Shown here: positions 1 to 64,000 of the stretch, piece by piece
Numbering within the stretch: the first letter of the stretch is position 1
Layout: each line of letters opens with the position of its first letter
Assembly: GCF_001570765.1 (NCBI RefSeq)
Contig: NZ_BCSH01000008.1
Span: 1 to 64,000, forward strand
DNA length: 64,000 nt
Reading direction: 5' to 3'
Source of the DNA: Nocardiopsis listeri NBRC 13360
Lineage (GTDB): Bacteria > Actinomycetota > Actinomycetes > Streptosporangiales > Streptosporangiaceae
Notes under the pieces: generated by a model
Databases searched by the model: none
Told to the model about the DNA's origin: nothing
The model's input: only the letters and a program-made list of their open reading frames with translations
Program-made: the position numbers and the translations under genes

Positions 1-88
1 GACCACTCCTCCACTCCGCCCCCTCGTACGCGCCGGCCCCGGACCCCTAGCGTTGACGGAAACGGAGTCGACACGAGGGACGGATCGC

Positions 89-1258
89 ATGGCATTCCCC
101 CTACGAACGATCGTCGCCCTGACCGGGGTGCTCGGCCTGGTCACCGTGGCCGCCTGCGGCGCGAAAAGCGCCGTCCTGACCGGCGCCGAGGAGGAACCTC
201 CCACGCCGCCCCGGGTGTCCCTGCCCGAACCCACCGGCGAGTACGCGGTGGGCGGCACCGAATTCCACCTTGTGGACGCCGAACGCGAGGACCCGTGGGT
301 CGGCGGCGAGCGGGAACTCATGGTGACGATGTGGTATCCGACCGAGGACGACACAGGGGAGCGTGCGCCCTACCTGACCGATGCGGAGGCCGAGGCGACC
401 GTGGCCGAACTCGGCCGGGACGACCTGCCCGCCGAGTCACTCGTCCAAGTGGACACGCACACCTCACCGAACACCGCCCCCATCGACGAGACCGCTCTGC
501 CGCTGGTGCTCTTCTCCCCCGGTTCCGGCCTCTCCCGGGTGTGGGCGTCGTCACTCGCCACGGAATTGGCCTCGCACGGATTCGCGGTGGCGGGGATCGA
601 CCACCGGAACGAGGCCGCCCCGGTGGAGTTCCCCGACGGACTGGTCGAGGAGTGCGCCGGCTGCCAGGCCAAGGACTGGGACCTGGGCGCTCGAACCCGC
701 GCCGCCGACGTCACCTTCCTGCTCGACGAGCTGGAAAGGGGCGAGGTCCTGGAATGGTCACCAGCCCTGGACACCGGGGCCGTGGGCATGATCGGGCACT
801 CCTGGGGAGGCAGCGCGGTCGCCCAGAGCATGTTGGATGAAGATCGGGTGGCCGCCGGAATCAACCTGGACGGGCCCTATTACGCCTCCCAGTTGCAGGG
901 TGAGATCGGCCGACCCTTGGCACTGCTCGCCAACGACCAGGGCAACCCCTGGGAGGGGTGGGACGAACGTTGGGAGGGGCTGACCGGTTGGCGACAGTGG
1001 ATCCGTGTCACCGACTCGGGTCATTCCAACGCCTTGGACAAAGGCGTGGTCATGGACCGCTTGGGCCTGCGCGACCTCCTCACCCCGGAGCAGTGGCGAG
1101 CACAGTTCGGTGATCTGGAACCCGAGCACGGTGTGCGGCTGACGCGCGACTACTCCACCGGGTTCTTCGACCACCACCTTCGTGGCGAAGAGCAACCGAT
1201 CCTGGACGACCCGCAGAGCGTCCATCCCGAACTGGTCGAGGTGGGCCCGGAGGAGTGA
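89..1258 (+). CDS. Secreted alpha/beta-hydrolase lipoprotein (PAF-acetylhydrolase/dienelactone hydrolase-like)
   Basis: Product of 389 residues. The N-terminus is a lipoprotein signal peptide: a hydrophobic stretch ends in VTVAAC, a lipobox whose Cys should be lipidated, so the enzyme is expected on the outer face of the membrane. The body has the alpha/beta-hydrolase layout with a nucleophile elbow GHSWGG (Ser nucleophile) and a later DSGHSN segment that can supply the catalytic His. Overall it resembles bacterial platelet-activating-factor acetylhydrolase or dienelactone-hydrolase-like esterases; the substrate is unknown. I chose the ATG at 89, preceded by a GAGG-type ribosome site. An in-frame TTG at 53 would add twelve residues before the signal peptide but has no good ribosome site. 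A hairpin terminator follows the stop. Confidence 0.8.
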   Translation: MAFPLRTIVALTGVLGLVTVAACGAKSAVLTGAEEEPPTPPRVSLPEPTGEYAVGGTEFHLVDAEREDPWVGGERELMVTMWYPTEDDTGERAPYLTDAEAEATVAELGRDDLPAESLVQVDTHTSPNTAPIDETALPLVLFSPGSGLSRVWASSLATELASHGFAVAGIDHRNEAAPVEFPDGLVEECAGCQAKDWDLGARTRAADVTFLLDELERGEVLEWSPALDTGAVGMIGHSWGGSAVAQSMLDEDRVAAGINLDGPYYASQLQGEIGRPLALLANDQGNPWEGWDERWEGLTGWRQWIRVTDSGHSNALDKGVVMDRLGLRDLLTPEQWRAQFGDLEPEHGVRLTRDYSTGFFDHHLRGEEQPILDDPQSVHPELVEVGPEE

Positions 1259-1279
1259 GGCCCTTCTCCACCCGTCGGT

Positions 1280-1313
1280 GGGGCCGGCACGTCGACCCTG
1301 ACGTGCCGGCCCC
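1280..1313 (+). terminator. Hairpin terminator after the hydrolase gene
   Basis: Perfect 14-bp arms GGGGCCGGCACGTC and GACGTGCCGGCCCC enclose a 6-base loop, 21 bases after the hydrolase stop codon, and are followed by CCACTTTT. Confidence 0.7.
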
Positions 1314-1457
1314 CCACTTTTCCGTTCACTGCCCCGCACCACCTGCGAGAAGCCTCAAAGCCCGATGGGGTACGGCTTTCAACCTTGTGGAATCCGCTTT
1401 CCCAAGGGGAGGATAAGGCTGTCCCGCCTCCATGGCGGCCCACCGTGAAGGGAACCC

Positions 1458-1677
1458 ATGACCGATGCCGCCCCCGCCATCGACTCGGCCCTCGCGTGGA
1501 ACCAGAACGCCGCCCTGCCCATCCGCCTGCTCTCCCGAACAGGTCGAGGCCTACTTCGAGGGGCTGGATCTGTTGGATCCCGGCATCGTCCCCCTCCCGT
1601 ACCGGCGTCCCGACCCGTCCCGGGTCGGAGAGTTCCCTGAGGCCGCCCAGTACGGAGGCGTGGTCCGCAAGCCCTGA
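1458..1677 (+). pseudogene. C-terminal remnant of a Methyltransf_19 (DUF574-type) SAM methyltransferase, frameshifted
   Basis: Two overlapping frames together give the typical end of actinobacterial Methyltransf_19 proteins. The frame starting at 1458 reads ALAWNQNAALPIRLLS. The next frame then reads SPEQVEAYFEGLDLLDPG, followed by a VPLPYRRPD and YGGVVRKP ending at the stop. A frameshift near 1530-1540 separates them, and the whole N-terminal SAM-binding part is absent. An ATG with an upstream AGGGAA exists at 1458, but the product would not be a methyltransferase. The family assignment rests on recognition of the conserved C-terminal pattern. It is most likely dead DNA. Confidence 0.65.
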
Positions 1678-1755
1678 CACCCACGGACGAAGCGCACCTG
1701 TACCGGCCGGTAGGATGGTCTGTCGGTTCAGATCCCCTTCGACCAGGGAGAACAC

Positions 1756-3039
1756 GTGGGCAGGAAAGGTCGCCGACACGGCACCGACCGGGACGTCCAA
1801 GAGTGGGCCGGGCCCTCCCCCGACGACACCCCCATGGAGGTGATCGGCCAAGCCGTCGACGCCATCGTCGGTCGCCGCGAAGGGTTCGGGGTGGACCTCG
1901 CCGCGGCCCGACTGGCCGACGTGGAGGACACCCACTGGGCGGGGGCGGCCGCGCGCTCGCTCTTCGACACCCTGCTGTTCGGGGTGGCCGACGCCTGGGC
2001 ACGTGGTTGGCAACCCGCCGAAACCGTCCGCCACGTGCGGCGTGAAGCGGACTCGTTGGCCGCGGCGGTATGCGCCGACGCCGTCACCGTCGACCTGGAA
2101 CGCCATTCCCGCGCCACTGTCGACCCTCGATGGACCGAGCAGGTGCGCGACCTCGGTGTGGACCCCGCGCACCTGTCGGAGGAACGGCATCTGGACCACC
2201 TGTCCGCCGAACACGGGCTGATGAGGTTCGAGGCGGTCGAGGTGGTGCTGCGGCTACTGGCGATCCTGCGCACCCTTCCGCCGATGCGTCGTCTGGGCCC
2301 ACCGCCCGGGACGTTTCGGCCCGGTGCCCGGGCCCCGGCAGCCGTGGACCAGGGCCGGTTGCAGCGGGTTCGGGCGTTGCTGGCCAAGGCCGAGTCCACC
2401 GAGTTTCCCGAAGAGGCCGAGGCACTGACCGCCCGCGCCCAGGAGATGATGGCCCGACACAGTATCGACCTGGCCCTGGTGGAAGCCGATCCCGAGGAAC
2501 CGGAGGCCGCATCCGCGCGCAGGCTTCCAGTGGACTCCCCCTACGACGATCACCGCGCCGTGCTGCTCAACGAGGTGGCCGAGGCCAACCACTGTCGGGC
2601 CGTGTGGCACCGCGAACTGGGGCTCAGCACCGTGATGGGTTTCCCTGGCGACGTGGAGGCCGTGGACCTGCTCTACACGTCGTTGTTGGTCCAAGCGGAA
2701 AAGGCCATGCGGGTGAGCGGATCGGCTCGGGACAGGTCCGGACGCGGAGCGCGCAAGGACTACCGGGCCTCGTTCATGGCGGCGTTCGCCGTGCGGGTCG
2801 GGGAACGGCTCACCGAGTCCGCGCGGTCGACCGAGGAAGCGGTCGGCGCCGAGACCGGCACCGACCTGGTTCCGATGTTCGCCGCGCGGGAGGCCGCTGT
2901 GGAGGCCGCAGTGGATGAGGCGTTCGGCGCGTTGACCACCTCGCGGGTGCGGGGCCCGGCCGACCCCGACGGGTGGTATGCGGGCAGGGCCGCCGCCGAT
3001 GCCGCGTCCCTGGGCGCCCGCAGCGGTGTCACCCGCTGA
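1756..3039 (+). CDS. DUF2786 domain protein
   Basis: Product of 427 residues. A DUF2786 segment lies at about residues 200-238 (RVRALLAKAESTEFPEEAEA followed by AQEMMARHSID), the hallmark of this family, whose biochemical function is not established. The N-terminal 190 residues are mostly helical and Trp-poor. The C-terminal part contains a basic loop (GSARDRSGRGARKDYRASF) of the kind seen in phage and actinobacterial members. The GTG start is supported by CAGGGAG six bases upstream. The final codons overlap the end of a tnpB remnant on the other strand, so an insertion landed right at this gene's 3' end without obviously disrupting it. Confidence 0.75.
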   Translation: MGRKGRRHGTDRDVQEWAGPSPDDTPMEVIGQAVDAIVGRREGFGVDLAAARLADVEDTHWAGAAARSLFDTLLFGVADAWARGWQPAETVRHVRREADSLAAAVCADAVTVDLERHSRATVDPRWTEQVRDLGVDPAHLSEERHLDHLSAEHGLMRFEAVEVVLRLLAILRTLPPMRRLGPPPGTFRPGARAPAAVDQGRLQRVRALLAKAESTEFPEEAEALTARAQEMMARHSIDLALVEADPEEPEAASARRLPVDSPYDDHRAVLLNEVAEANHCRAVWHRELGLSTVMGFPGDVEAVDLLYTSLLVQAEKAMRVSGSARDRSGRGARKDYRASFMAAFAVRVGERLTESARSTEEAVGAETGTDLVPMFAAREAAVEAAVDEAFGALTTSRVRGPADPDGWYAGRAAADAASLGARSGVTR

Positions 3040-3340
3040 GCCTCTCGGTCCGACCGGGTTCCGGAATGTCCGGGTTCCGGGCCTTCAGGTTCGCCTGCCG
3101 GGTGGTGTAGGCGTCCGCGCCCTTGTCCAGTACCCGTACCGTCGGCTGCGCCGACGACCCGAACCGGCCCTTCAACTCGTGGTAGACGGCCTCTTGCAGG
3201 GCGTACTTGTCGCGAGCCTCGGTGGCCTGAGTCACCTGGGAGGTGTGGTCGGCCGCCTCGTTGCAGACGTGCAGGGTCGCTTTGAGAGCCTGCGCCTGTT
3301 CCGTCGAAGGCAGCAGCTCGACCCGCACCACCGGCTTCAT
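3029..3340 (-). pseudogene. N-terminal remnant of an IS605-family tnpB (copy 1)
   Basis: Starting from the ATG at 3340, the reading frame gives the N-terminal helix-turn-helix portion of a TnpB/OrfB protein (MKPVVRVELLPSTEQAQAL, then CNEAADHTSQ). It breaks off after about 90 residues into an unrelated tail. The RuvC nuclease and zinc-finger parts are missing, so it cannot be active. It is clearly related to the second copy at 16002, which shares the start and the QANLKA segment. Copy 1 retains a 62-codon stretch that copy 2 has lost. The upstream hairpin at 3449-3468 is also shared. Confidence 0.75.
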
Positions 3341-3440
3341 CACCGAACACGCTGACCACCCCTGACCCGGGCAGGGGACCGAATCGGAGAACTCCTCCGC
3401 CTTTTTCCGGTCTCCGATGGCCGGGAAGTGCCGGCGGGAG

Positions 3441-3480
3441 TGTTCCCTCCCGGCTCTGAAAGACCGGGCTTCCACACCCA
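3441..3480 (-). mobile_element. Left-end hairpin region of tnpB copy 1
   Basis: On the minus strand this reads TGGGTGTGGAAGCCCGGTC and continues through a short stem-loop (3449-3468, CCCGGTCT/TTCA/GAGCCGGG). It is nearly identical to 15865-15900 upstream of tnpB copy 2. Subterminal hairpins of this type mark IS200/IS605-family left ends. Only the left end and part of tnpB remain here. Confidence 0.6.
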
Positions 3481-3531
3481 AGACGCGGTGAACCCGTTCC
3501 TGATCCGGGTCCGGCAGGGGCCGGTCGGAGT

Positions 3532-3981
3532 TCAGGAGGTGCCCGGCGCCGTCCCGGACGGAGCGCTCTCGGGGGCGGCCCCGGCCATCAGCCAGCGGGT
3601 GACGCCGACCTCCAGCAGGGATCGGCGCGGGTCGGCTCCGTAGGGCGTGCGGGGATCCCAGCCGTAGCGCTCCTCGAAGGCGGCGAGCACGTCGTCGGGG
3701 AAGTCCTCGCGCACGGTCGCCAGGCCCTGGGCCACCACGGGGTGGTCACCATCCTCCAGGGCCAGGCTCACTCGGGGGTCGCGCAGCGCGTTGCGGACCT
3801 TGACCGAGCACGTCGAGGCCCCGATCCACCAGCGTTCACGCAGGTGGACGAACCACACGGGCACCAGGTGCGGGGAGCCGTCCGCGCGCAGGGTGCACAG
3901 CCAGACGTTGCGGTCGTCCGCCAAGCGTCGCAGGACGCCTCGGGGCGTGGGGACCGGGTTCAGGGTGTCATCGCCGCTCAC
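3532..3981 (-). CDS. PPOX-class (pyridoxamine-phosphate-oxidase-fold) F420- or flavin-binding protein
   Basis: Product of 149 residues, the normal size for small split-barrel enzymes. It begins with the family pattern VWLCTLRADGSPHLVPVWFV and continues with ERWWIGASTCSVKVRNALRDP and VSLALEDGDHPVVAQGLAT, which form the split-barrel strands and cofactor pocket. Actinobacterial relatives (TIGR03618-like) bind F420 or flavin and reduce small molecules; the substrate cannot be read from sequence. The GTG start at 3981 has a strong GAAGGAG ribosome site. The gene stands alone and diverges from the MFS exporter. Confidence 0.8.
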   Translation of the reverse strand: MSGDDTLNPVPTPRGVLRRLADDRNVWLCTLRADGSPHLVPVWFVHLRERWWIGASTCSVKVRNALRDPRVSLALEDGDHPVVAQGLATVREDFPDDVLAAFEERYGWDPRTPYGADPRRSLLEVGVTRWLMAGAAPESAPSGTAPGTS

Positions 3982-4320
3982 GGTTCTCCTTCGTTTCGGT
4001 CCACCCGAGGAGGCTAGGACCTCGACCCCGGTTCAGGTCAATCGACCACATCCGTGTTCGGGCCGAACCGAGTCAAAACCGCGGGAAAAATTCGACAAAG
4101 CACGATTCCCCCCTTGCCACCCGGCGCCCCACGTTCTACAACCACGGGCAAGGTGAATTCTTTCCCGCTACGATGATCGCTGTCTTGGAGAACGGCGTCG
4201 ATCACGCGACCGGGGCACCACAGGCTCGAGCACACGGTACATGCCGAATTTGCGTTTATCACCTGAACGTCCTTTTCGGGCCTTTTGAGCCACACCGTTC
4301 GACCACCGGCACGGATAGCG
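3982..4320. other. Intergenic region between PPOX gene and MFS exporter
   Basis: This stretch of about 340 bp separates divergent genes and must hold both promoters. It is locally AT-richer (around 4080-4110 and 4250-4280). I see no convincing coding frame or operator palindrome. Confidence 0.5.
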
Positions 4321-5757
4321 ATGTCCAGCACAGACAAAATCAATGGTGATCCCGTTCCGTCAGGGGCGATCGTCGATTGGCGTCACCGTTTCGCCCTGCT
4401 GTGGAGCGGTGTGGCCCTTTCCGGCCTCGGCACCATGACGTTCGGATTGGCCGTCCCACTCCTGGCCCTGTTCCACACGGGCTCCCCCTCCCTGGCCGGG
4501 TGGATCGGGGCGGCGGGGATGGTTCCCCGGACCCTGCTGCACATCCCGGTCGGGTTGGTGGTCGACCGACACGATCCCCGCAGCGTCATGGTCGCCGGCC
4601 TCATCGGGCGCATCCTGTGCGTGGCCCTGTTCGTCGCCCCCGTCCTGCTACTGGACGCCCCCGTGGTGATCCTCGCCCTCGCCTCGGCCCTGCACGGGGT
4701 ATGCGCAACCCTGCACTCCACCGCCGGCGCAGCCGCCGTCCCCCATCTGGTCCCACACGAAGAGCTGGCCGGGGCCGCCGCCAAGAACGAGGCGCGCAAC
4801 GACGCCACCCAGATGCTCGGGCGTCCTCTGGGCGGAGCCCTGTACGGGTTGGCGCATGGTCTGCCCGCGTTGTTCGACGTCCTGGTGTGCCTGCTATCGC
4901 TGTGGGCCACGCTGCTGCTTCCCCCCATGCGCCGACAGAGCGCCTCGGCGCGAGGTCGACGAGCCCACCGTGATCGCCGCGACCGCCGACGCGGGTCCAG
5001 GGTCGTCGGGTTGACCCGTGAGCTCGCCGGAGGATTCGTCCTGGTACGCGGTGACCGTTTCCTGCTGCTCTCATTGATGGTGTGCACGGTCACCAACGCC
5101 CTGTTCCAGGTGGTGTGGCTGGTCATCATGCTGATGACCAGCCAAGAGGGCATCTCACCCTTCGTTCTGGGACTGGTGCTGGCCGCGACCGGGGCGGGCG
5201 GCCTGCTCGGCGCCATCGCCGCGCCGTACCTGGTCCGCCGGCTGGACCCGGCCCGCATGGTGCGGGTGTGTACGTGGGCGTGGCTGCTGCTGACCGTGGT
5301 GCTGCTGGGCGCGGACCGGGCCGGCCCCGACTGGGCGACGGTGGTCCTGCCGCTGGTCTGGGGCGGGATCGGGTTCGTCGGCGCGCACATGAACGTCACC
5401 GTGACCACCTACCACACCACCCACGTCCCCTCCCGAATGTTGGGTCGGCTCACCGGAACCCTGCGGTTCCTCACCGGTGCCGCACTGCCCCTGGGGTTGT
5501 TGGTCGGTGGCTACGCGTTGGAACACCTGGGCGTGCACACCACCCTGCTCTTGGTGGTGACCATCACCGGGTCCGTCGCGTTGACCGTCACACTGGTTCC
5601 TCAGGTACGGCGGGTACCAAATCGTGCCCGCCCCGCCCGAACACCTCCGCGAGCTCTCGAAGCCCCTCCATCAGCTCACGATGAACCGGCTCCGCTCCCC
5701 CATCCGGGTCCGGCCGTGCTTGGACGTGGCCCAGGGTCCGGTCCACCGCGTCCCTGA
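4321..5757 (+). CDS. MFS transporter (drug-efflux type)
   Basis: Product of 478 residues with about twelve hydrophobic segments and an MFS_3/enterobactin-exporter-like architecture. It has a motif-A-like loop (GLVVDRHDPRSVMVAG) between helices 2 and 3. The central cytoplasmic loop is very Arg-rich (RGRRAHRDRRDRRRGSR), followed by helices 7-12 containing VLAATGAGGLLGA. Substrate unknown. The ATG at 4321 fits the family N-terminus; an in-frame TTG at 4285 is an alternative and neither has a strong ribosome site. The last ~57 codons (after VPQVRRVPNRARP) run antisense to the convergent gene at 5588 and have lost membrane character. The tail is therefore probably an unselected read-through extension. 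Confidence 0.75.
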   Translation: MSSTDKINGDPVPSGAIVDWRHRFALLWSGVALSGLGTMTFGLAVPLLALFHTGSPSLAGWIGAAGMVPRTLLHIPVGLVVDRHDPRSVMVAGLIGRILCVALFVAPVLLLDAPVVILALASALHGVCATLHSTAGAAAVPHLVPHEELAGAAAKNEARNDATQMLGRPLGGALYGLAHGLPALFDVLVCLLSLWATLLLPPMRRQSASARGRRAHRDRRDRRRGSRVVGLTRELAGGFVLVRGDRFLLLSLMVCTVTNALFQVVWLVIMLMTSQEGISPFVLGLVLAATGAGGLLGAIAAPYLVRRLDPARMVRVCTWAWLLLTVVLLGADRAGPDWATVVLPLVWGGIGFVGAHMNVTVTTYHTTHVPSRMLGRLTGTLRFLTGAALPLGLLVGGYALEHLGVHTTLLLVVTITGSVALTVTLVPQVRRVPNRARPARTPPRALEAPPSAHDEPAPLPHPGPAVLGRGPGSGPPRP

Positions 5758-6157
5758 GCCTGTCGACCGTCTCCTGCTCACTCGTCGGCACCAGGTCGCG
5801 CACGCGTTCGACGGCGATCACCGCCTCGTACAGGTGACCTCGGCACTCACGCACCTCTTCGGCCAGGTCGTTCCCACCTTCTCCGGGAGGTCCGAGTCTG
5901 CGCAGCGCGCCGATCTGCCGCATGCTCTGGTCGAGCCGGTGTACCCCGTGGCGAACGTCCTCCAGACGTTGTCGGACCTCACGAACGCGGGCTCGCTCGC
6001 GTTCGTTCGTCCGTCGTTCCCGCTCCAAGTCGAGATTGTGCCCGGCGCGCCATCGCTCCACCGTCTCGGCCCGCCAGGCGGCCAGGGCCGTGGCACCCAG
6101 GGTGCTGGTCGCCGTCACCACGCCGGTGATCAGCGCCACCAGAACGGTCGGATCCAC
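5588..6157 (-). CDS. Small membrane-anchored coiled-coil protein coupled to the nSTAND ATPase
   Basis: Product of 189 residues. Residues 5-28 form one hydrophobic helix (VLVALITGVVTATSTLGATA). A long, strongly charged helical region follows (LERERRTNERERARVREV onward) with heptad-like spacing, suggesting a membrane-tethered coiled coil facing the cytoplasm. No enzyme motif is visible. The GTG start lies only 3 bases after the TGA of the ATPase gene (6161-6163), and the ribosome site is inside that gene's end, so the two are translationally coupled. The 3' end overlaps the MFS gene by about 170 bp tail to tail. Its role may be to anchor or report for the ATPase; that is inference from coupling only. 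Confidence 0.7.
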   Translation of the reverse strand: MDPTVLVALITGVVTATSTLGATALAAWRAETVERWRAGHNLDLERERRTNERERARVREVRQRLEDVRHGVHRLDQSMRQIGALRRLGPPGEGGNDLAEEVRECRGHLYEAVIAVERVRDLVPTSEQETVDRLRDAVDRTLGHVQARPDPDGGAEPVHRELMEGLRELAEVFGRGGHDLVPAVPEEPV

Positions 6158-6160
6158 TCC

Positions 6161-7867
6161 TCACCCTCTCCATCGGTGTCTCTGGGGCGTCTGTTCCTTG
6201 GCTTCGACGTCTCGAATCTCATCGCGCGTACGCCGCGCCTCGGAGACGCCACCTCCGCCCCGCAGGGCGCCTTCCAACTCGTCCAAGGCGGCCTCCGGCT
6301 GTCCCGCCAGCCACAGCACCTGGCCGATACCGGCCCGCAGACTGGGGTCACCGCGCACACGACCAGTGATGGCGGAGACCAGGTTCAGGGCGCTCGCGCG
6401 TTCCCCGCCCAGGAGCCGGCTGCGCGCCTCGGCCACCAGAAGGCGGAGCACCGCGGCACCCTCGCCGACGGACTCCCGGGTTCGGGCCGCCTCTGCGTAG
6501 TACTCGGCCGCGACCCGGAGTTCACCTCGTTCGAAGGCCAGGTCGGCAGACAGGGCGGTGAAGAGCGCGTGCGTGCCCGGGCCGGATGCGGGGCGGGACC
6601 GCAATGCCTGCGTGGAGTGTTCGGCGGACAGCACGAACTCCCCTCGGGTGCGCGCGCTGATCGCTACGCTCAGCCGGTCCTCCTCGCCCCAGGCGCGCAT
6701 CTCCTGGGCGTAGGGGGACACGGCCAAGCCCATGAGGGGGCGGATGAGGCGGGGGTGGCGCAAGACCCAGGTGGTGCCCTCGGTATGGGTGGTGACCAGC
6801 CGCCGATCCTCCAGGGTGTGGACGATGCCGAGGGGCAGGGGGCCGTTGGGGTCGACGTGCGAGGGGCCGGTCGGGCCTCGATCTCCGCAGACCACGAGTC
6901 TGCGCAGCCAGGCCTGTGGGACATCGGGTGGGACCAGGTGTTCGGCCGCCGATTCCTCCAGGAGCTCGGCCAGACGTCCGGTGAGGGCCCGGTCGATCTC
7001 GGTGTCGTCTTCGGGGACGAGGGTGGTCTGTTGCTCCGCCGCCTCCTCCCACAGGGTGAGCCCCAGTAACTGCACGAGCGCCGGCTCGACGTCCTTGGTG
7101 CGGTGGTCGGGGTGTCCATCAGGGGTACGGACGGTGCGCGCCTCCTCCACCAGCCGCCCGGGCTCCATCGGCCCGATCCGCGATCCCACCGTGGCCAGGC
7201 AGCCCGCCACCACGGAACGGGCGGTGTCCGGAGTGAAGGGTCCCAGTGCGACCTCGGCGTGTTCGACCTCCCGTTTGTCGACGAGTCGGCGCAGTTCGTC
7301 GAGGTGTCCACTGCGCACGGTCACCAGCAGATGCAGGTCCGCACAGGCTTCCAGGGCGCCGAAGAGTTCCTCCAAAAAGTCCTTGCGCCAGCGCTCGGGT
7401 ACGTGCGAGCGACGCAGGAGGAGTTCGGTCTGGTCCAATACGGCGAACACGGGGCGGGAACGGCCGTAGCGGTCGGTTTCGGTGCGGGCGCGCAGGAAGT
7501 CGATGAGCGAGGTGCCCGGCACGTGGGTGGGGAATGCGTCCGGGCTCCACACCGCCAGTAGGGCTCGGGTGTAGGGGTTCTGGGCGGGTAGCACCGCGGA
7601 GGGAAAAACGGGGTCGAAGCGCAGCTCCCCGGTGGGCAGCACCGTGTAGCCCTGGTCGGCCAGGGCGGGAGCCGCCCCGGCCCGCACCAAGGAGGTCTTG
7701 CCGACGCCACTGTCGCCGTGCAACACCGTGAGGCGATGCCCGGTCCATGCCCGGGCCACCGCCTCGGTCTCCTCGTCTCGGCCGAGGAAGAGCGGGCGGT
7801 CCCGGGCCAGATAGTGGCGCAGCCCGACGAAGGGACCGTGTGCGCGCCCGAGGACGGCTCGTGTCAT
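6161..7867 (-). CDS. nSTAND-like NTPase with C-terminal helical repeats
   Basis: Product of 568 residues. After about 25 residues comes PLFLGRDEETEAVARAW, the usual lead-in of novel-STAND ATPases. A P-loop LHGDSGVGKTSLV (about residues 48-60) and a Walker B-like strand PVFAVLDQTELLLRR follow. Then comes a winged-helix-like part (LVTTHTEGTTWVLRHPRLI) and TPR-like helices with AEYYAEAARTRES and QPEAALDELEGAL. STAND ATPases act as signal-gated switches in regulation or conflict. Start: the ATG at 7867; upstream in-frame codons to 8110 give a low-complexity, non-homologous extension. It lies 252 bp downstream of the precursor-peptide gene in the same direction and is coupled to the coiled-coil gene at 6157. 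No effector domain is fused. Confidence 0.75.
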   Translation of the reverse strand: MTRAVLGRAHGPFVGLRHYLARDRPLFLGRDEETEAVARAWTGHRLTVLHGDSGVGKTSLVRAGAAPALADQGYTVLPTGELRFDPVFPSAVLPAQNPYTRALLAVWSPDAFPTHVPGTSLIDFLRARTETDRYGRSRPVFAVLDQTELLLRRSHVPERWRKDFLEELFGALEACADLHLLVTVRSGHLDELRRLVDKREVEHAEVALGPFTPDTARSVVAGCLATVGSRIGPMEPGRLVEEARTVRTPDGHPDHRTKDVEPALVQLLGLTLWEEAAEQQTTLVPEDDTEIDRALTGRLAELLEESAAEHLVPPDVPQAWLRRLVVCGDRGPTGPSHVDPNGPLPLGIVHTLEDRRLVTTHTEGTTWVLRHPRLIRPLMGLAVSPYAQEMRAWGEEDRLSVAISARTRGEFVLSAEHSTQALRSRPASGPGTHALFTALSADLAFERGELRVAAEYYAEAARTRESVGEGAAVLRLLVAEARSRLLGGERASALNLVSAITGRVRGDPSLRAGIGQVLWLAGQPEAALDELEGALRGGGGVSEARRTRDEIRDVEAKEQTPQRHRWRG

Positions 7868-8119
7868 GGGAGGGCTCCCGGCCGGCGAGAACAAGGACGG
7901 TTCTGGCGCGAAACAGCGCTGTCCATAGTGCCACGAACCAGGTTCCCTTTCGAGCCCCGGCGACATTCCTGTGGCTTTCAGGCTGCATCCGACCATGGAA
8001 CGTGTCCGCGCTTCTCTGGAGAACTTGCCCAACACGAGCGCGACATAATCATGGCTGTCGATCGGGTGACGACAACGGACACGGATGATGTCCGTACCCG
8101 TGACCACCATGCCGTTTTC

Positions 8120-8293
8120 TCATTCCGGGTCGTTGACGAACCCGGCGACCACCTCGACGCCGGCCTCCCTCGGGTCGAGTACCGAGCGCAGGGCCTCCGC
8201 GATCACCGAATCCCCGATTCCATCGAGGTCGCGCAGGGACAACCCGCCGACGTCGACCAAGGCGGTGGCGCCGCCGAACTCGTGTTCCGCCAT
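8120..8293 (-). CDS. FxSxx-type precursor peptide with an atypical GFVNDPE C-terminus
   Basis: A 57-residue ORF beginning MAEHEFGGATALVDVGGLSL. The middle (LRDLDGIGDSVIAEALRSVL) matches the leader pattern I recognise from FxSxx-COOH precursors: acidic, L-x-x-L, then D-S-V-hydrophobic-A-x-A-L-R-x-V-L. The peptide ends in VVAGFVNDPE rather than F-x-S-x-x. Phe-Val-Asn is a plausible three-residue cyclophane site for a radical SAM enzyme, and Asn or the following Asp a plausible hydroxylation site. GGAGGGAAGG directly upstream of the ATG is an excellent ribosome site. The gene diverges from the fxsT-like gene 254 bp away; the HExxH and radical SAM genes lie 3 kb beyond. Product structure is inferred. 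Confidence 0.75.
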   Translation of the reverse strand: MAEHEFGGATALVDVGGLSLRDLDGIGDSVIAEALRSVLDPREAGVEVVAGFVNDPE

Positions 8294-8547
8294 GTCCTTC
8301 CCTCCGTGTCACCGTCTTTCGACAGACCACCGTGAAAGGACGGCGGGGACCGCCCTTTCACGTGATCATTCGAACCGGTTGTCGTAGGGAGTTCTTACCA
8401 CACACCTGTTGCCGACTAACATCATCGCCTACGCTGAGTTTTCACAAGTGATTCCCGATCGACTTCCAACAACACAACACCAGGGTTTTTCCACAGTGTG
8501 AGGAATAGGGAGCCTGGTGAGGCCTATGTGAAAACGGAGGACACCGA

Positions 8548-11103
8548 GTGACCACTTCCCAGGGGCGTTTTCCCGGCCAGGGCAGAAGCCGATTCCCGGA
8601 GGTGTGGGGCAGGGTTCCTCCACGCCACAAGAACTTCACCGGACGCACCGAACAACTCAACGAACTACGCGCGGGCCTGCTCAACCAGGTGACCGCGGTC
8701 GTACCCACCCCCGAGCCGGTGGTGCCTCGGACCCTTCACGGGTACGGGGGCGTGGGCAAGACGCTCATGGCGGTGGAGTACGCACACCGGTTCCGGGAGG
8801 AGTACGACCTGGTGTGGTGGGTGATGGCCGACCAGCCCGGCCTGGTCCGTTCCTCACTGGCCCACTTGGCACCGCATCTGGAACTGCCCGGGCCCGCCGT
8901 CACCGGTGTGGAGGAGGCCGCCAACGGGGTCTTGGAGGCGTTGCGCAAGGGCGATCCCTACTCTCGGTGGTTGCTCGTCTTCGACAACGCCGACGAGCCC
9001 GAAGAGCTCAACGACGTCATCCCCCAAGGTCCCGGACACGTCCTCATCACCACGCGTAACCACCGGTGGGGCGGGGTCGCCGAGACCGTCCCGGTGAACG
9101 TCTTCGCCGAGCACGAGAGCGTGGAGTTCCTCAAAAAGCGCATCCCTCGGGGCATCAGTGGCGACGAGGCCACCGAGCTGGCCGAGGCACTGGGGCATCT
9201 GCCCCTGGCCCTGGAACAGGCGGGTGCCCTACAGTCCGAGACCGGGATGTCGGTCGGGGAGTACCTGGGGCTGCTGTCGGAGCGGACCGGCCCTCTGCTC
9301 CGGGAGGGCAAGCCGCCCGAATACCCCCAGCCCATGACGGCGGCCTGGCAATTGTCGGTGGCCAAGCTGCAGGAGAACCTGCCCGAGGCGATGGAACTCC
9401 TGCGGTGCTGCGCCTTCTTCGGGCCCGAACCGATTCCCCGGGACCTGTTCTTCCCCGTGGACGAGGGCAAGGTGCGCCCGGAGATGGCACAGCTGATGTC
9501 CGACCCGATTCGTCTCAGCAAGGCCATCGGCCAGTTGGGCCGGTACGCGTTGGTCCGTCTGGACAACTCCAACCGCACCGTCCAGGTGCACCGACTGATC
9601 CAGGCGCTGGTACGCGAGGAACTGGACGAACAGACCCAGGAGGAGATCCGGCTGGAGGTGTGGACGCTGCTCAGCGCCGCGGCTCCCAAGAACTTCACCG
9701 ACCCCGCCTCTCAGGCCCGCTACCTGGAGCTGCTCTCCCACATGCGTCCGGCGCGGGTCGCCGAGTCGGCCATCCCGCAGGTGCGGGAGTTCGGGTTGGA
9801 CATGCTCGACTTCCTGTACACCTCGGGCAACTATGAGACCGCGAGCGAGCACGCACAAAGATTCATCGAGAAGTGGAGCGCCGACTCGGGCAACGAGGAT
9901 CCGCACATACTGCGGGCCCAGGCCAAGTACGCCAACCGGCTGCGCGACCTGGGCAGGTTCACCGAAGCCCAGGACATCAACCGGGCGATCCTTCCCTCGA
10001 TGACGCGGGTCCTGGGCGCGAACCACTCCGACACGCTGTCGGTGCTCTCCGGTCGCGGCGCCGACTACCGTGCCCGCGGTGACTTCTGGAAGGCCCGCGA
10101 ACACGACGAGGAGGTACTGCGCCAGTACGAGGGGGCCTTCGGGCCCAACGATCCCGCCACCCTACGGGCTCTGAACAACCTCGCCCTGGACCATGCGTTG
10201 ACCAGTGACTTCGGCGGCTCCCAGGCCAGGCACGAACGTTCCTACATGTTGTTCAAACGGGTCGGCCCGACCGGCGGCTCACCCGTGCTGCTCTCCTACT
10301 GGAACGCGCTGGCACAGGCGGTACGCCTGTCCGGGGACTACACGGAAGCATGTGATCTGGGCGAAGACGCCCTGGCCTACGGTCGCGACCAGTTGGGGGT
10401 GGAGGACCCTCGCACCCTGCGCACCCAGGTGGACCTGGCCATCGCCCGCCGCCTGTCCGGTGAGGTCGAGGAAGCCCTCGACCTGGGCCAGGACGCCCAT
10501 TCCCGTTACCTGCGTCTGCACGGTATCCACCATCCCAGCACCCTGGCCGCGGCGATGTGCCTGGCCAACCTGTGGCGGATGACCGGGGAGCTGGACGGCG
10601 CACTGGAACTGGCCGAGGACACCGACCTGCGCTACGCCCAGGCCTACGGTCACGATCACCCCTACAAGCACGGCTGCACCAGCAACGTGGCGCTCCTGTA
10701 CCGGCTGTTGGGCGACCCGGAGCGGGCCCGATCAATGAACGAGAGCGCGCTGATCGCCTTGGAGGCCCGGCTGGGCCGCAACCACCACTACACGCTGGCC
10801 GCCGCCACCAACCTGGCCGGCGACCTGGCGGCGTTGGGCGACACCGACAACGCCGCACGGCTCGGTCAGGGGACACTGCGTCGCTACCGCGAGTTGGTGG
10901 GAGAGGAACACCCCAGCAGTTTGGCCTGTGCCTCCAACCTGGTGCTGGACCTGCGAGCCGAGAAGAAGTCGACGGCGGCCAAGGAACTGTCCGACCACAC
11001 CTACGACGCCTTTGTGCGCGCCCTGGGCCGTGAACACCCCTTCACCGGCGCGTGCGAGGAGAACCATCGTCTGGTCGCCGACTTCGATCCGCCCCTGTTG
11101 TGA
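8548..11103 (+). CDS. fxsT: NB-ARC/TPR protein of the FxSxx system (FxsT-like)
   Basis: Product of 851 residues. The N-terminus carries the pattern PEVWGRVPPRHKNFTGR typical of FxSxx-system TPR proteins. An NB-ARC NTPase follows, with P-loop GYGGVGKT (Lys71), Walker B region RWLLVFDNADEP (about 146-157), and GHVLITTRNHRWGG and GHLPLALEQAG motifs. From about residue 410 to the end there are repeated TPR_10/TPR_12 units, visible as recurring LG..H..TL and AxNLA patterns. The family is thought to act as a regulatory STAND-type switch linked to peptide maturation; the exact role is unknown. The GTG start has GGAGGACACC just upstream. It is divergent from the precursor gene and convergent with the HExxH gene. 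Confidence 0.85.
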   Translation: MTTSQGRFPGQGRSRFPEVWGRVPPRHKNFTGRTEQLNELRAGLLNQVTAVVPTPEPVVPRTLHGYGGVGKTLMAVEYAHRFREEYDLVWWVMADQPGLVRSSLAHLAPHLELPGPAVTGVEEAANGVLEALRKGDPYSRWLLVFDNADEPEELNDVIPQGPGHVLITTRNHRWGGVAETVPVNVFAEHESVEFLKKRIPRGISGDEATELAEALGHLPLALEQAGALQSETGMSVGEYLGLLSERTGPLLREGKPPEYPQPMTAAWQLSVAKLQENLPEAMELLRCCAFFGPEPIPRDLFFPVDEGKVRPEMAQLMSDPIRLSKAIGQLGRYALVRLDNSNRTVQVHRLIQALVREELDEQTQEEIRLEVWTLLSAAAPKNFTDPASQARYLELLSHMRPARVAESAIPQVREFGLDMLDFLYTSGNYETASEHAQRFIEKWSADSGNEDPHILRAQAKYANRLRDLGRFTEAQDINRAILPSMTRVLGANHSDTLSVLSGRGADYRARGDFWKAREHDEEVLRQYEGAFGPNDPATLRALNNLALDHALTSDFGGSQARHERSYMLFKRVGPTGGSPVLLSYWNALAQAVRLSGDYTEACDLGEDALAYGRDQLGVEDPRTLRTQVDLAIARRLSGEVEEALDLGQDAHSRYLRLHGIHHPSTLAAAMCLANLWRMTGELDGALELAEDTDLRYAQAYGHDHPYKHGCTSNVALLYRLLGDPERARSMNESALIALEARLGRNHHYTLAAATNLAGDLAALGDTDNAARLGQGTLRRYRELVGEEHPSSLACASNLVLDLRAEKKSTAAKELSDHTYDAFVRALGREHPFTGACEENHRLVADFDPPLL

Positions 11104-11138
11104 GGGCCGCACACCAGCGGCAAGGCCTCGTGTGACGA

Positions 11139-11168
11139 CGGGACCTCCGGGCTCAGCCCGAGGTCCCG
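11139..11168. terminator. Bidirectional hairpin between fxsT and the HExxH gene
   Basis: CGGGACCTCCGGGC, TCA, GCCCGAGGTCCCG form a stem with a single bulged base. It lies between convergent genes and includes the stop codon of the minus-strand gene (11153-11155). Confidence 0.6.
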
Positions 11169-12466
11169 TTGCGGGCGCGCCACCGGTCCAGGTGGCGACG
11201 GGCCGCGTCCCGCGCGGCGCGTTCGGCCGAGTCCGGGACCGGCTCGTTCTGCCATTCCCGCAGGGTGTGGTCGGTCAGGGCGAGAAAGCGCTTACCGTCG
11301 GTGGTGAGCCGCCCCGAGTCGGCCAAGACGTGGGCCGCGTCGACCGTGGATCGGCGCCAGTGCGCGAAGTCCACGTGGGCACGGCGAGCCTCCTCGCCTT
11401 CGGCGACATGCCGGTAACGGCGCCAGAACCCGGCCACACCCAGATGGGCGTACACACCCTGCAGCAACCCGGATGCGGGACGAGGATCGGGGCGCCAGGG
11501 TGCGTAGTAGCGACTCCCGTCCTCGGGCAGGGTCAGGTCGACCAGGTCGAGCAGGGCGGTGAGCTTGGCGTGTTGCACCTCGTGCGCGAAGGTGAGCGCG
11601 AACGGCACCGGTCCGGTGGGACGGGACGACCCCAGGTTCCCGAAGGCGTGCCGGGCCGTCGCGCTGGTGTACACCTTGCCGCCCGGCGCGGTGATGGGGG
11701 TCAGTGTGGTGACGATGGCCGCCGTCTCCTCCGCGATGGTCCAGTGGTGGTCCACCAGGGACTCCCATGCCTGTTGCAGTGTGCCTCGCCACCAGTGCAG
11801 CTCCTCCGCGTCCAGACGCCGAGCGACCAGATCGGTACCGGGCATGCGATCCGGGTCCTGATCGTCAAGGAGCAGTTCGAGCCGCCTACCTCGGTGTTCG
11901 GCCGCGAGTCTTCGCAAGGCGTGCCATCCGGGGGCGTCCTCGTGCGGGTCCTCGGGGACCTCCACCACGGACCTGCCCGCCACCCCGATAATGGCCCGTC
12001 CGTCGTCGATCTCCACCAGCGCGGAGGGCGCCTCGCCGACCAGGGCACGTCCCAGGGAGGGTAACGGGACGGTCGGGCCGTCCAGGGGAACCTCGACGCG
12101 GGCGTCCACGCCGGCGCGCAGGGCCGCTGACACGGCGAGCGCGGACAGCGCCCCGATGCGGGCGGGTTCGGCGCGGTGACCGGCCAGGGCCAAAGCGGTA
12201 CGGCGCGCCCATACCCCGACGGTGGGGGTGCGCAACACCCGCGCGACCGGGTCGGGCGCGTGTTGTTGGGCGCGGGCCAGCAATTCGTAGGCGTCTCGGG
12301 CGCGTACGGCCCCGGGGTGCCCCGTCTGGTTGGCGACGTCCACGACGCGACGCAGCAGGAGCAGGTGCTTGCCGTACTGCGCGGAGCTCAGGTGGGCGGC
12401 GGCGGCCCTCCCACCTGATCCTCGGGCCAGGTCGTCGAACAGCGGGGCGGGGACCGGTCCCGGCAT
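11153..12466 (-). CDS. HExxH-type peptide-modifying protein (mod_HExxH/alpha-KG HExxH family)
   Basis: Product of 437 residues. The signature HEVQH sits at residues 295-299 in the context GPVPFALTFAHEVQHAKL, with a conserved-looking GNLGSS segment before it. The rest is helical with an N-terminal SAQYGKHLLLLRRVV region typical of the family TIGR04267. Members occur next to FxsB radical SAM enzymes, and related proteins have been shown to hydroxylate residues in ribosomal peptides using iron and 2-oxoglutarate. Hydroxylation of Asn or Asp in the 8120-8293 peptide is the natural guess here, not shown. The ATG at 12466 directly follows the TAG of the radical SAM gene (no gap), with AGGAA inside that gene's end, so the pair is a coupled operon. 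Confidence 0.85.
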   Translation of the reverse strand: MPGPVPAPLFDDLARGSGGRAAAAHLSSAQYGKHLLLLRRVVDVANQTGHPGAVRARDAYELLARAQQHAPDPVARVLRTPTVGVWARRTALALAGHRAEPARIGALSALAVSAALRAGVDARVEVPLDGPTVPLPSLGRALVGEAPSALVEIDDGRAIIGVAGRSVVEVPEDPHEDAPGWHALRRLAAEHRGRRLELLLDDQDPDRMPGTDLVARRLDAEELHWWRGTLQQAWESLVDHHWTIAEETAAIVTTLTPITAPGGKVYTSATARHAFGNLGSSRPTGPVPFALTFAHEVQHAKLTALLDLVDLTLPEDGSRYYAPWRPDPRPASGLLQGVYAHLGVAGFWRRYRHVAEGEEARRAHVDFAHWRRSTVDAAHVLADSGRLTTDGKRFLALTDHTLREWQNEPVPDSAERAARDAARRHLDRWRARNGTSG

Positions 12467-13684
12467 CTAGAGTTCCTTCCTGATCCGTGCCACGTCCGCG
12501 GCCACGGTCCGGTGGATGTGGGTGATCAGGTGGTAGAGATCGGCGCAGTAGACCGAGGGGTTGAGAAAACCATGGCCGGAGCGGTAACGGTGCGGGTAGA
12601 GTCCACCGCCGCACACCTTGGCCAGTGGGCAATCTGCGCAGGTGGGACTCAGGGCACGGGCACCGATCTGGCGGGCGGCCACCGAGGGCAGGTAGAGGGC
12701 GTCCTCGAAGGGATGGGTGAAGGTGTGCAAGGGGGTGTGCGCGGCCCCCTCGAAGGCGGACTTGAGACTGTCGACCTGTTCGACGCTCCCGTCGGTCTCC
12801 ACCACCACCAGCGCGGCCGGTGAGAGCCCGATGCTCTCGGCGCGGGAGGAACCACCCAGGATCAGGCGGATGATCTCGTTGAACATACGGACGTTGGTCT
12901 CGCGTTCGGGTGCGCCGTACCAACGGTCGAACACCGCGGCCATCCAGCGACCGTAGTGGGGTTCGGTGGGAGACCAGCCCGGTGGCGGCTCGTCCCAGTG
13001 GCCGTGCGGCAGGAGGAAGTCGATACCGGGCGGGTCGTAGCCGATCAGGTGCTCGAAGGTGGCGACCGGATCCGATTCCAGGTCGACGGTGGTGAGCAGT
13101 CCGGACAGCAGTCGGCGGTCGCGGGTGTTGAGGCGTTCGATGCCGGCCTGCACTTCGGTGTGGCTGCCGCGTCCGTTGGCCCGGGTGCGGTGCCGGTCGT
13201 GGTCCTCGCGCGCACCGTCGATGCTGACACCGACCCGGATACCGAACTCCTCGAACAGGTCAAGGTAGTGCCGGTCGATGAGCACGCCGTTGGTCTGCAT
13301 GCGCAGGGCGATCTGTACGTCGGGGTCACAGGCCTTGCGCAACGACTCGGCGACATACCTCAGGTGGTCGGGACCGACCAACAGGGGTTCGCCGCCGTGC
13401 AGGACGACGTCGACACGGTCACGGCCGTGGGTGCGGGCGTGTTCGGCGATGCGTTCGGCGACCCGGTCGACGGTGGGCTTGGCCATACGTCTGGGTTGGG
13501 AGCGCCAACCCTGGTCGGCCATCTCGTACATGTAGCAGTAGTCGCAGGCGAGGTTACAGCGACTGTGGATCTTGAGGATGAACTCGCGAAAGGGCGTGGG
13601 ACGCCAACCCTGACCGAGAAGTTCGTCGACGTCCATGTCTTCGGGCCATTCGGTGGGTCTTTCCGATCCGACACTCCTTGTCAC
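12467..13684 (-). CDS. fxsB: FxsB-family radical SAM/SPASM peptide maturase
   Basis: Product of 405 residues. The [4Fe-4S]/SAM motif is CNLACDYC (Cys43, Cys47, Cys50) followed by YMYE, as in FxsB proteins. LHGGEPLL is the GGE motif and MQTNGVLID another radical SAM landmark. The C-terminal SPASM-like part reads CADCPLAKVCGGGLYPHRY and then GFLNPSVYCADL, the typical FxsB ending that holds auxiliary clusters. FxsB relatives form Calpha/Cbeta crosslinks, including three-residue cyclophanes, in ribosomal peptides. The probable substrate is the 8120-8293 peptide. It is the first gene of the minus-strand pair with the HExxH enzyme. Confidence 0.9.
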   Translation of the reverse strand: MTRSVGSERPTEWPEDMDVDELLGQGWRPTPFREFILKIHSRCNLACDYCYMYEMADQGWRSQPRRMAKPTVDRVAERIAEHARTHGRDRVDVVLHGGEPLLVGPDHLRYVAESLRKACDPDVQIALRMQTNGVLIDRHYLDLFEEFGIRVGVSIDGAREDHDRHRTRANGRGSHTEVQAGIERLNTRDRRLLSGLLTTVDLESDPVATFEHLIGYDPPGIDFLLPHGHWDEPPPGWSPTEPHYGRWMAAVFDRWYGAPERETNVRMFNEIIRLILGGSSRAESIGLSPAALVVVETDGSVEQVDSLKSAFEGAAHTPLHTFTHPFEDALYLPSVAARQIGARALSPTCADCPLAKVCGGGLYPHRYRSGHGFLNPSVYCADLYHLITHIHRTVAADVARIRKEL

Positions 13685-14197
13685 GCCGGGGGTCCTCCTA
13701 TGGTGAGGGCACGCGCGAAATACGATTGATCATCGCATTTACCGGAATACGTACTCTCATGGGGTATCCACAAACCTCACCGACGGGTAGTCCATCCACG
13801 CCTTCCGGTAGCGCCAACCTGCCCTTTACGTCCGATCCGTCCGGGTTTATCCTGCGACAGCCCGAGACAGTCCCTCGATCGACGAACTTCGCCCCATGGC
13901 CGATACCGGCCGGCACTTCGATGATTACCCGACTCCGAAACGCGGTAGCGATCCCTTTCCCACTCACATCCCGAACCAGGATCCTTCGCTACCCTTTCCA
14001 GGGTTTTCACCATCTTCGTCATGACGATCCGCGACCGCGAGGAATGGTGGACCCTTCCTCCGCGAACCGGACGACCGTCCGAACAGGCATGCCGGGCGTA
14101 CGGGGGCGCAGGTTTCCGCGTTTCCCCCTACAAGCCCCCCGCGTGCGGCTAGTCTGATGCCGTTTCGGCCACCCCCGTCACTTTGGGTGAAGACTTA
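13685..14197. other. Intergenic region between fxsB and the first family member
   Basis: 513 bp between divergent genes. No frame shows protein-like composition; short ORFs here have skewed, non-homologous sequence. It must hold promoters for both sides. No palindromic operator is evident. Confidence 0.5.
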
Positions 14198-15703
14198 ATG
14201 ACTGAGCGCCTTCGCACCGCCATCTCCGCCTGCATCGACTGGGCGCACACCGTCGAGGAACCTCCCGCCCTGCACATCGAGGCACTGGTACTCCTACTCA
14301 GCGCCCACCAGGACACGGGCGCCACCGACCCCGGTGACTGGACCGTGGACGACGTCCACGAGGTGGCGGCCCTGCTCCGTCACCGTGACCGGTTGCCCGA
14401 ACTGATCCGTGAGACCTGGCTCAGCTGGTGCGACCACCTGGTCACCGACGCACGCCTGGTGTCGACCGAGACCCCGCGCCGGCTGCGCACGGCGATCGAG
14501 AAGGTCGACCTGAGTCGACCCGAGCACGCCGAGCCGGTCTCCGAGGCGCCGCTGGAGGTCGCCGCCCCTCTCCTGGAACGCCTGGGGTACGGGGAGACCG
14601 AGAACCCCGAACAACCACGCCCCTACCTGCCCATGCCCGTAGCCGACCTGGACATCCGCGCCGAAGCGTGCCCCATCCTGCACCTGGCCGCACGACTGTC
14701 CGCGTGGATGGACCCGCAGGCACTGCTTCGCCCCTACACCGAGCACGACGCTCTCGGCGAGAACGACATCACCGAGGCGGCCAGAGCCCTCGGTGTCCCC
14801 TCCGGCGAGATCCCGTTCCTGTTCTCCGTCGCCCGCGCCGCGGGCCTGGTGCGCACCGACTATCTGCACGCCCGTCCCGGACCGGCGGCGCACGCGTGGG
14901 TGGGAAGGACCCCGGGTGCGGTCGCCGACGCCTGGGCCGATGCCCTGTCCACCATGACCGCCCGGCCCGGGGCCACACCCTTCCTGGTACTCGGCGAACT
15001 CTTCCTCACCGGAAGGGCCCTGTCTCCAGGCGAGCTGGTCCACGTGTGCGCCGAACCGAACCCGGAGTCATATCTGCCCCGGGTGTTGGAGGTACTGACC
15101 GACCTGGGGGCGGTGACGGCCACCGACGACGGTCGGCACCTGATCACGGGGCTGGGCGATCACTGCGTCGCCCGCCGGCTGAGCGCATGTGGGGTCGAGG
15201 TACCCGCCACACCACCGGTCACGGAGTTGAACTCCACCGAACTCCTGGAACTGGCGGCAGCGGCTCGACCGATCGACATCGAACCCCTGCTGGACCAGTG
15301 GTCGGCGAGTCGGGAGCCGTCCGAGGCCGCCCGTGAACTTCTCGACGCCGGTTTGGCACCGGGTGATCCCGAGGACTTCGTTCGTTCCATGACCGACCGT
15401 CCTCGGGGTGACACCGTCCTGGAATATGCAGGCCAGGATTCGCGCCTGTCCGATGCCGTACGGCGGGCCGACTCCGCAGAGCCCTGTGGTCCCTCGCCGT
15501 CGCCCTTCGCCAGAGTCGGTGTGGACCGGTTCGAGGACGAGTCCTGCTTCGGCTTCGCCGATGAGTACGCGTCTACCGAAGACCCCGCCGATGAGTACGC
15601 GTCCCCCTACGGGCCAGACGATGGGTACAGGTTCCCTTTCGAAACCGAAGATCAGCCCTACATGGAGTCGAGTCCGCACTGGGAATCGGAGTCGAGCCAC
15701 TGA
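14198..15703 (+). CDS. Unrecognised actinobacterial protein (paralogous family member 1, most divergent)
   Basis: Product of 501 residues, soluble, rich in helices, no catalytic motif seen. It shares a weak architecture with the proteins at 17937, 20541 and 25963. All have a first helical block with a Leu-rich ...LSAWMDP... segment, then an acidic stretch, GVPSGEIPFLFSVARAAGLV (compare LTPKEIPRVFEAALRAGFLY in the 17937 protein), and a winged-helix-like TDLGAVTATDDGRHLITGLG. The last ~60 residues are acidic and repeat DEYAS twice. The ATG at 14198 follows GGGTGAAG; a TTG at 14183 is possible but less likely. Function unknown; helical-repeat scaffolding or transcriptional control would both fit. 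Confidence 0.65.
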   Translation: MTERLRTAISACIDWAHTVEEPPALHIEALVLLLSAHQDTGATDPGDWTVDDVHEVAALLRHRDRLPELIRETWLSWCDHLVTDARLVSTETPRRLRTAIEKVDLSRPEHAEPVSEAPLEVAAPLLERLGYGETENPEQPRPYLPMPVADLDIRAEACPILHLAARLSAWMDPQALLRPYTEHDALGENDITEAARALGVPSGEIPFLFSVARAAGLVRTDYLHARPGPAAHAWVGRTPGAVADAWADALSTMTARPGATPFLVLGELFLTGRALSPGELVHVCAEPNPESYLPRVLEVLTDLGAVTATDDGRHLITGLGDHCVARRLSACGVEVPATPPVTELNSTELLELAAAARPIDIEPLLDQWSASREPSEAARELLDAGLAPGDPEDFVRSMTDRPRGDTVLEYAGQDSRLSDAVRRADSAEPCGPSPSPFARVGVDRFEDESCFGFADEYASTEDPADEYASPYGPDDGYRFPFETEDQPYMESSPHWESESSH

Positions 15704-16001
15704 CCCGCCAGAGCGGAGAAGGTGGGCCCCGCTACGCTCCTCAGACGAACCCACGATGCGCGGGACACACAAGCCTCCTCACCAAGGCCGGCGTTCCGCC
15801 AGGGAAACGTCCTGTTCCAGCTGGACGGCCACCTCGAAGAGCAGGCCCTTTCACCTGATTTCTGGGTGTGGAAGCCCGGTCCTTCAGGGCCGGGAGGAAA
15901 CACCCCCGCCCACCCTTCCCGGCCATCGAAGACCAGGAAAGGCGGAGAAGTTCTCTGATTCGGCCCCATGGCCGGATCAGAGGTGGTTAGCGTATTGGAC
16001 C

Positions 16002-17066
16002 ATGAAGCTGGTGGCGCGGGTCAAGCTGCTGCCTTCGCCAGAACAGGCACAGGCACTCCAGGCGAACCTGAAAGCCCAGAACCTGGGCCGGAAGGGTTCT
16101 GCGCGCCGGGCACGGATCGAGTCCACCCCGATCTGTTTCCGCGCTCATGCGGCCCAACCCTTCGATGATCGGTGTCTGTCCTGGCAGATGGACGCACGCA
16201 CCGTCTCGATCTGGACGGTGGCCGGGCGGATGAAGAACCTGGGCTTCACCTCTTCGCCGGAGCAGTTGAAGCTGTTGGCCGAGTGCCGCCAGGGTGAGAG
16301 CGATCTGACCTGCCAGGACGGGCAGTGGTATCTGTCCGCTACCTGTGAGGTGCCCGAACGGGTGGAGAACCCGGATCCTGCCGGGTGGGTGGGGGTGGAT
16401 CTGGGGATCGTGGAGATCGCCACCACCTCCACCGGGGACCGGTTCGCCGGACGTCACCTGAACCGGCAGCGCAGGCAACAGAGCCAACTTCGCGCCAAAC
16501 TCCAGGCCAAGAACACCAAAAGCGCCAAACGCGTCTTGAAGCGCCTGCGCCGCCGGGAGGCACGGCGGGCGCGGGATGTGAACCATCGGATTTCCAAACG
16601 CATCGTGGAGCGGGCCGAACGCACCGATCACGGCATCGTCCTTGAAGACCTTCGGGGCATCCGTGGCCGGGTACGGCAGGCCAAATAACAACGCGCCGCG
16701 TTGCATGCGTGGAGTTTCGCCCAACTGCGGGACTTCATCGCCTATAAGGCTCGCAGGGTGGGGGTGCCGGTCCTGGTGGTGGATCCGGCCTACACCTCCC
16801 AGACCTGCTCGGAGTGCGACCACACCTCCAGACGCAACCGGCCCACCCGGAACCGGTTCGTGTGCCGAAGTTGTGGTGTGGTGTTGCACGCCGATGTGAA
16901 CGCCGCACGCGACCTCGCCCACCGAGGCGAAGCGGCGTGGATCGCGGGGCGCGAGTCAACCGCCCCCCACCCTCCACATAGGAGGTGTGTTGGACGCGGG
17001 AGGAGGGACCCATCCACCAGATGGGCGCCCACCCCCAAGCCCGTGGCTTCAGCCACGGGTAGTTGA
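16002..17066 (+). pseudogene. tnpB copy 2, interrupted by an in-frame TAA and an internal deletion
   Basis: From the ATG at 16002 the frame encodes a TnpB-like RNA-guided nuclease: GVDLGIVEIATTS (RuvC Asp), HGIVLEDLRGIRG (RuvC Glu), then a zinc finger (CSECDHTSRRNR and FVCRSCG) and HADVNAARDLA (third RuvC Asp). All three acidic residues are present, but a TAA at 16686-16688 splits the frame before the zinc finger. The same frame reopens immediately and runs to the TGA at 17064-17066. Compared with copy 1, 62 codons are missing between QALQ and ANLKA, removed in frame between imperfect GCGAmCCTG repeats. Stop read-through aside, it should be inactive. Confidence 0.8.
17040..17059 (+). other. 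Right-end/omega-RNA-like terminal hairpin of tnpB copy 2
   Basis: Nine-base arms CCCGTGGCT and AGCCACGGG with a TC loop, followed by TAGTTGAC at 17060-17067. By analogy with other TnpB elements, a guide, if one were ever expressed, would start at about 17068. Confidence 0.55.
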
Positions 17067-17114
17067 CCCATACCCGGCCACCGACCGCACGCCGGTCGCC
17101 AGCCCCTCGGAGCT

Positions 17115-17290
17115 CTACCCCGGAGGCAGGCTGATCGCCGGATCGTCCGCGACGTTGAACGGTGCGGTGAAGGGCCCGTACCGGCAGACCTCGCGCGGCC
17201 AGGGGCGGACCATGTACTCCCCGTCGTGATCGAGTGTGCCGTGCGGCAGGAGCGGGCCGATCATCATCCCGGTATTCAGCCAGAATGGTC
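17115..17290 (-). pseudogene. Amidase-family C-terminal fragment
   Basis: Read from about 17290 leftward to a TAG at 17115-17117, the frame gives MMIGPLLPHGTLDHDGEY and then a segment containing YGPFTAPFNVADDPAISLPPG (from about 17180). The pattern PFTxxFNVxxxPAISLP is characteristic of the C-terminal part of amidase-signature enzymes. Nothing upstream supplies the catalytic Ser-Ser-Lys core, and the fragment lies just beyond the right end of the tnpB element. It is probably the residue of a gene lost when DNA was rearranged here. Confidence 0.45.
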
Positions 17291-17936
17291 TCGGACCCTG
17301 CCTCCACTTTCTCTTCGCTCACTTGACCTGGGACAACAAGGTTATCCACAGGCCTTCTGCGGATTTCTTCGTCTTCGTCGACGATGGAGTCACGGCCATC
17401 CCGACACCTGATTCCCGTGGGGCACCATGACCATCGTCGAACCCGTCCGTTTCCGCCTGCTCCGAGGCACCATCCCGTATCTGCTCTCCCTCGCCGTCGA
17501 GGAGGGGTTGCGCACCCTCAACGAGTTCCTCCGGCCTCGGCCCACCCTCACCCCTCCAGGCCCGAAGCGCCCCGAGCGGGTTCGGGGGCACGGCGCCCCC
17601 GAAGAGCCTCCGCCCAGGACCAGGAGCCCGCACACCGCGATGAGCGATATGTGCCGACAGCACGACGAGACCAAGACCCCGCCCACAGGTCGGCCCCGTT
17701 GTGGGATGGGGGTCCCCCTGCGAGGCGCGGGTGACGGCTGCGCGCGGAGGGCAATGTGGCGGCCGACCGGTGATCGTTCCAAGGTCGATCGGTGCCCCGA
17801 CCCGGCGACCGGTCGACACCACCGTGAACCGATCGATGAGGTCACCGTGGACACCACATCCGCGCCGATGGACGGAAGCACCCTCGAAACGTCCGACCAG
17901 CGGGGGGAACACTGCGACGCTTCCTTCGGGGAGACC
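17291..17936. other. Non-coding stretch upstream of family member 2
   Basis: A plus-strand frame is open from 17427 into the gene at 17937, but the first 170 residues are Pro/Arg-rich and non-homologous. The opposite strand is also open without recognisable protein. One perfect DnaA-box-like TTATCCACA occurs at 17342-17350, alone. I treat the stretch as leader or promoter DNA. Confidence 0.45.
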
Positions 17937-19097
17937 ATGTCCTCGTCGGAGGAGGAAGTGGACCTTCGGTGGCGTCCGCAGACCCGCGATGAGGGTCCAC
18001 TGACCATCCGTCTGGTACCGGTGGGTCAGGCGGCTCTTCAAGCGCGGGGCTGCCCGGGCCTGATCGACGCCTTGCGGTTGACCTCATGGGTGGGTTCGGC
18101 GGTGCCCTTGGTTCGCGGGGGCGGGCCTGAGCGATTCCGCTCCGAGGACCGGAGGCGTGCGGCCGCCGATCTGGGTTTGACCCCCAAGGAGATCCCGCGA
18201 GTGTTCGAAGCGGCCTTGCGTGCCGGGTTCCTGTACACCAGCGCCTCCGACGTCCTGCCCGAGGACGCCATGGGGATCTGGCGTGACGATGAGCGCCTCG
18301 TGCGGGCCTGGTCGCGGGCCCTTCCTGTCCTGGCGGGCCCTGATCCGGCTCTTCGTGTTCTGGACGTCCTCTTCACCTCCGGCTGTGGTCGGTCCTTGGA
18401 GGAGTTGGCGCACGAACTCGACGATGTCGCAGGGATTCCTGCGGCGGTGCACTCCCTGATCCGTTCGGGTGCGGTGGAGCCCCTCCCGAACGGCCAGGTG
18501 CGCATCACCAGGTTGGGTGACCACGGCATGGCCCATCGTCGACACGAGCGGGACGAGCCGTTGTTGGAGCATCCGCGGGTCTGCGATCTCTCGGCGCGGG
18601 CACTGTTGCTGCTCCTTTGGAACTCACGGTCGGTCGACATCGAGACGATGGGGGCGGAGTGGGTCGCCGAGCGTTGTGCGCGAGAGGCGGCCCGGTCGCT
18701 GTTGGCGGCCTGTACCGACCCCGCGGACTGGCGGCTGCGTGTGCACGCCTTCCGGGTGCTTCGGGGAGTGGGAGCCGAGGCCGACGAGGTACTGGACACC
18801 TACCGCGATCACCCGGTCCTGGGCGGTTGGGTGGCGCACGCCCGGTATCGGGCCGGGCGGGTCCGGATCGCGCAGCTGGTGATGGCCGTGCTCGACACCT
18901 ACGCCGTTCGGGTGGATTCGGGGCTGCCGTTGCCGGAGGACCGCGAACTCTGGCGTGACCCGGAGACCGTCACGAAGTTGATGTGGGGATCGGGGCATCC
19001 GGCCGCGGACAGTGTGCTCAGTGCGATCGCCCTGGGCGCGTTGGGGCCGCGTCCGGCCCGCGCCGCCCGTCGCACACCCGTGTTCTACAACGGGTAA
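17937..19097 (+). CDS. Unrecognised protein (paralogous family member 2)
   Basis: Product of 386 residues. The start at 17937 is chosen because MSSSEEE...PLTIRLVPVGQAAL aligns with the starts of the 20541 and 25963 proteins (MSSHHSD...RPVSL and MPSHEPP...RPVSLPP), and GGGGAG precedes it. Upstream in-frame starts (17847, 17427) give non-homologous extensions. The core has LIDALRLTSWVGSAVPL, LTPKEIPRVFEAALRAGFLY, a winged-helix-like NGQVRITRLGDHGMAHR and C-terminal HEAT-like helices. No catalytic residues seen. Function unknown. A strong hairpin follows the stop. Confidence 0.7.
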   Translation: MSSSEEEVDLRWRPQTRDEGPLTIRLVPVGQAALQARGCPGLIDALRLTSWVGSAVPLVRGGGPERFRSEDRRRAAADLGLTPKEIPRVFEAALRAGFLYTSASDVLPEDAMGIWRDDERLVRAWSRALPVLAGPDPALRVLDVLFTSGCGRSLEELAHELDDVAGIPAAVHSLIRSGAVEPLPNGQVRITRLGDHGMAHRRHERDEPLLEHPRVCDLSARALLLLLWNSRSVDIETMGAEWVAERCAREAARSLLAACTDPADWRLRVHAFRVLRGVGAEADEVLDTYRDHPVLGGWVAHARYRAGRVRIAQLVMAVLDTYAVRVDSGLPLPEDRELWRDPETVTKLMWGSGHPAADSVLSAIALGALGPRPARAARRTPVFYNG

Positions 19098-19125
19098 GGC
19101 CATCTCGGTGCGGCGCCCGCGCTCT

Positions 19126-19172
19126 CACCCTTGCCCGCCCCGACCGGGGGACCGGCGGGGCGGGCAAGGGTG
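19126..19172. terminator. Strong hairpin terminator after family member 2
   Basis: Perfect 17-bp arms CACCCTTGCCCGCCCCG (19126-19142) and CGGGGCGGGCAAGGGTG (19156-19172) with a 13-base loop, 28 bases after the stop codon. Confidence 0.75.
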
Positions 19173-19561
19173 CACGTCCCGCCGTCCGGTGGCTCAAAGC
19201 CCACGCTTCGAACCACCGGACGGTGAGCGCCCCGGGGCCGAGGGTCGGTCCCGGGCCATGTGCCTTGGCGTGTTCGCTGTTGGAATCGCGGCTGCTGAAC
19301 GTGGCGTTGGCACCCTGGGCCGCGTAGTCGGAGAAGGCCGCACCGGATCCTCGGATTCGGTGTGCGGGGCCTTGTCGAATCAGCGGTTCGCGCTGTCGCC
19401 GTGCAGGATCCGCTCGGCGTGGCCCGGTCGTCGGCCGGGGTCTTCCCTTCCAGGGCCAGGCACAGCAGCGCGGTCTCGACCGTTTCCAGGGCGGCGGGGT
19501 CGGCGGGGTCGTTCTCGAGTAGCCTCGGTGCGCCGTCGCCGTCATCGAAGGGTCTTCGTTC
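19173..19561. other. Intergenic region, possibly a decayed minus-strand gene
   Basis: A minus-strand frame entering from about 19573 reads DPAALETVETALLCLALEGK, which looks protein-like, but composition then degrades and the plausible continuation (RILHGDSANR) lies in another frame with a stop. I see no intact gene; it may be a frameshifted relic. The promoter of the SDR gene must lie here. Confidence 0.35.
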
Positions 19562-20299
19562 ATGAGTCGTCACGTCCTGGTCACCGGTGCCGCGCGGGGT
19601 ATCGGTCGCGCGACCGCCATCGCCTTCGCCGACGCGGGAGATCGGGTCGCCGTGCACTACGACTCGAGCCGGGAGGGCGCCGAGGAGACCCTCCGGCTGC
19701 TGTCCGGTGACGGCCACGTACTGGTCGGTGCCGACCTGAGCGAGCCGGCCGCCGCGTCCGAACTGGTCGAGACGGTCCTGGAACGACTCGGCGGGCTGGA
19801 CGTCCTGGTCAACAACGCGGCCGTGAACCTGCCCCACCCGATCGCCGAGACGCCCTTCGAGGAGTGGGTGAAGGTGTGGCGTCGAACCCTGGACGTCAAC
19901 GTCCTGGGCGCGGCCCACGTCGGTCACCGCGCCGCCCGGCACATGATCGACCAAGGGGTGCGCGGACGCATCGTCAACATCGGCTCGCGGGGTGCGTTCA
20001 AGGGGGAGCCGGAGCACCCGGCCTACGGTGCGAGCAAGGCCGCCTTGCATGCGTTGGGCCAGTCCCTGGCCGTGGCACTGGCTCCGCACGGGATCGGAGT
20101 GGCGTCCGTCGCTCCGGGTTTCGTCGCGACCGAACGGGTGGCCCACCGCGTCACCGACCAGGTGCGCGCGCAGAGTCCCTTCGGGCGGGTGGCCACCCCC
20201 GAGGAGGTCGCCGCGGCCGTGCTGTTCTTGGCGTCCCCCGAAGCGGAGTGGGCCTCGGGCTCCGTCCTGGATCTGAACGGGGCCTCGTACCTGCACTGA
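19562..20299 (+). CDS. SDR-family oxidoreductase (FabG-like)
   Basis: Product of 245 residues, the classical SDR length. It has the NAD(P)-binding TGAARGIG at residues 8-15, the NNAAV segment, catalytic Ser in NIGSRGAF, and YGASK (catalytic Tyr and Lys). A C-terminal PEEVAAAVLFLASPEAEWASG and a final DLNGASYLH follow. An Ala/Asp-rich stretch after the second strand (GADLSEP) is normal for classical members. The substrate is not deducible; such enzymes reduce ketones or oxidise alcohols of sugars, fatty acids or polyketides. It stands alone with a GAAGGG ribosome site, downstream of a strong terminator. Confidence 0.85.
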   Translation: MSRHVLVTGAARGIGRATAIAFADAGDRVAVHYDSSREGAEETLRLLSGDGHVLVGADLSEPAAASELVETVLERLGGLDVLVNNAAVNLPHPIAETPFEEWVKVWRRTLDVNVLGAAHVGHRAARHMIDQGVRGRIVNIGSRGAFKGEPEHPAYGASKAALHALGQSLAVALAPHGIGVASVAPGFVATERVAHRVTDQVRAQSPFGRVATPEEVAAAVLFLASPEAEWASGSVLDLNGASYLH

Positions 20300-20540
20300 T
20301 CCACCCCGTTGACGTTGGTCTCCGGGTACGTTCCGCGTGGGCCCTGACGGTAGGCCACGAAGGACACCCACCGGCCGCCGATCTCAAGGGGTCATGACGA
20401 AGGGCTCGGTGCGTCATGCCCGAAACCACGCTTCTATCGCTTTCGTCGCCACGATGTCGACGAAACCACCACACGGACGTGGCGAGGCGTTGTACAAGGG
20501 AGAGAAAGGGAGTTCGAGACACCAGGACTCGGGGGCAGGA

Positions 20541-21926
20541 ATGTCATCGCACCACTCGGACGCGTCGGCCCACCATCGCTTCGCCGCCCGACCGGTGTCT
20601 CTGCGATCACACCGGGAACTGGCCCGGTCCGCCTTGGCGACCCCGTTGCTGGGCGACGCCCTGGATCTGGCCCGTTGGTGCGGCCCCATCACCCACGTCG
20701 ACGCGCACGGTCTACCGGACCTGGACGACACCCGCGACGCGATCCGCAGGTTCGGTCTTTGGCCTCACCACCTGTGCCGGGATCCCCACCGCCGGGACGA
20801 GTGGTTGCGGCGGATCGGCTCCCCCGAACAGGCACACCGTTTCATCCGGTCCTGGCGTGTCGCCCTGAGGCTGGGGCTGATCCAGTGTGAAACGGGCCAG
20901 GCACGGCCCGCTCAGGACCTGGACCGCCGAGTGCGCGCTCCCGAACAGGTCCTGCGCTGGTGGATGCTCGGTTTCCGTGAGTGCGTGGAGCGCTCACTGC
21001 GGGAGGTGGCCGGTGTCTCACCCGATACCGCTCTGGACCGCCTGTACGAGTCCCCCAACGGTGCTCGTGTCCCGCTGCGCATGCTGACCCAGGAGGTCGT
21101 GCCCGCTCAGGAGGAGGTCCATCTGCCGACGGTATGCCCGGGGCACAGCACCGCCAGGCTCGCTCGTGGAGCGTGGGAGCTACGCGATTCCGGCGCGGTC
21201 GAGGTCGGACACAGCACTCCCAGGGCGCCCAAGGACGTTCCTCGCGATCACCGGACCGACCCGCTCTGGGTGGAACTCACCGACCTGGGCCGGTACGGGG
21301 TACGGCAGATCCTGCTGGCGCATGGCCGTTCGGCTCCTCTCCTCGATGAGTTCGTGCGGCTCGACGCGGGCGCCTTCTTGGACGCGCTGGCCACGTTCTC
21401 CCCCGACGGCCGGCTCGTCGGGCTCACCTCGTGGTCGGACGCACGTGCGCCCGAGGAGACCCTGCGGGAGGTCGTCGCGGTCTGTGCCGGGCCGGGGAGG
21501 GCACTGCGTCGTTGGAACGCCGCTTTGGTCCTGGGCCTGATCAGTTCACGCATCGGTCAGCGTCTGCGTCGGTTGTTGGTCGAGCCCGAGCCCACGGTGG
21601 CGGGCCTGGCCTCGGTGGTGTTGTTGTCCTCGCACATGCTCCCGCAGGAGGAACGCGAGTCGTTGAGTGCCTGGTTCGGGCATTGGACCGCCATCGACGT
21701 TTTCGCCGCGGCCGCCGCCCTGGGCGAGGCCGGGATGCGTTCCTTCCTGGTCTCGGAGGCCGCCGAGGGCATCGACCGACACCTGTTCGACGACGTCGAC
21801 CGGCTCTGGGACCCGGAGCATCCCGATACCCGTGAGGTTCTGCGGGCCCTGGGCAGTCATCATCCCGATCCGGAGGTGGCGGCGCGGGCGAGGGCCGCCC
21901 GGGCCCGCGCACCGCACTCGCCCTGA
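20541..21926 (+). CDS. Unrecognised protein (paralogous family member 3)
   Basis: Product of 461 residues, the closest relative in the window of the 25963 protein. Shared landmarks are LGDALDLARWCGPITHVDAH, DDTRDAIRRFGLWPHHL, RSWRVALRLGLIQ, DLDRRVRAPEQVLRWW, VELTDLGRYGVRQILL and a C-terminal block of HEAT-like helices (LASVVLLSSHML, MRSFLVSEA). The ATG at 20541 follows GGGGCAGGA. An in-frame ORF extends upstream to 20337 but has no homology with the paralogue. No active-site motif; a helical scaffold with a winged-helix-like middle is my reading. Function unknown. Confidence 0.7.
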   Translation: MSSHHSDASAHHRFAARPVSLRSHRELARSALATPLLGDALDLARWCGPITHVDAHGLPDLDDTRDAIRRFGLWPHHLCRDPHRRDEWLRRIGSPEQAHRFIRSWRVALRLGLIQCETGQARPAQDLDRRVRAPEQVLRWWMLGFRECVERSLREVAGVSPDTALDRLYESPNGARVPLRMLTQEVVPAQEEVHLPTVCPGHSTARLARGAWELRDSGAVEVGHSTPRAPKDVPRDHRTDPLWVELTDLGRYGVRQILLAHGRSAPLLDEFVRLDAGAFLDALATFSPDGRLVGLTSWSDARAPEETLREVVAVCAGPGRALRRWNAALVLGLISSRIGQRLRRLLVEPEPTVAGLASVVLLSSHMLPQEERESLSAWFGHWTAIDVFAAAAALGEAGMRSFLVSEAAEGIDRHLFDDVDRLWDPEHPDTREVLRALGSHHPDPEVAARARAARARAPHSP

Positions 21927-21962
21927 AGCGTGGGCGCCCACCTCCGGCCACCCGCTCGGACG

Positions 21963-23444
21963 CTACACCGTGGCCTTGCCTCGTTCTTCGGTCGCGGCCC
22001 GCTCCACCCTTCGGTGTCGGCGACGCAGGACCACCAGTCCGAAGAAGAGTGCGACGGCCATGGTCACCACCATGATGCCCAGGAAACCCCAGGGGCCCAC
22101 CAGCGGGCTGACCATCAGTGGGATGGCCGCGGCGGTGACCAGTCCACCGCCGAAGAAGGGTTCGAAGATGAGCTGTTTGTATCCGAACGCCGGGTAGGCG
22201 GGGGTACGCACTTCCGGGTCCACTACGCGCATCAGCACCATGCCGGTGGCCGTCACGCCCATCGACTGGCCGAACTCGCCGATGCCGCGCTCGAACCAGA
22301 AGTTCGGCATCATGCGCGGCGCCAGGAAGAGGAAGGCGAACAGACACCACAAGATGCCCGAGATCGCCAGGATCGCGAACGTGAGGATGTTGTCGGCGAT
22401 GGCCTGCAGCGACAGCGTCGCCATGGCAGCGATGATGAGCACGTCCAAGGACAGGCCCTGGATCCGCTCCACGGAGCGTTCGTCGACGATGTCGTTGCGG
22501 TCGAAACGGTCGATCACCATCTGGACGACGATGCCGCCGATCATGGCCAGTGGGAACAGCGGCACGTACGCCATGACCTCGATGGTCTCGGCCCACAGTG
22601 CCTGCTCCAGCCATTGCAGTCCGGACAGGATCAGCTGACCGATGATGACGGCGACCGCCACGAGACCGAAGTGCAGGGTCAGGGGGTCCATGGACGAGGG
22701 GTGCACGGTCATCGTCGAACCGGCGGTGCGGTTGGCGCGTTCGATCAGACCGGCCTGTTCACGATCGGTGCCCTTGTTGTCGGCGTTGATCACCGAGGTC
22801 TTGCCCCGACGCACGCCCCAGTTGATGAGGACGATGCCGATGATGACCCCGGAAAGCAGGCCGACGGTGGCCATGCCCAGCGCGAGGTCTTGGCCCTCGG
22901 CCCAGCCGACCTGTTCGAAGGTGGTGCCGAGTCCGGCCGCGGTTCCGTGGCCGCCCAGGAACCCGATCTCGATGAGCGCTCCGGAGACCACAGGAACGTC
23001 GAGGAAGGGCACCAGGACCAGCAGGGCCAAGAGGATACCGATCACGTACTGGCCGCTGGCCACGGTGATACCGAAGGCCAGGTTGGGGCCGGCCAGGTCG
23101 ACGGCCTCGCGCAGCTTCGGCAGTCGTTTACCGAGGAAAAGGCTGGCGAAGACCACCGAAATGAGCAGGCCGGGCAGGGCTGACCAGACCGACATGACAT
23201 CCACACCGAACAGGCCGCCCTCGGCCACGCGGTCGGCGAGTCCCACCGCCACGCCCTGGTCCGCGAGCAGGCCCATCGCCCAGCCGAGGACGTCGGGGCC
23301 GAGCAACAGGGCGATGCCGCCGCCGATGATCGAGCCGGGCAGGTAGAGCTTCTGGGTGAGCTTCCACTTGACCCGGACCAGTTTGGAGACCAGCAGCAAC
23401 AATCCTAGGAGTAGGAGTGCGAGGCCCACGGTGTCAGGGGACAT
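21963..23444 (-). CDS. gltS: Sodium/glutamate symporter (GltS/ESS family)
   Basis: Product of 493 residues with about ten to twelve hydrophobic helices. It shows the ESS-family signatures LYLPGSIIGGGIALLLGP near the N-terminus, FGITVASGQYVIGILLALL, EIGFLGGHGTAAGLG (the first reentrant, GGHGTA) and, in the second half, GIGEFGQSMGVTATGMVLMR (the matching second half-site). Such proteins import glutamate with sodium. A hydrophilic loop of about 45 residues (from RRGKTSVINADNKG) links the halves. I start at the ATG 23444, preceded by GAGAGGTGGAT; a GTG two codons upstream is possible. It is single and convergent with the gene at 20541. Confidence 0.8.
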   Translation of the reverse strand: MSPDTVGLALLLLGLLLLVSKLVRVKWKLTQKLYLPGSIIGGGIALLLGPDVLGWAMGLLADQGVAVGLADRVAEGGLFGVDVMSVWSALPGLLISVVFASLFLGKRLPKLREAVDLAGPNLAFGITVASGQYVIGILLALLVLVPFLDVPVVSGALIEIGFLGGHGTAAGLGTTFEQVGWAEGQDLALGMATVGLLSGVIIGIVLINWGVRRGKTSVINADNKGTDREQAGLIERANRTAGSTMTVHPSSMDPLTLHFGLVAVAVIIGQLILSGLQWLEQALWAETIEVMAYVPLFPLAMIGGIVVQMVIDRFDRNDIVDERSVERIQGLSLDVLIIAAMATLSLQAIADNILTFAILAISGILWCLFAFLFLAPRMMPNFWFERGIGEFGQSMGVTATGMVLMRVVDPEVRTPAYPAFGYKQLIFEPFFGGGLVTAAAIPLMVSPLVGPWGFLGIMVVTMAVALFFGLVVLRRRHRRVERAATEERGKATV

Positions 23445-23901
23445 ATCCACCTCTCGGAACGGCCCCGAGGAGGAACGGCACGGGGCGGACGTGTAACCCC
23501 TGGTACGCGGACACGCGCGTGGCTGGGCACGTGGTCCACCCGGGCAGGGGTTGTGGCTGGGAGGTAGGTCGCATGTGTCAGTGACTCGGCTGACGCGAAC
23601 ACCCGGGAATCTTACACACGGTGATGGGATCGTCAGGACTCGCCCGCTCCGCGTTTGGAGAGAACGTGACGAACGATCGATAACATCCCGATAACCCCAC
23701 GGGGACGGTAGTGAAGGAGGTGTGAGCCGAAAAGCTCCACCCTCGCCGTTTTCACGTTCCGTCAGCGTTCACCGGGGTGGTGGCGGGTACCCGGAACCGA
23801 CCGTCGTACACACCGATCACCCACCCGATCTCGGTGGGGATCCTCATACACCCCGGCCGGCCGTTGGGCACTCCTGTGCACGCCCTCCCCGACCGGGACG
23901 C
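23445..23901. other. Intergenic region upstream of gltS
   Basis: 457 bp. It should carry the gltS promoter. At 23713-23721 an AAGGAGGTG sits directly against a GTG with no spacer, so the ORF starting there (23722) is not accepted as a gene. No repeats or palindromes of note. Confidence 0.45.
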
Positions 23902-25770
23902 TTACTCGTCCTTCCCCGGGCCCGCTCCAAAGGGGTCGGCGTCGCCCCGTCCTGACGTCCAGGGCCGCCCGAACAGTTCTCGGGCCCACCGGGTCAGTTC
24001 GCGGTGGCGGGCGTGTTCCGGACCGACCAGGTCCAGTGGCCCGCCCCAGCTCTCCCCCGGCTCCGGTGCTCCCAAACCGAGGGTCTCCCGAACCGCCGCC
24101 AGGACTTCTTCCCCCGGAGCATCCTCGGCCCGTGGAGCCGAGCGGATCCGTTGGGAGAGCGCGCGACCCACACGGGTGGTGGCGCCGACGCACACCACCC
24201 CCAGGGCCTCGGCTTCGCGGAAGGCACGCAGGACCCGGAACTCATGTTCGGGGTCGACGGCGGTCAACGGCTGGTACCAGTGTGCGGCGGAGAGCAGCCA
24301 CTCGGTTCCCGGTGCCTTCTTGTTCTCCTCGACCAGATCCCGTGTGGCCCGCGCGCCGTCGATGCACAGGGTGGTTCCGCTCGGCACGTGTGTCAGCGCG
24401 CACACCACGGCCCATCTACTGCGGGCGTCGGCGCCCTCCTCCACTGCCCCGGAGGCCACGGGTTCGTCGTCGGTGGGCCACCACAGGCCGTCCTCCGCAC
24501 GCCGGGCCCAGCCCTCCAGGAGCGCCACCAGGCGTATCTCCGGAGCGGCGGCCGACCATGCTCCTACCTGGTCGGAGAGGGTGACGTGACCGTTCTCGGC
24601 GATCAACAGCCCGGTCCGCGCTCCCACCTCCAGCCAGATCCTGGCCAGGTCTTCGTTCCCTCCCGCCGCCTTGGTGAGCCTGCGTCGCGACGGCACCGCC
24701 AGGTGACCGTCACGACGCAACCTCCCGGGGCGTTCGATGAGCGTGGCCACCAGTCGGGTGTCCGCCCCCGCCAGGAAGGTGAGCGCCTCCCGGGAGATCT
24801 CCTCCACCGCACCGGGCGCACGTCCCGAGGGTTCCCCCTCGACCGGGGGTCCCGTGACCCGTGGCGGGGTCGGATCGAACCAGTGTGGGAAGGAACGCCG
24901 GATCGTCAGGGCCACTTCGCGCGCGGCCTCGAAGATGAGGGCGTCGTCGGTCTCGTACTCGGCCGGCAGCAACAACCCGTGTTCCAGCAGCCAGTCCTGT
25001 TCGTCGTCGCCCGTTCCGTCCATCGGTAGGTCCATGCGCCCCACCAGGTGGGTCCAGGCGATCTCCACCTGATCGGAGAAGAAGGTCATCTGCAGGATCC
25101 GGTGCCGCACCTCGTGCGGCGCACGGCGTACCAGGGACACCACCTTTTGTTCGTCGGTGAGCGCCCCCGCCAACGTCTTCCTCAGTTCCCACCAGTCCCC
25201 GGTGGGGTCGAGCCCCAACGCCAGGGCGATCCGGCGCAACGTCGCCAGACCGTATCTGTCCAGGGCCTCCTCCACCGCCCAGGGAAAACCTCGCGTGCCG
25301 AATTGGTATCCGGCGTCGTCGGGCAGGTGGTAGCCGCCGTCACCGTCCGGCCACAGGACCGCCAGGTCCAGGAGGTCGGACACGCATTCCTGAGCGCGCA
25401 TCCTGGTCGGCCCGGGTCGGTCGGCGCCCACCTTGGCCAGCAGGGCCTCGTGGTCGACCGGCCCCAGGAGGAACGGGTCCTGGACGAGGGATCTCCGTCT
25501 GCGCGGCCAAGTGCCCTCCGGCCCGCCCGGAAGCAGCTCCTGCGCGTTCTCGGCGACCGCGACCACCGCTCGCAGGATCTGGTGGTGGGGCAGGGGCAGC
25601 CGTTCGAAGACCGTGGGCCGAAAGGCCAGGATCATGATCAGGTCGAGCAGGGTGTCGGGGGTGGCCGTCCGGTAGCGGACGGCGCCATCGGGGATGGTGG
25701 ACAAGATGTCCGCGACCCGTTCCGGCGGCATGGTGCGAAGGTGGGCGTCCAACGCGGCGAGTCGGTCCAT
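23902..25770 (-). CDS. Helicase-associated (XPB-like N-terminal) domain protein without motor
   Basis: Product of 622 residues. The N-terminal LAALDAHLRTMPPERVADIL and TLLDLIMILAFRPTVFERLPL resemble the helicase-associated domain proteins of actinomycetes, in which a winged-helix pair and a C-terminal XPB-like fold occur without ATPase motifs. I see no Walker A or DEAD box, so no helicase activity is expected. Winged-helix-like units (RLRRDGHLAVPSRRRLTKAA; GLLIAENGHVTLSDQVGAW) fit DNA binding. The C-terminus FRVLRAFREAEALGVVCVGA looks like the usual helicase C-lobe end. The start at 25770 (MDRLAAL) is chosen; the upstream extension to 25920 has low-complexity sequence. Family call is from memory. 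Confidence 0.6.
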   Translation of the reverse strand: MDRLAALDAHLRTMPPERVADILSTIPDGAVRYRTATPDTLLDLIMILAFRPTVFERLPLPHHQILRAVVAVAENAQELLPGGPEGTWPRRRRSLVQDPFLLGPVDHEALLAKVGADRPGPTRMRAQECVSDLLDLAVLWPDGDGGYHLPDDAGYQFGTRGFPWAVEEALDRYGLATLRRIALALGLDPTGDWWELRKTLAGALTDEQKVVSLVRRAPHEVRHRILQMTFFSDQVEIAWTHLVGRMDLPMDGTGDDEQDWLLEHGLLLPAEYETDDALIFEAAREVALTIRRSFPHWFDPTPPRVTGPPVEGEPSGRAPGAVEEISREALTFLAGADTRLVATLIERPGRLRRDGHLAVPSRRRLTKAAGGNEDLARIWLEVGARTGLLIAENGHVTLSDQVGAWSAAAPEIRLVALLEGWARRAEDGLWWPTDDEPVASGAVEEGADARSRWAVVCALTHVPSGTTLCIDGARATRDLVEENKKAPGTEWLLSAAHWYQPLTAVDPEHEFRVLRAFREAEALGVVCVGATTRVGRALSQRIRSAPRAEDAPGEEVLAAVRETLGLGAPEPGESWGGPLDLVGPEHARHRELTRWARELFGRPWTSGRGDADPFGAGPGKDE

Positions 25771-25962
25771 GGTTTCGATTTTAGGGTTCGTCGTCCCCAC
25801 GCGCACCGGTGATCTCCCGGCCTGTGGACGACCCGGCCACGGGTTCCTCGCTCCCGGATTCGTACCGATCTGCGCGAAACCACCCCACCGGGCCGGCGTG
25901 GAACGGTAGTAAGGGGTCACCCTCGCTCACACTCACACCCGATGCTGGAAACGGGGCCGGAC

Positions 25963-27369
25963 ATGCCCTCTCACGAACCGCCACGGCGGGGACGACCTCC
26001 CCTGTCCGCCAGGCCCGTATCGCTGCCACCGACCGACGTCCTGGCCCGCATGGCTCTGGACTCCCCACTGCTGTGCGACGCCCTGAGTCTCGCCCGCTGG
26101 AGCGCCCCCGCCACCCCGGTCACCTCCGGTGGGGTCCCCGGCATCGACGACGCACGGGCGGCGATCTCCCGCTTCTCCCTGTGGCCGCACGACCTGCCCG
26201 GTCACCTGGATCAACGGGTGATCTGGCTCGGCGCACTGCACTCGGTCGCCGATGTCGCCCACTTCGTGGTGCCCTGGTCCGCCGCGTTGCGTCTGGGGCT
26301 GGTCCACATCGCTGATTCCCTGGCCCGCCCCGATCCCGACCTGGAACGTCGGGTGCGCGACCCCGAACAGGTCCTGGAGTGGTGGTTCCACGAGTTCGAA
26401 CACACCATCGCGCACGCCCGAGGTGACCTGTCGCGTCCTCACGATCCCGTGCCCGGCACCACTGGTCCCGACCTGCTTCCGGAGGTGTTGCGGTTCCTGT
26501 ACGAGGCCCCCGACGGGCACCGGCCCGACCTGGACACCCTGGCGCTGGAGGCCTTGTCCGGACCGGTCCCTCGCACCGAGTCCACCGATACGCCCCACAT
26601 CACCGATCTACTCCTGAACGTGTTGTGGCAGCTCTCCGATACCGGGGCCGTGGCGTTGGATCACGCTCCCGAGGACGAGAGCGTGGACCGATGCACCGTG
26701 GAACTCACCGCGCTGGGCCGCCACGGGGTGCGACGGTTACTCCTGGAGGTGGGGATCCACGCCCCCATCGTGGACACCCTCGCCGAGGCGTGCGCCTCCC
26801 GGTTCCTGGACGCCCTGGCCGTGCTGCCCTTCGAGGAACGCTCACTGGAGGCCGCGCGGTGGTCGGACCGGCGTGGACCGCAAGAGGCCCTGCGACAGAT
26901 CATCGAGGTGGTGCGAGGGCCCGGTCTGGCCCTGCGCCGGTGGGTGGCCGCCCAGGTGCTCAACACCACCAGTTCCGAACTCCAACCGCGGCTGCGCGCC
27001 CTGTTGACCTCACCGCACAGCACCGAGGCCTGCCTGGCCGCGATGGTCCTGCTCTCCTCCGGAATGTTGGACCAACGCGGCATCGATCGGCTGTTGGCCC
27101 AGTACGGACCATGGGTGGTGATCGACATGGTGGCCGCGGCCATGTCCTCCGACGATTCGGGGCCGACTTCCTTTTTGACCGCCGAGGACAGCCCCGACGT
27201 GCACCGATTGCTGTTGATGGACGCCGACCCGATCGTGCTCGGGGCACACCCCGACGCCCTGACGGTCCTGGACGCGTTGGCCCGTCACCACCCGCTTCCC
27301 GAAGCCGCGGCCCGGTCCGCGGAACTGGCCGATCGGCTTCGAGCGTTCGGGCGGCCCATGGAACAGTGA
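25963..27369 (+). CDS. Unrecognised protein (paralogous family member 4)
   Basis: Product of 468 residues, the pair of the 20541 protein. It has LCDALSLARWSAPATPV, DDARAAISRFSLWPHDL, VPWSAALRLGLVHI, DLERRVRDPEQVLEWW, VELTALGRHGVRRLLLEVG and C-terminal LAAMVLLSSGMLDQRGIDRL, each aligning with the other copy. The ATG at 25963 gives a start that matches the paralogue; an ATG at 25942 is also in frame. It ends 4 bp from the convergent YchJ-type gene. No catalytic motif; function unknown. Two such genes 5 kb apart, plus the more distant members at 14198 and 17937, suggest local duplication followed by divergence. Confidence 0.7.
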   Translation: MPSHEPPRRGRPPLSARPVSLPPTDVLARMALDSPLLCDALSLARWSAPATPVTSGGVPGIDDARAAISRFSLWPHDLPGHLDQRVIWLGALHSVADVAHFVVPWSAALRLGLVHIADSLARPDPDLERRVRDPEQVLEWWFHEFEHTIAHARGDLSRPHDPVPGTTGPDLLPEVLRFLYEAPDGHRPDLDTLALEALSGPVPRTESTDTPHITDLLLNVLWQLSDTGAVALDHAPEDESVDRCTVELTALGRHGVRRLLLEVGIHAPIVDTLAEACASRFLDALAVLPFEERSLEAARWSDRRGPQEALRQIIEVVRGPGLALRRWVAAQVLNTTSSELQPRLRALLTSPHSTEACLAAMVLLSSGMLDQRGIDRLLAQYGPWVVIDMVAAAMSSDDSGPTSFLTAEDSPDVHRLLLMDADPIVLGAHPDALTVLDALARHHPLPEAAARSAELADRLRAFGRPMEQ

Positions 27370-27373
27370 GAGG

Positions 27374-27958
27374 TCAGGCCTTCCCCTCGGCGATCGCGCG
27401 GGCCGACGTCCCTTCGGAGACATCAGAGAGGCGGCCGGCCGCGCGCGGCGGTGCGGTGCGCGCGGGGACCGGTTCGGTGTCGGACCCATCGCCGTGCGCC
27501 CGTTCCATCGCGGGAAGGGGTCGGTCGGCGAGGGCGTCCAGGTAGACCCATTCGCCCTCGTGGCGGCGAAACCGACTGTGCTCGCGCAGTGCACCGGCCC
27601 GGCCCTCCTCCTTGTAGTGGGCGCGGAACTCCACGGTGCCCTGCGTATGGAAGGGGGTCCCCTCACCCGTTCGCAGGATCTCCAACCCCGTCCACTCGGT
27701 GTCGGGGTCCAGCCCCACGTGCCGGGGCCGGGTGGTGGGATCCCAAGAGCGCAGGAGATAGTCCTCGTCGCCCACGACGAAGGCGCTGTAGCGCGAACGC
27801 ATGAGATTCTCCGCGGTGGTCGCACGGGCCGTACCGGCGTGCAGACGACCGCAACAGTCTCCGTACTTCTCATCCCGATCGCACGGGCAGGACGCCTCGG
27901 TGGGCAGAGGTCGCGGGGCGGTGGAGCGCCGTGAACGGCGGGATCGCTGCTGGGCCAT
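27374..27958 (-). CDS. YchJ/UPF0225-family protein with SEC-C-type cysteines
   Basis: Product of 194 residues. After a basic N-terminus comes CPCDRDEKYGDCCGRLH, the metal-binding cysteine cluster of YchJ proteins, then ENLMRSRYSAFVVGDEDYLL and SWDPTTRP, and VEFRAHYKEEGRAGALREHSRF, the NTF2-like part of the family. The last ~45 residues are a charged tail not typical of the family. The function of YchJ is not established. The ATG at 27958 gives the expected N-terminus; no strong ribosome site is seen. Confidence 0.8.
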   Translation of the reverse strand: MAQQRSRRSRRSTAPRPLPTEASCPCDRDEKYGDCCGRLHAGTARATTAENLMRSRYSAFVVGDEDYLLRSWDPTTRPRHVGLDPDTEWTGLEILRTGEGTPFHTQGTVEFRAHYKEEGRAGALREHSRFRRHEGEWVYLDALADRPLPAMERAHGDGSDTEPVPARTAPPRAAGRLSDVSEGTSARAIAEGKA

Positions 27959-28416
27959 GCATCCATTCTGGCGTGCCGGGAACACCGTCCGGCCCGATCG
28001 AGGGGAATCGGGTCGGACGGTTCGTACGGTTCGGACGGTTCGGACGGTTCGGACGGAGGGGTCAGGCTCCGCTGTCGCCCGGGCGGCGCGGTGGAGGTGG
28101 CGGTAACCACCGCGGCGGCGGACCGTCATCGGGGGCAGGGCGCGGTTGAGGGATCGGGAGCGCGTACACGTGGGCGTAGTCCATGTCCATCCCCCGGGGT
28201 GATACCCAGCCCGAGCGGTGGAACGAAACACGCGGGATGTCCGCTTCCGGCACCCGGATATCACCGTTCGGCCCTGGCGGGATGTGCCATCTCGCGCTCC
28301 TCCACACCAAGTCTGGTCTGTGAAGTCGCCCAACCACTCACGGATGCGCGCTTCCGCATCGATACCTGAGGACATGTGTATAGTCGGTCCGACCGTCGGC
28401 CAGGAAGGGTTGGGAC
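27959..28416. other. Intergenic region between YchJ-type gene and methylase-like gene, with possible relic
   Basis: Besides the 9-bp repeats, a minus-strand frame from 28375 (MSSGIDAEARIREWLGDF) looks protein-like for ~30 residues. The plausible rest (GMDMDYAHVYALPIPQP) lies in another frame down to about 28062. GGAGGAGCGCGAG precedes an ATG giving only an eight-residue peptide. I read it as a frameshifted relic or a very divergent small gene. It also holds the promoter of the gene at 28417. Confidence 0.35.
28012..28056. repeat. Short tandem repeat, five 9-bp units
   Basis: GTCGGACGG, TTCGTACGG and three TTCGGACGG units in a row, lying upstream of the YchJ-type gene. A protein frame across it would be low complexity. 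It may be a slippage-prone tract. Confidence 0.8.
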
Positions 28417-30480
28417 ATGGACAACGTGGAGGTGAGCTCCGCCGACATCGCCCGTATCGCCGGAGTCAAACCGACAGCGGTGAGCAACTGGCGTCGACGC
28501 CACGACGACTTTCCCACCCCCGTCGGCGGCACCGACCGCAGTCCCCGCTTCGACCTGGCGGAGATCGAGGAGTGGCTGTCCACCCACCGCGGTGTGCCTA
28601 CCATCGACCCCGACCAGCGGCTGTGGCAGGTGGTGGACTCCCTGCGTGGTTCCGCTCCCGTAGAGGACCTCCTCGGGCTGGTGGGTGCGCTGACCCTGCA
28701 TCTGCGCGACCATCCCGCGCTCCCCTCCGATGACCCGGCCGCGTTGGTGAGCGCGGCCTTGGACGGCTTCGAGACACGGTTGCGCGCCTCCGGTTCGGCC
28801 TGCCTGGCCGACCATCGGCCCGCCCAGGTCCCCGAAGCACTACTCCCCGCCCTGGTGGAGACGACCGTGCGCGCCGTCGCCGAGAGCGGACCCGCTCCGG
28901 TGCTGGAGCGTATGAGCCGAAGGTCGGAGCAACGCTCCCCCGCCGGTTCGCACAACCTCCCCCCGGACCTGGCCACCCTGATGGTCCACCTCGCCGGAGG
29001 CGGCGCGCTGACCGATCCCGCCTGTGGTGGGGGCGAGGTCCTGGTGGCGGGAGCCCGCGCCGGGAACGCACCGTTGCGCGCCCAGGACCGGGACCGGTCG
29101 GCGCTGTGGCTGACCGCGCTGCGCCTGGCATTCGACGACGCCCTGGACGAACGGGCCGAACTGCGGGTCGGCGATGCCCTTCGTGAACCGGCCTTCACCT
29201 CGGATCCGGCCGACTCGGTGGTCACCGCTCCCCCGTTCGGTGAACGCAACTGGGGTGTGGAGGACCTGGGCGAGGACCCGCGGTGGGTGCACGGCCTACC
29301 GCCTCGGTTGGAATCCGACCTGGCCTGGGTGCAGCACTCGTTGTCCCAACTGCGACCGGGCGGCACCGCCGTGCTGCTGATGCCCCCGGCCGCGGCCCAA
29401 CGCCCTTCCGGACGGCGGATCCGCCGTTCGCTGTTGCGGTCGGGCGCGTTCCTCGCGGTGGTGTCGCTGCCCGCCGGTTTCGCCGCGCACTACGCCGTCC
29501 CGCTACAGCTGTGGGTGCTGCGCCGAACCGACGAGACGACGACACCCACTCCTTTGTTGTTGGTGGACACCGAGCCGACCGAACCCGAACAGGTGGAACG
29601 CCCCGAGGACGTGATCGGCCGGATCCGCGGGCTCTGGGAGGACTTCCACGACTCCCCGGAGGATTTCAAGGAGGTCCCGGGTGCGGCGCGGGCCGTGGAA
29701 CCGGTGGAACTGCTCGATGAGGAGATCGATCTCACCCCCCGCCGCCATCTGCCCTTGCCCCGTTCGAGCGCCCGAGACCTCGACTTGTTCGCCCGGCGAC
29801 GCACCGAGATGGAACGGTCGCTACGGTCACTGCGGTCACTGCTTCCGGAGGTCCCCGAGACCCTGCCCGAGGCCGCGCCCACCCCGGTCGTCACCCTGGG
29901 CGAACTGGCCAAGGCCGGTTCGGTCACCATCCGGCGTCACCGTGCCCGTCGCCCCGAGGAGGAGGGCGGTCCACAGGTCCGAGCGCGGGTGCTGACGCCG
30001 CAGGACGTGATGCGCGGTACACCGGCGACCCGGACCGAACGTGTGGACGCCGATCCCATGCGCAACCCACCGTTGAGGGAGGGCGATGTGGTCATCCCCG
30101 TGGTCACCGAACGCCCGCTGGCCCGGGTGGTCACCGCCGAGGACGCCGGGGCCCACCTCCACGGCGGGTTGTACGTGGTGAGCACCAACCCGGCGGCCGT
30201 GGACCCGTGGTTCCTCGCGGGTTTCGTCAGCAGCGAGGCCGAGCGTGGACACATCGCCCGGGTCAGCAGCAGCATGCGCGGCTCGCTGCGGTTGGAACCG
30301 CAGCGGTTCCGCCTCCCTGTGCTGTCCATCCAGGAGCAACGTGCCCACGGTGAGCGTTTCCGTCGAGTCGAACGGTTCCGTCGGGCGCTACGGGAGCTGC
30401 AGGAACTGGGCACGGAACTGGCCGACCAGGCCGTTGATCTGGCCGTGGAGCTCACCACCGACCGGACGACCCTGCATTAG
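28417..30480 (+). CDS. N6-adenine methylase-like protein with N-terminal helix-turn-helix and S-subunit-like C-terminus, probably inactive
   Basis: Product of 687 residues. Residues 4-57 are a helix-turn-helix (SSADIARIAGVKPTAVSNWR). The middle is HsdM-like: motif I reads LTDPACGGGEVLVAGA (usual DPACGSG) and motif IV reads VVTAPPFGERNWG, where the catalytic N/D/S of (N/D/S)PP(Y/F/W) is Ala. LRPGGTAVLLMPPAAA and SGAFLAVVSLPAGF follow as in HsdM. The C-terminal part (MRGSLRLEPQRFRLPVLSIQ and helices after it) resembles a type I specificity-subunit half. Loss of the catalytic polar residue suggests a DNA-binding rather than methylating role. No restriction subunit is nearby. Confidence 0.75.
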   Translation: MDNVEVSSADIARIAGVKPTAVSNWRRRHDDFPTPVGGTDRSPRFDLAEIEEWLSTHRGVPTIDPDQRLWQVVDSLRGSAPVEDLLGLVGALTLHLRDHPALPSDDPAALVSAALDGFETRLRASGSACLADHRPAQVPEALLPALVETTVRAVAESGPAPVLERMSRRSEQRSPAGSHNLPPDLATLMVHLAGGGALTDPACGGGEVLVAGARAGNAPLRAQDRDRSALWLTALRLAFDDALDERAELRVGDALREPAFTSDPADSVVTAPPFGERNWGVEDLGEDPRWVHGLPPRLESDLAWVQHSLSQLRPGGTAVLLMPPAAAQRPSGRRIRRSLLRSGAFLAVVSLPAGFAAHYAVPLQLWVLRRTDETTTPTPLLLVDTEPTEPEQVERPEDVIGRIRGLWEDFHDSPEDFKEVPGAARAVEPVELLDEEIDLTPRRHLPLPRSSARDLDLFARRRTEMERSLRSLRSLLPEVPETLPEAAPTPVVTLGELAKAGSVTIRRHRARRPEEEGGPQVRARVLTPQDVMRGTPATRTERVDADPMRNPPLREGDVVIPVVTERPLARVVTAEDAGAHLHGGLYVVSTNPAAVDPWFLAGFVSSEAERGHIARVSSSMRGSLRLEPQRFRLPVLSIQEQRAHGERFRRVERFRRALRELQELGTELADQAVDLAVELTTDRTTLH

Positions 30481-30491
30481 CTCGACGCCGG

Positions 30492-30540
30492 CGAGGGCCC
30501 GACCACCTTTCCTTGGGTTCTAGTGGTGGTCGGGCCCTCG
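30492..30540. terminator. Strong bidirectional hairpin terminator
   Basis: Perfect 16-bp arms CGAGGGCCCGACCACC (30492-30507) and GGTGGTCGGGCCCTCG (30525-30540) with a 17-base loop, between convergent genes ending at 30480 and 30566. Confidence 0.85.
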
Positions 30541-30565
30541 TGTCGTCTCAAGGACGTGGTGGCGC

Positions 30566-31156
30566 TCAGCCGACGTCGGCGGTGATGGTCACGCCCAGGC
30601 CGAGATTCTCCTCGAACTCGACGGAGGCCGGGGTGAAGGCCCCCTCGGCGGTGACCACGCCCTCCGCGCGCTGCCCGGAGTCGAGCGTCACGGTGTCGAT
30701 CTGGGACTCGGACATGCCCAGGGCGCTGGTCGTGTCCTTCTTGGTGCCGTCGTCGGCGACGATCGCGAAGTACAACGGGTTGACCTCGATGGCCTCGTCG
30801 CCGTTGTTCTCGACGGTGACGTGCACGCTGGTGTAGTCGCCGCCGTCGTGCAGAATGCTCGGCACGAAGTCGGCGACCTCGGCGGTCAGCACGACGGGCC
30901 CGTCCTCGACCGGCTCCTCCGCGACCTCGTCGACCTCCGCTTCGGTCGTTTCCCCGGTCTGCTCCGAGGCGTCCTGCGAGGCACCGGAGCCGTCGGATCC
31001 CGACGAGAGAACGGCCACGCAGCCGCCCATCAGGAAGAGCAGGAGCAGGAACGCCCCGCAGCCCAGGCCGAGCTTCTTGCCGGTGGACATACCCGGCTTC
31101 GACGGCATCGGCTGGTAGGGCGGCTGGGGCTGGAAGGGCTGCTGGGGTCGGGTCAT
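30566..31156 (-). CDS. Membrane-anchored DUF4352-like protein
   Basis: Product of 196 residues. A Pro/Gln-rich cytoplasmic head (PQQPFQPQPPYQPMPSKPG) is followed by one membrane helix (LGLGCGAFLLLLFLMGGC), an acidic linker (about 40 residues, Glu/Asp-rich), and an immunoglobulin-like domain (VHVTVENNGDEAIEVNPLYF, then GQRAEGVVTAEG) typical of DUF4352 telokin-like proteins. The domain should face the cell exterior. The Cys in the helix is not in a good lipobox because it follows a long cytoplasmic segment. Role unknown. ATG at 31156 with GGAGCC; upstream in-frame codons to 31303 are not homologous. Confidence 0.75.
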   Translation of the reverse strand: MTRPQQPFQPQPPYQPMPSKPGMSTGKKLGLGCGAFLLLLFLMGGCVAVLSSGSDGSGASQDASEQTGETTEAEVDEVAEEPVEDGPVVLTAEVADFVPSILHDGGDYTSVHVTVENNGDEAIEVNPLYFAIVADDGTKKDTTSALGMSESQIDTVTLDSGQRAEGVVTAEGAFTPASVEFEENLGLGVTITADVG

Positions 31157-31462
31157 GGTGGGCTCCGGGTCTGTGCGGTGGCGACGAGGCCGTGGGGCGT
31201 GAACACCGAACCGGTCGGTTCGGCGCGCAACGGGAGAAGGGTCTCCGGAACTATGACTCAACCCGAAGACACCCACACCATACACGCTAATATGTGAATA
31301 CAACCAACCACGCCAAATGTTTCCAACTCACACCTCGAATCAGACTCATCATCGTCCTCCCTACCGGCCCCGGACCGGGAGCCGATCGGCATGGCCTTCG
31401 ACGTCGTCGCTCCGTCTCGTGTGCACGAAGGAAGGTGGTCCCCTACGCGCCCGGAGCCTCCC
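31157..31462. other. Intergenic region at the 3' end of the metallophore operon
   Basis: 306 bp containing an AT-rich tract (31270-31330), probably promoter DNA for the gene at 30566. No gene or clear terminator for the long operon is visible. Confidence 0.4.
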
Positions 31463-32875
31463 TCACGTTCGAGGTGAGGCGGGCAGTAGCGTCCGGCGCT
31501 CCGGATCAAGGGTGAGGACGCGGTCCGCGCGGGCGGCGACCTCCCGATCGTGCGTGACCGTGACAACGGCCAGACCCTCCCGCGCACGGAGGGTGTCCAG
31601 GAGATCCAGGACCGTACGCGCGCTCGCGGTGTCCAGGGCCGCGGATACCTCGTCGGCCAACAACACCCGCGGACGCGCGGCCAGGGCGCGGGCGATCGCC
31701 ACCCGCTGCCGTTGGCCGCCCGAGAGGCGGCCGGGGTAGGCGCCTGCGGTCTCCGCGGGCAGGCCTACCCGCCTCAGGAGTTCGGGGACCTCCGCCACGG
31801 CCTGCTCTCGTGTCAGGCCCCGGAGCACCATGGCCGGGCGTGCCAGCGCCGTTCCGACGCGTTGGGCGGGATTGAGGACACCGACAGGGTTCTGGCCGAC
31901 CAGTTGGACGGCTCTCAGTGACTCCCGAGTGCGGTCCGTGTACCCGGTGGGGAGGGGACGTCCGTCCAGGGACAACGAACCCCTTGCCGGGGGATGGAGT
32001 CCGGCAAGACTCCTGAGCAGTGTGGATTTACCGCTTCCGGAGGGCCCCAGGATGGCGACCGCCTCCCCTGAACGGACGGCCAGCTCCGACTCCTCGAGCA
32101 GTTCCCGACCATCCGGTCCGATGAGGCGGATCCCATGGAGGCCGAGGGCCAGGGAGCCGTGTGGGGTTCGGGAGGCCAGGACACCGGTGGCGCTCCGGTG
32201 GGCGGCCCCGGGCTCATCGATGTCGATGAGGGTGTCGGCCACTCGGGCGGCGAACCCCCGGTCGTGGGTGATCACCACGGTGGCTCGGTTCGGGCGTCCT
32301 CGCCGTTGCTCCAGCACGTCGAGCACGAGCTCGACCGTGGCGGGATCCAGGCCGCTGGTGGGCTCGTCCAGCACGAGGAGTTCGGGGTCACCGACGATCG
32401 CGCGGGCCAGGGCCACCCTTTGGGCCTGGCCACCGGAGAGCTCGCGCGGACGCCGACGCCACAGAAGGTCGGCGTCCAGTCCCAGCCGGGTGAGCGTCAC
32501 GCGCACCTTCTCCGTGTTCTCCCGTCGTGTTCCGAGGGGCAGCGCGTCGGCCACGAGGGAGGCCACCGACCGTAGGGGGTGCAGGTCCGACGCGGGGTCC
32601 TGGCCGAGAATCCCCACCCTGGTCAGGCGCCAGCGCCGCCCACCCCGCCCCCGAGGCACCGGGGCTCCCCGCCACCGGACGTGTCCGGAACGGCGGAGCA
32701 GCCCTGGGGGCAGGGCGTCGAGCGCCGCGAGGAGCGCACTGGTCTTGCCGCTGCCGGAAGGCCCCATGAGCGCCATCACCCCTCCGTCGGGGACTCGCAG
32801 GTCCACGGGCCCGACGACCACTCGACCCCGGGTGTCCTCGACCAGTAGCGCTTGCACGTCCAGTCCCTCAGGCAT
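31463..32875 (-). CDS. Fused double ATPase of an oligopeptide/nickel/opine-class ABC importer
   Basis: Product of 470 residues with two complete nucleotide-binding domains in one chain. Domain 1: Walker A GPSGSGKT, signature LSGGQAQRVALARAI, Walker B LLVLDEPTSGLD. Domain 2: GPSGSGKST, LSGGQRQRVAIARAL, VLLADEVSAALD. These correspond to the separate D and F ATPases of Dpp/Opp/Cnt systems. The Gln-loop IGILGQDP and LVGQNP patterns fit that class. The ATG at 32875 overlaps the end of the permease gene (8 bp), so it is the last gene of the operon. It powers uptake by the solute-binding protein and two permeases upstream; metallophore uptake is inferred. Confidence 0.85.
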   Translation of the reverse strand: MPEGLDVQALLVEDTRGRVVVGPVDLRVPDGGVMALMGPSGSGKTSALLAALDALPPGLLRRSGHVRWRGAPVPRGRGGRRWRLTRVGILGQDPASDLHPLRSVASLVADALPLGTRRENTEKVRVTLTRLGLDADLLWRRRPRELSGGQAQRVALARAIVGDPELLVLDEPTSGLDPATVELVLDVLEQRRGRPNRATVVITHDRGFAARVADTLIDIDEPGAAHRSATGVLASRTPHGSLALGLHGIRLIGPDGRELLEESELAVRSGEAVAILGPSGSGKSTLLRSLAGLHPPARGSLSLDGRPLPTGYTDRTRESLRAVQLVGQNPVGVLNPAQRVGTALARPAMVLRGLTREQAVAEVPELLRRVGLPAETAGAYPGRLSGGQRQRVAIARALAARPRVLLADEVSAALDTASARTVLDLLDTLRAREGLAVVTVTHDREVAARADRVLTLDPERRTLLPASPRT

Positions 32876-33689
32876 GGTCCGTCTCCTCTCGCCCCGTCCC
32901 TGCCGGGCGGCGGTCATCGTGTTCCCGAGAGGGCGGTCGGGCGGCGAGTGCGAACAGGAGCGTCGTGACACCGAGTGCGATCGCGGGTGCGGCCACCGCC
33001 CACGGATTGCTCGCCACCCCGCTCATGTTCTCCCTCAGCATGAGAGCCCAGTCCGGCTCGGGCGGGCTCACGCCCAGTCCCAGGACGCCGAGTGCCGCGC
33101 AGACCTGGATCGCCACCACCAGCCGCAGCCCCAGGTCGGCGCAGACCAGTCCGCGCATGGCCGGAAACACTTCACGGAGCAGCACCGAGCTCGTGTGCTC
33201 GCCACGCAGGAGCGCCGCTTCCACGTACCCGGAGGAACGGACGGAGCGGACGGCGTCGCGCACCACCCTCAGCGTGAGCGGGGCACCTCCGCACACCGTC
33301 GCCACGACGACCGCCGACTGCCAGGGCAGGGCGATCGCGGCCACCAGGGCCAGCAACAGGGACGGCAGGGCCAAGAACAGGTCCGCGCAGGCGGTGAGCA
33401 GGCGCGCGACGAACCCACCGGACCATCCCGCCACCAGACCACCCGCGATGCCGATGACGGAGGCGCACACGGCGGCCACCACCGAAACGGTCAGCAGCCG
33501 GCCTCCCCCGGCCAGGACCCGAGACCACACGTCCCGTCCCAGGGCGTCGGTCCCGAGCAGGTATTCGGGGTTCGGCGCCTGCCAGGGGGCACCGGCCGTG
33601 GCGTTGGGGTCGTAGGGCGTGGACCATCCACCGAAGAGCACCAGGGCCGTTGCCACGACCAGTGACAACGGCACCAACAGCCCTCTCAT
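32868..33689 (-). CDS. ABC importer permease, DppC-like
   Basis: Product of 273 residues, about six membrane helices. It has the DppC-family landmark LLGTDALGRDVWSRVLAGG after the first helix and an EAA loop-like VEAALLRGEHTSSVLLREVFP, then GLGVSPPEPDWALML near the end. The start at 33689 overlaps the upstream permease stop as ATGA. With the partner permease it forms the channel of the SBP_bac_5-dependent importer. Confidence 0.85.
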   Translation of the reverse strand: MRGLLVPLSLVVATALVLFGGWSTPYDPNATAGAPWQAPNPEYLLGTDALGRDVWSRVLAGGGRLLTVSVVAAVCASVIGIAGGLVAGWSGGFVARLLTACADLFLALPSLLLALVAAIALPWQSAVVVATVCGGAPLTLRVVRDAVRSVRSSGYVEAALLRGEHTSSVLLREVFPAMRGLVCADLGLRLVVAIQVCAALGVLGLGVSPPEPDWALMLRENMSGVASNPWAVAAPAIALGVTTLLFALAARPPSREHDDRRPAGTGREETDHA

Positions 33690-34684
33690 GTCGTCCTCCC
33701 GTGCTCGGGTTCGGTCAGGGCGGCCGACAGGTCTGCGAGCAACAGTCCCAGCAGCACGATCGCGGCGGCGAGCACGGCCGTGGCCTGCACGACGGGCAGA
33801 TCGCGTGTGGAGATGGCCGAGACCAGGAGCGAGCCCATGCCGGGGTACCCGAAGAGGGCCTCCACCACGGTCGCGGCGGCGATCAGGCCACCCGCCGAGA
33901 CCGCCACGACCCGGACGAAGGGAGTCAGGAGGAAGGGAAGGACGTCCACCAGCGCGATTCGCCAGGAGGGCACGCCCCTGCGTCGGGCGTCGACCACGTG
34001 GGGCATGCGCACGGTGTCGGCGACCGAGCCCGACAGGAGGCTCCCACCGAAGAACGCGGTGGGCAGCGCCATGGACATCACCGGGAGGAAGAGCAGTTCC
34101 GGGTGGTGCCAGGGTGCGGCGCCGGGGGGAATCAGGGACACCGGTGGCACCAGGCCGAGATGGCCCGAGAACAGCGCGGCCAGGGCCGCCGCCACGACCG
34201 CCATGGGGACCGCGGCGCCCCCCGTCAGAACGGCGGTGGGCATCCGGCGTCCTCGCCGTGTCGTGCCCGCCCACCAGGCCAGGGCCGAAGACGCGGGAAC
34301 AACGAGCGCCATGGCTCCTGCCACGACGGTGAGGGTGGCGGGCAGCCTCTGGGCGAGTGCGTCGACGACTGGGCGACCGTTGACCAGGGAGGTGCCCGGA
34401 TCCCCGCTGATCAGGGCACCGACCCAGTCCAGGTAACGCCGCCAGGGTTCGACGTCCAGTCCCAGCTCCTGCCGTAGGTGTCGTACCTGTTCCTCGTCGG
34501 CCCCGGGAGAGGCCCGCAGGTCGGCGGCGTCCCCGGGAAGGAGTTCGGTCACGGTGAAGACCGCTACCGAGACCAGGCCCAGTAGCAGCGTCGCCCGGAC
34601 CAGGGAGAACAGGAGTGAGACCCCCGCGGCGGCCTTCCGTGAGCGTGGAAGGGCCACCGCGGGGGCGGTCGCGGGGCCGGGCAT
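33686..34684 (-). CDS. ABC importer permease, DppB-like
   Basis: Product of 332 residues with the DppB-type N-terminus (LVSVAVFTVTELLPGDAADL), an extracytoplasmic segment containing LGLDVEPWRRYLDWVGALISGDPGTS and an EAA-type loop (VDARRRGVPSWRIALVDVLP) before the last helices (GGLIAAATVVEALFGYPGMG). The start ATG at 34684 overlaps the TGA of the solute-binding protein gene (TGATG), so translation is coupled. A TTG one codon earlier is ignored. It pairs with the DppC-like protein. Confidence 0.85.
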   Translation of the reverse strand: MPGPATAPAVALPRSRKAAAGVSLLFSLVRATLLLGLVSVAVFTVTELLPGDAADLRASPGADEEQVRHLRQELGLDVEPWRRYLDWVGALISGDPGTSLVNGRPVVDALAQRLPATLTVVAGAMALVVPASSALAWWAGTTRRGRRMPTAVLTGGAAVPMAVVAAALAALFSGHLGLVPPVSLIPPGAAPWHHPELLFLPVMSMALPTAFFGGSLLSGSVADTVRMPHVVDARRRGVPSWRIALVDVLPFLLTPFVRVVAVSAGGLIAAATVVEALFGYPGMGSLLVSAISTRDLPVVQATAVLAAAIVLLGLLLADLSAALTEPEHGRTT

Positions 34685-36195
34685 CAACCGGTGGCCTCGA
34701 CCTGTTCGATGAACAGACGGTGGAAGCCGGGACCGGTGGGCAGTCCGCTCACACCGGGTGCGGCCAGGTCGATACCGTCTCCGGTGCCCCAGACCACGTA
34801 GCCGCCGTCGTCGGCGACCCGCTGCTGGAGGTCGGCGAGCAGGGTGTGTCGTTCGTCGTCATCGGCGGTGGCCAGTGCCTCGGCGAAGTCGGCGTCCCAT
34901 TCGGGCTCGTTCCAGCCGGTCTCGTTGATGGGGCCGTCGGACACCAGGGCCATCCGTGCGAAGTCCACGAACCCGTTCCCGCCGAGGCTGTTGAGGTAGA
35001 GCGGCTCGACGTTCCACACCTGGGCCCAGTAGGTGTCGGGCGCTCCGATCTCGATCCGAACGTCGATGCCCGCCTCGGAGAGCTGTTCGGCGACCAGTGC
35101 CGCGGTCTCCTCCATGCCCGGGTAGGAGTTGGTGGCGTGCAGGGTGAGTTCGACGCCGTCCCCGTGTCCGGCCTCCTCCAGCAGTTCACGAGCGCGGTCC
35201 AGGTCGCGTTCGACCGGCTCCACCCGGGGGGCGAAGGGTTCCTCGGAATTGAGCAGGTCCGCGCCCGGCTCCCCGTAACCGAGGAAGACCGTCTCCACGA
35301 GTTGCTCCCGGTCGAGGGCGAGCTTGACGGCCTCGCGCACGTCGGCGTCGTCGAAGGGCTCGCTGCCCAGGTCCATGACCAGCGGGTAGTTCACTCCCCC
35401 GGGCCGGGTGACCACCTGGACGGAGTCGTCCTCTTCGTACTGCCGGGCGCCGGCGGGTGCCACGCTTCCGGCGATGTCGGCCTGCCCCGAGGCCACCGCG
35501 TCGGCCCGCGCCCCCGGATCGGGCATGGCGCTGATCTGGAGTGTGTCGTAGTCGGCCGGCGCACCCCACCAGCCGTCGTGCCGGTTCAGGACGGCGGTGG
35601 TGTCGTCGTGTTCGGCCAGTTGGAACGGGCCGGAGCCGACCACCGGTTCGGTGATGTCGTCGCTGCCCTCGGGCACCACGAAGGTCAGGGAGGCCAGGGC
35701 GCCGCCGACCTCCGCGTAGGGCTGGTGGGTGACCAGTTCGAGGGTGTGCTCGTCCACGACGGAGGAGGACTCCAGGTCGAACATGGACAGGCGGCCGTTG
35801 TTCTCGGCGCCCTTGCCCTGGATGCGCTCCAGGGAGAACAGGACGTCGTCGGCGGTGACCGGCTCACCGTCGGAGAAGACGGCGTCGTCACGGAGGGCGA
35901 TGGTCCATCGGTCCAGGTCGTCACTGTCGGGTTCCCAGGACCGGGCCAGGCGGGCCTGGAGGGCCCCGTCCTCGTCGGTCACGGTCAGAACGTCGTAGAG
36001 CATGGCGAACCGCAGGTAGTCGGATTCGTTGCCGACGCGCCCGTGCGGATCGTGGGTGGTGGCCGCCGGGGCTCCCACCGCCGCGTAGCGCAGGGTGGCG
36101 TCGTCGGCGGAGGCCCGGTCGCCTCCACCGCCACCACAGGCGGTGGCCGCCAGGAGCACCGTGAGGGTGCCCACCGGCAGGAATCGTCGTCTCAT
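34684..36195 (-). CDS. SBP_bac_5 solute-binding lipoprotein (peptide/nickel/opine class)
   Basis: Product of 503 residues. The signal peptide ends in the lipobox LLAATAC, and the mature protein begins with a Gly-rich linker. Family 5 features include ARLARSWEPDSDDLDRWTIALRDDAVFSDGEPVTADDVLFS and later REAVKLALDREQLVETVFLGYGEPG. This class includes DppA, NikA and the staphylopine receptor CntA, unlike the FhuD/FecB class usual for ferric siderophores. Its place directly downstream of the NRPS, P450 and ferredoxin genes indicates that it binds the cluster's own metal complex. Ligand identity is inferred. Confidence 0.85.
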   Translation of the reverse strand: MRRRFLPVGTLTVLLAATACGGGGGDRASADDATLRYAAVGAPAATTHDPHGRVGNESDYLRFAMLYDVLTVTDEDGALQARLARSWEPDSDDLDRWTIALRDDAVFSDGEPVTADDVLFSLERIQGKGAENNGRLSMFDLESSSVVDEHTLELVTHQPYAEVGGALASLTFVVPEGSDDITEPVVGSGPFQLAEHDDTTAVLNRHDGWWGAPADYDTLQISAMPDPGARADAVASGQADIAGSVAPAGARQYEEDDSVQVVTRPGGVNYPLVMDLGSEPFDDADVREAVKLALDREQLVETVFLGYGEPGADLLNSEEPFAPRVEPVERDLDRARELLEEAGHGDGVELTLHATNSYPGMEETAALVAEQLSEAGIDVRIEIGAPDTYWAQVWNVEPLYLNSLGGNGFVDFARMALVSDGPINETGWNEPEWDADFAEALATADDDERHTLLADLQQRVADDGGYVVWGTGDGIDLAAPGVSGLPTGPGFHRLFIEQVEATG

Positions 36196-36277
36196 CGTTC
36201 GGCCTTTCTCGGGGGCGGGGCCGTGTTCGACACGTCCCCGGAAGGGGTCTGTGGACCCGGGGTTGTGGAAAGCGGGA

Positions 36278-36499
36278 TCAGCGGGGTCGGTGGGCGGCCA
36301 CGGCGCCCGAGGGACACCAGTCGGCCGCGGTCAGGGCGCGTTCGCTCGCCTCAGGGGGCACATCGGCACGGAGCACGACCACCAGGCCGTCGTCGTCCTG
36401 GTCGAACAGGTCCGGTGCTGCGCGCACGCACTGGCCCGCGCCCGCGCAGACCTCCCGGTCCGCGGTCAGGCGCAGGGTGGAACCTGTGGGCGTCACCAT
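36278..36499 (-). CDS. [3Fe-4S]-type ferredoxin
   Basis: Product of 73 residues. Cysteines at 18, 24 and 62 in the arrangement C-x5-C...C-P (CAGAGQC and WCPSG) fit the single [3Fe-4S] ferredoxins that serve actinobacterial P450s. It starts at the ATG 36499, overlapping the last codons of the P450 gene by 7 bases, so the two are co-translated. It should pass electrons to that P450; no reductase is present in the window. Confidence 0.85.
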   Translation of the reverse strand: MVTPTGSTLRLTADREVCAGAGQCVRAAPDLFDQDDDGLVVVLRADVPPEASERALTAADWCPSGAVAAHRPR

Positions 36500-37770
36500 G
36501 AGACCGGAACCTCGTCCAGCCCGAAGATCGCCGAGGAAGAGCGGGCGGGCAGGTCCGCCAAGGCCAGTTCGGACCGGAGTGTGGGGACACGGTCGAACAG
36601 GACGCGCAAGGCGATCTCGATCTCCAGCCGACCCAGGTTCTGACCCACGCACTGGTGGGTGCCGTAACCGAAGGCGACGTGGTTGCGTTGGGCGCGCCGC
36701 ACGTCCAGGCGCTCGGGTTCGGGGAAAACCTCGGGATCGTGGTCGGCCGCGCCGAGCAGGGCGATGTAGCCGTCGCCCGCGGGGATGGTGCCCGAGCTCA
36801 GGGGGATGTCCTCGGTGGCCACCCGCAGGGTGATCACGTCGGCCACGGACAGGTAGCGCAGCAGTTCGTCCACCGCGCCCGGCCACAGGTCGGGGTCCTC
36901 ACGCAGGAGTGCCATCTGGTCGGGGTGTTCGAGCAGGGCCAACGCGGCCAGCGGGATCATGTTGCGGGAGGTCTCGTGCCCGGCGTTGAGGGTGATGCCG
37001 ATCTGGGACAGCAGGGAGTGCCGGGTGATCTCGCCTCGGGCCAGGGGCCCGGTGGCCAGGCGGCTGATCAGGTCGTCCTGGGGGTCCTTCGACTTGTCGT
37101 CGATGAGCCGGTCGATCAGGCCGAACAGTTCGCCCAGGGCGGCGTTGACCTCTTCGGCGGTACTGTCCCGGCTGCCCGAGATCGAGGTGATGCGCCGGAA
37201 GAACTCCAGGTCATCCAAGGGGACGCCGAGCAGCCGGCAGATGACGGTGGTGGACACCCGGTTGGCGTAGTCGGCGACCAGGTCCGCCGGGGTCTGGCGA
37301 CCGAGCAGGTATTCGACCTGTTCGGCGCACACGGCCTCGATCGCCGGACGCATCGCGCGCACTCGGCGGACGGTGAACTCCCCGACGAGCATGCGGCGCA
37401 CACGGGTGTGGTCGGGTGGATCCATCCGGATGAAGGGGCGCAGTTCGGCGGCGACGGCCTGTTCCCCGTCCCCGAGCGCGGGGAAGGCTGGATGGCGGGC
37501 GTCGGAGCTCGCGGCCGGGTGGGACAGGGCCGCGCGCACGTCCTCGTGCCGGGTCACCAGCCACGGCCGTTTGCCGCTGGGGATTCGGGCGCGGGTCAGG
37601 CCGGGTCGCTCGCGCATCCCGGCGTAGTCGTCGGGAGGGGTGAAGGGGCAGGAGCGGACCAGGGGGAAGGGCGTGTCCTCGTGGGTCCGGACGGGTTCGG
37701 CGGCGGGGTCGGGCGCGGTGGCGGCGACGGGGTCGGTGAAGGGTTCAGGTGCGGGCCGGGTCATTCTCAT
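36493..37770 (-). CDS. Cytochrome P450 of the metallophore cluster
   Basis: Product of 425 residues, soluble bacterial type. The heme-binding loop is FGYGTHQCVGQNLGRLE (Cys ligand), the I-helix has LNAGHETSRN (oxygen-activating acid-Thr pair replaced by Glu-Thr as in the common A-G-x-E-T), and the K-helix ExxR is ELLRYLS. PDHTRVRRMLVGEFT is the usual C-helix. It probably oxidises the NRPS product or an intermediate. The start ATG at 37770 lies inside the end of the ABC transporter gene (26-bp overlap); an ATG at 37764 is alternative. A P450-ferredoxin pair is also known from the coelibactin cluster. Confidence 0.9.
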   Translation of the reverse strand: MRMTRPAPEPFTDPVAATAPDPAAEPVRTHEDTPFPLVRSCPFTPPDDYAGMRERPGLTRARIPSGKRPWLVTRHEDVRAALSHPAASSDARHPAFPALGDGEQAVAAELRPFIRMDPPDHTRVRRMLVGEFTVRRVRAMRPAIEAVCAEQVEYLLGRQTPADLVADYANRVSTTVICRLLGVPLDDLEFFRRITSISGSRDSTAEEVNAALGELFGLIDRLIDDKSKDPQDDLISRLATGPLARGEITRHSLLSQIGITLNAGHETSRNMIPLAALALLEHPDQMALLREDPDLWPGAVDELLRYLSVADVITLRVATEDIPLSSGTIPAGDGYIALLGAADHDPEVFPEPERLDVRRAQRNHVAFGYGTHQCVGQNLGRLEIEIALRVLFDRVPTLRSELALADLPARSSSAIFGLDEVPVSW

Positions 37771-39541
37771 GGCCTTTCGTGGTGGATGCGGGAGGGGTCG
37801 TGACGTCCGAAGTGGTCAGGCGCCAGCCGCGGGCGCGTTCACGGGTCCGGACGAAATCGGCGTGCCGCCCTCCCCGTTCGAGGAGTTCCTCCGGAGCTCC
37901 GGACTCCACGACGCGGCCCCCTTCGAGGAAGACGACCTGGTCGGCGGCGGCCACGGTGGCGGGGCGGTGGGCGATGACCAGCACGGTGCGCTCCCTGGCG
38001 AGTTCGACGGCTGTGCGTGTCACCAACGCCTCGTTCTCGGCGTCCAGGGCCGAGGAGGCCTCGTCCAGGACGATGACCGGCGCGTCCTTGAGCAGAGCCC
38101 GTGCGATGGAGACCCGCTGTTTCTGCCCGCCGGACAGTGCGGTTCCGCCCTCCCCGACCCTGGTGTCCCAGCCCTGGGGCAGGTCGGACAGGACCGTGTC
38201 GAGCCCGGACAGGGCCGCCACCCGGTCGAGGTGTTCATCGGTGGCGTCGGGGGCGGCCAGGCGCAGGTTCTCGGCGACGGTGGCGTCGAAGAGGTACACG
38301 TCCTGGAAGACCAGGGCCACGTGCCGAGAGAGTTCATCGCCGCCGATGTCCCGGACGTCGACCCCGCCGATGCGGACCCGGCCGCGGTCGGCGTCGTGAA
38401 AGCGGGCGAGCAGACGGGCCACCGTGGTCTTGCCGGATCCGGAGGGTCCTACCAGGGCGGTGAGGGTTCCGGGTTCGGCGCGCAGGGTGACCGCGTCCAG
38501 TGCCGGGGTGTCGTCCTTGCGGTCGTAGGCGAAGGTGACGTCGTCGAACTCCACGACCGCTCCCCGCGGCGGGACCGGCGACTCCGGTTCGGGGAGGGGT
38601 CTGGCGTCCAGGACGGCGTTGATCCGGTCGAGTTGGTTGGTGGCCATGCGCAGGGCGGCGCCCTGGTCGGCGGCCGTGGCCAGGGGGTGGGTGAACCGGG
38701 CCACCAGCACCAGCAGGGCCACGGCCAGGGCGGGGTCGAGTCCGCCGTCCGGGACGAGCACGACCGCGCACACCATGAGCAGCGCGAACATCAGCCGGAC
38801 CGCGAAGGAGTAGACCGACATCACCGGGACGATGCGCAGCAGCAGACGGCGCGCGGCACCGTGTTCGGCGTTCAGGGCCCGATCCAGGCTCTGACCGCCT
38901 TGTTCGGTGCGGCCGAAGGCCCGCAACACCGGTTGGGACCTGGCGTACTCCAGGACCCGGGAGGCGGCCTCGTCCGAAACCATGTCCCGGGCGGCGTCGT
39001 TGCGCCCCACCGCGTCGTTGGACAGGGCGAAGACCATCCACACCACGGGCAGGCAGGCCGCGGCGGCCAGGGCGATCCGCCAGTCCCAGAGGAACAGCGC
39101 CAGTACCGCCACGACGGGGGTGACCACGGCGTCGGCCAGCGGTGGGTAGATGTGCACTGGCACGTTGGTGCTGCGGGACACCCCCTCGGTGACGACCCGG
39201 TTGAGCTCACCGACGCGGTTCCCGGTGAACCAGCCCAGGGGCAGCCGGACCAGGTGCTCCCCGATGCGGTGGTGCAGGCCACGGGAGATCGCCCCGCCCA
39301 CCCGGAAGTTGACGAAGAGGCTGAGGGTGCGCAGCAGGGCGTAGACCAGGGCGGCCAGGGCCAGGGCCCCAGCCCAGCCCAGGGCCGCTCGGGGGCCCTG
39401 GCGCAGAAGTTCGGTCAGCACGGGCACCAGCAGGGCGAAGACCAGCCCCTGCAACGCCGAGACGAGCGTGGTCAGGGCCAGACTCCTCTTCACGGGACCG
39501 GCCTGTTCCGGTCCCAGGGCCCTGAGGAAAGCACGGATCAC
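37745..39541 (-). CDS. ABC half-transporter, YbtQ/IrtB-like (TMD-NBD)
   Basis: Product of 598 residues: a six-helix exporter-fold membrane domain in the first ~320 residues (LPLGWFTGNRVGELNRVVTEG as in siderophore half-transporters), then an NBD with VGPSGSGKTT, LSGGQKQRVSIARALL and VIVLDEASSALD. The His switch is in LVIAHRPATV. The GTG start at 39541 overlaps the stop of the partner half-transporter (GTGA). YbtPQ and IrtAB proteins have this fold yet import metal-siderophores, so direction (export of apo-form or import of complex) is not decided by sequence. The pair forms a heterodimer. Confidence 0.85.
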   Translation of the reverse strand: MIRAFLRALGPEQAGPVKRSLALTTLVSALQGLVFALLVPVLTELLRQGPRAALGWAGALALAALVYALLRTLSLFVNFRVGGAISRGLHHRIGEHLVRLPLGWFTGNRVGELNRVVTEGVSRSTNVPVHIYPPLADAVVTPVVAVLALFLWDWRIALAAAACLPVVWMVFALSNDAVGRNDAARDMVSDEAASRVLEYARSQPVLRAFGRTEQGGQSLDRALNAEHGAARRLLLRIVPVMSVYSFAVRLMFALLMVCAVVLVPDGGLDPALAVALLVLVARFTHPLATAADQGAALRMATNQLDRINAVLDARPLPEPESPVPPRGAVVEFDDVTFAYDRKDDTPALDAVTLRAEPGTLTALVGPSGSGKTTVARLLARFHDADRGRVRIGGVDVRDIGGDELSRHVALVFQDVYLFDATVAENLRLAAPDATDEHLDRVAALSGLDTVLSDLPQGWDTRVGEGGTALSGGQKQRVSIARALLKDAPVIVLDEASSALDAENEALVTRTAVELARERTVLVIAHRPATVAAADQVVFLEGGRVVESGAPEELLERGGRHADFVRTRERARGWRLTTSDVTTPPASTTKGHENDPART

Positions 39542-41367
39542 TGGTCTGCTCCCGGTTCGTCTCGTCGGTGTGCCTGGGCGCGCCAGAGTTCGGCGTAACG
39601 GCCGCCCCGGGTCAGGAGTTCGTCGTGGATTCCGATCTCCACCACCCGGCCCGCGTCCATCACCGCGATCTGGTCCACGCCGGTGACGGTGCTCAGTCGG
39701 TGGGCCACCACGAGGACCGTGCGGCCACGGGCGAGTTCACTGAGCGCGTCCTGGATGGCCGCCTCCGAGACCGGGTCCACGGCCGCGGTGGCCTCGTCCA
39801 GTACCAGGATCGGGGTGTCGGCCAGCAGGGCGCGGGCGATGGAGACGCGTTGGGCCTCGCCGCCGGACAGATCGGCGTCCTCCCCGACCACGGAGTCGTA
39901 GCCCCGCGGCAGGTCCTCGATCCGGTCGGCGATCTGTGCCGCGCGTGCGGCGGCCTCGATCTCCTCGCGGGTGGCTCCGGGACGTCCCAGGGCGATGTTG
40001 TCGGCGACCGTCTCCCCGAGCAGGCGGACGTCTTGGAGGACGAAGCCGACCGTGCGGTAGAGGTCGGCGATCTCGCGGATGTCGACTCCGCCGACGGTGA
40101 TCGATCCGGTGTCGGCGTCGTGGAAGCGGGCGAGCAGGGCGGCCAGGGTGCTCTTGCCCGCGCCCGAGGGACCTACCAGAGCGGTCACGGTGCCCGTTTC
40201 CAGGACCAGGTCCACTCCGGCCAAGGCTCGGGGTGCCTCCTCCGTTGTCCCGTCGCCCGTCGCGTCGTCGGTGCGGTCGGTGTAGGAGAAGGACACGCCG
40301 TCGAAGACCACGCGGGCTTCCATCGGCGGTGTTTTTTCCCCCCGGTGCAGTGTGGGGGTGTCGAGTAGGGCCGTCACCCGCCCGGCCGCGGCCCCGGCCG
40401 CCTGGGTCTGCTGTACCCGGGAGCCGATCACGTTCATCGGCGCGCACAGGGCCGGAGCCAGCAGGGCGAAGGCCACGATCGAAACCGGTTCGGTCCACCC
40501 GGCGAGGGCGAACCCCACGCCCGCGAGCACGGTGACCACGGTGGCCATGGGCGCCGACAGCAGCAGGAAGGATCCGACCGTCACCGGGGTGGTGCCGCGT
40601 GACCAGTCCAGGAAGAAGTCCGCGAAGTCGTCGGCGGCGCGGGTGAAGCGCTCGTGGGAGCGCCGGTGGCCACCGAAATGCTTGACCACCTGGATGCCGT
40701 CCACGAACTCCACGGCGGAGGAGTTGATCCGGTTCATCGCCTCGGCGTACCGGGCCATCTTCGCCATGCTCCCGGCCATGGCGCGAGAGAACAGGAGGAT
40801 CCCCGCCGCCACCAGCAGGACCGAGACCAGGGCCAGTCGCCAGTCCACGGTGAACAGGTAGACCAGGGCGACCAGAGGCACGGTGACGACCGAGGCCAGG
40901 TCGGGCAGGGTGTGCGCGACCAGGGAGTGGACGTCCTCGATGTCGTCGTGCACGGCCTTCTTGACCCGACCCGATCCGCGGCCGGTGAACCAGCCCAGGG
41001 GTACCCGGGACATGCGGTGGGCCAGGGCCCGGCGGACCGACAGCTGCATGTCGTTGTCGGCCAGGTGACCGACCAAGGTGGAGGCCGTGCCCGCGGCCGG
41101 TGCGGCGACCGAAGCGCTCACGGCGATGCCGAGGAGGAGCAACACGCGTGCGGTGTCCATCGTGCCGTCGGCCGCCGACGCGCGTGCGAGTTCGACCAGA
41201 CAGATCAGCGGGACGAGCCCCAGCGCCGATGCCAGTCCCTGGAGCACCATCGCGGCCCCGATCCGCCCCCTGATGGGTCGCAGCAGGGTCCGCAACGGCG
41301 AAGGCGACCGCTGTTGCGCCGCCTTCGGCCCGGCCTCGCCGTTCGGTGCGGTCTGGGTCTGACTCAT
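39538..41367 (-). CDS. ABC half-transporter, YbtP/IrtA-like (TMD-NBD)
   Basis: Product of 609 residues. The membrane domain has VPLGWFTGRGSGRVKKAVHDD matching the partner's coupling segment, and SLVAHTLPDLASVVTVPLVAL. The NBD has VGPSGAGKST, LSGGEAQRVSIARALL and ILVLDEATAAVD, plus VAHRLSTV. No N-terminal siderophore-interacting (SIP) domain as in mycobacterial IrtA is fused. It begins at the ATG 41367 overlapping the methyltransferase stop (ATGA); the upstream in-frame extension to 41529 is antisense-like. Partner of the downstream gene. Confidence 0.85.
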   Translation of the reverse strand: MSQTQTAPNGEAGPKAAQQRSPSPLRTLLRPIRGRIGAAMVLQGLASALGLVPLICLVELARASAADGTMDTARVLLLLGIAVSASVAAPAAGTASTLVGHLADNDMQLSVRRALAHRMSRVPLGWFTGRGSGRVKKAVHDDIEDVHSLVAHTLPDLASVVTVPLVALVYLFTVDWRLALVSVLLVAAGILLFSRAMAGSMAKMARYAEAMNRINSSAVEFVDGIQVVKHFGGHRRSHERFTRAADDFADFFLDWSRGTTPVTVGSFLLLSAPMATVVTVLAGVGFALAGWTEPVSIVAFALLAPALCAPMNVIGSRVQQTQAAGAAAGRVTALLDTPTLHRGEKTPPMEARVVFDGVSFSYTDRTDDATGDGTTEEAPRALAGVDLVLETGTVTALVGPSGAGKSTLAALLARFHDADTGSITVGGVDIREIADLYRTVGFVLQDVRLLGETVADNIALGRPGATREEIEAAARAAQIADRIEDLPRGYDSVVGEDADLSGGEAQRVSIARALLADTPILVLDEATAAVDPVSEAAIQDALSELARGRTVLVVAHRLSTVTGVDQIAVMDAGRVVEIGIHDELLTRGGRYAELWRAQAHRRDEPGADQ

Positions 41368-42098
41368 TTGACCAACACTCCGATCTCCGGGGTGGCCTCG
41401 CGCCCGCCGCCCGGCAGTGGCCGGAAGGTCAGCCCGGACTCCTCCGCCAGCCGGTCGACCCCGAAGGTCTCCCAGTCGTATTCGTCGTCGACGGTGCGCA
41501 CCCGTTCGCCGTCGCGGAAGACCCGCCACTGGGTGCGCCAGCGCATGGTCAGTGGGCCGACCGGTTCACCGGAGATCCACCACTCGTAGACCTGGTCGCC
41601 GAGGGGCTCACGGCACATGCGCACGTAGGGGATGGAGCGGGGCGTGTCCACACCCATGAGCTCGACGAGCACGATCCCGCCCGGGGGCAGGCGGTCGGCC
41701 AATCGCCGCCACAGCTCCTTACGCTCCGCTCGGGGGATGTGGCCGGCCACCCCGAAGACCACCGCCGCCGAGATGGAGTCGGGCAGCGGTATCTCCTGTG
41801 CCGGTTCGGGCAGGACGGTGACCCGTCGGCGCAGGTCGGGGTCGGAGAACACCCGGCTGGTGAGTATCGCCCGCATGTTCGGCGAGGGCTCGGCCGAGTG
41901 AATGCGCGCAGTGGGCAGGATCTCGGCGATGGCGGCGGTGACCAGACCGGTACCCGCGCCGATGTCGACGACGGGACCGTGGCCGGTGTCCATGCCGGTC
42001 AGGACCGAACGCAGCACGGGTGTGCTGGTGGCCATGTGGCGGTGGCCGACGAGGTCGAAGAACTCGGCGGCCGGTGAGTAGTGGTCGATGGCTGGGAT
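41364..42098 (-). CDS. Class I SAM-dependent methyltransferase, probable non-canonical start
   Basis: Product of about 244 residues. SAM-binding motif I is VVDIGAGTGLVTAAI, followed by an acidic post-I strand (IHSAEPSPNM) and a VVFGVAGHIPRAE motif. The canonical ATG at 42035 would remove IDHYSPAAEFFDLVGHRH, a segment that looks like the family's N-terminal helix. In that frame there is no ATG, GTG, TTG or CTG between the TGA of the thioesterase gene (42174-42176) and 42035. A GGAGG at 42104-42108 sits five bases before an ATC at 42098, so I place the start there. It may O- or N-methylate the metallophore. Confidence 0.7.
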   Translation of the reverse strand: MPAIDHYSPAAEFFDLVGHRHMATSTPVLRSVLTGMDTGHGPVVDIGAGTGLVTAAIAEILPTARIHSAEPSPNMRAILTSRVFSDPDLRRRVTVLPEPAQEIPLPDSISAAVVFGVAGHIPRAERKELWRRLADRLPPGGIVLVELMGVDTPRSIPYVRMCREPLGDQVYEWWISGEPVGPLTMRWRTQWRVFRDGERVRTVDDEYDWETFGVDRLAEESGLTFRPLPGGGREATPEIGVLVK

Positions 42099-42173
42099 CG
42101 TTTCCTCCGGGAGAAAGGGGAAGTGTGGGTTCGCGTACGTGCGGCTCGGCCCCGGGTGGTTGCGCCCGTGGGA

Positions 42174-42953
42174 TCAAGGTGTGCTGGGCCAGGCTCCCGA
42201 ACCGCGGGACAAAGAGGGGTCGACCCGATCGACCAGGGCCGAGACCACTTGCTCCCGTTGCGGAGCGAGGTAGAAGTGGTCGCCGGGGAAGACCCTTACG
42301 TCGACGCTTCCGGTCGTGGTCTGCGACCAGCGCCGGGCCAGGACCGCGTCGACCTCGGGGTCGTCCTGGCCGAGGAAGACGCTGACCGGGCAGCTGAGGG
42401 GTGGCTTCGGGAACGGTCCATACCGCTCGATGAGCCGGTAGTCGTTGCGCACGTAGGAGAGCACCGCCTCCCGCAGGGTGGGTTCGGCCAGCACCTCACG
42501 GTCGGTACCGCCCAGCCGGATGAGTTCCTCGACGAGCGCGTCGTCGTCGGCCAGGTGGACCCGTCCGGGCGGTGCGTCGGAGGGTGCCCTTCGGCCCGAG
42601 GCGATCAGCCGTTCGGGCTCCGGGTGGCCCACATCGCGAAGTGCGCGGGCCAGTTCGTAGGCGACCGCGGAGCCCATGCTGTGGCCGAAGACGACGTAGG
42701 GGCGGTCCAGGAGCGGTGCCAGCTCCTGGGCCACGGCGTCGACCACGACCGCCATGTCGTCGACGGGCTCCTCCCCGAAACGGTCTTCCCTACCGGGGTA
42801 CTGCACGCACACCAGGTCGACGGTGTGCGGCAGGACCGAGACCCAGGAACGGTAGGCGTTGGCGCCTCCTCCCGCGTGGGGCAGGCACACCAGCCTGAGA
42901 CGTGCGGCGGGGCGGGGACGGAAGCGACGCAGCCAGCGATGGGCGGTGCTCAC
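42174..42953 (-). CDS. Type II thioesterase
   Basis: Product of 259 residues with the type II TE features LVCLPHAGGGANAYRSW, VCVQYPGREDRF and nucleophile elbow FGHSMGSAVAYELA (Ser), plus Asp in LGQDDPEVD and His in FPGDHFYLA. Such enzymes clear misloaded carrier domains in NRPS systems (compare YbtT). The GTG start at 42953 overlaps the stop of the imide reductase gene (GTGA). The catalytic Ser here contrasts with the Cys seen in the TE domain fused to the second NRPS. Confidence 0.9.
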   Translation of the reverse strand: MSTAHRWLRRFRPRPAARLRLVCLPHAGGGANAYRSWVSVLPHTVDLVCVQYPGREDRFGEEPVDDMAVVVDAVAQELAPLLDRPYVVFGHSMGSAVAYELARALRDVGHPEPERLIASGRRAPSDAPPGRVHLADDDALVEELIRLGGTDREVLAEPTLREAVLSYVRNDYRLIERYGPFPKPPLSCPVSVFLGQDDPEVDAVLARRWSQTTTGSVDVRVFPGDHFYLAPQREQVVSALVDRVDPSLSRGSGAWPSTP

Positions 42954-44068
42954 GGAATCTCCTCCAGGGCGGTGCGGCCCAGTTCGTCGGCGGTCGGCGG
43001 GCGGGGTGGATCGGGGCGGATGATCTCCGGGCGCCCCAACCGGGCGGTGGTGTCGTGCCACAGGCGGCACACGCCGAGGTCGAACTGACCCCTGGCCATC
43101 GGGTCGGTCCCGGCTCGGACGTCGGCGGCGAAACCGGTCAGCGCCCGTTCCAGGGCTCGGGGCCACAGGAGGTCGAAGACCTCCCGGTGGGTGGGGGCCG
43201 CGGTGCCCGCCAGGAGCGAGGTCGCCGGCTGGTCCAGGTGTTCGGTCCCCGGCCCGGTGGTGAGGAGTCGGCCGTGCTCGTCGCGGGGCGCGTACAGCCG
43301 GGGGTGCCACAGCACGGGGCCGTGGGTGTCGGCGAGGGTGAGGACCCCGTCCGCGGTTCCCAGGGCGAGGCGGTGCCAGAGCAGCGCGTGGTTGTCCCCG
43401 TCCGAGGGGTCCAGCTGGTTCTGCACCCGCAGGGTGAGCGGGACCCCGGCCACGGTCGCCTGGAGGACGCGGTAGGGCTGGGCGTGCGCCGCCAGGGCCA
43501 TCACTTCGGGGTCGGCCTGGAGCGGGTGGCTCAGCGCCCACGGTCGGGGTCCGCCCAGGGCTCGGGCCAGGATGTCCAGGAGCGGGTGGAGCACCTGGAT
43601 CGCGGAGGTGGCGTCGATGAACAGGAAGGGGCCGCTTCTGCGCAGGGCGCCGGCGGCCGCCAGGAACCGACGGACCGGCTCCACGTGGCGGTAGAAGGGG
43701 TTGAGGTGGTAGATCGCCCTGTTGCGCCGGGCCAGGCGCAGGGCTTCGGCCAGTTCGTCGTGGTGGACCGGGTGCTCCTGGATGACGTGGAGGCCGCGTT
43801 CGAGGAGGGAGCGGGCGAGTTCACCGCCCGCTCCCCCGGACACCGCCGATCCGACGACCACGCAGGCCGCGTCGATGTCGTCGGGGAGCTGGTCGGGGCC
43901 GGTGTACAGGGGCACCCCGAGTTCCTCGGCGTAGCGTCGCGAGTACTCCCCTCCCCGGGTGAGCAGCCCGCTCAGCCGAAAGGTGTCCGGCATGCCCCGC
44001 AGGGCCCGGACGTAGAAGCGCCCGAAGCCGGTACCGCAGACGACGACGCGCAGGGGTGGTCCGCTCAC
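42950..44068 (-). CDS. Thiazolinyl imide reductase (YbtU/PchG-like)
   Basis: Product of 372 residues. The N-terminal Rossmann segment is RVVVCGTGFGRFYVRAL, as in YbtU/PchG/Irp3, then GLLTRGGEYSRRYAEELGVPLYTGPDQLPDD and VIQEHPVHHDELAEALRLAR, all characteristic. It should use NADPH to reduce a carrier-bound thiazoline to a thiazolidine. The start at GTG 44068 overlaps the upstream gene's stop (GTGA). Its presence argues that at least one Cys-derived ring is reduced in the product. Confidence 0.9.
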   Translation of the reverse strand: MSGPPLRVVVCGTGFGRFYVRALRGMPDTFRLSGLLTRGGEYSRRYAEELGVPLYTGPDQLPDDIDAACVVVGSAVSGGAGGELARSLLERGLHVIQEHPVHHDELAEALRLARRNRAIYHLNPFYRHVEPVRRFLAAAGALRRSGPFLFIDATSAIQVLHPLLDILARALGGPRPWALSHPLQADPEVMALAAHAQPYRVLQATVAGVPLTLRVQNQLDPSDGDNHALLWHRLALGTADGVLTLADTHGPVLWHPRLYAPRDEHGRLLTTGPGTEHLDQPATSLLAGTAAPTHREVFDLLWPRALERALTGFAADVRAGTDPMARGQFDLGVCRLWHDTTARLGRPEIIRPDPPRPPTADELGRTALEEIP

Positions 44069-45192
44069 AGGGCGCCCTCCTCCAGGTCGGCGGTCGCGGC
44101 GCCCCGCCACAGGTGCAGTGCCGCGTCCCCGTCCCCGTCGAAGAGGGCCGCGACCGTGGGTTCGGGGTCGAGCACGTCGGCCGCGTGGTGGACCCCGACC
44201 GGTGTCTGGCCCCGGACCACCGCGGCGGTCGCGGCGGCCCCGACCCGGCCCGTCATCCGGTAGCTGTCCGTGAGGCGGGCGAGGAGGGTGTGCGTCGCGC
44301 CGGCTCCGTCGACCAACGAATAGACCAAGTGGTAGTAGGACGTGTTCCCGATCAGGTCCAGGTCGGCCGCGCGGCGCAGGCGCTCGGCCGTCTCCGATCC
44401 GACGTCGGCCCGGCCCACCGCCGAGGTGAGCACGGCCCTGGTCCGTTCGCCGGGGTGGACGTTGTACCAGTCCAGCCGGTGGAGTCCCATCGCGTCGGCC
44501 AGTCTCTGGGCCTCACCGGTCAGGAAGGGCTGGACGAAGGCGGTTCCCGGAAAGTGCGGGACACGGACCCCTTCCCGGGCGCGTAGAGCTCCTTCGGCGA
44601 CGGCTCCGTCACGCCAGGCCGACAGTGGGTGCCCGAACACCGCCTCCGAGGCGCTTGCCCCGGGGAGGGAGAGGAGCAGGTCTCCGGCGGCGGCCCCGGT
44701 GCACCGTTCCAGGCCGCCGGCGTGGACGGTCATCTCCCGCAGTCCGTGGCCTCGTGCGAACCAGCGGGGCAGCAGCGCGGACAGGCCCGGCAGGACCCCG
44801 GCCGAGAGCAGGACACGGTGTTCCCCGGCCAGGGGTGAGCCGGTCAGGCGGTCCTGGACAGGGGTGTCCCCGGTGACGTCCACGTAGTCCGCGCCGGTGG
44901 CCAGGGCGGCCACCGCGACCCGGTCCAGGATCCGGTAGGAGGGCCCCGCGCAGTTGAGCACCACGTCGCAGCGGTGACAGAACGCTTCGAGGGACTCGGC
45001 CGAGTCCACGTCCACGGGGACCACCTCGACCGGGCCGCCGAGCCCATCGGCGAGTGTGTGCAGGGGATCGATGCGGCGGGCGCCCAGCACGAGCCTTCCA
45101 TGCCCCAGGGAGCGCAGGGCGTACGCGGCGTGACGGCCGACCGCACCGGAGGCGCCCACCACGCCGATCACGGCGTCGCTGAAGGACCTCAC
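44065..45192 (-). CDS. Saccharopine-dehydrogenase-like NAD(P)-binding protein
   Basis: Product of 375 residues. It begins (after VRSFSDA) with VIGVVGASGAVGRHAAYAL, a Rossmann GxSGxVG, followed by RLVLGARRID, DVVLNCAGPSYR and ADYVDVTGDTPV, typical of saccharopine dehydrogenase-like and trans-acting enoyl reductase-type proteins. The C-terminal half contains SYYHLVYSLVDGAG. The exact role is unknown; such a gene next to the NRPS also occurs in other thiazoline siderophore clusters, so redox adjustment of an intermediate or precursor supply is likely. The GTG start at 45192 overlaps the NRPS stop (GTGA). Confidence 0.75.
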   Translation of the reverse strand: MRSFSDAVIGVVGASGAVGRHAAYALRSLGHGRLVLGARRIDPLHTLADGLGGPVEVVPVDVDSAESLEAFCHRCDVVLNCAGPSYRILDRVAVAALATGADYVDVTGDTPVQDRLTGSPLAGEHRVLLSAGVLPGLSALLPRWFARGHGLREMTVHAGGLERCTGAAAGDLLLSLPGASASEAVFGHPLSAWRDGAVAEGALRAREGVRVPHFPGTAFVQPFLTGEAQRLADAMGLHRLDWYNVHPGERTRAVLTSAVGRADVGSETAERLRRAADLDLIGNTSYYHLVYSLVDGAGATHTLLARLTDSYRMTGRVGAAATAAVVRGQTPVGVHHAADVLDPEPTVAALFDGDGDAALHLWRGAATADLEEGAL

Positions 45193-48100
45193 CGGACCAC
45201 GTCCCCTCCGGTGACGGCCTCCAGGTGCTTGAGCACACCGGGGGCGTAGGGGGCGCCCAGGAGACTGAAGTGGTCGCCGGGGACCTCGACGACGTCCAGG
45301 TCGCCCAGGACCAGGCGCTCCCAGTAGGAGATGACGCTCTCCTTGTTGCCGGGGAAGGGGTAGGCGCCACCGTGACGCAGGAAGGTGACGTCGCCCGCGT
45401 AGGGCTCGGGTTCGTACCGGGAGATGGCGAAGACGCTCTGCCGGAAGATGTGGAACATCTCGGTCAGTGCCTCGGGTGTGTAGGTCCCGGCGGAGGGCGG
45501 CACCGCGGCGCACATCCGCTCGATGCGCACCGCGCGCGGTACCTGTGCCAGGGCGTGGAAGCACGCCGCGACGTCGGCGTACTCCCCGGTCAGGCGTCCG
45601 ATGGCGCCGTCGGGCAGCAACCCGGGAGTGTCGGCCAGGAGCAGGTCGGAGGCGGCCGAGACCCGGTTCTCGTCGGCGGGGAATCCGACCGCGACCGGGT
45701 CGATGCCCATCATGACGGCGAAGGCGTACTCGGAGATGAGTTCGTCGTCCAGGCGGAACGGCGGCCGGTGGGTGCTGATGGCGGTCAGGGAGGCCACCTC
45801 GGCGCCGGCCTCGGTCAGGGTCCGGGCGACCTCGGTGGCGATGAGCCCGCCCAGGCAATAGCCGACGACGTGGAAGCGGTCACCGCCCCGGTCGAGCAGG
45901 GCGCGGGCGTAGTCGGCGGCCCACCCCTTGATGACGGTGGCGGGTTCGGCGGCTTGGAAGGCCGCGACGTCGGGCAGTTCGAGGCCGACCAGGGTGGCCT
46001 CCGCGCGCGAGCGGCGCCGAATCTCGGTGATCAGGGAACGGTAGGGGATCAGTGTTCCGGTCCCGGCGTGGACCAGGGCGGTGACCGCGCCCCCACCGGG
46101 GCCGTTGAGGGGGACGTAGGGGTCGGCTCGGCCGGGTTCGGCGGCCTCGACCTGGCCGGACAGGTCCCTCAGGTAGGAGGCCAGGCCGGCGATGGTGGGG
46201 GTGCGGAGCATGTGGCGCAGGACCACCTCCCATTCGATGTCGCCGAGGTCGGGCAGGGCCTCGCCGAGTCGGCCCACCATGCGCGCGACCAGGAGGGAGT
46301 CCCCACCCAGGTCGAAGAAGTCGTCCTCGCGGCCGACGGTGGCGCGTTCGAGGAGGTCGGCCCAGAGGGCGCTCAGGGCTCGTTCGAGGTCGTCGCGGGG
46401 TTCGGCGGTGACCTTCACGGTGTCGGTGCCGCCCTCCTCCTCGGGCAGGGAGCGCACCAGGGCGGCCCGGTCGACCTTGCCGTTGGTGGTCAGCGGCAGG
46501 GAGTCGAGCAGCCCCCACCGGCCGGGGACCATGTACTCGGGCAGGCGTTCTGCGGTGTGCCGGACGAGTTCGTCGGCGGTGACGGGGACGCGGTCGGTCT
46601 TGAGCCTGGTCAGGTACAGGCTCTGCCCGGTTTCCGACAGGCGGTCGTCGGCGGCGGGCAGGACCAGGGGCTCGGTGGCCCCCGCCGATTCCAGGGCGGT
46701 CGCCCACTGCTCTCGGGTGAGGAAGGTCTGGTCCTGTTCGGCCCGCGCGTCCCGGTGGCCGCCGTCCAGGCCTTCCAGGAACTCCATGGAGACCAGGAGG
46801 GCCGGGTCCCGTTCGAGGGTGGTCTCGATGAACAGCAGGTGTCCTTCGGGGGCGAGCAGTTCGCGGACCCGTGCCAGGCCCGTACCGGCGTCGATGGCGT
46901 TGTGCAGGACGTTGGCGGCGATGACCACGTCGAAGGAGTTCGGTGCGTGTCCCTGGTCGGTGAGCGGACGGTTCAGGTCGAACAGTCCGAAGTCCACCCA
47001 GGGGAAGTCGGCGAATCGCTCCCCGGCCTCGTTGACGAAGAACGGCGACACGTCGGTGAACAGGTACTCCACGTCGTGTCCGGCGAGTGTCCGCACGACC
47101 TCCTCCGTGGTTCCACCGACCCCGGCACCGATCTCCAGGACCCGCAGGGGCCGATCGGAGGTCCTGGTGGAGGCCGCCTCGGCCAGGGCGGCGGCCGCCG
47201 CCGAGTTGAGGTGGCGGATGGCCAGGTTGTCCCGGTAGGCGCCGGCGGCCGTGTCCGTCCCGCTGCCGGGGAAGAGGAGTCCGCGCACGTCCAGGTCGCC
47301 GCGCAGGAGTTCGGGCAGGCGCTCCGAGCAAGTGCGCATGTACTCCAGGACCTCGGTCCCGTAGTCGACGGAACGCTCCAGCTCGTCCAGGCGGGTCCAG
47401 GCCCGGCCCTGGTCCCGGGCGGAGACTCGGGTGAGGCCCTCGAACCGGTCGCCCTCGCGGCGCAGCCGTCCGGCCTCGCACAGGGCGTGCAGCCACCGTC
47501 GCACCAGGCGGTGGTGGCGTCGATCGGTGTCCAGGGCCGCGATGACCTCGTCGACGGTGTGACCTGCCCCCTGGAAGAGGCCGGCCTCGGTGAGGGTGCG
47601 TGTGATGGCGCCCAGGGCCGTGGACCGCATCGCCTCGAGGAAGGTCTCCAGCGCGTCCCGGTCCAGGTCGTCGGTGGCGGCCGCGACCGCGCCTTCGGCG
47701 GCCGCGACCATCGCCTCGTCGGTGGTGCGGTATCGGCGCGGGCGGTGGCGTGCGGGCTCGACGAAGGCGGACAGCCTCCTTTCCTCCCGGCCGCCCACGG
47801 CGAGGACCGCGGCGGCGTGGACCGCCGGGTGGGCCAGCAGCGCGGACTCGATCTCGGCGAGTTCGACGCGGTGTCCGCGGATCTTGACCTGGTCGTCCTC
47901 GCGTCCCAGGAACTCGATGTCGCCGCCGGGGCGGTACCGGCCCAGGTCACCGGTGCGATACAGGCGTTCTCCGGTGTCCGGTCGGGTGACGAACCGTTCG
48001 GCGGTGCGGGCCTCGTCGCCCAGGTACCCCATGGCCACGCCCACGCCGCCGATGTGGAGTTCCCCGGGAACCCAGTCGGGGCGGTCTCGCATGTGCTCGT

Positions 48101-50690
48101 CCAGGACGTGGAAGGTCTGGTTGGCGAGCGGACGCCCGTAGGGGACGCTGGGCCAGGCGGGGTCGAGTTCTCCGATGGGGTGGTGGATGGACCAGATGGA
48201 TGCCTCGGTCGCCCCGCCCAGGCTGAACATGGCCACCTCCGGCAGGTGGGCGCGCACCCGTTCGGGCAGGGTGAGCGGGATCCAGTCACCGGAGAGCATC
48301 GCCAGACGCAGTGAGGTGGGTGCGGCCGCGGAGGCGGTGGTGAGGTAGTCGACGAGCATCCCCATCTGGGCGGGCACGGAGTTCCACAGGGTCACCCCGT
48401 GTTCGGTGGCCAGCTCGGCCCAGTGGGAGGGGTCGCCGCGCCGTCCGGGTGCGGGCAGGACCACCGCGCCGCCCTCGGCCAGGGGACCGAACAGGTCGTA
48501 CACGGACAGATCGAACCCGAGCGCGGCCAGCCCCAGGACGCGGTCCTGGTCGGTGATCCCGAACCTGCCGTTCACGTCGGTGATGGTGTTCAGGGCGGAC
48601 CGGTGACTGATCATCACCCCCTTGGGGGTTCCGGTGGAGCCGGAGGTGTAGATGACGTAGGCCGGGTCGTCGGGGCTCACGGGCCGGGGCGGGACCCGCG
48701 TCGGGGCGGCTTCGGCTGGGACGGTGTCCACCTCGATGGTCCGGACGTGTTCGTCCTGCTCGTCGGTGCGCCCCAGCCAGGACTGGGTGAGGACGTGCTT
48801 CACCGCGGCGTCCCGCAGGATGGCCTCACGCCGGGCGGTGGGCTGGGTGGTGTCCACCGGAACGTAGACGGCCCCCAGGACCAGGGCCGCGTAGGCGGCG
48901 ACGACCTGTTCGGCGCCCTTGTCCATGACGATGGCGATCCGGTCCCCCGGTGCGCAGCCCCGGGCCCGCAACGCCCCGACCACTCCCCACACGCGTGACC
49001 ACAGGTCACCGTGGGAGAGCGTGCCGTCGACGCTGATGACGGCGGGGGCTCCGGGGTCGCGCAGGGCCGCGGCGAGGGGACGTTCGTGCAGCAGCGCGTC
49101 GGGCACGGGCGCATCGGTGGCGTTGACCCGGGCGCGCACCCGCTCCTGATGTTCGGGGAGGGCCACCGGGGACTTCTCGGCCCAGGTCTCGTCGTGCAGG
49201 GCCAGGCGGGTGAGGAGTTCGGTGTAGGCACCGAACGCGTCGGGGACCGTCCCCGACGGTAGGACGCCCTCGCGTACGTCCCACCGCACCCCCAGGGAGT
49301 CGCCGACGCGGGAGACCTGGCAGTCCAACCAGACCTGAGGGGTTTGGGACAGCCCGTGCACCTCGCGGTCGGCCCAGGACCCGGTCGGCGTCTTGGCCTT
49401 GGTCTTGGTGTGGGCCTCCGTCTCGGCGCTGAGCGCTCCGGTGAAGACCACCGGCATGAGCACGGCGTTCTCCTGGCGGCGGCGGGAGAGTTCGGCCAGC
49501 ACCTCGTTGCCGGTGTACAGGCCGTGTTCGAGGTCCTCGGCCAGGCGGGCCTGTCGTGTGCGCGCGCGTTCGACGAAGGTCTCGCCGTCATCGGCGTGCA
49601 CGGCCAACAGGGACAGGGAGGTGAAGTCGCCGATCAGCCGGTCGGTGTCCGGATGCAGCGGCAGGCGTTGGGACACGGGGAGGTTGAGCGTGAAGTCGGG
49701 TCTGCGGGACCACAGGGACAGGACCTCGGCGTAGGCGGCGAGCGCCACCGCTGAGGGGCTCAGGCCGTGCTCCGCGGCACGCTCGCGCAGGGCGTCCCAG
49801 AGGCGTGGCGCCAGGGTGGTGGACAGGCGGGTGAACCGGCCGGAGGTGTCGGTCGCGTTCTCGGCCAAGGGCGGTTCGGGGGCCGGGGGAAGTTCGTCGA
49901 CACGCTCCGCCCAGTAGGCGCGGTCCCGCAGGTAGCGGGGTCCCTCGCGCAGGGAACGACGGGCGATGACGTAGTCGCGGAAGGTCGCTTCCAGGGCGGG
50001 CAGGGGGTGATCCGGGTCCTCGTATCGGGCCGCGAGCTCGTCCAGGAGCAGCCGGACGCCGGAGTAGTCGACGGCGAGCAGGTCCACGGACAGGTGCAGT
50101 CGCGCGCCGGTCTCGCCCCGGGTCAGGTGGAGGCGGACCAGTGGCCAGGTGGAGGGGTCGGGCACCAGATCGCGCATGCGTTCGCGGGTGCGGGCCGCGT
50201 GCAGGTCGAGGTCGGCGTCACCGATCTCGGTGACGGTCAGCGAATCCCCCGGTGCCTGGGGCAGGACCTGCTGGTGTCCCTCCGGGGAGACCACCACCCG
50301 CAGCATGTCGTGCCGGGCGACCAGGTCGTTCCAGGCCCGGCGCAGGCGAGCGGGGTCGAGATCGTCGAAGGCGAGCTCCACGTAGGCGTGGCAGGCCACC
50401 CCGCCGAAGTCGTAGGCGGAGCCGCGACCGATCAGGTAGGCGGTCTGCACGTCGGTCAGGGGGAAGGGCTCGTGGCGGGAGGCGGGGTCGGGGACCAGGG
50501 TCGGTTCGGACTCCTCGGCCAGGAGGGCGAGGACCTCCTCGCGGTGGTCCCGCAGCATCGTGCGGTCTTCGTCGGTGAGGGCGTTCTGTGGCGCGCGGAA
50601 GTGGACGCGCCCCTGCGAGGACCAGAGTTGGACCCCGCGGGAACGGAGGTCGTCGAGTAGTGCGGGCAGGGTCGCGGAGGTGGTGTGCAC
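45189..50690 (-). CDS. NRPS module: docking-Cy-A(Cys)[MT]-PCP-TE
   Basis: Product of 1833 residues. Order: TubC-like N-terminal docking region (1-60); cyclisation domain (about 75-500) with DLLAVD (Asp203/Asp208) in place of the condensation His motif; adenylation domain (from about 530) with YTSGSTGTPKG; a methyltransferase inserted before the last A motif (about 1110-1365, VLEIGAGVGGTTEEV); NGKVD (Lys1405); PCP LGGDSLL (Ser1465); thioesterase (1530-1833) with GYCLGG, so the nucleophile is Cys1612 rather than Ser. The specificity residues I read (D,L,Y,N,L,S,L,I,W) equal the Cys code of PchE/HMWP-type enzymes. It should add a methylated thiazoline and release the chain. The GTG start has GGGAGA upstream; 83 bp separates it from the first NRPS. 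Confidence 0.9.
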   Translation of the reverse strand: MHTTSATLPALLDDLRSRGVQLWSSQGRVHFRAPQNALTDEDRTMLRDHREEVLALLAEESEPTLVPDPASRHEPFPLTDVQTAYLIGRGSAYDFGGVACHAYVELAFDDLDPARLRRAWNDLVARHDMLRVVVSPEGHQQVLPQAPGDSLTVTEIGDADLDLHAARTRERMRDLVPDPSTWPLVRLHLTRGETGARLHLSVDLLAVDYSGVRLLLDELAARYEDPDHPLPALEATFRDYVIARRSLREGPRYLRDRAYWAERVDELPPAPEPPLAENATDTSGRFTRLSTTLAPRLWDALRERAAEHGLSPSAVALAAYAEVLSLWSRRPDFTLNLPVSQRLPLHPDTDRLIGDFTSLSLLAVHADDGETFVERARTRQARLAEDLEHGLYTGNEVLAELSRRRQENAVLMPVVFTGALSAETEAHTKTKAKTPTGSWADREVHGLSQTPQVWLDCQVSRVGDSLGVRWDVREGVLPSGTVPDAFGAYTELLTRLALHDETWAEKSPVALPEHQERVRARVNATDAPVPDALLHERPLAAALRDPGAPAVISVDGTLSHGDLWSRVWGVVGALRARGCAPGDRIAIVMDKGAEQVVAAYAALVLGAVYVPVDTTQPTARREAILRDAAVKHVLTQSWLGRTDEQDEHVRTIEVDTVPAEAAPTRVPPRPVSPDDPAYVIYTSGSTGTPKGVMISHRSALNTITDVNGRFGITDQDRVLGLAALGFDLSVYDLFGPLAEGGAVVLPAPGRRGDPSHWAELATEHGVTLWNSVPAQMGMLVDYLTTASAAAPTSLRLAMLSGDWIPLTLPERVRAHLPEVAMFSLGGATEASIWSIHHPIGELDPAWPSVPYGRPLANQTFHVLDEHMRDRPDWVPGELHIGGVGVAMGYLGDEARTAERFVTRPDTGERLYRTGDLGRYRPGGDIEFLGREDDQVKIRGHRVELAEIESALLAHPAVHAAAVLAVGGREERRLSAFVEPARHRPRRYRTTDEAMVAAAEGAVAAATDDLDRDALETFLEAMRSTALGAITRTLTEAGLFQGAGHTVDEVIAALDTDRRHHRLVRRWLHALCEAGRLRREGDRFEGLTRVSARDQGRAWTRLDELERSVDYGTEVLEYMRTCSERLPELLRGDLDVRGLLFPGSGTDTAAGAYRDNLAIRHLNSAAAAALAEAASTRTSDRPLRVLEIGAGVGGTTEEVVRTLAGHDVEYLFTDVSPFFVNEAGERFADFPWVDFGLFDLNRPLTDQGHAPNSFDVVIAANVLHNAIDAGTGLARVRELLAPEGHLLFIETTLERDPALLVSMEFLEGLDGGHRDARAEQDQTFLTREQWATALESAGATEPLVLPAADDRLSETGQSLYLTRLKTDRVPVTADELVRHTAERLPEYMVPGRWGLLDSLPLTTNGKVDRAALVRSLPEEEGGTDTVKVTAEPRDDLERALSALWADLLERATVGREDDFFDLGGDSLLVARMVGRLGEALPDLGDIEWEVVLRHMLRTPTIAGLASYLRDLSGQVEAAEPGRADPYVPLNGPGGGAVTALVHAGTGTLIPYRSLITEIRRRSRAEATLVGLELPDVAAFQAAEPATVIKGWAADYARALLDRGGDRFHVVGYCLGGLIATEVARTLTEAGAEVASLTAISTHRPPFRLDDELISEYAFAVMMGIDPVAVGFPADENRVSAASDLLLADTPGLLPDGAIGRLTGEYADVAACFHALAQVPRAVRIERMCAAVPPSAGTYTPEALTEMFHIFRQSVFAISRYEPEPYAGDVTFLRHGGAYPFPGNKESVISYWERLVLGDLDVVEVPGDHFSLLGAPYAPGVLKHLEAVTGGDVVR

Positions 50691-50773
50691 GGTGGGTTCT
50701 CCCGAAGAAGTGATGGGGGTGCGCCTGGGCGTGGGCTGGAGCGGCGGGCCCGGTGGGGGATCGGCGAACGGCG

Positions 50774-53700
50774 TCAGATCACCCCGGTCCGAACGTCGTC
50801 GCCGGTGTAGGCGCGGACCTGGTCGGCCAGGGCCGCCAGGGTGGGGTCGGCCAGGAAGGAGCGGACCGAGAGCCGGTCGTCGACCCGTTGGCGCAGCAGG
50901 GTCATCATCCGAACGGCCAGCAGGCTGGTCCCGCCCAGGACGAAGAAGTTGGCGTGACGGTCCTCGATCGGCGCCTGGAGCAACTCACTCCACAGCTGCG
51001 CGAGCATCTCCTCGGTGGGGCCCGTGAGGGGTTCGCCGTTCGGGCCGTTCCAGGCCGAGGCCGAGTCTTCCAACACCGTGGTGTCGACCTTGCCGTTACC
51101 GGTGAGGGGGAGCTCGTCCAGCACCGTCACGTGTCCGGGAACGGCGTGGCCGGGCAGGTACCGGGCCATGTGCCGGGTGAGTTCGTCGGGGGTGGGTGTG
51201 CCGGCGCCCGAGGCGACGAAGGCCGCCATCGTGCTGGTGCCCCGTTCCCCCAGGGCGACCACGGCGGCGCGGCGCACGTGCGGGTGCGCTTCCAGGGCCG
51301 CTTCGACCTCACCGAGTTCGAGTCGGTGTCCACCGACCTTGACCTGGCGGTCGGTACGTCCGAGGAACTCCAGGATCGTGCCGGGTCGGTAACGTCCCAG
51401 GTCCCCGGTCCGGTACCAGCGTCGTCCCTCATGTTCGACGAAGCGGTCCGCGGTGCGCTCGGGGTCTCCCCGGTAACCCAGGGCCACTCCGGCACCACCG
51501 ATCCACAATTCCCCGGGCACCCAGTCGGGGCAGCCCCGCCCATGGGGGTCCACCACGCGGTAGCACTGGTTGCGCAGGGGGTACCCGTAGGGCACCGAGG
51601 GCCAGCCGCGAGGGACGTGCCCACCTTCGAACGCGTTGGACCAGATCCCCGCCTCGGTCGCCCCGCCCAGGGCCACCAGGTGCGTGCCGACGCCGTTGGC
51701 CCGGCGCAGGGCGGGGGCCAGGTCGGTACCGACCCAGTCGCCGGAGACCAGGGCCAGCCGTAGGGCATGGGGGAACCCGTCCTCGCGGGAGGCCAGGATC
51801 AGCATGTCCAGGAGTGCGGGGACGGTGTTCCAGACGGTCACCCCGTGGTCGGCGCACAGTGCGCGCCAGCGTTCGGCGTCGCGGCGCTCCTCCTCGTCGG
51901 GCAGCACCAGCGCGCCGCCCGCTCCCAGGAGTCCGAAGACGTCGTAGACCGACAGGTCGAAGTCGAGCGCGGACAGGGCCAGGACCCGGTCGCGAGGGCC
52001 GATGCGGTAGCGCTCGTTGATGTCGGCGACGGTGTTGAGGGCCGCGGCGTGACTCACCTCGACGCCCTTGGGCTCACCGGTGGAGCCGGAGGTGAAGATC
52101 GTGTAGGCCGCCTGAGCGGGGTCGGGACGTACCGGAGCCGCCAGGGGCGCGGACTCCAGCAGGGCGGCCACCGTCACCGATCGTGGGGCGCCGGTTCCGT
52201 CACCGATCGCCCAGGCCGTGCCCGCCGTCCGGTGCACGCGTTCACGGCGCAGCTCGGGTTGGCCCACCCCGATGGGTACGTACACGGCTCCGGCGGCCAG
52301 TGCTCCCAGGACCGCGCAGACCTGGTCGGGTCCCTTGGGCAGGCAGATCGCCACCGCGTCACCGACGCGAACCCCACGTTCCGTCAGACCGGAGGCGATC
52401 CTCAGGGCCCGGTCGGCGACCTGACCATGGGTGAGGGTCTCCTGGTCCGTGATGAGGGCGGGGGTGTCCGAGCGTTGGGGGACACCGTCGAAGAAGGCGT
52501 CCTGCAACAAGCCCGCGGGCGGGTCCGTCGCGGGTCGGTGGGCGGACGCCCTGGATCGGCGCTGTCCCTCGGGCAGCAGGGTCGCCACCGCGTGGTCCCA
52601 GGCCCGCTCCCCTTCTCGGGCCAGGGTGCGCAACATGTCGAGGTAGGCGTCGAACATGCCGTCCAGCACGCCGGGACGGAAGAGCTCCTCGACCGCGTCC
52701 CAGGAGACCTCCAGGGTTCCGCCGCTCTCCATCACCTGGTTGTCCAGGTGGACCTGCGGCGATTGTGACAGCCCCCAGACCCGTCGGGGGAACTCGGCGG
52801 ACCGGTCCATGGACACGCCCGAGCCCACCCCCAGGGATCCGGTGAACACCACCGGGATCCCGGGTCGGGAGGTTCCGGTATGCCGGGCGAGTTCGCGCAG
52901 CACCCATTCCGCCGAGGCCTCCCGGTGGTCCAGGTCTTGGCCCAGAAGATGTTGGAGCGCCCGGGCCGCCGCGATCGGGCGCTCTCCGGGCCGGCGCCGG
53001 TAGGAGGTCAGGGAGAGGGAGGTGAAGTCCCCCAGGACACGTTCGACGTGAGGATGCAGGTCCTGGCGGTTGAAGAGGGTGAGGGTCACGCTCAGGTCGG
53101 TCTGGCCGCTCCAGGCGCTCAGGACCTCTCCGTAGCAGGCCAGGAGCAGCGTCGAGGGGGTGATCGCGGCCCTGCGCGCCAGCTCGGTGAGGGCACTCCA
53201 CTCCTGTGGGTCCAGGCGTTGCGAACGTCTGGTGAACCGGGGCCGTTCGATCTGGTCCGGGTCCACGCGCAGGGGCAGGTCCGGAGCGGGAGGCAGCTCG
53301 GTGATCCGCTCCCGCCAGTACTGGCGGGAGCGCTTCTCCGCGTCGGGATCGGTCTCGACCTGGGTGAGGTAGTCGCGAAACGTCACGTCCACCGGTTCCA
53401 GGCGCGCGTCGGGTTCGCGGTAGAGCAGGTCCAGTTCGGTGTAGAGGGTCATGATGCTCAGTGCGTCCAGCACCAGGTAGTCCAGACCCACCCCGAGCCG
53501 GACCCGTTCGACGCCCTCGCGTGTGTAACGCAGGGCGCGCACGTCGAACAACGGCCACCGGGTCGGGTCCAGGACCTGGTGGGCCATGGTGTCGCGGAAG
53601 GTTTCGAGCGCGGGCCCGGGATCATCCTGTTCGCGAGCGTCGGTCACCAGGACGCGTACGGGCGGAGCGCCGGGCAGGACCCGCTGGTTCCCGTCGGCGT

Positions 53701-56700
53701 CGAACACCGCTCTGAGCATGTCGTGTCGGGCCACGAGACGGTCCAGGGCGTGTTCGATGCGCCGGAGGTCGACGTCGTCGCCGTCGAACTCGGTGTAGTG
53801 GTAGGTGCCGACCCCGCCCAGGGTGAAGTCCTGGCTGCGGCCGGTCAGGTAGGCCCGTTGGACCCCGGTGGCGGGGAACGGGTCGTGACGCGTGTCGGCG
53901 TCGTGGTGGATGCGCCGGTCGTCGGTGGCCTCGCCGCGTTCGGTCAAGGTGGCGGCGAAGTCCTTGAGCACCGGGTGGGCGAACAGTCGAGACACACGCG
54001 CCCCCACGTGGCCCGCGCGGCGGAGGGCGGCCACGGCGCGCGTGGCCAGGAGCGAGTCGCCGCCCAGGGTGAAGAAGGAGTCCGTGCGGGCCGGTTCCGG
54101 TGTGTCCAGCAGCTCGGACCAGATCCGGGCGACCAAGGCCTCGGGCTCGCCCTGAGGGGGCTCGTGCCGACCGGTGCCGCCGGAGAGATGCTCCCGTAGG
54201 AGTCGGGCGACGGCGGCGCGGTCGGGTTTGCCGTTCGGGGTCAGCGGGACCTCGGAGAGTTCCAGCACCGGCTCGGGGACCATCGCCGGGGGCAGCAGGG
54301 CGCGCAGGTGTTCGGCGAGCGTTTGGAGCCGTTCGGTGATGTCGTTCCCGACTGCCTTGCGCGGGACGACCACGGCGGCCGGCCTGGGGGCTGGGCTGTC
54401 GAGCACGACGGCCACCGCGGCGCGAACGTCGGGATGGGTGGTCAGGGCGGCCTCGATCTCACCGGTCTCCATCCGCACACCGTTGACCTTCACCTGGTGG
54501 TCGGTCCTGCCCAGGAACTCCAGGGAGCCGTCGGGGAGGTGGCGGGCCGAGTCCCCGGTGCGGTACCAGCGTCGGCCGCGGTCGGCGACGAAGCGTTCGG
54601 CGGTCAGGTCAGGGTCTCCCCGGTACCCGCGGGCGAGCCCCGCGCCCGCGACCCACAACTCTCCCGGGACCAGGTCGGGGCGGTCGCGACCCTGGACGTC
54701 CACCACACGGCAGGAGACTCCGGGCAGTGGAAGCCCCCAGGGCACGCAGGTCCAGGAGGGGTCGGTGTCGTGGACCTCCAACAGGGTGGAGTGGACTGCC
54801 GCCTCGGTCATGCCGCCCAGAGCGAGGAAACGGCACTCGGGGGCCTGGGTCCGCAGCCGGTGCGCGAGGGCGGGCGGGATCCGGTCACCGCCCAACAGCA
54901 CGGCCCGTAGGGGCGGCATCGGTGCCGTACCGGTCTCCACCGCCGACAGGAGCATGTCGAGGAAGGCGGGTACGCAGTTGAGGACGGTCACCGCCGCCTC
55001 CGACGCGGCCCGGGCCCAGCGTTCCGCGTCACGACGATCGGTCGACTCGACCAGTACCGCCGCACCTCCCACGGACAAAGGCGCGAACAGGTCGAAGACG
55101 GACATGTCGAAGTCGTACTCGGCCAGGCAGAGCGCCCGGTCGTCTCCACCCGCGCCCAGGGCGGTGGTGAGCACGTCGATGGTGTGGGCGGCGGAGCGGT
55201 GTTCGATCTCCACCCCCTTGGGGTGACCGGTGGATCCGGAGGTGAACAGTACGTAGGCCACGGAGTCCGGTGACGTGTTCCGTTCCGTTCCCGGTGCCAG
55301 GTCCCGGATCTGTTCGACGGTGAGGACGGGCACCTGGGAACCGGTCAGGAGGTCGGGGGCGTCGGTGATCACCAGTTCGGGGGCGCCGAGCGTCAGGATC
55401 CGGTCGCGCCGCACCACGGGCTGGGCCCGACTCACCGGGAGGTAGGCGCAGCCGGCGGCGAGTACCCCCAGGATCGCGGCGACCTGGTCCGCTCCCCGCG
55501 GCAGGTGCACGGCGACGGTCGCTCCGACGGGCACCCCGGCCTGGACGGCTCCGGCCACGCGTAGCGCCAGATCGGCCAGGCCACCGTAGGTGAGCGCCTC
55601 CCCGGAGGTCGACACCAGGGCGACGTCCTCGGGACGGGTGCGCGCGTGGGCGAAGAAGGGTGCGTGGAGCGGGCGAGGGGCGGGTTCGGGGAGGTCGAGG
55701 GCGGTCGTGGCTCGGGCCCGCACCTGCGCGTTCGAGAGGAGGGGCTCGAAGCGGCTCTCCCACACCCGCGGATCGTCCACCAGACCCTCGACCAGGTCCC
55801 GGTAACAGTCGAAGGCCTCCTCCATGGTGCCGGGCTCGAAGGCGCGCGCACGCAGGTCCCAGTTGAGCAGTAGTCCTTCGTCGAGTTCGGTGACCTGGGC
55901 GTCCAGGAGGACCTGGGGACCCTGGGAGATGATCCAGGAGGGGTGGCCGAAGCACTCCTGGACGTCGTCGGTGAACAGGGGCCCCAGCCCGATGGCGCTG
56001 GTATAGACCACCGGTGCCAGTACCGGGGTTCCACCGTTGCGACGGGTCAGGTCACGGAGCACCTCCACTCCCCCATAAGCGCCGTGGTCGACGGCACGGT
56101 GCAGGTCGCCCTGGATGGTGCGGGCACGTTCGACGAACGTCATCGGGGCACCGGTGTCCACGCCCAGCAGCACGGAACTGCTGAAGTCGCCGATGAGCCG
56201 GTCGATCTGCGGGTGCAACGGCGCACGGTCGAACAGCGGCAGGTTGAGACTGAAAGCCGGGTCGGCGTTCCAGGCGCCGAGCACCTCGGCGAAGGCCGTG
56301 GCCAGGGCGGCGGCGGGGGTGATCCCGAAGTCACGGGACCGTCGCTCGAACGCTCGCGCCCGTTCCGGGGTGAGCCGGTGGTGCAGACGGCGGGAGCGGG
56401 TCATGGGGTCCGTGGGACGGGCCGGGGCCTCGGCGTCGGGGCGGACCGGCAGGGTGGGCGGAGACGGAATCTCCGGCAGGCGCGTCTGCCACCAGGCGCG
56501 TGCCCGTTCACGTTGTTCGCGCCCGCGCTCACGCCGGTCGACGAGGTACTCGGCGAAGTCGTACTCCAGGGGCGAAGCGTCCACTCCCAGGTAAGCGCCG
56601 CGCAGGTCCTCCAAGAGCACGCGAAGGCTGAGTGCGTCCGCGACGATCATGTCGAGATCCACGTGCAGTCGGGTGGCGCCCCCGGGGAGCAGGCTCAGGG

Positions 56701-57346
56701 CGATGTCCAGGACCTCGCCGGCGGCGACGTCCATGCGTCGGTGGGTGGCCTCCTCCCTGATCCGCTCCAGGGTCCGTTCGACCCCGGTCGCGGGCAGATC
56801 GCGTAGGTCGTGCACGGTGACCACGGGTTCGGCCCCGACGGGTTCGACACGTTGGTGGCCGTCGTCGTCGAATCGGGCCCTGAGCATCGGGTGGCGGTCC
56901 ACCACGATCCGAAGCGCCCGCGCCAAGCGGTCGGGGTCGATCCCGGCGCCGTCGAACTCGGTGTAGAAGTGGGCGGCCACGGCGCCGAGGGGTTGGTCGT
57001 CCTGCCGGCCGATCCAGTAGGCGTGCTGCATGGTCGCCATCGGGAACGGTTCCCCCTCGGCCCGCTGTCGGGCGTTCCCCGAAGGCTCCGGTAGGTGGGC
57101 CGCGTGTGCCTGGTGGAGCAGCGCGGTCCAGGCGGCGACCGTGGGCACGGCCGAGAGGTCCGCGAAGGTGACGTCGAATCCGTTCTCCCTCCAGGCACCC
57201 GAGAGCCGGATCATCCCGAGTGAGTCGAGCCCGTGCTCGAAGAGGTCGTCGGTGTCGACGAAACCCCTGGTTCCGAGTACTTCGGCCACCTGTTCGCGAA
57301 TGGCCTCGATCACCGGTCCGGCTTCTCTGGTCACTGAACCGCGCAC
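50774..57346 (-). CDS. NRPS: ArCP-Cy-A-PCP-Cy-A-PCP (HMWP2/Irp2-like)
   Basis: Product of 2190 residues. Aryl carrier domain with HGLDSLG (Ser42); Cy1 (about 100-540) with DMIVAD (232-237); A1 (about 555-1050); PCP1 LGGDSLL (Ser1098); Cy2 (about 1155-1590) with DYLVLD (1289-1294); A2 (about 1610-2095); PCP2 LGGTSLL (Ser2141). A2's specificity residues (D,L,Y,N,L,S,L,I,W) match cysteine. A1's (D747,M748,F751,N790,L817,G819,L843,V851,H852) resemble the Thr code DFWNIGMVH more than Cys. The enzyme should take dihydroxybenzoyl-AMP, add a Thr- or Ser-like residue cyclised to an oxazoline, then a thiazoline. GTG 57346 is used; its ribosome site is poor and a slightly later GTG is possible. Confidence 0.9.
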   Translation of the reverse strand: MRGSVTREAGPVIEAIREQVAEVLGTRGFVDTDDLFEHGLDSLGMIRLSGAWRENGFDVTFADLSAVPTVAAWTALLHQAHAAHLPEPSGNARQRAEGEPFPMATMQHAYWIGRQDDQPLGAVAAHFYTEFDGAGIDPDRLARALRIVVDRHPMLRARFDDDGHQRVEPVGAEPVVTVHDLRDLPATGVERTLERIREEATHRRMDVAAGEVLDIALSLLPGGATRLHVDLDMIVADALSLRVLLEDLRGAYLGVDASPLEYDFAEYLVDRRERGREQRERARAWWQTRLPEIPSPPTLPVRPDAEAPARPTDPMTRSRRLHHRLTPERARAFERRSRDFGITPAAALATAFAEVLGAWNADPAFSLNLPLFDRAPLHPQIDRLIGDFSSSVLLGVDTGAPMTFVERARTIQGDLHRAVDHGAYGGVEVLRDLTRRNGGTPVLAPVVYTSAIGLGPLFTDDVQECFGHPSWIISQGPQVLLDAQVTELDEGLLLNWDLRARAFEPGTMEEAFDCYRDLVEGLVDDPRVWESRFEPLLSNAQVRARATTALDLPEPAPRPLHAPFFAHARTRPEDVALVSTSGEALTYGGLADLALRVAGAVQAGVPVGATVAVHLPRGADQVAAILGVLAAGCAYLPVSRAQPVVRRDRILTLGAPELVITDAPDLLTGSQVPVLTVEQIRDLAPGTERNTSPDSVAYVLFTSGSTGHPKGVEIEHRSAAHTIDVLTTALGAGGDDRALCLAEYDFDMSVFDLFAPLSVGGAAVLVESTDRRDAERWARAASEAAVTVLNCVPAFLDMLLSAVETGTAPMPPLRAVLLGGDRIPPALAHRLRTQAPECRFLALGGMTEAAVHSTLLEVHDTDPSWTCVPWGLPLPGVSCRVVDVQGRDRPDLVPGELWVAGAGLARGYRGDPDLTAERFVADRGRRWYRTGDSARHLPDGSLEFLGRTDHQVKVNGVRMETGEIEAALTTHPDVRAAVAVVLDSPAPRPAAVVVPRKAVGNDITERLQTLAEHLRALLPPAMVPEPVLELSEVPLTPNGKPDRAAVARLLREHLSGGTGRHEPPQGEPEALVARIWSELLDTPEPARTDSFFTLGGDSLLATRAVAALRRAGHVGARVSRLFAHPVLKDFAATLTERGEATDDRRIHHDADTRHDPFPATGVQRAYLTGRSQDFTLGGVGTYHYTEFDGDDVDLRRIEHALDRLVARHDMLRAVFDADGNQRVLPGAPPVRVLVTDAREQDDPGPALETFRDTMAHQVLDPTRWPLFDVRALRYTREGVERVRLGVGLDYLVLDALSIMTLYTELDLLYREPDARLEPVDVTFRDYLTQVETDPDAEKRSRQYWRERITELPPAPDLPLRVDPDQIERPRFTRRSQRLDPQEWSALTELARRAAITPSTLLLACYGEVLSAWSGQTDLSVTLTLFNRQDLHPHVERVLGDFTSLSLTSYRRRPGERPIAAARALQHLLGQDLDHREASAEWVLRELARHTGTSRPGIPVVFTGSLGVGSGVSMDRSAEFPRRVWGLSQSPQVHLDNQVMESGGTLEVSWDAVEELFRPGVLDGMFDAYLDMLRTLAREGERAWDHAVATLLPEGQRRSRASAHRPATDPPAGLLQDAFFDGVPQRSDTPALITDQETLTHGQVADRALRIASGLTERGVRVGDAVAICLPKGPDQVCAVLGALAAGAVYVPIGVGQPELRRERVHRTAGTAWAIGDGTGAPRSVTVAALLESAPLAAPVRPDPAQAAYTIFTSGSTGEPKGVEVSHAAALNTVADINERYRIGPRDRVLALSALDFDLSVYDVFGLLGAGGALVLPDEEERRDAERWRALCADHGVTVWNTVPALLDMLILASREDGFPHALRLALVSGDWVGTDLAPALRRANGVGTHLVALGGATEAGIWSNAFEGGHVPRGWPSVPYGYPLRNQCYRVVDPHGRGCPDWVPGELWIGGAGVALGYRGDPERTADRFVEHEGRRWYRTGDLGRYRPGTILEFLGRTDRQVKVGGHRLELGEVEAALEAHPHVRRAAVVALGERGTSTMAAFVASGAGTPTPDELTRHMARYLPGHAVPGHVTVLDELPLTGNGKVDTTVLEDSASAWNGPNGEPLTGPTEEMLAQLWSELLQAPIEDRHANFFVLGGTSLLAVRMMTLLRQRVDDRLSVRSFLADPTLAALADQVRAYTGDDVRTGVI

Positions 57347-57378
57347 CCCCTGTGGTCACGTTGAATCCGACAAGCAAT

Positions 57379-57397
57379 AATGAAAACCGTTTTCATT
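57379..57397. promoter_or_regulatory. Perfect 19-bp palindrome, probable Zur box of the divergent metallophore promoter
   Basis: AATGAAAACCGTTTTCATT is perfectly symmetric around 57388. Its core TGAAAAC-C-GTTTTCA has the 7-1-7 form of actinobacterial Zur sites (TGAAAATGATTTTCA type) and resembles the sites at 61248 and 61350 in this window. It lies 33 bp upstream of the first NRPS start and 74 bp upstream of the ligase start, so one bound dimer pair could block both promoters. Zur binding is inferred from the shared pattern. Confidence 0.85.
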
Positions 57398-57470
57398 GTC
57401 GGTATGTCCATGTATAGCACCGGCGGGAGCCCGGGGTCGACCCCGGGCCCCGCGGAATCGGGAGGGATCG

Positions 57471-59096
57471 ATGTCACAGGACTGGCCGCGGCGACCGGAG
57501 AGGTCGGCCCGTCACTACCGCGAGCAGGGTTTCTGGGAGGACGGATCGCTGGACGACCTGCTCGAAGAACAGGCCGCCCACAGGGCGGATCATCCGGCGC
57601 TGGTCTCGGGTGGGGAGCGTCTGACCTACGCGGAGCTGAACGCGCGTGTGGACCGTCTGGCCTCGGGGTTGGCCGGACTCCCGATCCGTCGAGGCGAACG
57701 CGTCCTCGTGCAACTGCCCAACCACACCGAGTACGTGGTCACGGTCTTCGCCCTCTTCCGGATCGGGGCCGTACCGATCCTGGCCCTACCGGCGCTGGGC
57801 CCCGCGGACCTGGAATCGCTGGTGCGCATCGGTGAGGCCGGCGCCATGATCGTCGCCCCGGGTCGTGGACCGAGGGCCTCATCGACGGTCGCCGAGAAGA
57901 TCGCTCTCTCCGCCCCGTCCGTACGGCACCTGGTGGTGGCCGGTGGCTCCGGGGACGGCACCGCGGTGCCGTGGGACTCGCTCCTGACCCCCTCCGAGGG
58001 ACCCCGCCCCGCGTCCATCTCCTCGGAACGTTCCCCCGACGACCTGGCGCTGCTCCTGCTGTCCGGGGGCACCACCGGAACCCCCAAGCTGATCCCCAGG
58101 ACCCACGCCGACTACCGCTACAACGCACGGGCTTCGGCCGAGGCGAGCGGAGTGGACGAGAACGCCGTCTACCTGGCCGTCCTTCCCGTCGCCCACAACT
58201 TCACGATGGTCTCCCCCGGCATCGTGGGCACCTTCGCGGTCGGGGGCACCGTGGTCCTCTGCCCGGACCCGAGTCCGACGACCGCGTTCGAACTGATCGA
58301 GCGCGAGCGGGTGACCATCAGCGCACTCGTCCCGGCCCTGGTCGGTCCATGGCTGGACGAGGCCCGCAGGTCGGAGCGGGACCTGGGTTCGCTGAAGGTC
58401 CTCCAAGTGGGAGGAGCACGCCTGGACGAGGCCACCGCCCGCAGTGTGGGACCGACACTGGGCTGCCGTCTACAACAGGTGTTCGGCATGGCAGAGGGTC
58501 TGAACAACTACACCGGCCTGGACGACCCCGAAGACCTGGTGTGCACCACCCAGGGCCGTCCGCTCTCCCCTGCCGACGAGGTCCTGGTGGTCGACGAACA
58601 GGGAGATCCGCTCCCCGCGGGCTCAGTCGGTGAATTGCTCACCCGGGGCCCCTACACCCTCCGGGGCTACTACCGCGCGCCGGAGCTGAACCCCTTGTGT
58701 TTCACTCCGGACGGGTTCTACCGCACCGGAGACCTCGTCACCCGGTCCGAGAACGGCGACCTCACGGTCGTGGGCCGGGTCAAGGACCAGATCAACCGGG
58801 CGGGAGAGAAGATCGCCGCGATCGAGGTCGAGGAGATTCTCATGGGCCTGCCGGGGGTACGGGCCGCCGCTGTTCTGGGCCTTCCCGATCCGGTGCTCGG
58901 TGAGCGCTCGGTGGCGCTCCTGGTCGCTCCGGGGCAGGAGGGCCCGACCAAGGAGGAGGTGCGCGCGGAGTTGTCCGAACGTGGAGTCGCGGCCTTCAAG
59001 GTGCCCGACGAGGTACGCCGGGTGGAACGGCTTCCACTCACCGGGGTGGGCAAGGTGGACAAGAAACGCCTCCGGCGGGAACTGACCGGGGCCTAG
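57471..59096 (+). CDS. dhbE: 2,3-Dihydroxybenzoate-AMP ligase (DhbE/EntE-like)
   Basis: Product of 541 residues, stand-alone aryl-activating enzyme. It has LLSGGTTGTPKLIPRTHADY, VAHNFTMVSPG, VLQVGGARLDEATA, QQVFGMAEGLNNYTGLDD, YRTGDLV, KDQINRAGEKIAA and GVGKVDKK (catalytic Lys near the end). In DhbE, the residue equivalent to Ser248 here (Ser240) marks dihydroxybenzoate, whereas salicylate enzymes have Cys; this favours 2,3-DHB. The residue equivalent to DhbE Val337 is Asn, which is unusual. It loads the ArCP of the first NRPS. The ATG at 57471 with GGGAGGG five bases before is clearly better than the upstream GTG at 57396, which lies inside the palindrome region. Confidence 0.9.
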   Translation: MSQDWPRRPERSARHYREQGFWEDGSLDDLLEEQAAHRADHPALVSGGERLTYAELNARVDRLASGLAGLPIRRGERVLVQLPNHTEYVVTVFALFRIGAVPILALPALGPADLESLVRIGEAGAMIVAPGRGPRASSTVAEKIALSAPSVRHLVVAGGSGDGTAVPWDSLLTPSEGPRPASISSERSPDDLALLLLSGGTTGTPKLIPRTHADYRYNARASAEASGVDENAVYLAVLPVAHNFTMVSPGIVGTFAVGGTVVLCPDPSPTTAFELIERERVTISALVPALVGPWLDEARRSERDLGSLKVLQVGGARLDEATARSVGPTLGCRLQQVFGMAEGLNNYTGLDDPEDLVCTTQGRPLSPADEVLVVDEQGDPLPAGSVGELLTRGPYTLRGYYRAPELNPLCFTPDGFYRTGDLVTRSENGDLTVVGRVKDQINRAGEKIAAIEVEEILMGLPGVRAAAVLGLPDPVLGERSVALLVAPGQEGPTKEEVRAELSERGVAAFKVPDEVRRVERLPLTGVGKVDKKRLRRELTGA

Positions 59097-59105
59097 GAGA
59101 ACGGA

Positions 59106-59143
59106 CGGTGGTGGGGGCGGGGCGGTTTCCGCCCCCACCACCG
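59106..59143. terminator. Bidirectional hairpin between ligase and isochorismatase genes
   Basis: CGGTGGTGGGGGCGG and CCGCCCCCACCACCG are perfect 15-bp arms around an 8-base loop. They lie between convergent genes whose stops are 49 bp apart. Confidence 0.85.
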
Positions 59144-59144
59144 G

Positions 59145-59780
59145 TCAGGACTGGAACGCGACGAGGGTCTCCTTGGTGGTCACCGTGACGGCGCATCGGC
59201 GAGCGGCGTAGGACAGGGCCGTCTCGTGATCGCGAGCGGAGAAGTCGGCCACCGCGTCCGCGACGACGAACGCCTCGATGTCCCGCATGAAGGCGTCACA
59301 GGCGGTCATGAGGACACCGATGTGGGCGTACACACCGCACACGACCAGCTGGTCCCGTCCCAGGGCACGCATTCGCTCCTCCAGGTCGGTACGGACGAAG
59401 GCACTGTAACGCCACTTGGTCAGGACCACCTCGTCCGGGGTCGGGGCCAGGTCCTCGACGATCCCGCTGTGCGCGGGATCGTCCCTGAGCCCTTCTCCCC
59501 ACAGGTCCCGTAGCAGGCCACGCTCCTGTTCGTTCTGTGAACCGGGTTGGGCGGTGAAGATCCGGGGCACCCGGCTCGATCTGCACCGGTCGAGGAGGGC
59601 ACCGATGTTGGCCAGCAGTTCCGGGACCGGTTCACTTCCCGGGGTGAAGGCGTCGAGAAAGTACCGCTGCATGTCGTGGACCAGTAGGACACAGCGCGCG
59701 GGGTCGATCTTCCAGTCCATCCGTTCGGCGGACGGAGCCCCCGGCATGGGATAGGGCTCGATGGAGGGCAGGGCGGACAC
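59145..59780 (-). CDS. dhbB: Isochorismatase (EntB/DhbB N-domain type, without ArCP)
   Basis: Product of 211 residues. [14 protein letters not shown] (catalytic Asp35), [18 protein letters not shown] (Lys) and [21 protein letters not shown], where Gly replaces the nicotinamidase Cys, identify the isochorismatase of the 2,3-DHB pathway. It hydrolyses isochorismate to 2,3-dihydro-2,3-dihydroxybenzoate. EntB/DhbB usually carries a C-terminal aryl carrier domain of about 80 residues; here it is absent, and the carrier is at the N-terminus of the first NRPS. The GTG start has AAGGAG upstream. Last gene of the zur operon. Confidence 0.9.
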
Positions 59781-59860
59781 AGGAGTCTCCTTCTATGTGT
59801 GAAGGCGTGGGGATCGGGGGCAGGGCAGGGCCCACACGTGGTCGGCCGCGTTGGTCGAGA

Positions 59861-60676
59861 TCAGGCTCCGAGACCGGCTCCGCCGTCCACGCGCAGGTCG
59901 TGCAGGGTGATGTGTCGGGCCCTGGCGGAGAGGAGGAAGGCCACGGCGTCGGCGATGTCCTCGGGGGCGGCCACTCGCCCCAGGGGAACATCCACCCGGA
60001 AGTCGGTGAGGTCCGGCCCGTTCGGAGAGAGGCTCTCCCTGGAAGTGCCATCGCCCCACAACCGCCGACGCATCGGTGTTTCGGTGGAGCCGGGAGAGAC
60101 CACGTTGCACCGGATCCCGTGAGGGGCCATCTCGAGGCCGAAGCACATGGTGAACTGGGTGGCGGCGGCCTTGGATGCGGCGTAGGCGGCCATGGACACC
60201 CTGGGAACCGAGGCGGCGTCGGATCCTACGGTGACGATGTTCCCGTGCCCGCGAGACACCATTCTCGAAGAGACCGCACGGCAGACGTTGAAAACCCCCA
60301 AGGCGTTGCTCGCGAAGAGTTCGTGCCAGTGCCGGGTCGGGAAGTGCGAGGTCGCCCCGTGGCGCAGGAGACCGGCGACGTTGGCGACGGCGGTGATCGG
60401 CCCGAGACCCTGCTCCACCTGGTGGACCAACCGTTCCACGGCGTCCTCGTCGCCGATGTCCACGCCGTAGTGGACCACCCGGTGGCCTTCGTGTTCGAGT
60501 TCGGCCGCCAACCGTCGGGCCGGGGACTCACGGCGGTCGACCGCGGCGACGGTGTGGCCTTCCGCCGCCAGGCTCCGCACGACGGCGGCACCGATACCTC
60601 CGGCGGCACCGGTGACCAGGGCGACACCCTCGTCGGATCCATCTGACTTTCCCGGTCTATCGGGATGAGAGGTCAC
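59861..60676 (-). CDS. dhbA: 2,3-Dihydro-2,3-dihydroxybenzoate dehydrogenase (EntA/DhbA-like)
   Basis: Product of 271 residues, SDR fold: LVTGAAGGIGAAVV, ANVAGLLRHGAT, SNALGVFNVCRAV, TVGSDAASVPRVSMAAYAAS with the Tyr-x3-Lys, and SPGSTETPMRRRLW. The GSDAAxVPR..MAAYAASKAA string is diagnostic for EntA-type enzymes. It oxidises the isochorismatase product to 2,3-dihydroxybenzoate with NAD+. It lies between zur and the isochorismatase on the same strand (70 and 80 bp gaps), probably one operon. No isochorismate synthase (entC/dhbC) is in the window, so isochorismate must come from elsewhere. Confidence 0.9.
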   Translation of the reverse strand: MTSHPDRPGKSDGSDEGVALVTGAAGGIGAAVVRSLAAEGHTVAAVDRRESPARRLAAELEHEGHRVVHYGVDIGDEDAVERLVHQVEQGLGPITAVANVAGLLRHGATSHFPTRHWHELFASNALGVFNVCRAVSSRMVSRGHGNIVTVGSDAASVPRVSMAAYAASKAAATQFTMCFGLEMAPHGIRCNVVSPGSTETPMRRRLWGDGTSRESLSPNGPDLTDFRVDVPLGRVAAPEDIADAVAFLLSARARHITLHDLRVDGGAGLGA

Positions 60677-60745
60677 AGCGCTCCCTTCACGAGCGTTCCG
60701 CGCCGCGTCCGGAGCTCCAAGACCAACGAGGGCGGGCTCACGCGA

Positions 60746-61141
60746 TCACAGACAACGTGGACAGACACCGGTCAGTTCGAAGGTGTGGTCGACCTGAGCG
60801 AAATCACTCAGGCAGCGGATCTTCTCCACGACCGCTGCGATCTCGGCGACCTGCGCGATCTCCTCCACCTCACCGCAGACACGACAGAAGAGGTGGTAGT
60901 GGCGGACAGGTGTTCCACACCGCCGGTACAGACGCTCCCCTTCGGGCGACTGGATCGTGTCCAGCACACCCTCCTGGGACATCCGGTGGACCGTGCGGTA
61001 GATGGTGGACAGGCTCGGCGGACCCGTGGCGCAGGAGTGCGACCGATCCAGGTCCCGCAGGATCTCCCGACAGCTGCGAAAGCGGGAACTACGGTCCAGG
61101 ACCTGGAGCACGGCTTCGTCGTACTTGGGTGTGTTGACCAT
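60746..61141 (-). CDS. zur: Fur-family zinc regulator (Zur)
   Basis: Product of 131 residues. Winged helix with SLSTIYRTVHRMSQEGVLDTI, then the metal domain VRHYHLFCRVCGEVEEI (Cys-x2-Cys and His) and a final GVCPRCL (second Cys-x2-Cys), giving the structural zinc site. The HYHLFCRxCG pattern fits Zur of actinomycetes better than Fur or Nur. It starts at the ATG 61141 and is first in the operon with the two DHB genes. The palindrome at 61248-61262 suggests autoregulation. It probably controls the NRPS promoter, the ribosomal-protein operon and itself. Confidence 0.85.
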   Translation of the reverse strand: MVNTPKYDEAVLQVLDRSSRFRSCREILRDLDRSHSCATGPPSLSTIYRTVHRMSQEGVLDTIQSPEGERLYRRCGTPVRHYHLFCRVCGEVEEIAQVAEIAAVVEKIRCLSDFAQVDHTFELTGVCPRCL

Positions 61142-61247
61142 GTCAGTCGACCGCCTGGTGTGGGGTCACCAGAGGCAAGCGGCCGAATCGGTGTCGGCAT
61201 CGCCCTACGCACACGAGGAGGACTCCCGGAGACGCGACTCGATTAGA

Positions 61248-61262
61248 TGAAAATGATTATCA
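61248..61262. promoter_or_regulatory. Zur box upstream of zur
   Basis: TGAAAATGATTATCA has 7-1-7 form, with one mismatch between arms (TGAAAAT against TGATAAT). It lies about 107 bp upstream of the zur start on that strand and could also influence the divergent CobW operon. Confidence 0.75.
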
Positions 61263-61349
61263 GTACCGTAGCACGCGCGAGGACCGGCCCGCCCGAACCA
61301 CCTCCACCCCGAACGGGCGCACCGAGCCCCCTCGAGACTGTGTAGAGTA

Positions 61350-61364
61350 TGGAAACGATTTTCA
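61350..61364. promoter_or_regulatory. Zur box upstream of the CobW-S18-L28-S14 operon
   Basis: TGGAAACGATTTTCA has 7-1-7 form (arms TGGAAAC and TGAAAAT after complementing the right half). It overlaps a possible -10 element (TAGAGTAT at 61343-61350) and lies 40 bp before the start codon, well placed to repress. Confidence 0.8.
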
Positions 61365-61403
61365 TTTCCAAGCCGGAGAAGGCACCTCGGAGAGGAGTAC
61401 CCG

Positions 61404-62507
61404 ATGCGCATCGCACTGGTCACCGGGCTGCACGCGACCGCGCGACGTCAGGCCGTGGACGACTTACTGGCCACCGTTCCGCGCTCCATCGCCGTACACC
61501 ACGACCTGGACGACATCGGCGACGGCGCCGTACACCGTGTGGTGCGCGACCGCACGGGCCCCGCTGGGAGCGAGCAGGTGAACCTCGACCACGCCTGTGC
61601 CTCCTGCACCCTGCGTGAGGACCTCATCCCCTTCCTCCTGCGCACCGCGGACGCCGGCCGACACGACCTGTGCGTCGTGGAGTCCTGGGACGGAGTGGAG
61701 CCCCGGCTGACCGCCGAGAACATCGCCGCGCAGGAGAGGCTGCACCTCGTCACCGTCGCCACCGCCGTCGACATCGCCCATCTGACCGTGGACCTGGGCA
61801 GCGACCACGATCTGAGCGACCGCGAACTCGACATCGCCCAAGACGACTCCCGCACGGTCGCCGAAGTCCTCAACCGGCAGGTGGAGTACCCGAACGTGAT
61901 CGTCCTGCACGGCGCGGGGTCCGACCGTCATGCGCAGACACTGCTCCAACAGCTCAACCCCGCGGCCGCGATCGTCCGTTCGGGCTCGGACCTCCAGGAC
62001 TTTCTCGGCGGACGCTTCGACCCCGAGTCGACCCATACCCGGATCAACCCGGCCTGGGCCCAGTACACGGATCACGCCGAAGAGCAGGGCGTGAGTTCGG
62101 TGACCTGGTCCAGGACCCGGCCGCTACACCCCGATCGGCTCTCCGACGCGTTGGAGGAGATCGTCTCCTTGAGCCTGCGAGGCAGGGGCAGGTTCTGGCT
62201 GGCCAGTCAGCCCGACACCCTCCTGGTGTGGGACTCCCACCAGGACCTGCTCATGGTGGAGAACGGCGGCCCCTGGATGGCCGCGCTCCCCGACGCCGCC
62301 ATGGACCTGGTCTCACCCGCCCGGCGTTCCTCCGCCCTCCTGGACTGGGACCCGGTGGTGGGCGATCGCCGCCAGCACCTGTCCTTCACGGGGGTCGGTA
62401 TGGACAGCGGGCGCCTGTTGTCCCTGTTGGATTCGTGCCTGGTCACCGACGCCGAAGCCGACCAGGACTTCCAGAACGATCCCTTCGCCGAGTTCTCAGA
62501 AAGGTGA
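61404..62507 (+). CDS. CobW-family protein with degenerate P-loop (Mrf-like)
   Basis: Product of 367 residues. It has the layout of COG0523/CobW proteins but the P-loop is degraded: [12 protein letters not shown] instead of GxxGxGKTT. The usual CxCC is [10 protein letters not shown]. The C-terminal CobW_C domain shows [20 protein letters not shown] and [20 protein letters not shown]. In mycobacteria a CobW-like protein (Mrf) in the same kind of operon recruits a hibernation factor to zinc-free ribosomes; I infer a similar role. The ATG at 61404 has AGAGGAG; it ends 2 bp before the S18 start. It is first in the zinc-responsive operon. Confidence 0.8.
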
Positions 62508-62509
62508 CC

Positions 62510-62761
62510 ATGCCCACCCGCCATCGCCGCACCCTCAAGCCACCCCGCGAACGCCGCTTCGCCAACCCGTTGGGCGACGCCGACCGCGTCGACTACAAGG
62601 ACACCGCCCTTCTCCGCAAATTCATCTCGGAGAAGGGAAAGATCCGCAGCCGCCGGGTCACCCGCGTGACCGCACGCCAACAGCGCCTGATCGCCGCGGC
62701 GGTCAAGAACGCCCGCGAGATGGCCTTGCTGCCCTACCCATCCTCGACGAAACAGAGCTGA
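62510..62761 (+). CDS. rpsR: Ribosomal protein S18, zinc-free paralogue
   Basis: Product of 83 residues with [19 protein letters not shown] and [25 protein letters not shown], the S18 core. No cysteine is present, so it is the C-minus form that can replace the zinc-ribbon type when zinc is scarce. Starts 2 bp after the CobW gene. Confidence 0.9.
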
Positions 62762-62777
62762 CCAGGAGGAATCCAGC

Positions 62778-63014
62778 ATGTCCCGTGTCTGCCAGGTGAC
62801 CGGAAAAGCACCCGGTTTCGGTAACTCCGTCTCCCACTCGCACCGCCGCACCAAACGCCGTTTCGACCCCAACATCCAGAACAAGCGCTACTGGCTGCCC
62901 AGTGAACGGCGATTCGTCAAGTTCCGGATCAGCACCAAGGGGATGAAGGTGGTCGACGCCCGAGGCATCGAACGCGTGGTCGCCGACATTCGCGCCCGAG
63001 GAGGAAGGGTCTGA
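62778..63014 (+). CDS. rpmB: Ribosomal protein L28, zinc-free paralogue
   Basis: Product of 78 residues. [20 protein letters not shown] is the L28 N-terminus with only one Cys left of the CxxC pairs; the second pair is also absent. AGGAGGAATCCAGC precedes the ATG. Ends by overlapping the S14 start (TGATG). Confidence 0.9.
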
Positions 63015-63319
63015 TGGCCAAGAAGAGCAAGATCGCCCGCAACGAACAGCGCAAAGCGGTCGTCGCCCGCTACGCAGAGCGCCGTGCCGAGCTGAAGCGG
63101 CTCATCAAGAGCCCGCACACCGGCGAGGCCGAACGCGCCGCCGCCGTCACCGAACTGCGCCGACAGCCCCGGGACGCCAGCGCCACCAGGGTGCGCAACC
63201 GCGACTCGGTGGACGGTCGACCCCGCGGCCACCTGACCAGGTTCGGCCTGTCCCGGATTCGCTTCCGCGAGATGGCCCACCGAGGGGAGCTGCCCGGGAT
63301 CACCAAGTCGAGCTGGTGA
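63014..63319 (+). CDS. rpsN: Ribosomal protein S14, zinc-free paralogue
   Basis: Product of 101 residues, the long C-minus S14: [35 protein letters not shown] and [19 protein letters not shown]. The zinc-binding CxxC...CxxC of the short form is absent. Start overlaps the L28 stop. A fourth common partner, L33, is not found after it in this window. Confidence 0.9.
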
Positions 63320-63356
63320 CCCCGGGCGGGGACCGCCGTTCGCGATCCGACCGGCC

Positions 63357-63393
63357 CGCGGGTCCCGGGTGTACACCTCTCCCGGGGCCCGCG
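63357..63393. terminator. Hairpin terminator at the end of the ribosomal-protein operon
   Basis: CGCGGGTCCCGGG and CCCGGGGCCCGCG pair over 13 positions (one G-U) around an 11-base loop, between the S14 stop and the convergent His-rich gene. Confidence 0.7.
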
Positions 63394-63406
63394 ACCACGA
63401 TCGTGC

Positions 63407-63712
63407 TCAGGAAGCGGGGTGTTCGTCCCAGTGGTCGTCGTGCCGACGGTGGAGGTGCCCATCATGTACGTAGTCCACGTGGTCCTCGTGCGGTACGGAC
63501 ACGTGCCCGCAGCCCTCCCCGTGCTCGTGCGGGTGGTCCTCGTGGGCGACGTGTTCCTCGGTGGAGCACTCGTCCCAGTGGTCGTCGTGGACGTGGTGCA
63601 GATGCCCGTCGTGCACGTAGTCCACATGGTCGTGGTGGGGCACGGAGACGTGACCACACCCCTCACCATGCTCGTGTGCGTGGCCCTGGTGCGTCAGATG
63701 TGCGGTCGCCAT
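63407..63712 (-). CDS. Duplicated His-rich metal-binding protein
   Basis: Product of 101 residues made of two ~43-residue repeats, each holding HEHGEGCGHVSVPH, DHVDYVHDGHLH and HDDHWDE. About a third of residues are His, with no transmembrane helix or signal peptide, so it is a soluble metal (probably zinc) binding or buffering protein. The ATG at 63712 has GGGGGAGA just upstream; the upstream frame to 63967 lacks His and is rejected. It faces the zinc-starvation operon tail to tail. A weak Zur-like site is at 63885-63899. Similar proteins are often mislabelled as transporters. Confidence 0.8.
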   Translation of the reverse strand: MATAHLTHQGHAHEHGEGCGHVSVPHHDHVDYVHDGHLHHVHDDHWDECSTEEHVAHEDHPHEHGEGCGHVSVPHEDHVDYVHDGHLHRRHDDHWDEHPAS

Positions 63713-63884
63713 ACTCTCCCCCGAATACGGTTCCTTCACGATGATCCCGAAAACAGCAATAACGTATCCATTCGCCATCCGCCCTTCAAGGGTCCGCGAA
63801 GACGGAAACAATACTTTGCCCCGACATGCACAGCGGAACGGGTTCGACGGCCAAGCAAAGCCATCACCTGCATCGATGCGATCA

Positions 63885-63899
63885 TGACAATGGTTTCCA
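63885..63899. promoter_or_regulatory. Weak candidate Zur box upstream of the His-rich gene
   Basis: TGACAATGGTTTCCA matches the 15-bp consensus TGAAAATGATTTTCA at 12 of 15 positions, 173 bp upstream of the His-rich start. The distance and the mismatches make it tentative. Confidence 0.4.
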
Positions 63900-64000
63900 T
63901 CGCCGCTTGAAGCGTCGAACAAGAACGGCTTTTCACCTGCCCCGGAAATCTTTTCGGAATCGGACACGGGCCCAAGGGTGTTCGATTCGGCTCACGCGAA

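What the first reader, a model, noticed from the sequence alone, without database searches (positions are those of the whole stretch)
31463..61141. A Zur-controlled metallophore cluster: probable zincophore of the coelibactin type
Seen: a divergent promoter between the first NRPS and the aryl-AMP ligase holds a perfect 19-bp palindrome. Its core has the same 7-1-7 form as the sites before zur and before the zinc-free ribosomal protein operon a few kb away. The gene content (ligase, two NRPSs, imide reductase, thioesterase, methyltransferase, P450, ferredoxin, two half-transporters and an SBP_bac_5 importer) corresponds to the coelibactin cluster, whose Zur control in Streptomyces coelicolor is established. 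Inferred: the product serves zinc, not iron, uptake.
Basis: partly seen in the sequence, partly recalled or inferred. Interest (0 to 1): 0.95.

Follow-up and report, generated by a model that had tools for sequence, protein, structure and literature searches.

The report
Catechol-capped coelibactin-like zincophore cluster
A 30-kb gene cluster from a Nocardiopsis-like bacterium carries DNA sites matching the zinc-starvation switch Zur and likely makes a secreted zinc-catching molecule related to coelibactin, but one predicted to be capped with a catechol instead of coelibactin's salicylate.

Summary
AATGAAAACCGTTTTCATT (57379-57397) is a 9-1-9 palindrome that fits the published Zur motif. Genome-wide, TGANAANNNTTNTCA occurs at 6 places, its reversed control at 1. 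Besides this promoter, exact or one-mismatch sites precede znuA, znuCB, two alternative ribosomal-protein operons and a Fur-family gene; an IdeR-type pattern was not found in the window. Gene content and the P450's best PDB match (CYP105N1) place the cluster in the coelibactin family.

(1) Beside the ligase lie dhbB and dhbA, behind their own Zur-type site, so the aryl cap is predicted to be 2,3-dihydroxybenzoate. Over 54 related loci, all 10 with dhbA+dhbB have the DHB-type Ser in the ligase; all 41 readable loci without them have the salicylate-type Cys. (2) The 'zur' here is a divergent paralogue lacking D-site residues; a ScZur-like zur sits beside znuCB on another contig.

Verdict: new variant of a known kind. 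Zur-type control and family are well supported by sequence, the catechol cap well supported but untested, zinc as the physiological metal inferred. A catechol (classically an Fe(III) ligand) whose synthesis genes carry a Zur-type site is the surprising part.

The parts
57379..57397 (.). Zur-type operator AATGAAAACCGTTTTCATT in the divergent NRPS1/ligase promoter
   Evidence: Sequence; zero-mismatch place genome-wide; identical 19-mer at the same place in 5 of 9 DHB-type related loci, 0-1 mismatch to TGANAANNNTTNTCA in 9 of 9; 0 mismatch in 3 of 3 further relatives
61248..61262 (.). Zur-type site before the fur-family/dhbA/dhbB genes
   Evidence: site with 0-1 mismatch before the same operon in 9 of 9 DHB-type related loci, directly before dhbA in the 3 that lack the fur-family gene
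61350..61364 (.). Zur-type site (1 mismatch) before the COG0523-like GTPase/ribosomal operon
50774..57346 (-). NRPS1: carrier-Cy-A-PCP-Cy-A-PCP; A-domain codes DMFNLGLVH (Thr-like, tentative) and DLYNLSLIW (Cys)
   Evidence: Pfam: 2 condensation, 2 AMP-binding, 3 PP-binding; codes (meaning of codes recalled)
45189..50690 (-). NRPS2: TubC dock-Cy-A(MT)-PCP-TE; A code DLYNMSLIW (Cys-like); TE motif GYCLG (active-site cysteine)
44065..45192 (-). Saccharopine-dehydrogenase-like protein (SrbE-type)
   Evidence: PF03435 (scanned as the longer frame 44065-45858); homologues; PMC10127202
42950..44068 (-). Thiazolinyl imide reductase
   Evidence: TIGR01761 314.9 bits, cut-off 188.8
42174..42929 (-). 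Stand-alone thioesterase
   Evidence: PF00975 (scanned as the longer frame 42174-43541)
41364..42035 (-). SAM methyltransferase
   Evidence: Pfam
39538..41367 (-). ABC half-transporter, predicted exporter
   Evidence: PF00664+PF00005
37745..39541 (-). ABC half-transporter, predicted exporter
   Evidence: PF00664+PF00005
36493..37764 (-). Cytochrome P450, CYP105N1-like
   Evidence: Best PDB match 3TYW, 461.5 bits, next 334; 3TYW is CYP105N1 (PMC3430247)
36278..36499 (-). Ferredoxin
   Evidence: PF06902/PF13459/PF13370
34684..36195 (-). SBP_bac_5 solute-binding lipoprotein (best NCBIfam matches NikA-like, far below cut-offs)
33686..34687 (-). ABC permease
   Evidence: PF00528
32868..33689 (-). 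ABC permease
   Evidence: PF00528 (scanned as the longer frame 32868-34274)
31463..32971 (-). ABC ATPase with two ATP-binding domains
   Evidence: PF00005, 2 stretches
57471..59096 (+). Aryl-AMP ligase with DHB-type Ser (HNFTMVSPG) and Asn at the DhbE-337-equivalent position
59145..59780 (-). dhbB: isochorismatase
   Evidence: PF00857; no NCBIfam model over cut-off
59861..60676 (-). dhbA: 2,3-dihydro-2,3-dihydroxybenzoate dehydrogenase
   Evidence: TIGR04316 306.8 bits, cut-off 300
60746..61141 (-). Divergent Zur-type Fur-family protein; C79/H87 equivalents and structural cysteines kept, H84/E105 equivalents (D-site) lost
61404..63319 (+). COG0523/MRF-like GTPase (below NCBIfam cut-off), S18, L28, S14 operon: neighbouring zinc-regulon-type genes

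Best explanation
The cluster likely makes and takes back a coelibactin-family zincophore whose first building block is predicted to be 2,3-dihydroxybenzoate, and its promoter carries a Zur-type operator through which zinc-loaded Zur would keep it off until zinc runs low. Shown by sequence: the operator, a second Zur-type site before the dhbA/dhbB genes, the enzyme set, and the ligase residue. Inferred: when zinc falls Zur leaves both sites; DhbB and DhbA turn isochorismate (in this genome presumably from the menD-linked isochorismate synthase on another contig) into 2,3-DHB; the ligase loads it on NRPS1, which adds a Thr-like residue and a Cys, NRPS2 a methylated Cys; the imide reductase, P450 and other enzymes tailor it and the cysteine thioesterase releases it; the half-transporters export it and the SBP_bac_5 system imports the metal complex. 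Zinc as the physiological metal rests on regulation and neighbourhood alone.
For: Operator; motif PMC5472717. Sites of the same form precede znuA, znuCB and alternative ribosomal-protein genes in this genome. IdeR-type pattern: 8 places with up to 3 mismatches in the genome, none in the window; in S. [quoted passage not shown] Operator conservation: 0-1 mismatch in 9 of 9 DHB-type loci, 0 in 3 of 3 further ones. Second site before the fur/dhb operon in 9 of 9 of those loci and the window. Family: TE cysteine motif, P450 best match 3TYW, imide reductase over cut-off, synteny. Cap: dhbA over cut-off; ligase Ser as in the 3 DHB ligases shown, Cys in the 2 salicylate ligases shown (5 of 12 chains printed); 10 of 10 loci with dhbA+dhbB have Ser, 41 of 41 readable loci without have Cys; this residue sets DHB/salicylate preference in BasE and EntE (PMC12005286, passages); four of the 9 relatives carry an isochorismate synthase over the TIGR00543 cut-off in the same operon.
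Against: Nothing was measured. Catechols are classical Fe(III) ligands (recalled). The ligase's 337-equivalent is Asn, as in neither class seen, so its substrate is not certain; BasE itself adenylates salicylate with only 3-fold lower efficiency than DHB. dhbC is missing here, and dhbA/dhbB-like genes can also serve 3-hydroxyanthranilate synthesis (PMC12971057). In 2 of 3 extra relatives dhbA is not beside the cluster. Reversed-pattern control gives 7 places at up to one mismatch against 13. A Zur-type site also lies before a FecCD/Peripla_BP_2 importer, so such sites here are not confined to clearly zinc-specific systems. The 51 loci are related by descent, so they are far fewer independent events.
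Confidence: 0.62

Rival explanations
1. A broad-spectrum or mainly iron-binding catechol-oxazoline siderophore that happens to be placed under Zur control, used for both Fe and Zn.
For: The predicted 2,3-DHB-oxazoline head is a common Fe(III)-binding unit (recalled); the coelibactin-like mupirochelin binds Fe and Zn and is repressed more by Fe (PMC10080011); sorangibactin shows siderophore-like behaviour (PMC10127202); a FecCD/Peripla_BP_2 importer elsewhere also has a Zur-type site.
Against: No IdeR-type site in the window among 8 places found in the genome; Zur-type sites at both promoters and in 9 of 9 DHB-type relatives; neighbours are zinc-regulon-type genes.
Confidence: 0.25
2. Coelibactin proper: salicylate-capped, made with salicylate from elsewhere in the genome; dhbA/dhbB serve another route.
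For: Same backbone family; a DHB ligase (BasE) accepts salicylate.
Against: Three chorismate-binding enzymes were found in the genome: an isochorismate synthase whose salicylate-synthase score is far below cut-off (106 vs 325), an aminodeoxychorismate synthase and an anthranilate synthase. Ligase Ser; dhb genes conserved beside the ligase behind a Zur-type site. A stand-alone isochorismate pyruvate-lyase was not searched for.
Confidence: 0.08
3. The cap is 3-hydroxyanthranilate or a related aryl acid made by dhbA/dhbB-like enzymes.
For: The two pathways share near-identical enzymes (PMC12971057); Asn at the ligase 337-equivalent is unusual.
Against: Four of 9 relatives have an isochorismate synthase over the TIGR00543 cut-off between dhbB and dhbA; of the three chorismate-binding enzymes of this genome the other two are over cut-offs for PabB (TIGR00553) and anthranilate synthase (TIGR01815).
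Confidence: 0.05

Closest known systems
Coelibactin cluster of Streptomyces coelicolor (SCO7676-92)
   Same: Ligase, two NRPSs, saccharopine-dehydrogenase-like protein, imide reductase, thioesterase, methyltransferase, CYP105N1-type P450, ferredoxin, two half-transporters, SBP_bac_5 importer (read here in Streptomyces relatives, not in S. coelicolor itself); Zur bound at SCO7676 and SCO7681/7682 promoters (PMC5472717).
   Different: Streptomyces relatives carry a salicylate synthase and a salicylate-type ligase Cys, and mostly have importer and ferredoxin beside the ligase; this cluster has dhbA/dhbB, ligase Ser, a linked Fur-family paralogue, and the importer at the far end. Isolation of coelibactin had failed as of PMC10127202 (2023).
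Sorangibactin cluster (Sorangiineae MSr11367)
   Same: SaccDH-like SrbE, CYP105N1-like P450, TE with active-site Cys (PMC10127202, passages).
   Different: Serine-derived oxazole, salicylate cap, studied as a siderophore; no Zur control in the passages read.
Mupirochelin, transvalencin A, uniformides
   Same: Described as homologous structures to coelibactin; two of the compounds contain zinc (PMC10080011, passages).
   Different: Salicylate cap and iron-dominated regulation in mupirochelin.
Coelibactin-like clusters annotated in Nocardiopsis codii and Streptomonospora nanhaiensis
   Same: antiSMASH matches to coelibactin in the same group of bacteria (PMC11475406; PMC12842786; passages).
   Different: No cap or Zur analysis in the passages read.
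(S,S)-EDDS of Amycolatopsis japonicum
   Same: Zur-controlled metallophore of an actinobacterium (PMC6103462).
   Different: Not an NRPS product (recalled).

Membership tests
Coelibactin-family NRPS cluster | Ligase, two NRPSs, SaccDH-like, imide reductase, TE, MT, P450, ferredoxin, half-transporters, SBP_bac_5 importer | tested here: met
Coelibactin-family NRPS cluster | CYP105N1-type P450 | tested here: met
   Best PDB match 3TYW, identified in PMC3430247
Coelibactin-family NRPS cluster | Active-site Cys in the NRPS TE domain | tested here: met
   GYCLG; feature from PMC10127202
Coelibactin proper | Salicylate cap: salicylate synthase in cluster and salicylate-type ligase residue | tested here: not met
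   No salicylate synthase among the 3 chorismate-binding enzymes of the genome; ligase Ser. That coelibactin's pathway makes salicylate: PMC5445379
Zur regulon | 7-1-7 Zur-type operator at the promoter | tested here: met
Zur regulon | Zur binding and zinc-dependent repression | not testable with these tools
   Needs gel shift and expression data
Zincophore | Product binds and delivers zinc | not testable with these tools
   No compound
2,3-DHB cassette | Isochorismatase plus 2,3-dihydro-2,3-DHB dehydrogenase plus isochorismate synthase | tested here: inconclusive
   dhbA over cut-off, isochorismatase domain; the only isochorismate synthase found is on another contig near menD
Canonical Zur (window gene 60746-61141) | Structural Cys and M-site residues C79 and H87 | tested here: met
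   Alignment, residues from PMC11077047
Canonical Zur (window gene 60746-61141) | D-site residues H84 and E105 | tested here: not met
   Arg and Ala at the aligned places; ScZur-like protein with HHHH beside znuB

The most novel reading that the evidence does not exclude
Actinobacteria have turned a salicylate zincophore into a catechol one, perhaps twice, by a single-residue change in the ligase together with capture of DHB genes. In Nocardiopsis and kin the DHB genes were placed behind Zur-type sites of their own, and in some a second Zur without D-site residues became part of the cluster, giving a zinc-regulated catechol metallophore with its own zinc sensor.
Probability: 0.4. Interest if true: 0.68.

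Novelty: new variant of a known kind. Interest (0 to 1): 0.52.

Why it matters
Catechols are treated as iron ligands. A catechol metallophore regulated by zinc would show that cap chemistry does not reveal the metal and that operators are needed to tell zincophores from siderophores, as PMC12971057 expects in general (passage). The salicylate/DHB split across one family, with linked genes, ligase residue and operator, gives a natural experiment for what the cap does to metal choice. It also offers a route to a product in a family whose founder, coelibactin, had not been isolated as of PMC10127202.

Tried and rejected
Iron control by an IdeR-type site: none in the window. The window's Fur-family gene as the main zur: rejected, the genome holds three Fur-family proteins and the ScZur-like one is beside znuB. 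Salicylate supply from elsewhere: no salicylate synthase found. NCBIfam did not settle the ligase: it falls below the DHB-ligase cut-off (604 vs 723.55), and so does the salicylate-type Streptomyces ligase (610.6), so the residue comparison was used. Three further family members with a distant SaccDH (L151-L153) showed no ligase in the stretch fetched and were not counted. L148-L150 have the contig lengths of loci already in the set and were not used. In the operator test 2 of 40 loci (L126, L137) were left out because ligase and NRPS1 lay far apart. In one search, 3 of 54 loci had an unreadable ligase residue; 26 of the 80 loci were not given to it. No structure prediction was run. The paper library holds open-licence papers only; searches touching a catechol-type or Nocardiopsis coelibactin in print were.
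Full report
Observation. The site is real: 57379-57397 is AATGAAAACCGTTTTCATT, palindromic around one central base, with the 7-1-7 form of the S. coelicolor Zur motif (PMC5472717, passages). In the window's own genome (5.69 Mb, 154 contigs) TGANAANNNTTNTCA occurs without mismatch at 6 places; its reversed control occurs at 1. The 6 are: this promoter; before the fur-family/dhb genes (61248); before znuA on C1; before a ribosomal operon on C85 (L32 by Pfam, L33 and L31 by eye); between an MFS gene and a methyltransferase gene on C49; and on C104 at the called start of an AraC-type gene, 37 bases before a divergent FecCD permease. One-mismatch places include the GTPase-S18-L28-S14 operon (61350), znuC-znuB on C19 and a second site on C49; but at up to one mismatch the control gives 7 places against 13, and three of the 13 were not examined. 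An IdeR-type pattern has 8 places at up to 3 mismatches, none in the window.

Cluster. All genes from NRPS1 to the importer (57346 down to 31463) read on the minus strand. Pfam and NCBIfam give the parts listed. NRPS1 reads carrier-Cy-A-PCP-Cy-A-PCP and NRPS2 dock-Cy-A(MT)-PCP-TE. Signature residues (meaning of codes recalled) are DMFNLGLVH (Thr-like), DLYNLSLIW (Cys) and DLYNMSLIW (Cys-like). The TE has the motif GYCLG; an active-site cysteine there is the rare feature reported for sorangibactin and coelibactin (PMC10127202, passages). The P450's best solved match is 3TYW, 461.5 bits against 334 for the next; 3TYW is CYP105N1 of the coelibactin cluster (PMC3430247, passages). The organism is near Nocardiopsis: the best named SaccDH match is N. 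ganjiahuensis, 83%.

What was missed: the cap. Between ligase and Fur-family gene lie an isochorismatase (dhbB) and a 2,3-dihydro-2,3-dihydroxybenzoate dehydrogenase over its NCBIfam cut-off (306.8 vs 300). The ligase has Ser where the two salicylate ligases shown have Cys and the three DHB ligases shown have Ser (5 of 12 chains printed). This residue sets DHB against salicylate preference in BasE and EntE (PMC12005286, passages). The coelibactin pathway makes salicylate (PMC5445379, passages).

Comparative test. A scan of genome contigs with a SaccDH alignment gave 80 loci, the best of 220 relatives. I sought the cluster ligase in 54 of these 80: 40 with an extra stretch fetched on the ligase side (for N. 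halotolerans on another contig of its genome) and 14 from the locus itself. dhbA (45% or more over 200 aa) and dhbB (45% or more over 150 aa) were both present in 10, all with Ser: nine loci of the Nocardiopsis group (one record is titled Glycomyces fuscus) and Parafrankia, whose dhbA scores below the family cut-off (281.4 vs 300). Of 44 without them, 41 were readable and all 41 had Cys; 33 of the 44 had a homologue (38% or more over 200 aa) of the S. coelicoflavus salicylate synthase, as did 1 of the 10, Parafrankia (recounted). Only the S. coelicoflavus and Parafrankia enzymes were put to the salicylate synthase model, both over cut-off (378.8 and 397.2 vs 325.15); four Nocardiopsis-group loci have an isochorismate synthase over the TIGR00543 cut-off between dhbB and dhbA, below the narrower DhbC cut-off. 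In a SaccDH tree of 55 rows the Nocardiopsis group, the window included, is a clade at 100/99 and the starred branches force two changes of the label; but Parafrankia is a long branch and an AU test does not quite reject one clade (p 0.052). So the association rests on one or two events of change, not on 51 independent loci.

A further look at 150 genomes of the family found the SaccDH in 15, the window's own among them. Three close ones not in the set served as a fresh check: 3 of 3 have the Ser/Asn ligase residues, dhbB and a zero-mismatch operator; dhbC in 2 of 3; dhbA beside the cluster in 1 of 3, and a 52-53% dhbA-like gene elsewhere in the other two. In one of the three (L155) the ligase reads in two frames. 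No relative of the window's Fur-family protein was found in those three stretches. Four listed genomes of the same genus lack the SaccDH at that threshold, so the cluster is patchy.

Regulation. The divergent ligase/NRPS1 promoter was scored in 38 of 40 loci: best site 0 mismatches in 8, one in 12, two in 17, three in 1. All nine Nocardiopsis-group loci have 0 or 1, which block shuffles reached in at most 1 of 1000. The two-mismatch sites of many Streptomyces and other loci are only marginal against shuffles (0.019 to 0.068), though they sit at a similar distance from the ligase (81-112 bases). The fur/dhb operon has its own site with 0 mismatches in the window and 5 of 9 relatives and 1 in the other 4; where the fur-family gene is absent (3 of 9) the site stands directly before dhbA.

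The Fur-family gene. Three such proteins were found in the genome. The ScZur-like one, with the HHHH motif, follows znuC-znuB on C19. The window's protein matches best 7vo0, 3mwm (S. coelicolor Zur; identity of the entries recalled, residue numbers agree with PMC11077047) and 2o03 (FurB). It keeps C79, H87 and the cysteines, but has Arg and Ala at H84 and E105, the residues mutated to remove the D-site in ScZur (PMC11077047, passages). A relative lies beside dhbA in 6 of 9 loci; Arg stands at the H84 place in 4 of these 6, the other two having a gap there. Which Zur acts on the operator cannot be told from sequence.

Mechanism and limits. Under zinc starvation both promoters would be released, DHB made, loaded, elongated, tailored, exported and the metal complex taken up. 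Three chorismate-binding enzymes were found in the genome: an isochorismate synthase on C82 (286.6 vs 224.75) near menD (429.8 vs 244.2), an aminodeoxychorismate synthase on C7 and an anthranilate synthase on C28. DHB would thus draw on the menaquinone branch. Zinc rather than iron as cargo rests on regulation and neighbourhood. Against it: catechol chemistry, and a relative that binds both metals (PMC10080011, passages).

Novelty. No paper in the listings and passages I saw (searches; open-licence library only) described a catechol-capped, Zur-linked coelibactin relative. Coelibactin-like clusters have been noted by antiSMASH in Nocardiopsis codii (PMC11475406, passage) and Streptomonospora nanhaiensis (PMC12842786, passages). 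I rate it a new variant of a known kind.

Noticed in passing
G000:C49:192-5386 (locus L019): Two Zur-type sites lie between an MFS transporter and a methyltransferase-DUF364 ('putative heavy-metal chelation')-GHMP kinase-PALP gene row: a possible second zinc-regulated metallophore pathway.
   Followed up: partly
G000:C104:14499-18345 (locus L018): A FecCD permease, ABC ATPase and Peripla_BP_2 importer row, divergent from an AraC-type gene, with the same 15-base Zur-type core as the NRPS promoter; a candidate alternative importer.
   Followed up: partly
63407-63712 (-), site at 63885: Histidine-rich small protein (HEHGEGCGH repeats) with a one-mismatch Zur-type site about 170 bp upstream; a similar protein in N. 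ganjiahuensis (L105:7696-8019).
   Followed up: no
L070, L073, L076, L078, L085, L088, L089, L093, L097, L102, L103, L104: All 12 Nocardia loci have a zero-mismatch Zur-type site (mostly TGAAAAAGATTATCA) near the divergent methyltransferase gene, suggesting Zur control there too.
   Followed up: no
L047:918-17880: Parafrankia cluster has both a salicylate synthase (397.2 vs 325.15 bits) and dhbA/dhbB, with a DHB-type Ser/Val ligase: perhaps an intermediate of the cap change.
   Followed up: partly
L155:15289-16910: The ligase of one fresh relative reads in two frames, so it may be broken or carry a sequencing error.
   Followed up: no
12467-13636: A radical-SAM-like protein (CNLACDYCYMYE motif, by eye) beside large neighbouring genes, possibly a peptide-modification system.
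   Followed up: no
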